From: Pseudomonadota bacterium
Lineage (GTDB): Bacteria > Pseudomonadota > Gammaproteobacteria > Burkholderiales > Burkholderiaceae_C
NCBI GenBank assembly: GCA_019351955.1
Contig: JABBOE010000023.1
Coordinates: 1-36,851, forward strand
Direction of reading: 5' to 3'
DNA length: 36,851 nt
The notes under the pieces are model-generated. The model saw nothing but the letters and a program-made list of their open reading frames with translations, searched no databases and was not told where the DNA came from. How positions within the stretch are numbered: the first letter of the stretch is position 1; the number at the start of each line of letters is the position of its first letter. Position numbers and translations under genes: made by a program. Shown in pieces: positions 1-36,851 of this stretch.

Positions 1-294
1 GGGTCGGCCGCGTGGCTTCGACGGGGGCACGGCGTCTGCCGGTGCATCCGCGGCGGGTGTCCGGGTGCCTGGCGCGATCTGTGGGGCGTCGAGCGTCAAG
101 CCGCGTTCGCGCAGGAACTGCTGCAGGGCGGTGCGGGGAACGAGGCGGGCGCGGCCGAGTTTGATCGTGGCCATGCCGGTGCCGTCGCTGAACTCCAGGC
201 GATTCGTCCGGGCGTTGACGGCATTGGCGATGCTCTTCGTGCGACGACGCAAAAGATGGGCGACCTCTGACAAGGTCAAGAAAAGTGGGTCCAT
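1..294 (-). CDS. AlpA/excisionase-like DNA-binding protein, truncated at window edge
   Basis: The reading frame starts at an ATG (294-292) with a good ribosome binding site, AAAGGAG, about seven bases upstream, and stays open to the left edge, so at least 98 residues are present and the C-terminus is missing. The N-terminus (about residues 6-60) reads as a small winged-helix/HTH domain of the AlpA/excisionase type, with the typical start 'LTLSEVAHLLRRRTKSI' and a later 'GRARLVPRTALQQFL' recognition-domain ending. A Pro/Ala-rich linker follows (about residues 70-98). Such proteins act as small regulators or directionality factors in integrative elements. The position on the 3' side of a tRNA gene fits that role. 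The function is inferred from fold-like pattern and context only. Confidence 0.7.
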   Translation of the reverse strand, partial: MDPLFLTLSEVAHLLRRRTKSIANAVNARTNRLEFSDGTGMATIKLGRARLVPRTALQQFLRERGLTLDAPQIAPGTRTPAADAPADAVPPSKPRGRP

Positions 295-355
295 GGGGTG
301 CTCCTTTGAGGTTGGGAACACGCGTGGGATGGGCGCACTGCGCAGGCGGACGCGC

Positions 356-389
356 AAAAAAACCGCCGACGCAGGATCGCGCGGGCGGT
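356..389 (-). terminator. Intrinsic terminator after the unknown leftward gene
   Basis: The stem ACCGCC (362-367) pairs with GGCGGT (384-389). On the minus strand the hairpin runs straight into seven T residues (complement of 356-362). It lies about 20 bases beyond the stop codon of the leftward gene ending at 410, which supports that gene being real. Confidence 0.75.
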
Positions 390-409
390 CGGTGTTGCTC
401 AGATCCGAA

Positions 410-952
410 TCAGATCAAGGCATGCACTGCGGCCCGCGTGGCGCGGGCGACAAAGGGACGTTGTGCGACAAGACGCGGGGTGAGGCAGTCGCTTGGAATG
501 GAGCGCCCGGATGGCGTGGCGGCCTGGATGATGCGACGTGCCGCCAACAGAAGGACGCGTTGGACGAGGTGCTCTATCCAAAGACCGCGCACGATCTGAC
601 TCAACGCTGCCAATAAGGCGGTCAGTGGGGCCATGCGAGTGATGGCCACGTGCGCACTGATGGTCATGAAGGTGCGGGCATTCCCCAAACCGCAGAAGCC
701 TGGGGAATTGAGCGCGCGCGCAAACGACTCTTCCTCGGCCTGGCGTTGTGCCTGTTCGAGAGATGCGTCTTCCCATGCGCGCTGAGCGAGGATCTCCTCC
801 GCATCCTGCTGGATGAGGAGATCCACCGGATCGCAACAGTCTTCAAAGAGGGCTTCGCCGTCGTTCGCCATGCGGTCGATTGTGGCCCCGAATCGATTAA
901 GAAGATGAGCTTTTTTTGGATGGGGAACGTGGCCGCGTTCGGGAGCAGACAT
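410..952 (-). CDS. Unknown protein of a probable integrated element
   Basis: I do not recognise this 180-residue frame. It has no obvious signal peptide. Its middle (about residues 30-80) is strongly acidic and Glu/Gln/Ala-rich and could be helical or coiled coil. Its C-terminal half (about 95-180) is hydrophobic and basic, rich in Ala, Leu and Arg. The start at 952 has no clear ribosome binding site, and an internal Met at codon 28 is an alternative start. Support for a real gene comes from the intrinsic terminator placed just after its stop and from its orientation, shared with the AlpA-like gene and tRNA-Arg. It lies between the tRNA and the AlpA-like gene, where island-specific genes are usual. 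Confidence 0.5.
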   Translation of the reverse strand: MSAPERGHVPHPKKAHLLNRFGATIDRMANDGEALFEDCCDPVDLLIQQDAEEILAQRAWEDASLEQAQRQAEEESFARALNSPGFCGLGNARTFMTISAHVAITRMAPLTALLAALSQIVRGLWIEHLVQRVLLLAARRIIQAATPSGRSIPSDCLTPRLVAQRPFVARATRAAVHALI

Positions 953-1164
953 GTTGCATGTCCGTCGCTGGGACTGGTCTGTTGCGGTGCGGCGCGATCG
1001 CCGCCATTTGCTGAGGCGTGGACCATCGCTTCGAGGCGGTTCTTGCCGATCAAGCGCAGCTCAGTGCTCGCCAGTGGGAATTCCGTGGGAGGAGTGCAAT
1101 GGAAAACGTGGCCGTCAGTGGGAATTGAGTGGGAATGGGCTCCCACAAACGGGCGTTTTGAACG

Positions 1165-1193
1165 AAAAAAAGCCCGACTGGTGAGGTCGGGCT
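1165..1193 (-). terminator. Intrinsic terminator downstream of tRNA-Arg
   Basis: The eight-base stem AGCCCGAC (1171-1178) pairs with GTCGGGCT (1186-1193) around a seven-base loop. Read on the minus strand it is followed by a run of T (complement of 1165-1170). It sits about 35 bases past the 3' end of the minus-strand tRNA, as expected for a tRNA transcription unit. Confidence 0.75.
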
Positions 1194-1228
1194 TGTTCTA
1201 TAAGTTATTGATTTTATAAGTGTTTTTT

Positions 1229-1304
1229 TGGTGCGCCCGGCTGGGATCGAACCAGCGACCCTTGGCTTCGGAGGCCAATACTCTATCCACTGAGCTACGG
1301 GCGC
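1229..1304 (-). tRNA. tRNA-Arg (anticodon CCG)
   Basis: A 76-base cloverleaf reads on the minus strand. The acceptor stem is GCGCCCG paired with CGGGCGC, and the CCA end is encoded (1229-1231 complement). The D-arm carries the usual AGCTCAGTGGATAGAGTA. The anticodon loop CTCCGAA closes on a TTGGC/GCCAA stem, giving anticodon CCG. The T-arm contains GGTTCGATCC. tRNA 3' ends are common integration targets. Here the 3' end faces the left side, where the AlpA-like gene and an unknown gene lie. Confidence 0.95.
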
Positions 1305-1613
1305 ATGACCATGCCTTCACAGGCGGGCGTCCGATGGCCATCTTAACGCTCCGCCAAGATGACCTCTACTTTTCGATGCCGATACTCCAGCCGCTGAGCC
1401 ACGTGTGCATGGGCGAGAGGTGAGGGCCAAGTGCGGGGGACCGGAAGGCAGCGACTGAACCCCACAGGACGCGGCACCTACATCATGACGAACCTCAACC
1501 TCGCAGTCTATCAGGTGCCCTATTCGGGATATCGCGGGTCAACACCAAGCGAAGACCCCATATCATTTGGCGAGTTACACAATCTTGATATTGTTCATTC
1601 CACCGCACTGATC
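1305..1613. other. Gene-free interval between tRNA-Arg and cytochrome c
   Basis: This 309-base stretch should contain the promoters of the leftward tRNA and the rightward cytochrome gene. No convincing -35/-10 pair was identified. Its one visible structure is a decayed tRNA-like block at 1378-1411, listed separately. A longer in-frame extension of the cytochrome frame covers part of it, but the sequence lacks coding character. Confidence 0.6.
1378..1411 (-). repeat. Decayed 5' half of a tRNA-like sequence
   Basis: The 34 bases at 1378-1411 align without gaps to 1274-1307 of tRNA-Arg(CCG): 27 of 34 match. The block covers the 5' acceptor strand, D-arm and start of the anticodon stem, in the same orientation. 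The other half (left of 1378) shows no T-arm or matching acceptor strand. It could be a remnant of a duplicated tRNA or of a different tRNA, or a chance D-arm-like string. Confidence 0.45.
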
Positions 1614-2228
1614 ATGAGCTCACATCAAACAAAAACCTCCAACGAAGGTAGTGATCTTCCGTTTGCGTCGACACTGCGCAAAACGATCATCATTCTTCTT
1701 ATCGGTTTTGCTACCCCCGTCATTGCACTGCTGTTGATTGTGCATTTCATTTCCAACGAGTCGGTGCCCCCCGCCGGTTCGGGCTCGCTGTCCACGGCGG
1801 CCACTGATCAGCGCATCGCACCTGTGGCGCAGATCGCGATCGCATCGAGTTCACAGCCCGCGTCGCAAGCCACCGCCACCTCAAACTCAAGCGTTGCGGC
1901 AACGAGTAGCGCCTCTGCAGCCGGCACAGCTTCGCAGCCATCCAACGGCGGTGCGGCAGCGGGTGCAGTTGCAACCGCCGACGCCGGCAAAAAACTGTAC
2001 GAAAGCACCTGTATAGCCTGTCACGGCGCCGGCATCGCGGGCGCGCCGAAATTCGGCGACAAGACCGATTGGGGACCAATCATTGCCCAAGGAATGCCCA
2101 CCCTCTATGATCGGGCCATCCATGGCTACACAGGCAAACGCGGAATGATGCCTCCTAAAGGTGGGAGTACCGCAAGCGACGCAGACGTCAAGGCAGCGGT
2201 CGATTACATGGTTGCCCAATCAAAGTGA
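1614..2228 (+). CDS. Membrane-anchored cytochrome c5-type protein
   Basis: This is a 204-residue single-haem class I cytochrome c, expected to carry electrons at the periplasmic face of the inner membrane. Residues 24-46 form one transmembrane anchor. A long Ala/Ser/Thr-rich flexible linker follows (about 50-122). The haem domain occupies 122-204, with CIACH at 133-137 binding haem and a Met-Met pair at 178-179 (RGMMPPKGG) supplying the axial Met. This anchor-linker-haem layout is common for the cytochrome c5 family in Burkholderiales. The ATG at 1614 was chosen because the anchor starts 23 residues later; the frame stays open to 1431 but upstream residues do not look like protein. A terminator follows at 2302, so it is probably a single-gene unit. 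The redox partner is not evident. Confidence 0.88.
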   Translation: MSSHQTKTSNEGSDLPFASTLRKTIIILLIGFATPVIALLLIVHFISNESVPPAGSGSLSTAATDQRIAPVAQIAIASSSQPASQATATSNSSVAATSSASAAGTASQPSNGGAAAGAVATADAGKKLYESTCIACHGAGIAGAPKFGDKTDWGPIIAQGMPTLYDRAIHGYTGKRGMMPPKGGSTASDADVKAAVDYMVAQSK

Positions 2229-2301
2229 GCCGTGCGTGGCGAACCGGCGTCTGGACAACTCAGACGCGCCTGGTCTCTCCGGCCACACAATTCCACCGGA
2301 T

Positions 2302-2323
2302 CCCGCCACGTGCGGGTTTTTTT
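2302..2323 (+). terminator. Intrinsic terminator after the cytochrome gene
   Basis: The stem CCCGC (2302-2306) pairs with GCGGG (2312-2316) around a five-base loop and is followed by seven T residues (2317-2323). It separates the rightward cytochrome gene from the convergent leftward operon ending at 2341. Confidence 0.85.
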
Positions 2324-2340
2324 CGGTGTTCCCTGGTTGG

Positions 2341-2937
2341 CTAACTGGGAAAGCGCAAAATGGATGACGGCTGCACTTGAAACCTTAGTCGGTGCTGCAG
2401 CTCCTCACTCCGCAAGGTTTCGAGCACCATGGTTGGCACCCCAGGCAGGCTCAGGAATTGAAGCGACTCGTCAAGCCACGGCGTGAGAAGGGGCACGTCA
2501 AGGCTGTGCAATACGCCGGGGCCCGCGCTGGTGGCAAGAAATAGGCGGCCCAGCTCATCAACATATCCAGCATGTGGTTTGCAGGCTTGCCCTGTCTGTG
2601 TGGTCCACATCAGGTCTTCTGGCGAGTCCGCGTTGACCTGCAGACGCAGCACGAGCGGCGCCGCTTCAAGGTCGACATAGACCCGCTGTGGCCCATTCTG
2701 GAAGAACCAGTAGCCTTGCGCGTCTGCGGCGTAGTTGCGCTGAATGAAGCCAATCAGCTTCGAGTTCTGCACCCTGCTTGCGCCAGTCTTGTCAAGACGA
2801 CCATGTGGCAAGCGCGGCCATGGATGCACTTCGGCATCGCGTATCCACCAGTCGCCGCGAGCGTCCAGTGCCAGCCAGCCTGTGCAGGCAGGCACGTCCG
2901 GCCACCGCTTTAATCCCTGCAGAACGAGATCGTCCAT
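2341..2937 (-). CDS. Conserved protein of unknown function (198 aa)
   Basis: The 198-residue product resembles a conserved betaproteobacterial family of unknown role, whose members start with a short helical segment followed by 'W-P-x-V-P-x-C-x-G-W-L-x-L-D-x-R-G'. Visible features are 'VPACTGWLALDARGDW' near residue 15, 'FIQRNYAADAQGYWFFQNG' in the middle and many aromatic residues. There is no signal peptide or transmembrane segment, so it is probably cytoplasmic. The ATG at 2937 lies one base after the stop of the YheT-like hydrolase gene, so translation is very likely coupled. A longer in-frame extension overlaps the hydrolase gene and is rejected. The biochemical function is unknown. Confidence 0.75.
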   Translation of the reverse strand: MDDLVLQGLKRWPDVPACTGWLALDARGDWWIRDAEVHPWPRLPHGRLDKTGASRVQNSKLIGFIQRNYAADAQGYWFFQNGPQRVYVDLEAAPLVLRLQVNADSPEDLMWTTQTGQACKPHAGYVDELGRLFLATSAGPGVLHSLDVPLLTPWLDESLQFLSLPGVPTMVLETLRSEELQHRLRFQVQPSSILRFPS

Positions 2938-2938
2938 C

Positions 2939-3964
2939 TCACAGCCCGTGAGCGAAAAACTGCAGTATGCGCTGCGGTAGCCAGTCGAGCACCCCAGGCG
3001 GACCTCCTCTGGCAAAGCCGACATGCCCACCCTCCTCCGGCTGCTCCAGCCATACACCGGGCGCGATTTCACCGGCTGCAGGCAAGGCGCTGGCTGGAAG
3101 AAACGGATCATTTCGCGCGTTGATGAGCAGTGTCGGTACACGGATACGCGCCAGGTGCGGTTTGGCTGAAGCCCGCCGCCAGTAGTCATCGGTATCACGA
3201 AATCCATGCACGGGCGCGGTAAACGCATTATCGAAAGCGCGAAGGTCTTGTGCCGCCGCGATGGCGCGAGCGTCCGCCAATCCTGGGTACCTGTGCACCA
3301 TCCCGATCGCCTTGGGCTTGAGCGTGCGCAGGAACATGCGCGTGTAGACCAAGCGGTTAAACCCGCACGAGATCGCTGCGCCGCCAGCAGCCAGATCAAT
3401 AGGCGCGCTCACACTGACCAAGGATTGAACGACGCCCCTCGCCGCATGACCCGCCTCCTCCGCCCATCGCAGAAGCGCATTGCCACCGAGTGAAACACCG
3501 ATCGCCTGCAGGGCACCGCTGTGGGTTGCGCAAAAGCGCCGCAAGATCCAGTCGACCTCAGGCCAATCCCCCGAATGGTAGGCGCGCGGCGCACGGTTCG
3601 GCTCACCTGAGCAACCCCGGAAATGCGGCACAGCGATACTCCATCCCGCTCGCATGCAAGCATGGGCTACCGCTTGTGCGTAGTGACTTCGCGACGAGCC
3701 TTCCAATCCATGGAACAGCACGACCAGTGGCGCAGTACCGCGCCTCTCAACGGAGATGCGGTCAACGTCGACGAAATCACCATCAGGGGTGTCCCATCGT
3801 TCCCGCTCCCACCTCAAAGGCCGCACCGCAGTTGCCGGACGGGAAAAAAGCGCCGGCCAGATGGTTTGCGCATGCGCCCCGGGAAGCCACCGCGGTGCGA
3901 CGTATAACGCGTCGCTTCGCTGCAAAATGAGGTCGCGCCCCAGACCCACAGGGCCATCACCCAT
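2939..3964 (-). CDS. YheT-family alpha/beta hydrolase
   Basis: This 341-residue protein matches the YheT/Abhydro_lipase-like hydrolase family in length and motif order. The oxyanion HG lies at 85-86 (FHGLEGS), the nucleophile elbow GVSLGG at 156-161 with Ser158, the acid Asp286 in 'NARNDPF', and the general base His314 in 'GGHVGF'. The N-terminal 'PRWLPGAHAQTIWPAL' is typical of the family. The substrate of this family is not firmly known; carboxylester hydrolysis is the general expectation. It is the third gene of a leftward operon after purU and an NTF2-like gene; only 13 bases separate it from the latter, and it runs directly into the unknown gene at 2937. Confidence 0.88.
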   Translation of the reverse strand: MGDGPVGLGRDLILQRSDALYVAPRWLPGAHAQTIWPALFSRPATAVRPLRWERERWDTPDGDFVDVDRISVERRGTAPLVVLFHGLEGSSRSHYAQAVAHACMRAGWSIAVPHFRGCSGEPNRAPRAYHSGDWPEVDWILRRFCATHSGALQAIGVSLGGNALLRWAEEAGHAARGVVQSLVSVSAPIDLAAGGAAISCGFNRLVYTRMFLRTLKPKAIGMVHRYPGLADARAIAAAQDLRAFDNAFTAPVHGFRDTDDYWRRASAKPHLARIRVPTLLINARNDPFLPASALPAAGEIAPGVWLEQPEEGGHVGFARGGPPGVLDWLPQRILQFFAHGL

Positions 3965-3977
3965 ACTGCCTGGTCCC

Positions 3978-4430
3978 TCAGTGCAAGCGCTCGGGCATGG
4001 TCATGACTTCCGCCACCTCATGCGCCGTCGCAGGACTTGCATGGTGGAGCACCATACGCCACCCGTCAGGCGTCTTGGTGTAGGCATTGGTTGCCAAAAC
4101 GAATGCAAACTGCTGCTCGCCGGGCTGACTCTGCATCACCACCCGTTCCACCACGTTGTGCACTGCGCATCCCAAGGAAACCGAACGCAGTACGCGCTCC
4201 GGGACAATGCGCAACGCGCCCCCTGCAAGCAGTTGCTCGAAACTCGAGCGAATCGCTGCAGCACCGACGATTCGCGGTCCGCCGGGATGAACGCAGACCA
4301 GATCGTCATCATCGGCCCAAACCTGCATGAGCGCGTCCACGTCCGCCGCCTGCAGGGCTTCGTAAAAAGCTGCCTCGGCTGCCTCGGCAGAGCTTTGCAA
4401 ACTGGCGCGCGGTGCGGAAGGACGTGGCAT
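3978..4430 (-). CDS. NTF2-like (SnoaL/DUF4440-type) protein
   Basis: The 150-residue product has the cone-shaped NTF2-like pattern: an N-terminal helix rich in Ala/Glu ('AEAAFYEALQAADVDALMQVW', about residues 13-33), an acidic turn 'DDDDLVCVHPGG' and beta strands ending in 'AYTKTPDGWRMVLHHASP' near residue 125-142. This matches small ketosteroid-isomerase-like proteins of the SnoaL_3/DUF4440 type. Their ligands vary, so no reaction is assigned. The ATG at 4430 was chosen because an earlier in-frame Met would overlap purU and its residues do not fit the fold. It lies 64 bases after purU and 13 before the hydrolase gene, in one leftward operon. Confidence 0.78.
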   Translation of the reverse strand: MPRPSAPRASLQSSAEAAEAAFYEALQAADVDALMQVWADDDDLVCVHPGGPRIVGAAAIRSSFEQLLAGGALRIVPERVLRSVSLGCAVHNVVERVVMQSQPGEQQFAFVLATNAYTKTPDGWRMVLHHASPATAHEVAEVMTMPERLH

Positions 4431-4494
4431 GAAGGGATCCGGTTGTTGCGGTTGGTGGCTAGATGCGAATTCGTGCTGCGATCCGCTTATTGAC

Positions 4495-5370
4495 TTATTG
4501 GAACACCACGGTCTTGTGTCCGTTGAGCAGGATGCGCCGCTCAACATGCCAGCGGACTGCGCGGGCAAGCACCTGGTTCTCCACGTCCTGCCCTGCTGCC
4601 GTCAAGGCCTCAATGCTTTGGCTGTGATCCACCCGCACCACATCTTGCTCAATGATGGGGCCTTCGTCCAGTTCCGCTGTCACATAATGGGCCGTGGCAC
4701 CAATGAGCTTCACCCCGCGATCATGCGCCTGCGCATAGGGCCGTGCCCCCTTGAAACTCGGCAGGAACGAATGGTGGATGTTAATTGCGCAGCCATTGAA
4801 GGCTGCGCAAAATTCCGGGCTCAGGATTTGCATGTAACGCGCCAGCACCAACAGATCGACATGCTGTTCGCGCACCAGCGCTTCGATATGCAATTCCTGA
4901 GCGCGCTTCGCTGACTTATCCGGCTTTGGCGGTAGCGCTGCATGGTGGAAAGGCACACCGTAGTGGTCCGCCAATCCTGCACAGTCAGGGTGGTTGGAGA
5001 CGACACCCACAACATCCATCGGCAGCTGGCCCGCACGCCAACGAAACAGCAGATCATTAAGGCAATGGGCTTGGCGGCTTACGGCGATCAGCACCCGCGC
5101 TCGGCGGGCAACAGCGTGGATTGCCGCGTGCATTGCAAAGCGCTGGCGCAGGTCGCCAAAGAGCAGGTCCAATTTGTCGGGTCCGTCCAAATGCGGCGGC
5201 GCGGCAAAGTGCACCCGCATGAAAAAAAGACGCGTCCCTGGGTCGCCAAACTGTTGTGAATCCAGGATGTTGCAACCAGCCTGGTACAGCAACCCTGACA
5301 CCGAATAGACGATGCCTTTGGTGTCAGCACAAGACAAGGTCAGCACGTAGTCATTGACAGGCGTAGTCAT
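4495..5370 (-). CDS. purU: Formyltetrahydrofolate deformylase
   Basis: PurU hydrolyses 10-formyl-tetrahydrofolate to formate and tetrahydrofolate, balancing one-carbon pools and supplying formate for purine synthesis. The 291-residue product has an N-terminal ACT regulatory domain (about residues 8-90, starting 'VLTLSCADTKGIV') and a C-terminal formyl-transferase-type hydrolase domain (about 95-290). The catalytic region shows 'INIHHSFLPSFKGARPY', with Asn and His of the active site, and the later acid in 'EQDVVRVDH'. The ATG at 5370 gives the usual N-terminus; an upstream ATG at 5409 would add 13 atypical residues. An IS110-type remnant begins within roughly 60-170 bases upstream, which may have replaced or altered the native promoter. 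Confidence 0.94.
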   Translation of the reverse strand: MTTPVNDYVLTLSCADTKGIVYSVSGLLYQAGCNILDSQQFGDPGTRLFFMRVHFAAPPHLDGPDKLDLLFGDLRQRFAMHAAIHAVARRARVLIAVSRQAHCLNDLLFRWRAGQLPMDVVGVVSNHPDCAGLADHYGVPFHHAALPPKPDKSAKRAQELHIEALVREQHVDLLVLARYMQILSPEFCAAFNGCAINIHHSFLPSFKGARPYAQAHDRGVKLIGATAHYVTAELDEGPIIEQDVVRVDHSQSIEALTAAGQDVENQVLARAVRWHVERRILLNGHKTVVFQ

Positions 5371-5429
5371 GTTCGCATCAATCCCGCCCGACGTCAGGGC
5401 CATCGTCATTCATGCGAAGGATTTTAGAC

Positions 5430-6900
5430 ATCATGGTCGCCGCCCCGCGAGGGCAGGTGGCCGGTCTCCAACATCGTAGGTTGCGCGCCGAGGCGCGTAG
5501 AGCTACATGCTGTGGCACGGGCCATCAGCAAACAGGAGACCGACCATGGAAAAGGGTACCAAGATTTATGTGGGTTTGGACGTGCACAAGGACAGCATCA
5601 CCGTGGCTGTGGCCGAGCCTGGGCGAGACAAGGCTCGCTTGGTGGGCAAGGTCGCGCATGACGTTCCGAAACTGTTGAAGGTTCTGGCCAAGCTGGGCAC
5701 GGTCGATGGGCTGCACATCGTCTACGAGGCTGGTCCGACAGGCTATGGGTGGCAGCGGGCATTGGCTGCGAGGGGCTATACGTGCGAGGTCATTGCGCCA
5801 TCGAAGATGCCTCGGCAGCCGGGGCAGCGGGTCAAGACCGACGCCCGCGACAGCCTCAATCTGGCCGAGCACTCGCGCGCCGGGATGCAGACGCCAGTGT
5901 GGATTCCCGATCCACAAGACGAGGCGATCCGCGATCTGTCCCGGGCGCGCGAAGACGCTGTCCACCACCGTGGGCAGGCGCGTCAACAGCTCAAGGGCTT
6001 CCTGCTGCGTCACGACCGTCGTTATGGCGGGAAGACCTCCTGGTGCCTTGCACACGATGCGTGGCTGGCCAGGCAAAGCTTCGAGTCGCCCGCCACGCAG
6101 ACGGCCTTCACCGAGTCCTGGCAAGCGGTGAAAGCGGCCGACGAACGTGTGGCGCGGTTGACGAAAGCGCTGCAGGAGTCGATCACCGATTGGCGCTTCG
6201 AGCCGGTGGTCGAAGCCCTGCAGGCGTTGCGTGGGGTGGCTGCGGTCACCGCGATCGGCTTGGTCGCGGAAATCGGTGACCTGAGCCGCTTTGAGCACCC
6301 GCGCAAGCTCATGGGCTACCTGGGCCTGGTGCCCTCGGAGCACTCCAGCGGTGAGCGCACGAGCCGCGGCAGCATCACCTAGACGGGCAACACGCATGCG
6401 CGCAGGCTGCTGGTCGAGGCGGCCTGGAACTACCGCTTCCAGGCCAGGGTCGGCAAGGAGATCCACGCGCGCCAGCACGGCCTGTCCGAGGCGATTCGTA
6501 CGATGGCCTGGAAGGCGCAGTTGCGGCTGAGCGGCCGCAACTGCCGCGCTGCACAAGCGCGGCATTCAGGCCAACAAGGTCTGCGTGGCCGTAGCGCGCG
6601 AACTGGCCGGCTTCGTGTGAGCCATCGGCACCCACGCACAACGCCAAAAGCCCACACCATGAGCATCGGCCCCGGATCGATTGGGCGATGCCACACGAGC
6701 AACGACAGGGCAACCCTCGACGCTCCGACCAGGGCACCGCAAGGCTGATCCCCGACTTTAGAGCGAGGCAGGCCCACGACGAATCGATGAAATGCTGGTA
6801 ACCAATCCGCGGATATGAGTCTGATTCATCGTCGCTGCAACGCTCGTGTCGCATCACCCGATCGATCCTCAAACCCCTCACCGGCCATCCACCATGCTTG
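5430..6900. mobile_element. Remnant of an IS110-family insertion sequence (ends approximate)
   Basis: The element is defined by the degraded transposase gene at 5546-6662. IS110-family elements often lack terminal inverted repeats, so the ends cannot be fixed from this single copy; the limits given are rough. The 3' flank (about 6663-6870) has no gene and includes an imperfect inverted pair around 6777-6835, 'CGACGAATCGATGAA' against 'TGATTCATCGTCG', which could be part of the element's subterminal region. The insertion lies between the start of purU and the pseudogene at 7208. Confidence 0.6.
5546..6662 (+). pseudogene. IS110-family transposase, degraded
   Basis: The gene starts at ATG 5546, with AGGAG about seven bases upstream. 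The N-terminal DEDD domain is intact: Asp in 'YVGLDVHKDS', Glu in 'YEAGPTGYGW', and two Asp in 'KTDARDS'. The C-terminal Transposase_20 domain begins around 'LRGVAAVTAIGLVAEIGD'. Three lesions are visible. A TAG at 6380-6382 replaces the Lys/Asn-type codon expected in 'SIT-K-TGN'. A one-base shift near 6537-6545 moves the reading to the frame 'ALHKRGIQANKVCVAVARELAGFV'. A TGA at 6618-6620 sits where Trp is expected, and reading on reaches a stop at 6660-6662. The transposase is therefore almost certainly inactive. Confidence 0.85.
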
Positions 6901-7207
6901 CGCGCGATTGACAGCGGCGACCATATGAGGAGCATGCCCGCCGACACGCCGTTTCCCCTGGTTCCAAGGTCGCATCGGTTCGAAGCCGCGCCAGGAGCCC
7001 CCCGGGCGGAGCAGCTTGGCTGGTTACGCGGATCCCATCGGCAGCCCGAGACCGCCCTCGAAAGATCCCTGCCGCTTCCTTGCGAGGAACAACCTCTGCA
7101 GCAAGCGGATCCAATCGCACGGGTCAGAGCAATGTTGCGCCCCAGCGAACGAGCAACCGCGCAGCGCGAGTGCCTTGGCATCGATCTTCAGACACAAGGA
7201 GTCAGTC
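6663..7207. other. Gene-free interval after the IS remnant
   Basis: This 545-base stretch probably holds the 3' part of the IS remnant on its left and the leader of the secreted-protein pseudogene on its right. Frames crossing it show no recognisable protein. A ribosome binding site AAGGAG at 7196-7201 belongs to the pseudogene at 7208. I see nothing else that can be supported. Confidence 0.55.
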
Positions 7208-7602
7208 ATGCCCTATACACAGGCATTGCTGAAAACTGCTGCGGTTCTCGCCACAGCGGGTGCCCTTCCTTTATTCGCCGTGGCCGCAAAACCGGTCCAT
7301 ACCTGAGGCCCGATCCCCATCCAGTACCTTTGCCGGGGAGTTGGCGAGGGCTCACGACAACAACTCCTGGCCCAAGCGCCACACTTCAATCTTGGCTTTT
7401 GGATGGTCAAGGGGCCACGCAGGGCATATCTCGCGGACGTTCCGGTCACCATCAAAAAAGGCAACCAAATTGTGGCCCAATTCACTCCCTGTGCTACCTC
7501 AAGGTCCCCGCTGGAACCTACACAATCGAGGGGCGGCATGACGGGCAGGTGCGAGCAATCAAGGTGCGCACCGGGAGCAAGGCCTACTATCTGCGGTGGT
7601 AG
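7208..7602 (+). pseudogene. Frameshifted small secreted protein
   Basis: A good ribosome binding site (AAGGAG, 7196-7201) precedes ATG 7208. The first 32 codons make a clear Sec signal peptide ending 'LFAVAAKP', then a TGA stops the frame at 7304-7306. Protein-like sequence resumes in another frame at about 7334-7500, with 'GVGEGSRQQLLAQAPHFNL' and 'AYLADVPVTIKKGNQIVAQF'. It then moves to a third frame up to the TAG at 7600-7602, with 'VPAGTYTIEGRHDGQVRAIK' and a Tyr-Leu-Arg-Trp end. Joined together they form a periplasmic beta-sandwich protein of about 130 residues like those with a carboxypeptidase-regulatory-type fold. At least two frameshifts make it a pseudogene. Confidence 0.75.
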
Positions 7603-7623
7603 ACGAGGATGACCAGCCAGCAT

Positions 7624-8655
7624 TTAGCTATGGCGGATCCGCGCGACGACCGCGTCGGTAAAGTCCTTGGTGCTAGCCTTGCCGCCGAGGTCGCCTGTGC
7701 GCACACCGTCCGCATTCAGGGTCTCGGAGATCGCTTGGCGCAGGCGCTGCGCCTTGTCATGGAGGCGAACATGGTCGAGCATTAAGCCGCCGGCCAGCAT
7801 CAACGCAATCGGGTTGGCAATGCCTTTGCCTGCTATGTCGGGTGCCGAGCCATGGACGGCCTCGAAAATTGCGGCGTCTTGTCCGATATTGGCCCCCGGG
7901 GCCATGCCTAGGCCGCCGACAAGCCCGGCGGCGAGGTCTGACAGTATGTCCCCGAACAGGTTGGTTGTGACCAACGTGTCGAACTGCCAGGGGTTGATCA
8001 CAAGTTTCATGCAACATGCGTCGACAATGACGTCGTCGAGGCCGATTTGCCCCGCATATTTCTCCTTGTGCAACTGGTATGCGGTTTCCAGGAAAATCCC
8101 TGTGAGCGCCTTCATGATGTTGGCCTTGTGCACAACCGTCACCTTCTTGCGCCCCATGCTGATCGCGGTTTGAAACGCATAGTCAAGAATATGCCGCGCC
8201 CCCTGCCGGGTATTGACGCCGGTCGCGATGGCCACTGCGTGCGGGTCGTCATCGATGGGGATGTAATGCTCATAGCCCATGTACAGGCCCTCCACGTTCT
8301 CGCGGAAGACCATCAGGTCAATCTTGTCGAAGCGGCCGCCCGGAATCAGGGTCTTGGCCGGACGCATGTTCGCGTAGAGCTTGAACGCTTCGCGCAATCG
8401 CACATTGCTCGATCGGTATCCACCGCCAGAAGGTGTTTCCAAGGGGCCTTTGAGCGCCAGACGCGTCTTGCGAATGCTGTCCAGCGTGGCTTGCGGCAGC
8501 GGATCACCTGCCGTATTCACGCCACCGAGACCCGCGACTTGGGCATCCCAGTCGAACGGCGCCTGCAGCGCCTCGAGCACAGTCAGCGTGGCAGCCATGA
8601 TTTCGGGGCCAATGCCGTCGCCGGCGATCAGGGTGGCGGGGATGCGTGCGGTCAT
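7624..8655 (-). CDS. NAD-dependent isocitrate dehydrogenase
   Basis: The 343-residue product belongs to the isocitrate/isopropylmalate dehydrogenase family and oxidatively decarboxylates isocitrate to 2-oxoglutarate in the TCA cycle. The substrate motif at 81-99 places Ser82, Asn84, Arg88 and Arg98 with the same spacing as Ser113, Asn115, Arg119 and Arg129 of E. coli isocitrate dehydrogenase. This argues for isocitrate rather than isopropylmalate. The cofactor loop 'HGSAPDIAGKGIANP' has Asp where NADP enzymes carry Lys, which argues for NAD. Lys and Tyr catalytic regions ('YEHYIPIDD', 'VVHKANIMK') are present. A GGAG ribosome binding site precedes ATG 8655. It is leftward, convergent with the pseudogene at 7208-7602. 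Confidence 0.9.
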   Translation of the reverse strand: MTARIPATLIAGDGIGPEIMAATLTVLEALQAPFDWDAQVAGLGGVNTAGDPLPQATLDSIRKTRLALKGPLETPSGGGYRSSNVRLREAFKLYANMRPAKTLIPGGRFDKIDLMVFRENVEGLYMGYEHYIPIDDDPHAVAIATGVNTRQGARHILDYAFQTAISMGRKKVTVVHKANIMKALTGIFLETAYQLHKEKYAGQIGLDDVIVDACCMKLVINPWQFDTLVTTNLFGDILSDLAAGLVGGLGMAPGANIGQDAAIFEAVHGSAPDIAGKGIANPIALMLAGGLMLDHVRLHDKAQRLRQAISETLNADGVRTGDLGGKASTKDFTDAVVARIRHS

Positions 8656-9117
8656 GCGGAGGCTCCAAAGGCTAAGTCGCTGTCGCCGACTGCTGCCGGC
8701 AATAGCAACGAAGCATAAGCCGTGCGAGCTTTCCCTTGCCTGACGCTACCGGCGGGCGTCGCACAAAAGCCAATTTAATTCAGCCGTCCCGGCACGATAC
8801 GACCCGCTTTGCAGGTGTTCAACCGCCGTAGATGGTGATCGGTTCGGCGGCTCTGCGCGCTCGCTCTCTTGAGATCCGGCACAGAACCCGTGCATATGCG
8901 AAAACCGCGCTCCACCGCGCGCCGTGCATGGCCTGCGATTGCGACGCGGGCTCCAGAACGCTGGCGCAATTGCCTGGCGCGGCCAAACGTGTTCCAGCGT
9001 ATTCGCGTAGGCAATGCGCCAATGCCGCGATGGCGGGCACCTTGCAGTCAGCGCGCCCCCAGTGCAGCGTGCCGCCGGCCAACCCCAGCAGTTGCGCTTA
9101 TGGGTCTGGCGCGCAAC
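8656..9117. other. Gene-free interval upstream of isocitrate dehydrogenase
   Basis: This 462-base stretch lies between the start of the isocitrate dehydrogenase gene and the stop of the 2OG-Fe dioxygenase gene. It should carry the dehydrogenase promoter. Frames across it are rich in Arg/Ala/Cys and resemble noncoding high-GC sequence. No hairpin with a T-run or recognisable motif was found. Confidence 0.55.
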
Positions 9118-9918
9118 CTAACCTGGCGGATCCATGAAGCCGGCGGCGCGGTATGTCAGCACCAAGGTATCGCGCCAGCCTGGGGCGGCTGCGTCGAGCG
9201 GCACAATGGGTGTTGTTTCGTGGATCACGCGGGTGTCATCCATGAGCAGAGCGCTCCAGGGTTGGTCAAGCGTAAAGCGCACACCGTACGGCCCATCGAG
9301 TTCGAACACGCGTGTTTCTCCCCCGCGAATCCCTTGACGCTGCACCAAGATAACGCCCACGAAATCCACGCCGTCGCGATGCGCCCCCTCCGGCGTAGGG
9401 CGCCCGACGCCGCCATGGGTATCGATACGGAACTGGTGCACCTCGACGAACCACTGTCGAACGGGCCGCTGCCCGGCGAACACTCGCCCCAAGCCCGCGA
9501 CCAGCCCGCGAAAGCACGGCATGGCCACGAGTTGCCCATCCAATGGGGGGTACCACCGGACCAGACCGCCGTGCAGCGCGTTAAAGGTGGAGGGCTGGTA
9601 ATGGGCCCGTTGCGGCACCTGTTCCAGATCCGAGGCGCCGGCCGCAGCATGCAGATGTTGGATAAAACTGCCGTGGCGACGGTTACGGTAATGTCCACCA
9701 TCCCTTAAATAGCCGTCTGGCGGCAACGCCTCCCAAAACGACGCTGCTGCCGCACACGCACGGGGTGGAACTTCACACAACTTCTCCAGCGCGTCCGGCC
9801 GCGCTATGCAAAATCCCTGCTCGGACAGGCCTTGGCTAGCCATATCCGCAGCGGCCGCCAACGACGAACAGTCCTCGGCGAGCTGCGCACCAGGCATGCG
9901 GAGGCCGAGACAGGTCAT
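9118..9918 (-). CDS. 2OG-Fe(II) dioxygenase family protein
   Basis: The roughly 266-residue product resembles the 2OG-Fe dioxygenase family whose studied members include free amino-acid hydroxylases such as the Bacillus isoleucine dioxygenase. The metal-binding set is visible: 'PTPEGAHRDGVDFVG' gives the His-x-Asp, and 'DDTRVIHETTPI' gives the distal His. An Arg near the C-terminus ('LVLTYRAAG') could bind 2-oxoglutarate. The N-terminal half includes 'YRNRRHGSF', typical of this group. The substrate cannot be read from sequence. The start is uncertain: a TTG at 9930, ATG at 9918 or a later ATG are all possible and none has a strong ribosome binding site. The gene follows glnS by about 35 bases on the same strand. 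Confidence 0.82.
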   Translation of the reverse strand: MTCLGLRMPGAQLAEDCSSLAAAADMASQGLSEQGFCIARPDALEKLCEVPPRACAAAASFWEALPPDGYLRDGGHYRNRRHGSFIQHLHAAAGASDLEQVPQRAHYQPSTFNALHGGLVRWYPPLDGQLVAMPCFRGLVAGLGRVFAGQRPVRQWFVEVHQFRIDTHGGVGRPTPEGAHRDGVDFVGVILVQRQGIRGGETRVFELDGPYGVRFTLDQPWSALLMDDTRVIHETTPIVPLDAAAPGWRDTLVLTYRAAGFMDPPG

Positions 9919-9951
9919 GGCCAAGTGCAAAGATCGGCGTAGCTTGCGCGC

Positions 9952-11730
9952 TCAGCCTGCGCGACCGTCGCGCAGTGTTGTCGTGCGGTTAAACACAGTC
10001 CGGCCCGGCGCGTGATCACGAAGGTCGGTCGCGAAATAGCCATGCCGTTCGAACTGAAAGCTGGTACCGCAAGGCGCGTGCGCCGCGCTCGGCTCGACCC
10101 ACCCAGAAACGACGCGCAGACTATCGGGATTGAGCACGGAGAGAAAATCGCGCCCCCCAGCGTCAGGCTGCGGCTGAGTGAACAGGCGGCCGTACAAGCG
10201 CACCTGCGCTGGCGCAGCGTCGGCTGCGCCCACCCAGGTAATCACGCCTTTGACTTTCACCGCATTGGCCCCGGGTGTTCCGCTCTTCGTGTCGGGCACC
10301 AGCGCGGCCTGGACTTCGATGACTTGGCCATGCGCGTCGAAGGTCGCGCCGGTGCATTCGATGACATGGCCGTACTTGAGGCGCACCCGGTTGCCAGGAA
10401 ACAACCGGAAAAAACCCTTCGGTGGAATGTTCTCGAAATCTCCGCGCTCGATCCAAACCTGAGGACCAAGCTTGAAGTGACGTTGACCCCATTCGGGATG
10501 ATGCGGGTGCACCGGCGCGTGGCAGTCATCGAGCACCCCGCTGCCCATGACGGCGTCCCAGTTGGTCAGGACAAGCTTGACGGGATCCAGCACGGCCATG
10601 GCTCGCGGCGCCTGGGGATCGAGGTCGTCGCGCAGCGCCCCGTCAAGGGTCGTGTCATCGATCCACGAATCGGATTTGCTCACGCCGATGCGCTCGGCGA
10701 AAAGACGAAGAGAACCCGGCGTATAGCCGCGCCGTCGCAGCCCGGCAATTGTCGGTAAGCGCGGATCATCCCATCCGTCGACATAGCGTTCATTCACCAA
10801 CTGAGCGAGCTTGCGTTTGCTGGTGACAACGTAAGTCAAATTCAGGCGTGCAAATTCGTGCTGGTGCGGCAAGGGGCGGGCCAGCAGGCCAAGGCTGGCA
10901 AGCTGGGCGAGAACCCAGTCGTAGAAAGGTCGCTGGTCCTCAAACTCCAGGGTGCAGATGCTGTGGGTGATGCGCTCCAGAGCGTCCTCGACCGGGTGCG
11001 CATAGGTATACATCGGGTAAATGCACCAGCGGTCGCCCGTGCGATGGTGGTGCGCGAACTTGATGCGATAAATGGCCGGATCGCGCAAGTTGATGTTGGG
11101 CGCTGCCATATCGATCTTTGCGCGCAACACCATGCTGCCCTCGGCGTGCTTGCCGGCGCGCATGGCCTCAAAGCGTTCCAGGCTTTCGCTCGGCGGCCGC
11201 TCGCGCCAAGGGCTGTTCACGCCGGGTTCGGTGAGCGTGCCACGATTTCGACGCATGTCCTCTGGCGACTGCTCGTCCACATAGGCCAACCCCGCCTTGA
11301 TCAGAGCGCAGGCGCCGCGATACATGAAGTCGAAGTCATCGCTCGCAAAGTACTCATGGTTGACGCCGCCGACCACCCAATCAAAGCCTAGCCATCGCAC
11401 TGCGTCGCGTATGGCCTGCACGTACTCCTCGTCTTCCTTCTCGGGATTCGTGTCGTCCAGGCGAAGATGACACACGCCGCCATAGTCCTGTGCCAGCCCG
11501 AAATTCAGGCAGATGCTCTTGGCATGGCCAATGTGCAGGTAGCCGTTGGGCTCCGGCGGAAAACGCGTGCGAATGCGCGCCGTGTCCAGGGGGGCATCGG
11601 CGAGCTGTTGCGCATCACCTGGAGTGCCGGCGAAGCGCCGGCCGGCATCACGGCCGCTAGCCAAGTCGGCCTCGATGATCTGGCGTAGGAAGTTGGATGC
11701 TTTGGGGCTATTGGAATCCGTGGGCTGCAT
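9952..11730 (-). CDS. glnS: Glutaminyl-tRNA synthetase
   Basis: GlnRS charges tRNA-Gln with glutamine in the cytoplasm. The 592-residue product has the class I signature 'PPEPNGYLHIGHAKS' (HIGH motif, about residues 53-67) and the KMSKS-loop equivalent 'VTSKRKL' near residue 290. The Rossmann catalytic core is followed by two beta-barrel anticodon-binding domains characteristic of GlnRS ('RDFLSVLNPDSLRVVSGWVEPS', 'TSFQFERHGYFATD'). The length is slightly above the E. coli enzyme. The ATG at 11730 is chosen because the preceding ten codons do not match the family. The gene is leftward and 35 bases from the dioxygenase gene. Confidence 0.96.
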   Translation of the reverse strand: MQPTDSNSPKASNFLRQIIEADLASGRDAGRRFAGTPGDAQQLADAPLDTARIRTRFPPEPNGYLHIGHAKSICLNFGLAQDYGGVCHLRLDDTNPEKEDEEYVQAIRDAVRWLGFDWVVGGVNHEYFASDDFDFMYRGACALIKAGLAYVDEQSPEDMRRNRGTLTEPGVNSPWRERPPSESLERFEAMRAGKHAEGSMVLRAKIDMAAPNINLRDPAIYRIKFAHHHRTGDRWCIYPMYTYAHPVEDALERITHSICTLEFEDQRPFYDWVLAQLASLGLLARPLPHQHEFARLNLTYVVTSKRKLAQLVNERYVDGWDDPRLPTIAGLRRRGYTPGSLRLFAERIGVSKSDSWIDDTTLDGALRDDLDPQAPRAMAVLDPVKLVLTNWDAVMGSGVLDDCHAPVHPHHPEWGQRHFKLGPQVWIERGDFENIPPKGFFRLFPGNRVRLKYGHVIECTGATFDAHGQVIEVQAALVPDTKSGTPGANAVKVKGVITWVGAADAAPAQVRLYGRLFTQPQPDAGGRDFLSVLNPDSLRVVSGWVEPSAAHAPCGTSFQFERHGYFATDLRDHAPGRTVFNRTTTLRDGRAG

Positions 11731-12073
11731 GGGAAATGGGGCCAAACGCAAGCCGAGCACCTGCCCAGCCTGTGTAAAACGCCCTATTCTCCATCAAACG
11801 CATTCGCGCGGCGCAAGCCTGCTGTCGCTGCAGAAAGACCCGTGATGCCAAACGCGTCGCGCCGGGCACACCCCTGCAGGCGCGTCGCGTACGCAACATC
11901 GGCTGCGACATGCCTTTGATTGCCCGCCAATCATTGACATGCACAGAGCGAGTCAATCCTTACTTACGACGCATTTCGCACGACATCCCTGCCTGTCCGC
12001 GTGCCTTCTATGCGGGCAGGTCGCCCACCAGCATGCCAAAGCACACCGATTGTGCGGTTGCCGCCTCAATCAA
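11731..12073. other. Gene-free interval upstream of glnS
   Basis: This 343-base stretch lies between glnS and the stop of the PAP2 gene and should contain the glnS promoter. An imperfect hairpin is visible at about 11988-12020, where CCTGCC and CCGC on the left can pair with GCGGGCAGG on the right with a three-base bulge. It lacks a T-run and might help end PAP2 transcription. No gene is supported here. Confidence 0.5.
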
Positions 12074-12796
12074 TCACGGCGCTGCCTTAACACGCTCGCT
12101 GAGATCTCCCGCAGATTGGCGAAGAAGGCGCGGCCTGGTGATCCAAGCCATTGTTGCGCCCAGTACGATCCCGGCCAGCACGTCTACAGCCACGTGCTGG
12201 CCGGTCGCAATGGTCGAGTAGGCAATGGCTGCACACCAGAGCGCGTTGATGCCACGCATCCGGGTGCCAAAGCCCAGCCCTGGGGCCATCCGATCCAGCC
12301 AGAATGCAGCGAATACAGCCGTGGCCACGTGCAGGGACGGACAGGCGTTGCCACCCGCGTCGACACCCTTAAGGATTGAAAAATCCGGATGCCGCGCAAA
12401 GTTGATGGACACGGGCGGAACCTTGGTCGGGCAGACATAGAACACCGCCAGCCCAATCAGACACAAGGCGCCAATGCGCGTGCCAAAACCGATGATGTCG
12501 CTTCGCGATGCCATCAAGGCGGGCGGCAAAGAAACATATACCCACAACGACAAATAGATCGGCAACGCCCACGGCTGAAACCCAACCCAGCGATCAAGTG
12601 CCGTGAGGGGCATCGTCGTCACATGGCCGTCCGGATGTTTGAGCAAATAAAAGTAGGCGACAAAAAATACCAGCATGAATGACGACGTTCCGACGGACTT
12701 GAGCCAAAAATGAGACCGAAGAACCTTCAATGTCCGCAACATCAGTTCTGTTGCGCCGGGGGTCGCTGGGGACGCGCTCGAGTTCGACAACGGCAT
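12074..12796 (-). CDS. PAP2-family membrane phosphatase
   Basis: The 240-residue product is an integral inner-membrane protein with about six hydrophobic segments (for example residues 37-53, 76-92 and 109-122) and PAP2-type phosphatase motifs. The core Ser-His appears in 'CPSLHVATAVF' (about residue 152-162), and the final His-x3-Asp is in 'ATGQHVAVDVLAG' (about 200-212). Members dephosphorylate lipid phosphates such as phosphatidate or undecaprenyl diphosphate; this subgroup also includes inositol-phosphoryl-transferase-like proteins. GAGGA lies seven bases before ATG 12796. It is leftward, and divergent from the pigment locus side. A link to lipid handling in that pathway is possible but unproven. 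Confidence 0.85.
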   Translation of the reverse strand: MPLSNSSASPATPGATELMLRTLKVLRSHFWLKSVGTSSFMLVFFVAYFYLLKHPDGHVTTMPLTALDRWVGFQPWALPIYLSLWVYVSLPPALMASRSDIIGFGTRIGALCLIGLAVFYVCPTKVPPVSINFARHPDFSILKGVDAGGNACPSLHVATAVFAAFWLDRMAPGLGFGTRMRGINALWCAAIAYSTIATGQHVAVDVLAGIVLGATMAWITRPRLLRQSAGDLSERVKAAP

Positions 12797-13206
12797 AGAC
12801 GATTCCTCATCCCGTGTTTTATTGGCGGCTCATGGGGCACGCCATCGGTCCCATCGTGCTGCCATCTGGCGCAAGCGAACCGAACTTGGTAGCGCCGGTT
12901 TGCATCCGTGCCGGGTCTTCAAAGGCGCGCCACGCAACACCGCTAGTCTCAACTGTTGCACATGCGCGACCATGGTCGCACCCGACCACCGCTTGCGCAG
13001 GCCCTGAACCAGCCGTCTCAATGATAGATTGCGCCTCGTTCACCGGACTCGACGCTCTTGCGAATGCGTTGAACTCCTGGAACAAGACCTTTGAAATCTT
13101 CGCATGATGTTTCAATTAGTCACAAATACGTGGCGAAGACTGTCGGCTCCGCCCATCTCGATCCCGTTATGGAAGCCATGTATGCAGTCTCATTTGGAGA
13201 AACCTC
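12797..13206. other. Gene-free interval, divergent promoter region
   Basis: This 410-base stretch separates the leftward PAP2 gene from the rightward proline-rich protein gene and should carry both promoters. An inverted repeat TCTTCGC (13097-13103) and GCGAAGA (13133-13139) flanks an A/T-rich 29-base core about 70 bases before ATG 13207 and could be an operator. A TTGAAA at 13091 may be a -35 element, but no good -10 follows. No gene is supported. Confidence 0.5.
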
Positions 13207-13536
13207 ATGATCCGCACATTCTTGCTGGCCTCGGCCCTGTCGGCATCTGCCGCCCTGGCGCCTTCCGCCCACGCGGATGGTGTCTATTGGTCGCTGGGCG
13301 TTGGCACGCCTGGAGTGGCGGCCAATTTTGGCAACGTCTACCCGGTGGCGCCGCCCCCGATCTACGTGGCACCGCCCCCCGTGGTCTACGCTCCGCCTCC
13401 GGTGGTCTATGCTCCGCCGCGGGTCATCTATAACCCCGGCTATGTCACCTATGGCGGCTATATGCGCGACACGCGCCCCTATTGGGGTTACCGCCGCGGC
13501 TGGCATCGCCGTCACGACGATGACGACGAGCGTTGA
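13207..13536 (+). CDS. Small secreted proline/tyrosine-rich protein
   Basis: The 109-residue product has a Sec signal peptide (residues 1-23, cleavage likely after AHA-DG). The mature part carries a run of near-identical repeats of the type 'APPPVVY' (about residues 47-75), then Tyr/Arg/Gly-rich sequence and an acidic Asp/Glu tail. Such PXXP/PVVY-rich exported proteins are frequent in Burkholderiales, and their role is not established. TTTGGAGAAACC gives a ribosome binding site just before ATG 13207. The gene is 207 bases upstream of the polyene operon on the same strand, separated by a strong hairpin. Confidence 0.8.
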   Translation: MIRTFLLASALSASAALAPSAHADGVYWSLGVGTPGVAANFGNVYPVAPPPIYVAPPPVVYAPPPVVYAPPRVIYNPGYVTYGGYMRDTRPYWGYRRGWHRRHDDDDER

Positions 13537-13561
13537 ACAGACCGGGTGACGTTCACTCGGC

Positions 13562-13603
13562 CAAATTCCCGGAGTGAAGCTCGCGCCCGCTCCGGCGAAT
13601 TTG
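13562..13603 (+). terminator. Hairpin between the secreted-protein gene and the polyene operon
   Basis: CAAATTC-CCGGAG (13562-13574) pairs with CTCCGG-C-GAATTTG (13590-13603), a 13-base-pair stem with a single bulged base and a 15-base loop. It starts 26 bases after the preceding stop. There is no T-run, so it may be a Rho-type or processing hairpin, an mRNA stabiliser, or a regulatory element rather than a standard terminator. Confidence 0.5.
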
Positions 13604-13743
13604 ACGCATGCGCGGCAGGGACTCGAAATGCTTGGCGCCTTCAGCCAAGCCGCGCTGCGGTCCCAGGCTGAAATGGCGGACCCGGGTGGTTCCTTTATCA
13701 TCGCGAGGCTCATTGTGCATACTTTCCACGACTTATCGGTGCC

Positions 13744-14034
13744 ATGTCCGTGCCACAAACACCTGCATTAACCACCGAACCTGCGCTTCTGCTCGATTTG
13801 GCGGGCTTGATTATCGAATCGCTCAACCTCGAGGTAGCCCCCACTGAGATCGACCCTGATGCACCGCTGTATGGCGATGGCCTGGGGCTGGATTCGATCG
13901 ACATTCTCGAGCTCGCCTTGGTCGTTTCCAAGAATTTTGGCGTACAACTCCGAGCTGACGACGCGAACAACCAGCAGATCTTTAGTTCCCTGCGCAGCTT
14001 GGCCAATTACGTGGCCGTCCACCGGACACATTGA
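13744..14034 (+). CDS. Acyl carrier protein of the aryl-polyene pathway
   Basis: This 96-residue acyl carrier protein carries the growing polyene chain as a thioester. The phosphopantetheine attachment serine is Ser51 in 'GLGLDSIDILEL'. The four-helix ACP pattern follows, and the protein is acidic as expected. Aryl-polyene clusters normally encode one or two such ACPs (ApeE/ApeF type); only this one is visible here. The start at 13744 has no strong ribosome binding site. A possible extended -10 (TGTGCATACT near 13710-13720) lies just upstream but is weak. It is the first gene of the operon; the next begins one base after its stop. Confidence 0.9.
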   Translation: MSVPQTPALTTEPALLLDLAGLIIESLNLEVAPTEIDPDAPLYGDGLGLDSIDILELALVVSKNFGVQLRADDANNQQIFSSLRSLANYVAVHRTH

Positions 14035-14035
14035 C

Positions 14036-14725
14036 ATGCGCTGGCGCGCTGTCATGCAAGGCGCCTTTATCGCCGCAGCAAGCGTGACCTATGCGGCGGC
14101 GAGCTACGTCTGCGCCCGGTCGGCCCACCCCACCCTGCTGGGTGCGGGACTCGCTTACGCGCCCTTGTTGTTGGGCGGCGTGTGGATGGCTCGAAAGTCG
14201 CTGCGTCGCATCCGTGCCCTTGCCTTCGTGGTGCTTGCGGCGCTGGTCCTGTGGTTTGCTCGCGATGTACTCCTGCAACACTACCGCTGGGGATATCTGG
14301 TCGAAAGCGCCGGATCGATGACCCTGCTTTCCCTCCTCTTTGGCAGCAGCCTGCGGCGTGGCCATGTGGCCCTGATCACACAACTTGCGCTCTTGGCGCA
14401 TGATGGCCATATTTCCGCACGCACATCGCGTTACACACAGGGTCTGACATGGGCCTGGACTGTCTTTTTTGCCGTCATGGCTTCGGTGTCGATCGCCTTG
14501 TTTCTCATGGCCGCGCCAGCGGTATGGTCCTTGTTCGCCAACGTGCTGGTTGCGCCGCTTGTGGCCACCATGTTCGTCGGCGAGTACGGCGTGCGGGTTC
14601 TGCTGCTCCCCGCGCACGAGCGCACCGGCCCCTTGAAGGCCGTGACGGCCTTCATGCGCTATCGCAGACTTGGCAGTGCGCCAACCGTGCCGTTACAGCC
14701 AGCCATCGGCTCGCAGACGCGCTGA
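14036..14725 (+). CDS. Polytopic membrane protein of the polyene operon (COG4648-like)
   Basis: The 229-residue product has about six hydrophobic segments (around residues 8-24, 34-50, 60-77, 87-103, 140-160 and 168-185), with a cytoplasm-type loop containing 'ALLAHDGHISARTSRYTQGLTWAW'. Membrane proteins of this kind regularly sit between ACP and ligase genes in aryl-polyene loci, often with the misleading label 'DNA gyrase subunit B'. The biochemical role is unknown; it may organise the synthesis complex at the membrane. The ATG follows the ACP stop by one base, so the two are translationally coupled. Confidence 0.8.
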   Translation: MRWRAVMQGAFIAAASVTYAAASYVCARSAHPTLLGAGLAYAPLLLGGVWMARKSLRRIRALAFVVLAALVLWFARDVLLQHYRWGYLVESAGSMTLLSLLFGSSLRRGHVALITQLALLAHDGHISARTSRYTQGLTWAWTVFFAVMASVSIALFLMAAPAVWSLFANVLVAPLVATMFVGEYGVRVLLLPAHERTGPLKAVTAFMRYRRLGSAPTVPLQPAIGSQTR

Positions 14726-14744
14726 CCTGCGTTTACCCACCCAC

Positions 14745-14773
14745 GCACCCAAGCGTCGCAAGGCCTTGGGTGC
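14745..14773 (+). promoter_or_regulatory. Hairpin ahead of the ligase start codon
   Basis: GCACCCAAG (14745-14753) pairs perfectly with CTTGGGTGC (14765-14773), with an 11-base loop, ending ten bases before the ligase ATG at 14784. It lies in the only sizeable gap (58 bases) of the first half of the operon. It could modulate translation of the ligase. Confidence 0.35.
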
Positions 14774-14783
14774 CCCATCTTCG

Positions 14784-16157
14784 ATGCTGATGCAACTGCC
14801 GCTCGTCTCCTGGCTGTCCACCGACGACATACTGGCTTGGCGCGATGGCCACGCCCTAAAGGTGCGCGACTTCCTGCTTGACGTGCAATCCCTTGCAAGC
14901 CGCCTCCCGGCGAACGGCTACGTCCTCAACGTCTGCAAAGACCGCTACCGCTTTCTGGTGGGGTTCGGCGCCTCGGTCACCACCGGAAAGATCAGCCTTC
15001 TGCCGTCAACGCGCACGCCCGAATCGATCCGCCAACTGCGCAACCTGGCTCCTGATGCGTTCTGCCTGAGCGACCATGACGATGGCATCCAACTGCCGCG
15101 TGTCGCCTATGCCGATCGCGACGTCGGTTGCGACGCGACCGCCATGGGAAACATGCCGCACATCGAAGCCGACCGTGTGGTGGCGCACGTCTTCACCTCC
15201 GGCTCCACCGCAGCCCCGGTGCCCCATCCAAAGACCTGGGGATCGCTTGCTGAATGCGTGCAGGCCGGCGCCTTGCGCCTGGGCCTTCGCGACGGCCGCG
15301 CCCATGCTCTGGTGGGCACGGTTCCCCCTCAGCACATGTACGGTTTCGAGTCGACAGCGCTCATGGCACTGCATGGCTGCGTGGCCATGAGCGCCGAGCA
15401 GCCGTTCTATCCAGCCGACGTTGCCGCCGCACTAACGCGCATCCGCGCTCCGCGAATGCTGGTCACATCGCCCGTGCACCTGCGCGCACTGCTTGCGGCC
15501 CATGTGCACATCCCCCCCTTGAGCTTGGTCTTGTCGGCCACAGCCCCGCTGCCACGGGATCTGGCACAAGAGGCCGAGAGCCGCCTGAACGCCCCTCTTG
15601 TGGAGATCTACGGCTCGACCGAAACCGGCCAGATTGCCACCCGCCGCACGGCACGCACCGATGTCTGGGAGCTTTTTCCCGGGGTGCGCCTGGAGCCCGA
15701 ACCGCATGGGCACGTCCGAGTCACGGGCGGACATCTCGCCCAAGCGCAGGTGCTGCACGACGTCATTGAAATCGTCGACGATCGCCGCTTTCTCTTGCAC
15801 GGACGCGGCGCCGACATGATCAACATCGCCGGCAAACGCAGCTCTCTGGTTCACCTCAACCATCAACTCACCAGCATCCCCGGCGTGCAAGACGGCGCGT
15901 TCTTCATGCCCGACGCTGGCGCGGGCGGGTCCGTGGCCCGACTGATGGCCTTCGTCGTCGCTCCCGCGATTGATCCCGCCGTCGTGCGCGAGGCACTGCG
16001 CGAACGCCTTGACCCGGCATTCATGCCGCGACCGCTGGTTTTTGTCGATACCTTGCCGCGCAATGCAACGGGCAAACTCCCTCGCGCCGCTTTGTCCGCG
16101 TTGGCCGCACGTGCACCGGCACGACACCTCATCGACGATGACAACCATGCCGACTGA
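14784..16157 (+). CDS. AMP-forming aryl-acid ligase (acyl-ACP synthetase)
   Basis: This 457-residue member of the adenylate-forming superfamily probably activates the aromatic starter acid and loads it onto the ACP, the job of ApeH-type ligases. Visible motifs are the phosphate-binding 'FTSGSTAAPVPHPK' (residues 137-150), 'EIYGSTETGQI' near 280, 'HGRGADMINIAGKR' near 345 and the C-terminal catalytic lysine in 'RNATGKLPR' (about Lys431). The protein is shorter than many CoA ligases, as is usual for these stand-alone enzymes. ATG 14784 or 14790 are both possible. The stop overlaps the following dehydratase start. Confidence 0.88.
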   Translation: MLMQLPLVSWLSTDDILAWRDGHALKVRDFLLDVQSLASRLPANGYVLNVCKDRYRFLVGFGASVTTGKISLLPSTRTPESIRQLRNLAPDAFCLSDHDDGIQLPRVAYADRDVGCDATAMGNMPHIEADRVVAHVFTSGSTAAPVPHPKTWGSLAECVQAGALRLGLRDGRAHALVGTVPPQHMYGFESTALMALHGCVAMSAEQPFYPADVAAALTRIRAPRMLVTSPVHLRALLAAHVHIPPLSLVLSATAPLPRDLAQEAESRLNAPLVEIYGSTETGQIATRRTARTDVWELFPGVRLEPEPHGHVRVTGGHLAQAQVLHDVIEIVDDRRFLLHGRGADMINIAGKRSSLVHLNHQLTSIPGVQDGAFFMPDAGAGGSVARLMAFVVAPAIDPAVVREALRERLDPAFMPRPLVFVDTLPRNATGKLPRAALSALAARAPARHLIDDDNHAD

Positions 16158-16458
16158 ATTGCTGACGGCTCCGCCTGCCGAGCACCCTGTTTATGCGGGG
16201 CACTTTCCCGGCAGTCCCATCGCACCGGGAGCGATGTTGCTCGACAGTGTCGTGCACGCCGTGTGCCTAGGCTGCGGCCTTGACGAAAGCGCGTGGCACG
16301 TTGCATCGGTGAAGTTTTTCTCGCCCGTCGTGCCCGGAGAGACACTGGAACTGCGCCAAGACAGCACGAGCTCGGGGCTCGTGACATTCAGCCTGCACGC
16401 CGGCACGCGTGTGGTCGCCCGCGGCCGCCTGCGCGTGGCCGATGGATCCGTTCGATGA
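16147..16458 (+). CDS. Hotdog-fold 3-hydroxyacyl-ACP dehydratase (ApeI/FabZ-like)
   Basis: The 103-residue product is a short hotdog-fold protein with the FabA/FabZ-type motif 'YAGHFPGSPIAPGAMLLD' (about residues 16-33), including the catalytic His19. It should remove water from 3-hydroxyacyl chains to form the conjugated double bonds. Aryl-polyene pathways use a pair of such subunits; the second is at 23912. The start is uncertain between ATG 16138 and 16147, both overlapping the end of the ligase gene. Its stop overlaps the next start as ATGA. Confidence 0.85.
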   Translation: MPTELLTAPPAEHPVYAGHFPGSPIAPGAMLLDSVVHAVCLGCGLDESAWHVASVKFFSPVVPGETLELRQDSTSSGLVTFSLHAGTRVVARGRLRVADGSVR

Positions 16459-17465
16459 GCCCGCACTTACCTCCACCCTCTGGGAAACAAACTGGTGCCG
16501 CGCCAGGGCCACCCCGCGTTTCCGCGCCCAGCCGGCAGGCTCAATGGGTACAGAACGCCGAACGCAGCAACATGCTGATGCTGCGCATCATGACCTGGAT
16601 TTCCCTGCGATTGGGGCGACGCGCGGCTCGTGTCGTCCTGTCTGGCATCGCCGCGTACTTCCTGGTGTTCGCCCCCGCGGCGAGACGCGCTTCGCGCCAA
16701 TACCTGGCGCGAGCGCTCGGGCGTGCACCCCGCATAGGGGACAGCTTTCGCCAGTTTTTCAGCTTTGCCTCGACCATTCACGACCGGGTCTATCTGCTCA
16801 ATGGTCGTCTCGACCTCTTCAGCATCCGTGTGCACGGGCAGGAGGTCATCGAGGCGGCATTGAACCGTGGTGAAGGCGTGTTCATGGTCGGCGCTCATTT
16901 CGGCAGTTTTGAGGTCCTGCGTGCCATTTCACACCAGCGCCCGGGCCTGCGTGTGTGCATGCTGATGTACGAGGGCAACGCGCGCAAGATCAATGCCGCG
17001 CTCAAGGCGATCAATCCCCTGGCCGAACATGACGTCATTGCGCTCGGCCACCCCGAGTCGATGCTTCGCCTGCGCGATGCACTCGATGATGGCGCAATCA
17101 TCGGCATACTGGCCGACCGCTCGCTGCACGACGACGAAACCGTGTGCGTACCCTTCCTCGGCAAGCCCACACGCTGGCCCGCTGGCCCCTGGCGCATCGC
17201 CGCTCTTCTGCGCAAACCTGTCGTCATGGCTCTTGGCGTTTACGGTGGCGGGAATCGCTATGACGTGTATTTCGAATCCTTAGCCGATTTCTCCAACACA
17301 GACCGGCGAGCTCGCAGCGAGGCCGAACATGCAGCGCTTGCGACGTATGTACAACGCCTGCAGGCCCATTGCGAGCGCGAGCCCTACAACTGGTTCAATT
17401 TTTTCGACTTCTGGAGCCGCAGTGCGCAACCGACAGCGCCCCCCGCAAAGCCCGAAACGCCATGA
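16455..17465 (+). CDS. LpxL/HtrB-type lysophospholipid acyltransferase
   Basis: The 336-residue product resembles lipid A late acyltransferases of the LpxL family: an N-terminal hydrophobic segment (about residues 58-75) and the catalytic His-x4-Glu in 'VGAHFGSFEVLR' near residue 150. The motif region 'ILADRSLHDDETVCVPFLGKP' is also typical, as is the C-terminal 'EPYNWFNFFDFW'. In aryl-polyene loci such enzymes are thought to transfer the polyene chain or a fatty acyl group onto the lipid anchor. The acceptor is not known here. ATGA overlaps join it to both neighbours. Confidence 0.86.
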   Translation: MSPHLPPPSGKQTGAAPGPPRVSAPSRQAQWVQNAERSNMLMLRIMTWISLRLGRRAARVVLSGIAAYFLVFAPAARRASRQYLARALGRAPRIGDSFRQFFSFASTIHDRVYLLNGRLDLFSIRVHGQEVIEAALNRGEGVFMVGAHFGSFEVLRAISHQRPGLRVCMLMYEGNARKINAALKAINPLAEHDVIALGHPESMLRLRDALDDGAIIGILADRSLHDDETVCVPFLGKPTRWPAGPWRIAALLRKPVVMALGVYGGGNRYDVYFESLADFSNTDRRARSEAEHAALATYVQRLQAHCEREPYNWFNFFDFWSRSAQPTAPPAKPETP

Positions 17466-18058
17466 AACTGCTATTCCTTCTTAGCCTTTGCCTCCGCGCC
17501 GGCCTGGCTGCCGCGGCACTGTTGTGGGCGATTGGTGGACTGGCCGCCGGGTGGAATCTGCAGACGCTGATGCAGGCACTGGTACAGCATCATGGTGGCC
17601 GCGCCGATTTCACGGAGACCAAGACCCTCGCCATGCTGAACAAACCCATCGAGTCATCTGGCGAATTGCGATTCGCGGCACCGGACTTCCTGCAGGTGCG
17701 CACGCTCAAGCCCAGGCGGCAGACCTTGACCCTGATGGGCAATCAGCTCACGATGGAAGCAAGCGGACACTCGCAGCAGTTCGACCTGCGTGAACATCCC
17801 GACGTCGCCACCCTCATCGACGGCATCCGCGCCACACTCAACGGCGACCTTGACTCCCTGCAACGCCACTACGACCTGACCCTGGATGGCCAGGCCGCGC
17901 AATGGACCCTCACCCTGGTTCCGCGCGACGTCAAGGCGCATGAGCACATCAGTGACATCCGCATCAGCGGGATTGAAGGCATCGTGCAAACGGTCACCGT
18001 GGAGCAGGCCGACGGTGACCGCTCCGTCATGCACATCCACCCTGCCGCTTCGCCATGA
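17462..18058 (+). CDS. LolA-like periplasmic lipid carrier
   Basis: The 198-residue protein has a long hydrophobic N-terminus (residues 4-29), acting as a signal peptide or anchor, followed by a LolA/LolB-like half-barrel pattern: 'ADFTETKTLAMLNKPIESSGELRF' near residue 48 and 'LQVRTLKPRRQTLTLMGNQL' near residue 78. Proteins of this type in pigment clusters are proposed to carry the lipidated polyene across the periplasm. It is joined by ATGA overlaps to the acyltransferase before and the exporter after, so the three probably work as one transport module. Confidence 0.86.
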   Translation: MKLLFLLSLCLRAGLAAAALLWAIGGLAAGWNLQTLMQALVQHHGGRADFTETKTLAMLNKPIESSGELRFAAPDFLQVRTLKPRRQTLTLMGNQLTMEASGHSQQFDLREHPDVATLIDGIRATLNGDLDSLQRHYDLTLDGQAAQWTLTLVPRDVKAHEHISDIRISGIEGIVQTVTVEQADGDRSVMHIHPAASP

Positions 18059-20421
18059 ACCGGCGCGCGGCTGTCCCCGTGCTGCTCTGGCTGGCCGTGC
18101 TTCTGGCCTGCGCGGTCGTCATCGTCAAGAGTCGATTCACTGCGGACATGTCGGCCTTCCTGCCGCAGGCGCCCACGGCCCAGGAGCGTATCCTGGTGGA
18201 CCAACTTCGCCGCGGCCTGGTCTCGCGACTCATCCTCGTCGGCATTGACGGTGCTGACGCCGCGACACGCGCTGATCTGTCGAAGTCGATAGCTGCACGC
18301 CTGCGCGCGGATCCCGCCTTCGTCGCCGTGGAGAACGGCCAACCCCTGAACGCACAACGCGACGAGCAATTGCTGTTCCAGTACCGTTACGTGCTGTCGC
18401 CCAATACTGCGTCTCAGTTCAGCGTCCTGGGGCTGCACCGCGGCATTACCAACAGTATCGATCGCCTCGCCTCGCCCATGGGGCAAAGCCTCAAAGCGCT
18501 TCTCCCCACCGACCCCACCGGCGCGCTGCTGGACCTCGTGCAGGGTCTTTCGCCGGGCCAGGGGCCCAAGCGAGACCACGGCGTATGGGCCGCAGCTGGG
18601 GCGCCGCGCGCCTTGCTGCTGGTGCAAACCCGGGCGCAAGGCACCGACACCGATGCCTTGCAACAGGCCATGGCGACCATCCGCGACGACTTCGCCAAGG
18701 CGCAGCGTCAGGGCGGTGCAGACGCGCGGCAGGCCACCCTGGTGATGAGCGGCCCGGGAGTATTCGCTGTGCAGTCGCGAGCGCTGATCAAGCGCGCGGT
18801 GGAGCGCGTTTCGCTCCTCGGCGCCGTGCTCATCGCCGGCTTGTTGCTCCTCGTCTATCGCTCGCCGACGGTCTTGGCATTGGGTCTGCTCCCGGTGTTG
18901 TCGGGGGTGCTGGCTGGCATCGCCGCCGTCAGCCTTGGCTTCGGCGCGGTGCAGGGCGTGACTCTGGGCTTTGGCACAACGCTCATGGGCGAGGCGGTGG
19001 ACTACGCGATCTACCTCTTTGTGCAGTCCACTCAGCCCTCCGCCGCCGACCGTGCCCTCTGGCTTCAGAGCTTCTGGCCCACCGTCCGTTTGGGCATGCT
19101 GACTTCGGTTTTTGGCTTTGCCACGCTGCTGATGTCGGGCTTCCCCGGCCTGGCTCAGCTTGGCCTGTATTCCATCGCTGGTCTGCTCGCCGCAGCGCTC
19201 GTCACGCGCTTTGTGCTGCCGCAATTGATGCCCGCGCGCCTGTCGATGCGCGACCTCGCCCCCTTCGGCGCATACCTGACAGCCCGGCTGCCAGGGCTGC
19301 GGCGCCTGCGCTGGTTGCTTGGCGTCACCGTGGTAATTGCCAGCGGCGTGCTCATCGTGCAACGCGATGCCCTGTGGAATACGCGACTCGCCGCACTCAG
19401 CCCCGTGACCCCTGAGGCACTGAAGGTGGATGCTCAGCTGCGCCGCCAGCTCGGCGCGCCTGATTCGGGCAACCTGGTGGTCGTCCAAGGGACCAGTTCA
19501 GACGCTGCGTTGACTGCGGCCGAGGCGCTGGTCCCCCGCCTGCAGAATCTGGTGTCGCGCGGCGTCATCACCGGCTTCGACAGCCCAGACCGGTACCTTC
19601 CGAGTGCAGCCACCCAGCGCCGCCGTCTCGCAGCGCTGCCCGATGCGGACGATCTGCAGCGCCGGCTGGAGCAGGCCGTCATCGGACTGCCGGTGAGCGC
19701 CCGATTGTTCGCGCCATTTGTGCACGATGTGCAGGCTGCGCGCGCGCAGGGCCCGCTCACGCGTAGGCAGCTGGCGCATACCTCCTTTGCGCTGGCCCTC
19801 GATGGCATGCTGCTTCGCCAGACGGATGGACGCTGGCTCGCCGTGCTGCCGCTGCATGCCCAGGCAAACCGGAGCATCGATGGCGCGCAGGTGCGAGCTG
19901 CATTGGCTGGCACTCCAGCAAGCTACATCAACCTTGGCCAGCTCAGCAACAGCCTCTATGACAGCTACCTGCACACTGCAGCCTGGCTATCGCTGACGGG
20001 CCTGGCGTGCATTGCTGCACTGCTCGTGGTCAGCCTGCGCTCCGCCTCTCGCACGCTACGGGTGCTTGCTCCCCTTCTGAGCGCGGTACTTGTGGTCGGC
20101 GCCGGGCTGCTGCTGGGTGGACAGCAACTGACTTTGCTGCACCTCATCGGCCTCATGCTCATCGTCGCTGTCGGCTCGAACTACGCGCTGTTTTTCGATC
20201 AGGGCGCGCAACGAGGCGGCATTGCGCCGCGCACGCTGGCCTCGCTAGTGGTTGCCAATCTCACCACTGTGCTCGGCTTCGGGCCGTTGGCCTTGTCCGG
20301 CGTGCCTGTTCTGCAAGCCCTAGGGATGACGGTAGGCCCCGGCGTGCTGCTGGCTCTGGTGTTTTCGGCCATACTGTCGGCCTCACCGTCCACCACCACG
20401 CGGCCACCAGCTGCCGTCTAA
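18055..20421 (+). CDS. MMPL/RND-superfamily exporter
   Basis: The 788-residue inner-membrane protein has the two-fold RND layout: a first TM helix (about 7-24), a large periplasmic domain, a bundle of five to six helices (about 245-430), a second periplasmic domain and a second bundle (about 640-780). The motif-bearing helix region 'LGFGTTLMGEAVDYAIYLF' near residue 300 and its counterpart 'LMLIVAVGSNYALFFDQG' near residue 700 are typical of MMPL-type lipid exporters. It is expected to export the finished polyene lipid across the inner membrane, handing it to the LolA-like protein. The ATG overlaps the upstream stop. Confidence 0.9.
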   Translation: MNRRAAVPVLLWLAVLLACAVVIVKSRFTADMSAFLPQAPTAQERILVDQLRRGLVSRLILVGIDGADAATRADLSKSIAARLRADPAFVAVENGQPLNAQRDEQLLFQYRYVLSPNTASQFSVLGLHRGITNSIDRLASPMGQSLKALLPTDPTGALLDLVQGLSPGQGPKRDHGVWAAAGAPRALLLVQTRAQGTDTDALQQAMATIRDDFAKAQRQGGADARQATLVMSGPGVFAVQSRALIKRAVERVSLLGAVLIAGLLLLVYRSPTVLALGLLPVLSGVLAGIAAVSLGFGAVQGVTLGFGTTLMGEAVDYAIYLFVQSTQPSAADRALWLQSFWPTVRLGMLTSVFGFATLLMSGFPGLAQLGLYSIAGLLAAALVTRFVLPQLMPARLSMRDLAPFGAYLTARLPGLRRLRWLLGVTVVIASGVLIVQRDALWNTRLAALSPVTPEALKVDAQLRRQLGAPDSGNLVVVQGTSSDAALTAAEALVPRLQNLVSRGVITGFDSPDRYLPSAATQRRRLAALPDADDLQRRLEQAVIGLPVSARLFAPFVHDVQAARAQGPLTRRQLAHTSFALALDGMLLRQTDGRWLAVLPLHAQANRSIDGAQVRAALAGTPASYINLGQLSNSLYDSYLHTAAWLSLTGLACIAALLVVSLRSASRTLRVLAPLLSAVLVVGAGLLLGGQQLTLLHLIGLMLIVAVGSNYALFFDQGAQRGGIAPRTLASLVVANLTTVLGFGPLALSGVPVLQALGMTVGPGVLLALVFSAILSASPSTTTRPPAAV

Positions 20422-20433
20422 GACCAAACCCGC

Positions 20434-21273
20434 ATGCCAGTGTCCAGCCCCGTACCTCAGCCGGCGAGCGGCGCCGGCTGGCGGCCCGCGCCGCTCGTCG
20501 CCGGCTCCCTAATCTTGCACCCGCTTGTGCTCGGCGTCGTGGTCGTTCAGCCCACCCTATGGCCCTGGGGGCTGAGTATCCTGGCGGTCAACCACATGGT
20601 GCTCGCGGGCGCCGGGCTGTGGCCGCGCAGCAAACTTCTCGGCACCAACCACACACGTCTGCCCGACACAGCGGTGGCGCGCGGCGAAGTCGCGCTGACC
20701 ATCGATGACGGGCCCGACCCGCTCGTGACGCCAGGCGTGCTTGACGTCCTTGATGCGCACAACGCCAAGGCCACATTTTTTTGCATCGGCGAGCGCGCCA
20801 GTGCGTACCCGGACCTGTGCCGTGACATCGTGCGGCGCGGCCACGCCGTGGAAAATCACAGTCACAGTCACCGCCACAGCTTCTCGTTGTCCGGTCCTCG
20901 CCGCATCCTCCGCGAATTGCAGGCCGCCCAGGCCACGCTGTCTGGCATCACCGGACAGGCACCGGCCTTCTTCCGCGCTCCAGCAGGGTTGCGCAACCCC
21001 TTCCTCGACCGGGTTCTGAGCCGACTCGGCCTGCAGCTGGCGAGCTGGACCCGGCGCGGCTTCGATACGCGCGAACGTGATCCAATGAGGGTTCTGCATC
21101 GCCTGCGGCATGCCATGCGCGCGGGCGATATCCTGCTGCTGCACGATGGCCATGCGGCGCGCACAGCATCGGGGCAACCCGTCATTCTCGAAGTGCTACC
21201 TAGCCTGTTGGACTCCATCGCCAGCCTTGGGCTGCGCCCCGTCACCTTGCGTCAAGCCTTTTCATGCGCGTGA
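20434..21273 (+). CDS. NodB-type polysaccharide deacetylase, membrane-anchored
   Basis: The 279-residue product has an N-terminal hydrophobic region (about 20-62) and a carbohydrate esterase family 4 (NodB) domain. The metal/catalytic Asp pair is in 'TIDDGPD' (89-95) and the zinc-binding His pair in 'HSHSH' (142-146). Later motifs include 'FFRAPAGLRNP' (about 180-190) and 'GDILLLHDGH' (about 232). All five typical motifs appear, so it is probably active. The natural substrate is presumably an N-acetylated sugar on the pigment or its anchor. It follows the exporter gene by 12 bases. Confidence 0.87.
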   Translation: MPVSSPVPQPASGAGWRPAPLVAGSLILHPLVLGVVVVQPTLWPWGLSILAVNHMVLAGAGLWPRSKLLGTNHTRLPDTAVARGEVALTIDDGPDPLVTPGVLDVLDAHNAKATFFCIGERASAYPDLCRDIVRRGHAVENHSHSHRHSFSLSGPRRILRELQAAQATLSGITGQAPAFFRAPAGLRNPFLDRVLSRLGLQLASWTRRGFDTRERDPMRVLHRLRHAMRAGDILLLHDGHAARTASGQPVILEVLPSLLDSIASLGLRPVTLRQAFSCA

Positions 21274-21707
21274 GTCGACCCCTTTCCTATCAGACCGGCG
21301 CCGGCCCTGCGCTCAATCGCACTGGCTTGCGTTTGGCTTGGCGCGTCGGCTCGCTTAGCCATCCCGGCAAGCTGGTCTTCGGCAGCCTGCGACACCGCAG
21401 TCATCTTGTTCTCCAACCATCCATTCCAGGGCCGCTCTGCGGCCAGTGCTCCATGATCTCCCAGGTGCCGCCGCCTAGGCGACTGCGCAGCAAAGGCGCC
21501 TTGGCCATATTGCAAGAGCCCGCCGCTTTGCACGGTGTTGAACTGCCTCGCATGGGCCACACTGAGCGCGTCCCTCAGGTCGGCCGCATCGATGCGCCAA
21601 GCGCCGCTGTTGTCTTTGTTGCCCGCAATGACCTGACCACCGCGGCCTCTAGCGCCAGACAAGAGCGCGTTGCGCAGCGGCATTGGGCCGCAAGGGCAGA
21701 GGTCTGA
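21264..21707 (+). CDS. Unrecognised 147-codon frame in the polyene operon
   Basis: This frame starts inside the end of the deacetylase gene (ten-base overlap) and stops five bases before the ketosynthase ATG, the packing expected of a real operon gene. I recognise no domain. The product would be basic, rich in Arg, Leu, Ser and Ala, with no signal peptide. By codon position the GC content is roughly 70, 56 and 69 percent, a weak coding signal for a high-GC genome; typical genes here have a clearer third-position excess. A 158-codon frame is also open on the opposite strand in the same register. It may be a real rapidly evolving gene or a decayed one. Confidence 0.35.
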   Translation: MRVSRPLSYQTGAGPALNRTGLRLAWRVGSLSHPGKLVFGSLRHRSHLVLQPSIPGPLCGQCSMISQVPPPRRLRSKGALAILQEPAALHGVELPRMGHTERVPQVGRIDAPSAAVVFVARNDLTTAASSARQERVAQRHWAARAEV

Positions 21708-21712
21708 CCACC

Positions 21713-22939
21713 ATGGCCACCACGACACTGCCGCCCATGGCGCTAACGCGCTACACCGTCAGTAGCTGCTTAGGGCATGGGTTGGCGCCCACGCTCGATG
21801 CCTTGCGCGGCACGCTCAGCGGGCTGCGCCCCGAAGGCTTCGACCTGTTTGACCTGCCAGCCTGGACCGGTGCCGTGCCCGACGTGGATGCAGTGCGGCT
21901 GCCGCAAGCCCTGCAAGATTACGATTGCCGCACCAACCGCTTGGCCGAACTCGGCCTGCATCAAGACGGATTCGCCGCAGCCGTGCGGCAAGCCGCTGCA
22001 CGCGTGGGACCGCACCGCGTGGGAGTTTTTATCGGAACCAGCACATCTGGAATTCTGCAGACCGAACGGGCCTACCGTGAACGCGATGCCACAGGCGCCT
22101 TACCCGCCTCCTTCAGGTATGCCCAGACGCACAATCCGTATTCGGTCACTGCCTATGTGCGCGAGCGCCTCGGCCTGCGCGGGCCCGCCTACACGATTTC
22201 GTCGGCCTGCTCGTCTAGCGCGAAGGTCTTTGCCACGGCCCAGCGCCTGCTCGCTTGCGGCGTCATCGATGCCGCTGTCGTCGGCGGTGTCGACAGTCTG
22301 TGTTTGACCACGCTCTATGGCTTTAACTCACTTCAACTGATGTCCGGCGATTCCTGCCGCCCGTTTGACGCGCAACGCAATGGCTTGTCCATCGGCGAAG
22401 GGGCCGCCTTCGCACTGCTGGAGCGCGTCGCACATCCCGTTGCTCAAGACACCGTATGGCTCCTCGGCGCAGGCGAATCCAGCGATGCCCACCACATGTC
22501 ATCGCCCCATCCGGACGGGATGGGTGCGCGCATGGCAATGCAGCAGGCGCTTACCCAGGCGCACCTGAATCCCCTCGATATCGACTACATCAACTTGCAC
22601 GGCACTGCGACAGCCAGCAATGACTTAGCCGAGGGCCGCGCCGTTGCTGCGGTGTTTGGTGCTGAAACGCCATGTAGCTCAACCAAGGGTGCCACTGGCC
22701 ATACCTTAGGCGCCGCAGGCGCGGTCGAGGCCGTGTTCTGCGCACTTGCCCTGCGCCATGGCTTCATGCCTGGGGGCGCCGGCACGCAGGCCCTGGATCC
22801 GGCAATCACGGCGGCCGCCGGCCCGCTCAATTACCTGCTGCAAATCCGCGCTCAGGCACCGCACCGGGTGCTCAGCAACTCCTTCGGCTTCGGCGGCACC
22901 AATTGCTGCCTGGTGTTCGGCGTGGGGGAACCAGGATGA
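21713..22939 (+). CDS. Beta-ketoacyl-ACP synthase (ketosynthase)
   Basis: The 408-residue product is a FabF-type condensing enzyme with a complete active site: nucleophile Cys166 in 'SSACSSSAKVF', His296 in 'LHGTATASND' and His330 in 'KGATGHTLGAAGAVE'. The C-terminal glycine-rich 'SFGFGGTNCCLVF' is also present. It should elongate the aryl starter with malonyl-ACP units, the ApeO-type role, pairing with the chain-length-factor-like protein at 23088. AGAGG lies about ten bases before ATG 21713. The stop overlaps the next possible start as ATGA at 22936. Confidence 0.92.
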   Translation: MATTTLPPMALTRYTVSSCLGHGLAPTLDALRGTLSGLRPEGFDLFDLPAWTGAVPDVDAVRLPQALQDYDCRTNRLAELGLHQDGFAAAVRQAAARVGPHRVGVFIGTSTSGILQTERAYRERDATGALPASFRYAQTHNPYSVTAYVRERLGLRGPAYTISSACSSSAKVFATAQRLLACGVIDAAVVGGVDSLCLTTLYGFNSLQLMSGDSCRPFDAQRNGLSIGEGAAFALLERVAHPVAQDTVWLLGAGESSDAHHMSSPHPDGMGARMAMQQALTQAHLNPLDIDYINLHGTATASNDLAEGRAVAAVFGAETPCSSTKGATGHTLGAAGAVEAVFCALALRHGFMPGGAGTQALDPAITAAAGPLNYLLQIRAQAPHRVLSNSFGFGGTNCCLVFGVGEPG

Positions 22940-23091
22940 GCCCCCCGCCCTACTGGGAAAAAGGGGTCGAACCCTTTCAAGGAATAGAGCGCAACACCCG
23001 GGGCCCGAGCGCAAGCCTTCGACACATCTGCTCGGCAGAGGGCGGCCACCTTCTTCAAGGGAACCTGCAAAATGCGAGGCAACTGCAATGA
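22936..23091 (+). CDS. Possible 51-aa protein bridging the two ketosynthase genes
   Basis: A 51-codon frame begins at ATG 22936, overlapping the ketosynthase stop as ATGA, and ends at TGA 23089-23091, overlapping the start of the next gene also as ATGA. Two such junctions are the strongest evidence that it is translated; without it the operon would have an unusual 148-base gap. The product begins 'MSPPPYWEKGVEPF' and shows no motif I know. Codons such as ATA, AGG and CGA and the modest third-position GC (about 65 percent) weaken the case. An alternative is a leader whose translation simply feeds ribosomes to the next gene. Confidence 0.4.
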   Translation: MSPPPYWEKGVEPFQGIERNTRGPSASLRHICSAEGGHLLQGNLQNARQLQ

Positions 23092-23918
23092 ACCACGCCA
23101 CGACACCCGCCGCCCGGCTTGAAGCATGGGTTGACGGCGTTGGGTTGCTCGGGCCTGGCCTTGCGGGCTGGCCACAGACGAGCTCCGTGCTGCGCGGGCA
23201 AGCCGATTACACCCCGCAAAGGACGCTGCTTCCCGTGCCGCAAACCTTGCATGCGGCGGAACGGCGACGCGCAGCAACCGTGGTCAAGCTTGCCTTGGCC
23301 GTCGGGCTTGAGGCGGCACAGGCTGCCGGAATGGACCCGGCACAACTTGCCACGGTGTTCACCTCATCCGGCGGTGACAGCCACAATTGCCACGCCGTTT
23401 GTGCAGCGCTTGCGTCAAACGATCGGCTGATCTCCCCCACGCGCTTTCACAACTCGGTACACAACGCCGCATCCGGCTACTGGGGCATCGCCACGGGCGC
23501 CATGGCGTCTTCTGCCGTGCTGTGCGCCTATGACGGTTGTTTTTCTGCCGGCCTGCTGGAGGCGCTCGCCCAGGTGGTATTGACGCAGGCGCCGGTCCTG
23601 CTTCTGGCCTACGACACGGACTATCCCGAGCCACTGCTTACAGTACGCCCCATTCCCGACAGTCTGGGCGTCGCACTTGCCCTGTCCCCGCAACCGGGTC
23701 CGCTAAGTCTGGGCCGCGTCGCCATCGATTCGGCGGCGCCATACAGCGACGCGGCTGCCAATACGCTGGACATTCCGCTTCTCGAAGCCGTGCGCCAAAC
23801 GATACCCGCGGCGCGCGTCCTTCCCCTTCTTCATGCGCTGGCCCACCGTGCTGCTGGGTCCGTACACCTGGACTACTTGCCTGGCCAGACGCTGGCTACC
23901 GAGATCACGCCATGCTGA
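23088..23918 (+). CDS. Chain-length-factor-like ketosynthase
   Basis: The 276-residue product matches the short N-terminal ketosynthase family (Ketoacyl-synt_2) found in aryl-polyene loci. It reads like half a thiolase-fold ketosynthase: 'TVFTSSGGDSHNCHAVC' near residue 86, 'ISPTRFHNSVHNAASGYWGIATG' near residue 112. At the elbow where active ketosynthases carry Cys, the sequence runs 'GAMASSAVLCAYDG', so no catalytic Cys is in place. It likely forms a heterodimer with the ketosynthase at 21713 and limits chain length, like ApeC. GAGG precedes ATG 23088. The stop overlaps the next start by seven bases. Confidence 0.86.
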   Translation: MNHATTPAARLEAWVDGVGLLGPGLAGWPQTSSVLRGQADYTPQRTLLPVPQTLHAAERRRAATVVKLALAVGLEAAQAAGMDPAQLATVFTSSGGDSHNCHAVCAALASNDRLISPTRFHNSVHNAASGYWGIATGAMASSAVLCAYDGCFSAGLLEALAQVVLTQAPVLLLAYDTDYPEPLLTVRPIPDSLGVALALSPQPGPLSLGRVAIDSAAPYSDAAANTLDIPLLEAVRQTIPAARVLPLLHALAHRAAGSVHLDYLPGQTLATEITPC

Positions 23919-24436
23919 ACGTTGCCACTTTGCATGGTCAGGCGCTCGACCACGACTGGATCGCTGCGCGCATTCCGCATCAGGGCACGATGTGCTTACT
24001 CGATAGAGTGCGCGCATGGGATGCGGGGCATGTTCTGTGCACCGCCCAAAGCCACCGCAGTCCCACCAACCCGCTGCGCCAATACGGCCGACTGGGCGCG
24101 GCCTGTGGCATCGAATATGCTGCCCAGGCCATGGCCGTGCATGGTGCGCTGCGTGCGTCCGGTCGGCCGGTTACTGCGCCGCATCCCGGCATGCTGATTA
24201 GCGCGCGTGACGTGCGCTGGCATGTGGCGCGACTCGACACCATTGCCACGGAGCTCCTGGTGCTTGCGACCTGCCGTGCGGCCGATGCCAACCTGCTGCG
24301 CTATACGTTCGAATTGCGCGCTGAAGAACGCGTGCTGATCGAAGGCCAAGCCACGGTGATGCTCGATGTGCATGCACCCGACATCCCGGGACTTGGCCTG
24401 ACAGCATCCATCACCGACGCCCGAACCACACCATGA
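23912..24436 (+). CDS. Hotdog-fold dehydratase subunit (ApeP-like)
   Basis: The 174-residue product is a hotdog-fold protein with 'IPHQGTMCLLDRV' near residue 20, the FabZ-like catalytic His region, and 'GAACGIEYAAQAMAVHGAL' near residue 65, the central hotdog helix with a conserved acid. It should act with the ApeI-like subunit at 16147 as a dehydratase that creates the trans double bonds. The ATG lies inside the end of the upstream gene, and its stop overlaps the ketoreductase start as ATGA. Confidence 0.87.
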   Translation: MLNVATLHGQALDHDWIAARIPHQGTMCLLDRVRAWDAGHVLCTAQSHRSPTNPLRQYGRLGAACGIEYAAQAMAVHGALRASGRPVTAPHPGMLISARDVRWHVARLDTIATELLVLATCRAADANLLRYTFELRAEERVLIEGQATVMLDVHAPDIPGLGLTASITDARTTP

Positions 24437-25176
24437 GCAAACCCGTGTTCGCGCATTCCCGCCGCGCCCTGGTCACGGGTGGCAGCGGAGAGATCGGTTC
24501 CGCCATCTGCCGACGCTTGGCTGCTGACGGCTGCCACGTCATCGTGCATGCCAACCGCGGCATCGACCGCGCCGACGCCCTCGCTGCCACGCTGCGTGAG
24601 CAGGGTTGCAGCGCGCAGACCGTGTGTTTTGACATCACCGATCCCAACGCCACGGCCGCCGCCATTGCCGGCGTTCTAGCGCACGGCCCCATTCAGGTTC
24701 TCGTGAACAACGCTGGAGTGCATGACGATGCTGTATTTCCTGGCATGACGGCTGCGCAATGGCAGCATGTGATTGATGTCAGCATCAACGGTTTTTTCCA
24801 TGTCACCCAGCCCCTCATGCTCCCCATGATCCGTACCCGCTGGGGCCGCATCCTGAACATCACCTCGGTGGCTGCCATCACCGGCAACCGTGGCCAAGTC
24901 AACTATGCCGCGGCCAAAGGCGCGCTGCACGCGGCCACCAAGTCGCTCGCCCTCGAGGTGGCGAGCCGTGGCATCACGGTCAACGCCGTGGCCCCCGGCA
25001 TCATCGCCACGGCCATGAGCGCCAGTGCGTTCGACGCCGAGACCATTGCGCGGATGGTCCCGATGAAACGCGCCGGCCGACCTGAAGAAGTGGCCGACTT
25101 GGTGGGCTTTCTCGCCTCCGACCATGCCGCGTATATCAGTGGCCAAATCGTATCCATCAACGGCGGCATCATCTGA
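24433..25176 (+). CDS. 3-oxoacyl-ACP reductase, FabG-like ketoreductase
   Basis: The 247-residue short-chain dehydrogenase has a TGGSGEIG cofactor loop (15-22), NNAG at 92-95, and the catalytic Ser145, Tyr158 and Lys162 in the order of classical SDRs. Its end 'YISGQIVSINGGI' is typical of FabG. It should reduce the 3-keto group after each condensation with NADPH, the ApeQ-type role. It is the last gene of the rightward operon and faces the leftward glycosyltransferase gene. Confidence 0.92.
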   Translation: MSKPVFAHSRRALVTGGSGEIGSAICRRLAADGCHVIVHANRGIDRADALAATLREQGCSAQTVCFDITDPNATAAAIAGVLAHGPIQVLVNNAGVHDDAVFPGMTAAQWQHVIDVSINGFFHVTQPLMLPMIRTRWGRILNITSVAAITGNRGQVNYAAAKGALHAATKSLALEVASRGITVNAVAPGIIATAMSASAFDAETIARMVPMKRAGRPEEVADLVGFLASDHAAYISGQIVSINGGII

Positions 25177-25229
25177 CCCGGAGCGATCCGACGGACCTCT
25201 GCAGAACGTGCGCAGCAGCGAATGTGCGA

Positions 25230-25250
25230 TGAGGCCGCGCGCACGCCTCA
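25230..25250. terminator. Possible shared hairpin between convergent operons
   Basis: TGAGGC (25230-25235) pairs with GCCTCA (25245-25250) around a nine-base GC-rich loop in the 94-base gap between the ketoreductase gene and the convergent glycosyltransferase gene. It has no T-run on either side, so termination is only suggested by position. Confidence 0.35.
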
Positions 25251-25270
25251 GCGATGCAGACCTTGGCGCC

Positions 25271-26068
25271 TCACCGCATGATCAATCGCCGCCACAGCAG
25301 CAGCGGCAGCCGCAGAACGAAGCCCATCAAAAGCCGCGTGTGCATCCAGGTGAGAAGCGCGTTGTCGCGCAAATACTGGAAGTGTGAGACCCCGCCCTCC
25401 TCGGGGAGCAGGTAGCGCACCGGCGCGGGAAGGTTGAGCGCTTGCACGCCGCGCCAGCTCAGTCGCACCACAGCCTCAGGATCGAAGTCGAAGCGACGCA
25501 TCCATGATTGACGGTGCATGATCCGGCGCAGGGGCTGGACGGGATAGACGCGAAAACCGTACAGCGAATCCCCGATGCCGGCCCACAGAGTCTCCAGATT
25601 GGCCCAGGCGTTTGATACCTTGCGCCCTTGCACACGCAGCTTGGGCGCGCTGGAGTCGAACACCGGCAGGCCCAACACCATGGCATTCGGATGCTCCTGC
25701 GACGCGGCCATGAAGCTGACGATCCGGGCGGCAGGGTGCTGCCCGTCGCAGTCCATGGTCAGCGCATGCGTGTAGCCCGCAGCTGCGGCAGCATCCAGGC
25801 CATGCAGAACGGCGGCGCCCTTGCCTCGATTCTTGGGCAGGACCATCACACGCAACTGTGGATCGCCTGCAGCCAGCGTCTGCAGGCCTTCGGCGGTTCC
25901 GTCCGTGCTACCGTCCACGATCACCCAGACCGGTGCCCAGTGCGCGCGCGCCGCACGGACGGTGTCGTAAACCTTGGCGCCCGGGTTGTAGCTGGGAATG
26001 AGTACCAGATGCGTGGACGAAGGTCGCGGCTGCTTGCCTTGGGTGTTCTCCAGAGATGTCTCAGTCAT
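25271..26068 (-). CDS. Family 2 glycosyltransferase
   Basis: The 265-residue product has a GT-A fold start 'LVLIPSYNPGAKVYDTVRAA' (about residues 21-40), 'VIVDGSTDGT' near residue 50 and the metal-binding region 'TMDCDGQHP' near residue 103. These features mark a family 2 glycosyltransferase. The C-terminal part has hydrophobic stretches (about 238-262) suggesting membrane association. In pigment loci of this type a glycosyltransferase is thought to decorate the lipid anchor. Its ATG overlaps the end of the PlsC-type acyltransferase gene by eight bases, and it is the last gene of the leftward set. Confidence 0.87.
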   Translation of the reverse strand: MTETSLENTQGKQPRPSSTHLVLIPSYNPGAKVYDTVRAARAHWAPVWVIVDGSTDGTAEGLQTLAAGDPQLRVMVLPKNRGKGAAVLHGLDAAAAAGYTHALTMDCDGQHPAARIVSFMAASQEHPNAMVLGLPVFDSSAPKLRVQGRKVSNAWANLETLWAGIGDSLYGFRVYPVQPLRRIMHRQSWMRRFDFDPEAVVRLSWRGVQALNLPAPVRYLLPEEGGVSHFQYLRDNALLTWMHTRLLMGFVLRLPLLLWRRLIMR

Positions 26069-26867
26069 CGCCCTCGGCTCGCGTCGGCGATAAGGGCGGG
26101 CCTGCGTCAGCCAGCGCGCTGTCGAAATAAGCCTCGAGTTCGGCTACGAACTTTTGCACGTCCTGGGGGGCTGCAAACCTGCGCCCCAGGCGTAGGCGAT
26201 AGGTAACGGGCAGTCGAGGACGTCGAAACAGGGGCCACCCCTTGGCAAGAAAAGGGGAATCCATCTCGATGAGCACGGTCTGCACCGGAACCTGCGCCTG
26301 CTTGGCAATAAGCCCGACGCTGCCGCGCACCGGTCCGATGGGCAGACGTGTGGAGCGCGTGCCCTCGGGAAAGAGAAGAAGGTGGTGGCCCTGGCGCAGG
26401 TCAGCCACGGCGAGCGCGATCATGTTGCGCAGTGAATCATTGCGGATGTAGCGCGCCAGGCGCGCGCCAGCGCCCAGCGATGGGTTGTCGAGAATGCTTG
26501 CCTTCATGATGCACGCCAGCCCTGGCAGGCGTGAGAAGACAAGAACCGCATCGATGAGCGATGGATGGTTGGGCGCGATGATCATTGGCGGCTGCCCCCG
26601 CAATGCGTCCAGCGCCGAAAGATCGAAGCGGCAGGCGCCGATGGCTGCGAGCGTGCGAAGGTAAAAGCGAAATGCGTGGTAGACAAACGAGCGTCCGAGC
26701 GCAATCCCGAACCGGCGCGGCAGAATGTAGTAAAGCGGCGCTGCAAGCAGCGACCACAGGAAACCCAGAACCCCGAGCATTCCCAACCCGAAATACAGGC
26801 GCAACACATCCCACACAGTCCGAAGGTAACCCTGCAACGGCACTGCGCGCATCACATCATCATTCAT
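26061..26867 (-). CDS. PlsC-type 1-acylglycerol-3-phosphate acyltransferase-like protein
   Basis: The 268-residue product has an N-terminal membrane region (about 20-48), the catalytic His-x4-Asp in 'APNHPSLIDAVL' near residue 95, and the substrate-binding 'LFPEGTRSTR' near residue 170. It therefore belongs to the lysophospholipid acyltransferase family. Within this locus it may attach a fatty acyl group to the glycerol backbone of the polyene lipid. The ATG at 26867 overlaps the end of the MipA-type gene, and an in-frame extension upstream lies inside that gene and is rejected. Confidence 0.87.
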   Translation of the reverse strand: MNDDVMRAVPLQGYLRTVWDVLRLYFGLGMLGVLGFLWSLLAAPLYYILPRRFGIALGRSFVYHAFRFYLRTLAAIGACRFDLSALDALRGQPPMIIAPNHPSLIDAVLVFSRLPGLACIMKASILDNPSLGAGARLARYIRNDSLRNMIALAVADLRQGHHLLLFPEGTRSTRLPIGPVRGSVGLIAKQAQVPVQTVLIEMDSPFLAKGWPLFRRPRLPVTYRLRLGRRFAAPQDVQKFVAELEAYFDSALADAGPPLSPTRAEGDD

Positions 26868-27699
26868 GACTTTCAACCATTTGTGATGACTGCCCAAGGA
26901 TCCAGGCAATGCCGATACCCGCAGACAAATTGTGCTGCCGTCGCACCAGCGGGCTGTCGGCAAAAACCGCACCGGACACATTGTCGTAGCGAGTGAACGC
27001 CCCCACCCAGAAGCCGGCAAAACGCTTGCTCAGGGCCAACGTGAACTGACGGCCTGCGTACCCACCTTGGGCGCTGTAGGCAGGCCGAATCGGCGTGGCA
27101 TCGGATGGTGCCACACCATAGAGGGTCTGGGTATAGCTGCGGTCCGCGAAAATGGGTCCGGCCTGCGCTCCGAGGTTCCACCCCTGCATCCCCGCCACGT
27201 CGGCCATGTCCAGATTCAGCACGGGCGCCAGCAGCCACCCGACTTCGCGCGGATGGGACTCGACGGTGAATACCGTGCGCAACGGGACCCGAAAGTCAAG
27301 GCGCATGCTTCGCGCGGAGGACACCCACAAGTGCACCTTCAGCGCCGGGCCGAATTCGACCATGGGCTTGAGGTCGGCCATGCCGCTGCGTGCGCGGTTG
27401 TCGGTGCTGTTGACAGGCGGCGAGGCGCCAAGGCTGAGATATGCGTCGGCATGCGCGCTGCCAAACAGCCGCGCCTGCACGCCATTGCGGTCAGCTCTGA
27501 TGATCGGGCCACGGTAGACGAAATAGGGCACGGGCAGGATGTAGGTGTGCTGTTGGTCGGAGCCCACGTAATCGGGGAAACTCAGCGCCCCGACACCCAG
27601 ACCTGCCTCCCAGAGCGGCACTTGGGCCGCTTGGGCACGCGCCGGCAAAGCGCCCAGTGCCAAGCTGGTCAAAGCAGCCAGAATGCGACTATTGAACAT
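26860..27699 (-). CDS. MipA/OmpV-family outer-membrane protein
   Basis: The 279-residue product has a signal peptide (about residues 1-25, ending near ALPARAQAA) and the MipA/OmpV pattern: 'WEAGLGVGALSFPDYVGSDQ' at the mature N-terminus, many alternating aromatic strands, and a C-terminal beta strand. It should be a small outer-membrane barrel or scaffolding protein. It leads a leftward set with an acyltransferase and a glycosyltransferase, with eight-base overlaps between genes. ATG 27699 was chosen because the signal peptide follows directly; the open frame continues to 28293 without protein character. A TATATT box lies about 20 bases upstream but has no clear -35. Confidence 0.87.
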   Translation of the reverse strand: MFNSRILAALTSLALGALPARAQAAQVPLWEAGLGVGALSFPDYVGSDQQHTYILPVPYFVYRGPIIRADRNGVQARLFGSAHADAYLSLGASPPVNSTDNRARSGMADLKPMVEFGPALKVHLWVSSARSMRLDFRVPLRTVFTVESHPREVGWLLAPVLNLDMADVAGMQGWNLGAQAGPIFADRSYTQTLYGVAPSDATPIRPAYSAQGGYAGRQFTLALSKRFAGFWVGAFTRYDNVSGAVFADSPLVRRQHNLSAGIGIAWILGQSSQMVESHE

Positions 27700-28530
27700 G
27701 GATTTGGTATCAATATAAAAAGCGCCTCCGCGCACACGGTTGTCTTCCTGTCCCGGCCCACGCCTCTGTACGAAGGCGCTGCGAACCAGCCGCTCCTTCC
27801 CACCTCCGGCAAGGGCCATCCAACCCGCAGTGCGCCCTCTTTCTGTTGCGAGCCGCTCACAAGGCCATCGACAGCGAGGCAGTTTGACCACTTCTTGCGC
27901 CGGCGCTGCGCACGCTTCTGCGCGACGTTGCGGACGTTTCACATGAGGTTTACGTCGAAACTCTAGCGCGCCAAACAGGCCGAGCGCGACTTGGACCAGC
28001 AACGATCCAGCGCGATGATCGCGACATCTTATCGAACTGGATAAAAATCCAGCCATGAAAAGTTCCTCCCGCCGCCTCGCGCCTGCACCCCTTTTCTTCG
28101 CAGCATGCGTGCCGCAAAGGAACAGCGCAATCGCGCAGGATAGCCCAGCGCCTGCACAGCACAGCCGGCGTACGCTTCCCTGGCGGCGCGGCGCATCGCA
28201 GCTGGGGTCTTGAGCGCGCGACCCGAGCCTGACCTGGCCTCCATCGTGAGCCATCTGCCAGACGCGATCCCTGCACGGCAACCATGCCCTCACCGTCCAT
28301 GGTCATCTCGGGAAACGCAACATCGGCTGTCCTGACGTCGCGCCGATCAACACGGAACGCCCTCGCGCAATCCAACTGAAAAGAGCGCATGCCTGGCGGT
28401 ATGCGCGTGCCATACCGCAAACGCACACGGCCGAACAGGCAACGGCAGTGCAGAATCGAAAGCGGTCGCGCCATGGACCCCGTGCAACGTGTCTGGTCGC
28501 CTCCACTGGCCTTTCAAGCCGCCGAAACCC
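27700..28530. other. Large gene-free interval between MipA and the flavin enzyme
   Basis: This 831-base stretch is the longest gap in the window. Frames on both strands (for example a minus-strand extension of the MipA frame and a plus-strand frame at 28389-28640) have Arg/Ser/Cys-rich shadow character and no motif. A 54-codon plus-strand frame at about 28054-28218 starts with basic then hydrophobic residues but lacks a ribosome binding site and is not called. The right part may be a transcript tail for the flavin enzyme; the left part should hold the MipA promoter. Confidence 0.5.
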
Positions 28531-29871
28531 TCATCGGTCGCCTGCCCCCTTCAACGGCTGCGTGCAAATCTGGCGCCGACGTTGACGCGCTGCCCGCCAT
28601 GTCCGGCCCGGACGGTGCAATGCAGAGAGGTAGAAGATGACCTTGAACCGGCGAAGGGCGTTCCAGATCGGCGTACTTCCAAAAATATCACCAGCCAACA
28701 TCGACAATAGCGCCTCCTTGACCCGCCAGATGTTGCGGGGTCCCATGAACATGTCGCGCATGGTGGGGTGGTTCACGCGGTAGATGAACCAGGAAAACGC
28801 ATGCGGGCCAAAGCGGATCGCGCGATCGAACCGGAGCAAAGCTTGCTTCGCTCGCGAGGGCTGGCGCAAGCAGGTCTCCACCGTCTCTGCAGCAATAAAG
28901 CCGCCTTGCATGGCCAACATCACGCCGGAGGAAAACACCGGGTCGATGAAAGCGTAGGCGTCGCCAATGAGCAGGTAGCCTGCCCCATGTGTGCGTTCGC
29001 TGCTGTATGAGAAATTCCCGGTAGCCTCGACTTCGGACACCCGCGTCGCCGCCTTCAGTCGCTCGGACAGTTCGGGGGACATCGCGATGGTGTCGGAAAA
29101 GAACCGGTCAAGCGACTTGTCGCGCGTCCTGAGGTAATAGGGCCAGACGACAGCACCCACGCTGGTCGTACCGTCGGCCAGAGGAATAAACCAGAACCAG
29201 CCATGATCGAACCAGAAAATCGAGATGTTTCCCTGATCTTTGCCAGCGTGCCATTGCGCCCCGGTGAAATGGGCATAGAGTGCGGCGCTGTTGTGCCTCG
29301 GGTTACGACGCTTGAGTTTGAGGCGACTTGCCAAGAAGGTGTCGCGTCCCGAAGCGTCAATGACGTAGCGTGCGCTCCACTCCACTTGGCTTCCGTCCTC
29401 GTGCGCGACGTTGACGATTGCGCGCTGTGCGTCCGCGGCAAACTGCACGTCGCGCACCGCGCAGCCCTCCATGACCTGCGCGCCCTTTCGTGCGGCGTTG
29501 CGAATCAGGATGTGGTCGAACTCCGATCGCCTGACCTGATAAGCCATCGGCATGGACTTGTTCCAGGCGTCGGCGAAGGCATATGTTTGCGATTTCTGCG
29601 CGTGCCACGGTGACACAAACTCCGCACCCCATTTTTCCATCGCAATTGCTCGAACCTCGTCGGCCACGCCAAGCCTATCCAGCAAGGGCAGATTGGCTGG
29701 AAGCAGGGATTCGCCGATATGAAAGCGCGGGTGCCGGGACTTCTCAATCAGAATCACCTGCAACCCTCGTTCGGCCAACAGGGCCGCGGCAGTCGATCCA
29801 GCCGGACCTCCGCCAATGATCAGGGCGTCAACCGACATTTGCGGCAGAGGCTTGCGGCTGTGCGGCTGCAT
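28531..29871 (-). CDS. Flavin-dependent halogenase-like oxidoreductase
   Basis: The 446-residue product has the FAD-binding GGGPAGS (20-26) and the flavin-halogenase-like 'FHIGESLLPANL' (50-61). Lys80, in 'MEKWGAEF', lies where flavin halogenases keep the catalytic lysine, and W225-F-W-F-I-P230 fits the WxWxIP signature. 'LIGDAYAFIDPVFSSGV' is the second FAD motif. Homologues occur in xanthomonadin and other aryl-polyene clusters, where halogenation of the aryl ring is known or suspected, but related monooxygenases and reductases share part of this pattern. The TTG at 29880 overlaps the upstream ATPase stop; ATG 29871 is preferred. It is on the opposite strand to the ketosynthase operon. Confidence 0.8.
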   Translation of the reverse strand: MQPHSRKPLPQMSVDALIIGGGPAGSTAAALLAERGLQVILIEKSRHPRFHIGESLLPANLPLLDRLGVADEVRAIAMEKWGAEFVSPWHAQKSQTYAFADAWNKSMPMAYQVRRSEFDHILIRNAARKGAQVMEGCAVRDVQFAADAQRAIVNVAHEDGSQVEWSARYVIDASGRDTFLASRLKLKRRNPRHNSAALYAHFTGAQWHAGKDQGNISIFWFDHGWFWFIPLADGTTSVGAVVWPYYLRTRDKSLDRFFSDTIAMSPELSERLKAATRVSEVEATGNFSYSSERTHGAGYLLIGDAYAFIDPVFSSGVMLAMQGGFIAAETVETCLRQPSRAKQALLRFDRAIRFGPHAFSWFIYRVNHPTMRDMFMGPRNIWRVKEALLSMLAGDIFGSTPIWNALRRFKVIFYLSALHRPGRTWRAARQRRRQICTQPLKGAGDR

Positions 29872-29876
29872 ATTGG

Positions 29877-31367
29877 TCAACGCCTGCCACCCAGAAGGCT
29901 TCCTAAAACACCACGGATGAGTTCACGCCCGACGGTGCTGCCGATACTGCGCGCGGCTGACTTGGCTAGCGCTTCGAGCATCGAGTCCTTGCGGCCAGTG
30001 CCACGACCCAGGCTTCCCAGCCCACCAAGCCAGCCATCAGCAGTCTCGCTGGCCTTGGGTGCACGTGCGAGCCCCTGACCTTCAGGTGCGGACACTCGGC
30101 CCTTGAGCAGTTCGTAGGCCGATTCACGGTCCACGGGCTTGTCGTACACCCCCGCGAGGAGAGACGCTTGCATCAGGGCTCGACGTTCCTCCGGACTGAT
30201 CGGCCCCATGCGGCTCCCAGGAGCAAGCATCCAAACCCGCTCCGTGGGCGAAGGCCGCCCCTTTTCGTCGAGTAGCGACACCAGCGCTTCCCCCACAGCG
30301 AGCTCGGTGATGGCCTGGGCTAGGTTTAAGCCCGGCTTTGGGCGCATGGTTTCAGCTGCCGCTCTCACGGCCTTTTGGTCACGCGGCGTGTAGGCCCGAA
30401 GCGCATGCTGAACGCGGTTGCCGAGCTGACCGAGCACGCGGTCAGGAATATCGAGGGGATTTTGTGTGATGAAAAAAATCCCGACGCCCTTGGATCGGAT
30501 TAAGCGCACGACCTGCTCAACCTTCTCCACGAGCGCCAGCGGGGCGTCCGTGAACAGCAGATGGGCCTCGTCGAAAAACAACACGAGCTTGGGCTGATTC
30601 ACATCGCCCACCTCGGGCAAGCGCTCAAATAGTTCGGACAGTAGCCAAAGCAGAAATGTGGCATACAGGCGGGGTGACTGGTAAAGCCTTTCCGCAGCCA
30701 AGATGTTGATCATTCCACGACCGCTGCCGTCCGTCTGCATCAAGTCGTCGATGTTGAGCATGGGCTCACCAAAAAACTGTTCGGCATTCTGCGACTGCAG
30801 TTGCAAAAGGCCACGCTGGATGGCGCCGATGCTTGCGGCGCTGATGTTCCCATACTCCGTCGTGAACCGTGGTGCCTCGTCGCCCACATTCTTCAGCATG
30901 GCGCGCAGGTCTTTGAGGTCGAGCAGCAACAAGCCGCTGTCGTCGGCAATCTTGAAGACAAGATTGAGCACTCCGGCCTGCGTCTCATTGAGCTGAAGTA
31001 GTCGGGCGAGCAACAGCGGGCCCATATCCGAGATCGTCGCGCGCACCGGATGACCCTGCTCGCCGAATACGTCCCAAAGCGTCACGGGGCAAGCGCGCCA
31101 TTGTGGTTCGGGCAAGCCCAGGCTTTTCAATCGCGCCTCCAGCTTGGGGGTCAGCAACCCTGCTTGATTGATTCCCGCGAGATCGCCCTTCACGTCGGCC
31201 ATGAACACAGGGGTCCCAATGCGAGAAAACGCCTCAGCCAGAACCTGTAGGCTCACCGTCTTGCCGCTGCCGGTGGCACCGGTGATGAGGCCATGCCGGT
31301 TAGCCATGCTCGGGAGCAATTGGCATTGCACCGTGCCACGCTGGGCAATGAGTATGGGCTCGGCCAT
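29877..31367 (-). CDS. HerA-like ATPase (DUF853, YjgR-like)
   Basis: The 496-residue product belongs to the DUF853/YjgR group of HerA-FtsK-type ATPases. The Walker A GATGSGKT is at 30-37, and a Walker B region '[12 protein letters not shown]' lies around residue 260. Downstream '[44 protein letters not shown]' contains the sensor and arginine-finger region. The precise cellular role of YjgR-type proteins is not known; a DNA- or nucleic-acid-linked motor is assumed from family. A Pro/Gly-rich tail follows residue 430. It overlaps or abuts the flavin enzyme gene, so the two may be cotranscribed without any functional link. Confidence 0.9.
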
Positions 31368-31568
31368 GCGCGATGTCTCCCGGTGAGGGCCGTAAAATGG
31401 CCCTTAAGACTCAAATTCCCTGAACGGCCAGTCTAACAACGCAAAAATCAACTGTAGAGCCACCCCGGGTTCGGCGCGCCCTCTTTGGGGAGTGTGCGTC
31501 GATTGCAGTGTGTCTTCTGGGGATTCCAAAAAATCGTTAAGGCGCTTCAGCGTCGGGAGAGATCACTT

Positions 31569-32291
31569 ATGGCTGGCCATTCCAAATGGGCCAATATTCA
31601 ACACCGCAAAGGCCGCCAGGACGAAAAGCGCGGCAAGGTGTGGACGAAAATCATCCGCGAAGTGACCGTCGCCGCCAAGCTTGGCGGGGGTGATCCGGCG
31701 GCTAATCCGCGCCTGCGCATGGCGTTGGACAAGGCGCGCGAAGCCAATATGCCGGCCGACAACCTCAAGCGGGCGATTGACCGGGGCACGGGCAACCTCG
31801 ACGGCGCACACTATGAAGAGATCCGCTACGAGGGGTATGGTCCTGGGGGAGCCGCTCTCATCATCGACTGCATGACGGACAATCGCGTGCGCACTGTTGC
31901 TGAGGTGCGCCATGCACTATCGAAGCTCGGCGGCAATCTCGGCACGGAAGGTTCGGTCGCATTCCAGTTCAAGCACTGTGGTCAGTTCCTGTTCGCGCCG
32001 GGGACGAGCGAGGACGCGGTGATGGAGGCTGCTCTGGATGCAGGCGCCGAGGACGTCAACGTACTTGACGACGCCTCCGTGGAAGTGATTTGCGAGCCGG
32101 GCGACTTCGAGGCCGTGCGCAAGGCATTCGAGGCGGCGGCGCTGAAGCCTGAGCTGGCCGAGCTCGGCATGAAGCCGAGCGTGGAGGTGGAACTCACGGG
32201 CGATGATGCCGAGCGCATGCAAAGGCTCGTGGACGCGCTCGAGGACCTGGACGACGTCCAGCGCGTGGATCACAACGCCATTCTTCCTTGA
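31569..32291 (+). CDS. yebC: YebC/PmpR-family protein
   Basis: The 240-residue product matches the YebC/PmpR family in full length: it starts '[18 protein letters not shown]', has '[15 protein letters not shown]' near residue 60 and '[19 protein letters not shown]' near residue 90. Family members act as DNA-binding regulators, and recent work assigns some of them to relief of ribosome stalling at proline runs. The ATG at 31569 has GGGAGAG about eight bases upstream; an extended frame to 31485 is not supported. It is divergent from the HerA-like gene and about 25 bases upstream of purD, so probably cotranscribed with it. Confidence 0.95.
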
Positions 32292-32316
32292 TTCCACCTT
32301 GCACCCCAGAACAACC

Positions 32317-33597
32317 ATGAAAATCCTGGTCATCGGTTCCGGCGGGCGCGAGCATGCCCTGGCCTGGAAACTCGCGCAGTCCCCACGCGTCAAAAAAGTG
32401 TTTGTCGCACCTGGAAATGGTGGCACGGCGCGGGAAACGAGAGTGGAAAACCTGCCTCTCACGGACATTGCCCAGCTGGCGGATTTCTGTGTTGCCGAGG
32501 ACATTCATTTGACGGTGGTCGGCCCCGAATCGCCGCTGGCAGCTGGAATCGTGGATCATTTCCGCATGCGCCGCCTGCGCATTTTCGGTCCCACGCAGGG
32601 CGCGGCCCAACTCGAGAGCTCCAAAGCCTTCGCCAAAGCCTTTATGCAGCGCCACGCCATTCCAACCGCAGACCACCGCACGTTTAGCGACGCGCTCCAG
32701 GCTCATGGCTATATTGACGAGCGAGGCGGACCACTCGTGGTCAAGGCAGATGGCCTCGCCGCAGGCAAGGGGGTCGTCGTTGCGCAAACGCCGGACGAGG
32801 CTCACGCTGCTGTCACTGACATGCTTGAGCGCAACACCTATGGCGTGCGGCACGGCGAGGACGGCGCACGTGTCGTGATTGAAGACTTCCTCCAAGGCGA
32901 GGAAGCCAGCTTCATCGTGCTGGTGGATGGGTGCAATGTCGTCCCTCTTGCTTCGAGCCAGGATCACAAGCGGCTGAAAGACGGCGACCTTGGTCCCAAC
33001 ACGGGCGGCATGGGCGCATACTCACCGGCGCCGGTGGTCACGCCCGAGGTGCACGCGCGTGTGATGCGCGAGATCATCCTGCCCACCGTGCACGCAATGG
33101 CCACTGAAGGCCACCCCTATACGGGCTTCCTCTATGCAGGGCTGATGATTGACGCGCAGGGCCGAGCCAAAACCTTGGAATTCAACTGCCGACTGGGTGA
33201 CCCTGAAACGCAACCGATCCTGATGCGCCTGAAAAGCGACCTCGTCTCCGTGCTTGATGCCGCCATTGACGGGCGGCTCGACAAGCTGGAGCTGCAATGG
33301 GACCGGCGCACGGCGCTGGCCGTTGTCATGGCCGCCAGCGGCTACCCTGAAGCGCCAAGGTTGGGAGACCCCATCACGAGCATTCCCAAGCCGGAAGACG
33401 ACCTCCGTGTCTTCCACGCAGGGACCGTGCTCGACCACGACGTCCTGCGCACAAGCGGCGGACGCGTATTGACTGTCACTGCTCTCGGCGACTCGGTGCG
33501 CATGGCGCAAGCCCGCGCCTATGCTGGGGTCAGGCAGATCGCGTTCGACGGAATGCAGTTCCGGCAGGACATCGGCTATCGCGCCGTGAAACGCTAG
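32317..33597 (+). CDS. purD: Phosphoribosylamine--glycine ligase (GAR synthetase)
   Basis: PurD catalyses ATP-dependent condensation of phosphoribosylamine with glycine, step two of purine synthesis. The 426-residue product has the N-terminal 'MKILVIGSGGREHALAWKL' and the ATP-grasp domain with 'PLVVKADGLAAGKGVVVA' (about 145-162). The signature 'EFNCRLGDPETQPI' (about 288-301) follows. Length and order fit the family. ATG 32317 gives the family start; the frame opens earlier inside yebC but that extension is discarded. It follows yebC by 25 bases. Confidence 0.96.
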   Translation: MKILVIGSGGREHALAWKLAQSPRVKKVFVAPGNGGTARETRVENLPLTDIAQLADFCVAEDIHLTVVGPESPLAAGIVDHFRMRRLRIFGPTQGAAQLESSKAFAKAFMQRHAIPTADHRTFSDALQAHGYIDERGGPLVVKADGLAAGKGVVVAQTPDEAHAAVTDMLERNTYGVRHGEDGARVVIEDFLQGEEASFIVLVDGCNVVPLASSQDHKRLKDGDLGPNTGGMGAYSPAPVVTPEVHARVMREIILPTVHAMATEGHPYTGFLYAGLMIDAQGRAKTLEFNCRLGDPETQPILMRLKSDLVSVLDAAIDGRLDKLELQWDRRTALAVVMAASGYPEAPRLGDPITSIPKPEDDLRVFHAGTVLDHDVLRTSGGRVLTVTALGDSVRMAQARAYAGVRQIAFDGMQFRQDIGYRAVKR

Positions 33598-33710
33598 GCG
33601 GCGTCGTGCCAGGGCTCGCCCAGACAGGCCATGGCGCCGGTCTCGGGCAACACGCTTTGCGCAAGGATGGGGTGGCGCAATCGCCCGACACGCATCCAGC
33701 GGGCATGCGT

Positions 33711-34976
33711 TCAGATAACGCCGGCTTCACGCAGCGCCGTAATTTGTGCGCCGTCCAACCCTAACTCGCGCAGCACCTCATCGTTGTGCGCTCCGAGCTC
33801 GGGACCGAGCCAACGGGTGCCCCCAGGTGTCGCCGACAGGCGCGGGGCAGGAGCCGGAATATCGACCGGCTTGCCGTCCGCCAACCGGTGGTGTTCGAAC
33901 ATGCCACGCGATTGAAATTGCGGGTCGGCTGCAATATCGGCAATGCTGTAAATGCGGCTGCACGGCACGTCTGCGCTGCGCATGGCCTGCACGATTGCCT
34001 CGGCGTCATGCAAACCCGCCCAGCTCTGGATGGCTGCATCAATCGCCACCGCCTGTTGCATTCGCCCCGGGTTGTTGGCCAAAGCCGGGGCCTCGGCCAT
34101 GTCGAGCCGGCCGATGGCTCGCATCAGGCGCTTGAATATGGCATCCCCATTGCCTGAGATCTGCACCCACTCACCGCCTTTGCTTCGGTACACATTCGAT
34201 GGCACGATGCCCGGAATGCTCGTTCCGGTGCGCTCGCGCACGATGCCGGCAGCGCTGTACTCCATGAGCGTGCTTTCCATCATGTTGAACACGCTCTCGG
34301 TCAATGCCACATCCACCACTTGGCCAATTCCTCCCGTCTTGCCCGTGTGGCGGCCGCCGGTGGCATCGCGGTGGCGCAGCCCCATGAGCGCGCCAATGAC
34401 CGCATGCAAGGCTGCGATCGAATCGCCAAGCGACAGATTGGCGCGCATCGGCGGCCGGTCCGGGTCGCCCGTGACGTAACGCATGCCGCCCATGGCTTCG
34501 GCTATCGCGCCGAACCCCGGCTGGCTGCACATCGGCCCAGTCTGTCCAAAGCCTGAGATGCGCACCATCACGAGGCTTGGATTGACGGCGCGCAAGTCGT
34601 CCCAGCCCAGGCCCAGCTTTTCCAGCGCCCCGGGGCGCATGTTCTCGACCACCACGTCGGCCCGCTCCACAAGACGCCGTACGATGTCTCGCCCTCGCTG
34701 ATCTTTGAGGTCAACGCTGATGCACCGCTTGTTCCGCGCCTGCGCACTCCACCATAGCGATGTCCCCTGGTGAAGTTGGCGCCAAGTGCGCAGCGGATCA
34801 CCGCCGGGGTTCGCACCGCGTGGCGGGGGCTCGATCTTGATCACGTCCGCGCCAAATTCTGCCAAGATTCGGGTGGCAAAGGGCCCAGCGATAAGGCTGC
34901 CAAGCTCAACCACGCGCATACCGGCAAGCGGCCCTTGTGTGGTGCCTGCAGCGGCTGCGGCTGCGGACTCAACCAT
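33711..34976 (-). CDS. Class III CoA-transferase (CaiB/Frc family)
   Basis: The 421-residue product is a family III CoA-transferase, moving CoA between carboxylic acids via an acyl-aspartyl intermediate. The N-terminal motif 'MRVVELGSLIAGPFATRILAEFGADVIKIEPP' (20-51) and the catalytic Asp185 in 'SLGDSIAAL' are clear. The C-terminal half contains 'VPCSRIYSIADIAADPQFQSRGMF', typical of the family. The specific acid substrate is not evident. ATG 34976 overlaps the end of the MAPEG gene by eight bases; earlier in-frame starts lie inside that gene. It is convergent with purD. Confidence 0.92.
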   Translation of the reverse strand: MVESAAAAAAGTTQGPLAGMRVVELGSLIAGPFATRILAEFGADVIKIEPPPRGANPGGDPLRTWRQLHQGTSLWWSAQARNKRCISVDLKDQRGRDIVRRLVERADVVVENMRPGALEKLGLGWDDLRAVNPSLVMVRISGFGQTGPMCSQPGFGAIAEAMGGMRYVTGDPDRPPMRANLSLGDSIAALHAVIGALMGLRHRDATGGRHTGKTGGIGQVVDVALTESVFNMMESTLMEYSAAGIVRERTGTSIPGIVPSNVYRSKGGEWVQISGNGDAIFKRLMRAIGRLDMAEAPALANNPGRMQQAVAIDAAIQSWAGLHDAEAIVQAMRSADVPCSRIYSIADIAADPQFQSRGMFEHHRLADGKPVDIPAPAPRLSATPGGTRWLGPELGAHNDEVLRELGLDGAQITALREAGVI

Positions 34977-35367
34977 AGAACGGGGAAAACAACAGCGCAA
35001 TGTTGACGGCCAGCGCGATGGACCACACCAACGAGCGCAGGCTTGCGTGATCGTTCACGTAAAGCCAGATATAGAAGCAGCGCAGGATGATCCACGCGAC
35101 CAGCAGTCCATTGATCGCGGTGAGATTTGCATGGGCGAATAGCGCGAACAGCGCAGCCGCGAAGAGGAACGGCAGGGCTTCAAACGAATTGGACTGCGCC
35201 GCATTCGCACGCCTTCTTCGCGGGTCTGGGTGTTGTTCCAGCCAGGCACGTGGCTCGCGATTGTCATAGCGATTATCGCGAGCACGGAATGCGCCAGATT
35301 TGGCGATCCCCGCTGCCAGGATCGGCAATTGCGAAGCAATGAGCAGCAAAGCGGCGGTCAGCAGCAC
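34969..35367 (-). CDS. MAPEG-family membrane protein
   Basis: The 132-residue product resembles the MAPEG family of small four-helix membrane proteins related to glutathione-linked enzymes: helices at about 3-22, 62-80, 84-104 and 110-129, with 'NSFEALPFLFAAALFALF' carrying the conserved Asn/Glu region. Many bacterial members are uncharacterised. The start is a GTG at 35367 with no strong ribosome binding site nearby. It is translationally coupled to the CoA-transferase gene downstream. A 15-base-pair hairpin (35407-35445) separates it from the symporter gene upstream. Confidence 0.82.
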   Translation of the reverse strand: MLLTAALLLIASQLPILAAGIAKSGAFRARDNRYDNREPRAWLEQHPDPRRRRANAAQSNSFEALPFLFAAALFALFAHANLTAINGLLVAWIILRCFYIWLYVNDHASLRSLVWSIALAVNIALLFSPFYG

Positions 35368-35406
35368 GTGCGTATCTCGGGCGGTGGCGACTTCGCGTTA
35401 GGGCTC

Positions 35407-35445
35407 CACACGCCACGGGCCGGCGATCCTGGCCCGTGGCGTGTG
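35407..35445 (-). terminator. Long perfect hairpin between symporter and MAPEG genes
   Basis: The 15-base arm at 35407-35421 is an exact inverted match of 35431-35445, with a nine-base loop. On the minus strand it lies 29 bases after the symporter stop. No T-run follows, so it may be a strong but non-canonical terminator, an mRNA 3' stabiliser, or a protein-binding palindrome. Confidence 0.6.
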
Positions 35446-35473
35446 CATGCACACGTCCCGCGACTACGACTGC

Positions 35474-36851
35474 TTATCCGACATAGTCGGCCGCAACGGT
35501 GGCATCCCGGTCATTCGTCATGCCCGCGACACGAAGCGCAACGGTCGCCACGATCGCCACGGCAAAGTTGATGATCAGCGCATACAGGCCGATATAGGCT
35601 GGAATGACCATGCCTGCAATATGCAGCGCATAACCCGACTTTTGGAATCCCGTGAGCGAAGCCGCCCAAATTCCCCAAGCCAAGCCGCACGCCCAACCCA
35701 GCAAGAGCGCCTTAGGGTCGAACCAGCGCGTATAGATGCCCGAGACAATAGCCGGTAAGGTCTGCAGGATGAGAATGCCGCCCAGCAGTTGAAGCTGGAT
35801 GGCGTAAGTCAAGGGCAGAAACACGATAAAAAGAAGCGCCCCGAACTTGACGATCAACGATACCAGTTTGGCCATGTCGGTTTCTTTTTGAACCGAGCAC
35901 TTCGGATTAATGTACGCCTTGTAGATATTGCGTGTGAACAGGTTGGCTGCTGCAATCGACATGATGGCTGCTGGCACCAGCGCGCCAATGGCCACTGCTG
36001 CGAAACCCACGCCGACAAACCAGCTCGGAAAGAAATGCAGCAAAAGCCCCGGCATGGCAAACTGCGGGCCATACTGCTTGAAGTACGGCGCCAAGTCAGG
36101 CAACTTCGCGATGCCCGATGCGTAAGCCACGTAGCCCAGCATTGCGATGAGGCCCAGCATGAAGGAATAGGCTGGCAGGAACACCCAGTTGCGCCGAAGC
36201 GTGTTAGGTCCTTTGGCAGCCAGCACCGCGGTCGTCGAGTGCGGGTACAGCATCAGCGCCAATGCCGATCCAAAAGCCAGGGTGCCATAGAAGGAGACCA
36301 ACCCGGTGTTTCCGTCCTTGATAGGCGGCAGCAGAAGATGCGCCTTTGGAATGGCGGCAAAAATATTGCCGAAGCCTCCCAGCTTGATCGGGACGATGAT
36401 GATGAGCGCGATCACCGTGATATATACGAGCACGTCCTTCACCACCGCGATCGATGCCGGGGCGCGCAAACCGCTTGTGTAGGTGAACGCCGCCAGGATG
36501 ACGAAGGCGATAATGAGCGGCACGTCGCCAAGCAGGCCATGCCCTGTTGGAAAACCCAAACCGCCGATCACCACCTGGATGCCCACGAGCTGCAGCGCAA
36601 TGTACGGCATCGTGGCAACAATACCTGTGAGGGCGACGGCCAGAGCCAGCCCTTGGCTGCCGTAGCGGCCAGCGACAAAGTCCGACGCCGTGATGTAGTT
36701 GTGCTTGCGTGCCACGACCCAGAGGCGCGGCAGAATGGCAAACACAAGGGGGTACACCACAACCGTGTAGGGCAGCGCGAAAAAGCCAAGGGCTCCTGCG
36801 CCAAAAACGAGGGCTGGCACGGCAATGAATGTGTATGCGGTGTACAGATCG
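35474..36851 (-). CDS. Sodium:solute symporter (MctP-like), truncated at window edge
   Basis: The frame is open to the right edge (36851), giving at least 459 residues, and the N-terminus is missing. It has about twelve hydrophobic helices, and the pattern 'LGALVPAAIMSIAAANLFTRNIYKAYINP' (about two thirds along) is typical of the sodium:solute symporter family. The N-terminal 'DFVAGRYGSQGLALAVALTGIVATMPYIALQL' matches monocarboxylate permeases of the MctP kind, so a carboxylate such as lactate, pyruvate or acetate is a plausible substrate. No start codon is assigned because the gene continues beyond the window. A hairpin lies just past its stop. Confidence 0.9.
   Translation of the reverse strand, partial: DLYTAYTFIAVPALVFGAGALGFFALPYTVVVYPLVFAILPRLWVVARKHNYITASDFVAGRYGSQGLALAVALTGIVATMPYIALQLVGIQVVIGGLGFPTGHGLLGDVPLIIAFVILAAFTYTSGLRAPASIAVVKDVLVYITVIALIIIVPIKLGGFGNIFAAIPKAHLLLPPIKDGNTGLVSFYGTLAFGSALALMLYPHSTTAVLAAKGPNTLRRNWVFLPAYSFMLGLIAMLGYVAYASGIAKLPDLAPYFKQYGPQFAMPGLLLHFFPSWFVGVGFAAVAIGALVPAAIMSIAAANLFTRNIYKAYINPKCSVQKETDMAKLVSLIVKFGALLFIVFLPLTYAIQLQLLGGILILQTLPAIVSGIYTRWFDPKALLLGWACGLAWGIWAASLTGFQKSGYALHIAGMVIPAYIGLYALIINFAVAIVATVALRVAGMTNDRDATVAADYVG

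Follow-up and report, generated by a model that had tools for sequence, protein, structure and literature searches.

Predicted aryl polyene gene cluster with a flavin halogenase-like gene and a remnant of its chorismatase gene in a Thiomonas-like bacterium

Results

Gene content of the locus

The window, i.e., the whole stretch of 36,851 nucleotides analyzed here, is part of a Thiomonas-like chromosome, and at positions 13744–29871 it carries predicted aryl polyene yellow-pigment genes together with an intact-looking halogenase gene (Table 1). All 16 cluster genes were present without internal stop codons in the translated open reading frames of the window (start codons were of our choice), and they included every gene named in a preliminary description of this DNA. 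Fourteen of the 16 had family support from Pfam or NCBIfam, the exceptions being the membrane protein and the second hotdog dehydratase (DH2). The identical gene set and order were seen again in many fetched relative loci; therefore, the arrangement is not due to chance. Two large spacers without a recognizable gene, one of 439 bp between the NodB and ketosynthase genes and one of 831 bp between the MipA and halogenase genes, were not mentioned in the preliminary description.

Table 1 Features of the predicted aryl polyene locus in the window.
Feature	Position	Strand	Evidence
Acyl carrier protein, arcV-like	13744..14034	+	PF00550 E 6.8e-10; NF006617 over cut-off; GLDS at residue 48
Membrane protein, arcU-like by position	14036..14725	+	No Pfam/NCBIfam family; position conserved in relatives
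AMP-forming aryl acid ligase, arcT-like	14784..16157	+	PF00501, PF13193; TSGST, PRNATGKLPR
Hotdog dehydratase 1, arcS/ApeI-like	16138..16458	+	PF07977; PDB match 6qsr_A E 3.1e-5, 4th of 27
LpxL-type acyltransferase, arcR-like	16578..17465	+	PF03279 E 9.9e-14
LolA-like periplasmic carrier, arcQ-like	17462..18058	+	PF19574; NF053544 flexirubin LolA2 below its cut-off
MMPL/RND exporter, arcP-like	18055..20421	+	PF03176
NodB-type polysaccharide deacetylase, arcN-like	20434..21273	+	PF01522 E 3e-30; TIDDGPD
Ketosynthase, arcK/ApeO-like	21713..22939	+	NF006618 534 bits, cut-off 407; 7f28_B E 5.3e-74; ACSS, HGTA, GHTLG
Chain-length-factor-like protein, arcJ/ApeC-like	23088..23918	+	PF13723; sole PDB matches up to E 0.1: 7f28_A, 6qsp_B
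Hotdog dehydratase 2 (DH2), arcI/ApeP-like	23912..24436	+	No Pfam family; sole PDB match up to E 0.1: 6qsr_B, weak, E 0.0013
FabG-type ketoreductase, arcH-like	24433..25176	+	PF00106, PF13561; YAAAK
Family-2 glycosyltransferase, arcE-like	25271..26068	-	PF00535
PlsC-type acyltransferase, arcD-like	26061..26867	-	PF01553; NHPSLID
MipA outer membrane protein, arcC-like	26860..27699	-	PF06629 E 4.6e-39
Remnant of arcB/xanB2-type chorismatase	28137..28341	-	Match to nt 206-414 of intact T. delicata gene
Flavin halogenase-like protein, arcA-like, 446 aa	28531..29871	-	PF04820 E 1.1e-33; K80, WFWFIP at 225, FIDPVFSSG at 308

Relationship to known aryl polyene clusters

The best PDB matches of the ketosynthase (KS) and of the truncated chain-length-factor-like protein (CLF) paired with it belong to entries 7F28 and 6QSP, both identified as ApeO-ApeC complexes (PMC8358021). 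As in other aryl polyene clusters, two hotdog dehydratases (DH2 recognized weakly), a ketoreductase (KR), an acyl carrier protein (ACP), and an aryl-acid AMP ligase were accompanied by LolA/MMPL export genes. A flavin halogenase gene is linked to the cluster, as in xanthomonadin and arcuflavin loci; in contrast, the chorismatase (XanB2/ArcB) for 3- or 4-HBA was represented by a remnant only, with none in the genome.

In the gene table of PMC3949708, the arcuflavin (arc) cluster of Azoarcus sp. BH72 has, by annotation, counterparts here for arcA (halogenase), arcC (MipA), arcD (acyltransferase), arcE (glycosyltransferase), arcH–K (KR, dehydratase, CLF, and KS), arcN (deacetylase), arcP (exporter), arcQ (LolA), arcR (acyltransferase), arcS (dehydratase), arcT (ligase), and arcV (ACP). 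The Azoarcus genes lie at two unlinked loci, whereas the window holds a single locus, and arcB is present in the former but a remnant in the latter. Judged by gene content, the arc cluster is the closest described relative, and the layout is of the arcuflavin type. The agreement with the arc table, gene by gene, and the ApeO/ApeC matches of KS and CLF upheld the assignment to the aryl polyene class made in the preliminary description.

The xanthomonadin (pig/xan) cluster of Xanthomonas shares, as described in excerpts of PMC3691225 and PMC3838355, type II PKS enzymes, outer membrane transport genes, and a halogenase gene with the window; the XanB2 chorismatase, which belongs to that cluster, is absent here. 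The Ape clusters of E. coli, Xenorhabdus, and Acinetobacter provide the nearest solved KS:CLF structures, and DH2 matched only 6qsr_B, a dehydratase chain of solved structure. Their thioesterase, second ACP, DUF3261, and ApeR were not among the genes identified in the window, and the halogenase and NodB deacetylase of the window were not in the portion of the Ape gene table considered (PMC8253772). The locus of Thiomonas delicata DSM 16361 (L019/L099) has the same order, and its 16 proteins are 65–86% identical to those of the window over the best segment. However, this locus has an intact chorismatase gene and an antiporter-like gene (our reading of the translation) and lacks the 439-bp spacer before KS. 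An antiporter-like gene (arcG position) and a methyltransferase-like gene of a relative had no match in the window; the latter, a methyltransferase by our reading, had matches in 20 loci.

Conserved motifs of the halogenase-like protein

The six best of the 49 PDB matches of the arcA-like protein were halogenases, including ChlB4, PltA, and CmlS, and K80 was paired with a lysine of the matched PDB halogenase in all five displayed alignments. This lysine is crucial, and WxWxIP is a key halogenase feature (PMC10696468). With GxGxxG at position 20, WxWxIP, and the putative catalytic lysine, the protein has the sequence features of flavin-dependent halogenases. Family, PDB matches, and motifs therefore agree with the flavin-halogenase-family gene of the preliminary description.

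Among relatives fetched with search patterns (the best 80 of 345 stretches), the lysine, WxWxIP, and FxxPxxSxG were conserved in 80/80, and GxGxxG in all 79 with that stretch aligned. The value of 80/80 is partly built in, as two of the six patterns used for fetching cover the lysine and adjoin WxWxIP. We therefore repeated the motif check on 21 stretches (L098–L117 and L134) from genomes searched with whole proteins. A halogenase match was found in 19 of them, and the lysine, WxWxIP, and FxxPxxSxG were conserved in all 19, down to 34% identity. L018 and L134, which have identical halogenases and contigs of equal length, appear to be one contig and were counted twice. In the L134 halogenase, EKWA replaces EKWG.

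Remnant of the chorismatase gene

In T. delicata, an intact arcB (PF21168) lies between the halogenase and MipA genes. In the window, a segment of the 831-bp spacer at this position aligned to T. delicata arcB with 136 of 199 nucleotides identical and a score of 41, compared with a shuffle maximum of 26 (0/1000 shuffles as good). The rest of the T. delicata gene, outside nt 206–414, had no match in the spacer. With two other intact arcB genes, both more distant, the segment scored only 17 and 19, and the reverse strand scored 15 and 16 (no shuffles). In a frameshift-tolerant protein test, 1/300 shuffles did as well when the T. delicata protein was used, and 80/300 did so for the L141 protein. 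The fragment is common to the window and the sister genome G021; none was detected in the sisters G003 or G006, and the spacer of G006 is only 111 bp long and without arcB. The alignment to T. delicata arcB and the fragment shared with G021 indicate that arcB/xanB2, the chorismatase gene for hydroxybenzoate starters, has decayed to a fragment in the window's lineage.

The preliminary description did not spot this loss. Its pathway class and halogenase gene stand, but a xanthomonadin-like or halogenated product is not established. With only a decayed remnant of the gene for the dedicated starter synthase, the locus gives no grounds for assuming a 3-HBA starter route of the xanthomonadin type.

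Among halogenase-bearing loci, chorismatase was patchy (44 of 83 rows of a tree in which every row carries the halogenase by construction). The labels came from fetched stretches with flanks of up to 10 kb rather than whole genomes, so that loci labelled "none" outside the genus could still have a copy elsewhere, and three of the 82 fetched loci were unclassifiable. Within the genus, KS was found in 25, the halogenase in 17, and chorismatase in six of 28 genomes. These counts suggest stronger retention of the halogenase than of the starter synthase.

Other sources of an aromatic starter

No chorismatase was found elsewhere in the window's genome, a draft assembly of 282 contigs that is 99.62% complete, or in G021 (six contigs, 100% complete). 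Aromatic ammonia lyase was ruled out as a starter source, with no match in the window's genome or the 27 other genus genomes. The second chorismate lyase family, PF01947, was also rejected. It had no match in the window's genome or in 16 of the 17 other genus members searched, and its three matches in the 28 genomes all fell at UbiC matches. The ubiC of the window's genome is truncated, with ca. 80 residues of the frame matching and the break inside a contig. Eight of the 17 halogenase-bearing genus genomes had neither chorismatase nor UbiC over the cut-off. Given these genomes and the absence of an intact ubiC here, the proposed source of 4-hydroxybenzoate (4-HBA) is unproven for the window's strain. 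According to excerpts of the respective papers, Azoarcus ArcT can activate 3-HBA as well as benzoates with a modification at position 4 (PMC3949708), and the predicted starter of the E. coli aryl polyene is 4-HBA, the UbiC product (PMC8253772).

Selection on the cluster genes and the 439-bp spacer

The dN/dS values of the 16 cluster genes were 0.10–0.49 against G021 and G003, both without arcB, with no stops in the aligned parts; dS among these close sisters was 0.03–0.23, and at such distances dN/dS may stay low for some time after function has been lost. Against the more distant G006 (dS about 0.4–0.6), dN/dS was 0.08–0.20 for the 10 cluster genes with >50 aligned residues. The remaining cluster genes thus look to be under purifying selection. 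The KS gene of G003 showed one TGA with a query that reached 30 bases upstream of the chosen start and none from the chosen start.

The 439-bp spacer (21274–21712) was considered as a missed gene and rejected, as open reading frames on both strands had no Pfam or NCBIfam match. It is single copy in the genome and matched G021 at 391/438 positions without indels and G003 at 228/268 over its first part only, with indels. No match over score 100 was found in the G006 stretch.

Discussion

The cluster type is ordinary, and it is the loss of the starter gene that is informative. We consider it likely that the locus makes an aryl polyene of the arcuflavin/xanthomonadin type, that arcB has decayed, and that the starter now comes from elsewhere. 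The ligase would load a hydroxybenzoic acid onto the ACP, KS/CLF with the ketoreductase and two dehydratases would build the conjugated chain, and the acyltransferases and glycosyltransferase would join the polyene to a lipid carrier. LolA, MMPL, and MipA would place the resulting pigment, presumably a yellow polyene acid whose head group is phenolic, in the outer membrane; pigments of this type give protection there from light and oxidants. Chlorination or bromination of the ring may be the task of the halogenase. An ancestral arcB chorismatase, encoded between the halogenase and MipA genes, would have supplied hydroxybenzoate. Decay of arcB with retention of the other genes points to a starter from another source, most likely general metabolism (that of ubiquinone), which would provide 4-HBA in the manner of E. 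coli-type clusters.

The halogenase-like flavoprotein might instead be a hydroxylase or other oxidoreductase that acts on the aryl head or the polyene and adds no halogen. The protein also exceeds the cut-off of PF01494, a general FAD-binding family. Among NCBIfam models, the CmlS halogenase ranks first but stays well short of its cut-off (205 of 900 bits); next come the monooxygenase QhpG (172 of 240) and GG-reductases. Moreover, excerpts of PMC3949708 report no halogen in arcuflavin, although Azoarcus carries arcA. We nevertheless regard this as rather unlikely, since the six best structural matches are halogenases, not hydroxylases, and the motifs are conserved in both sets of relatives. 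In addition, excerpts of PMC3691225 describe a non-brominated pigment in Lysobacter without the halogenase gene and pigments with zero to two bromines alongside Xanthomonas clusters with it. A halogenase gene would not by itself imply a halogen on the product.

The absence of chorismatase and aromatic ammonia lyase, with a truncated ubiC alone in the genome, would also suit a dying pathway, in which arcB was lost, no other aryl acid source exists, no pigment is made, and the other genes have not yet decayed. In G006, only fragments of the halogenase were recovered, all at contig ends, and the frame is broken between two of them near residue 403, which fits the same picture. However, all 16 genes are open in the window, dN/dS is low in both comparisons, and many arcB-less loci elsewhere retain the other cluster genes within the fetched stretch, which makes a dying pathway improbable. 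There is an even slimmer chance that the locus is of the ordinary xanthomonadin kind and receives 3-HBA from a chorismatase encoded in an unassembled part of the genome. The number of contigs would allow for this, but the assembly is nearly complete, the six contigs of G021 also lack such a gene, and the eroded copy sits at its native site.

Beyond a functional pathway with a replaced starter source, we tentatively raise the possibility that halogenase-bearing aryl polyene clusters have repeatedly lost the starter synthase and kept the rest. The window's lineage would then be caught mid-loss, with the head group from a new source other than chorismatase, intact UbiC, or ammonia lyase. If so, the ring substitution of the pigment and the substrate of halogenation would differ from those of xanthomonadin.

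Thiomonas are bacteria of acid and metal sites, and our literature search found no report of Thiomonas with a yellow pigment. The present analysis places a predicted halogenase-bearing aryl polyene pathway in Thiomonas. With the chorismatase gene eroded, the ring is predicted to derive from another acid and would be para-hydroxylated if this acid is 4-HBA, a sharper prediction than before.

Aryl polyene class and layout of the cluster

Translation and family scans bore out the complete gene list that the preliminary description had drawn up for an aryl polyene/xanthomonadin-type locus with a halogenase-like gene, and no internal stop was found in any of the 16 cluster genes. Neighboring genes mostly overlapped or lay at most ca. 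120 bp apart, except for 148 bp between the ketosynthase (KS) and chain-length-factor-like (CLF) genes, 439 bp ahead of KS, and 831 bp between the genes for the outer membrane protein MipA and the halogenase. The table lists the sequence signatures present in six of the proteins. The spacer between the NodB deacetylase gene and KS occurred once in the genome, was 89% identical in the sister genome G021, and gave no family match; it is absent from the reference relative T. delicata DSM 16361, where the KS and NodB matches lie ca. 80 bp apart. A PAP2-family membrane protein gene diverges from the operon. Several relatives have, close to their ACP gene, a PAP2 gene side by side with an additional ketosynthase of the FabB/F type; no such ketosynthase was seen within the window.

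Features and signatures of the cluster and related loci
Feature	Location	Signature or remark
ACP		GLDS
KS		ACSS, HGTA, GHTLG
Ketoreductase (KR)		YAAAK
Ligase		TSGST, PRNATGKLPR
Deacetylase		TIDDGPD
Acyltransferase		NHPSLID
Spacer, NodB deacetylase/KS	window 21274-21712	439 bp
PAP2-family gene	window 12074-12796	divergent
TnpB gene, G021	L098:14284-15333	IS605-type, PF01385
TnpB-like stretch, sister genome G003	L134:2960-3967	
Truncated ubiC, window's genome	L137 (G000:C97:37000-42000), about 3013-3255	break inside 55.9-kb contig

Among the best 60 of 144 PDB matches of KS, the top solved chains were 7f28_B (E 5e-74) and 6qsp_A, above FabF/FabB-type entries, while 7f28_A and 6qsp_B were the sole matches of the CLF-like protein up to E 0.1. 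The second hotdog dehydratase (DH) had 6qsr_B as its sole PDB match (E 0.0013), and 6qsr_A ranked fourth of 27 for the first; we take 6QSR to be the ApeI:ApeP pair. According to portions of PMC8358021, 7F28 is AbApeO-AbApeC and 6QSP is Xenorhabdus ApeO-ApeC. Since the best solved matches of KS and CLF were of this type, grouping of KS with a different pathway, which the preliminary description had named for KS and ligase together as counting against its assignment, was not seen by sequence similarity. The ligase was placed at family level. Compared by annotation with the arcuflavin genes of Azoarcus sp. BH72 (arcA-X in Table 1 of PMC3949708), the window held counterparts of arcA, C, D, E, H, I, J, K, N, P, Q, R, S, T, and V, and one of arcU assigned by position, at a single locus in contrast to two in Azoarcus. 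Within the window, we found no intact arcB (the chorismatase gene for the hydroxybenzoate starter) and no counterpart of an antiporter-like gene (arcG position) or a methyltransferase-like gene of a relative.

Halogenase-like gene

The best six of 49 PDB matches were named halogenase, ChlB4, PltA, or CmlS, and lysine 80 (EKWG) aligned to a lysine in all five PDB alignments shown. This lysine, WxWxIP, and FxxPxxSxG were kept in 80 of 80 fetched relatives, and GxGxxG in all 79 whose alignment covered this motif. Two of the six patterns used for fetching touch the lysine/WxWxIP sites, and the count was therefore redone on 21 stretches from whole-protein genome searches; the lysine, WxWxIP, and FxxPxxSxG were kept in all 19 halogenase matches, down to 34% identity. 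FxxPxxSxG is presumably a halogenase mark; the string was absent among the matches listed in a literature search. According to PMC10696468, this halogenase class requires a catalytic lysine, and WxWxIP is a key feature of halogenases. A full or near-full halogenase was present in 17 of 28 genus genomes and KS in 25, the window's own genome included. For the more distant sister G006 (L135/L136), all that was found of the halogenase were fragments at the ends of contigs, two of which are separated by a break in the frame near residue 403; the other covered cluster genes were 79-91% identical. As far as the excerpts of PMC3949708 go, Azoarcus has arcA, yet no halogen is reported on arcuflavin. 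Sections of PMC3691225 describe 0-2 Br on Xanthomonas pigments, a cluster-borne halogenase gene in each of two Xanthomonas species, and no bromine pattern in Lysobacter, which is without the gene.

The window halogenase was 76% identical to its T. delicata counterpart (residues 1-444) and 95% identical to a match on a betaproteobacterial MAG contig. Judged from halogenase matches in named genomes, the window probably adjoins Thiomonas, which we take as its genus.

Remnant and loss of arcB

T. delicata encodes a chorismatase of 355 aa (PF21168, E 8e-34) between its halogenase and MipA genes. The corresponding 831-bp spacer of the window contained no chorismatase ORF; on the halogenase strand, it could be aligned with nucleotides 206-414 of the T. 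delicata chorismatase gene (136/199 identities). This alignment scored 41, whereas 1000 dinucleotide shuffles averaged 15.7 and peaked at 26, and the reverse strand gave 16. The match starts 190 bp beyond the halogenase stop (ca. 215 bp in T. delicata). Other tests gave weaker results: raw scores against two more distant intact arcB copies were 17 and 19, compared with 15 and 16 for the reverse strand, and the frameshift-tolerant protein alignment was equaled in 1 of 300 shuffles when the T. delicata protein was used and in 80 of 300 when that of locus L141 was used. G021 carried the same fragment (134/199 identities), and none was detected in G003 or G006, the latter having a 111-bp spacer. 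Between its MipA and halogenase genes, G021 has a TnpB gene at the point corresponding to window position 28033; the window itself carries no insert there. In G003, a stretch 97% identical to the G021 copy (L098, to which the family scan refers) has the same left junction; its right flank picks up only at window 28223, and therefore part of the fragment's surroundings was lost in G003.

The IQ-TREE halogenase tree (careful mode) had 83 rows (82 fetched loci and the window), all bearing a halogenase by choice of query. A chorismatase lay within the fetched stretch in 44 rows, not in 36 (window included), and three were unjudged; the label "none" is genome-wide only within the genus. The chorismatase label requires 12 changes on the tree, or at least 11 by well-supported branches. 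The window fell in a fully supported arcB-less set of four rows, two apparently from one contig, and a large group of 21 rows (plus one unjudged) from Polaromonas, Ramlibacter, Rhodoferax, and other Comamonadaceae-like bacteria had no chorismatase. Because arcB-bearing T. delicata is the nearest neighbor of the window's set, and many other rows are without chorismatase, the loss looks secondary and not unique to this lineage.

Selection, starter supply, and proposed pathway

Against G021 and G003, likewise without arcB, dN/dS of the 16 cluster genes was 0.10-0.49 (halogenase, 0.26 and 0.15; KS, 0.20 and 0.21; ligase, 0.13 and 0.20, respectively). Against G006, ten genes with more than 50 aligned residues gave 0.08-0.20 and a 40-residue halogenase piece gave 0.29. 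The low ratios and the absence of stops in the aligned parts of the sister genes favor a cluster still in use, although dS to the two close sisters is low (0.03-0.23).

Whole-genome searches detected no chorismatase in the window's assembly (3.87 Mb, 282 contigs, 99.62% complete) and no aromatic ammonia lyase in any of the 28 genus genomes. Chorismatase was found in six of the 28, all with a halogenase, and in nine of 60 relatives (own genome counted). UbiC exceeded the cut-off in 14 genus genomes; the window's genome had only a sub-threshold piece of ca. 80 residues, 74% identical to the frame of G021, which has two open copies. Among the 17 halogenase-bearing genomes, six had chorismatase, six UbiC, three both, and eight neither over the cut-off (G000, the window's own, G003, G005, G010, G015, G016, G022, and G024; several are incomplete drafts). 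Since some halogenase-bearing sisters, such as G021, have UbiC over the cut-off, supply of 4-hydroxybenzoate (4-HBA), which ubiquinone synthesis also needs, is possible there by this route; for the window's genome, it is hypothetical.

Because ArcT activates 3-HBA and position-4-modified benzoates (parts of PMC3949708) and the E. coli aryl polyene is predicted to start from 4-HBA made by UbiC (parts of PMC8253772), a cluster without arcB could, by analogy, run on 4-HBA. In the best-supported reading, the ligase would load hydroxybenzoate onto the ACP, KS/CLF, KR, and the DH pair would elongate this starter, and the acyltransferases, glycosyltransferase, LolA, MMPL, and MipA would fix the product in the outer membrane, with the halogenase possibly altering the ring.
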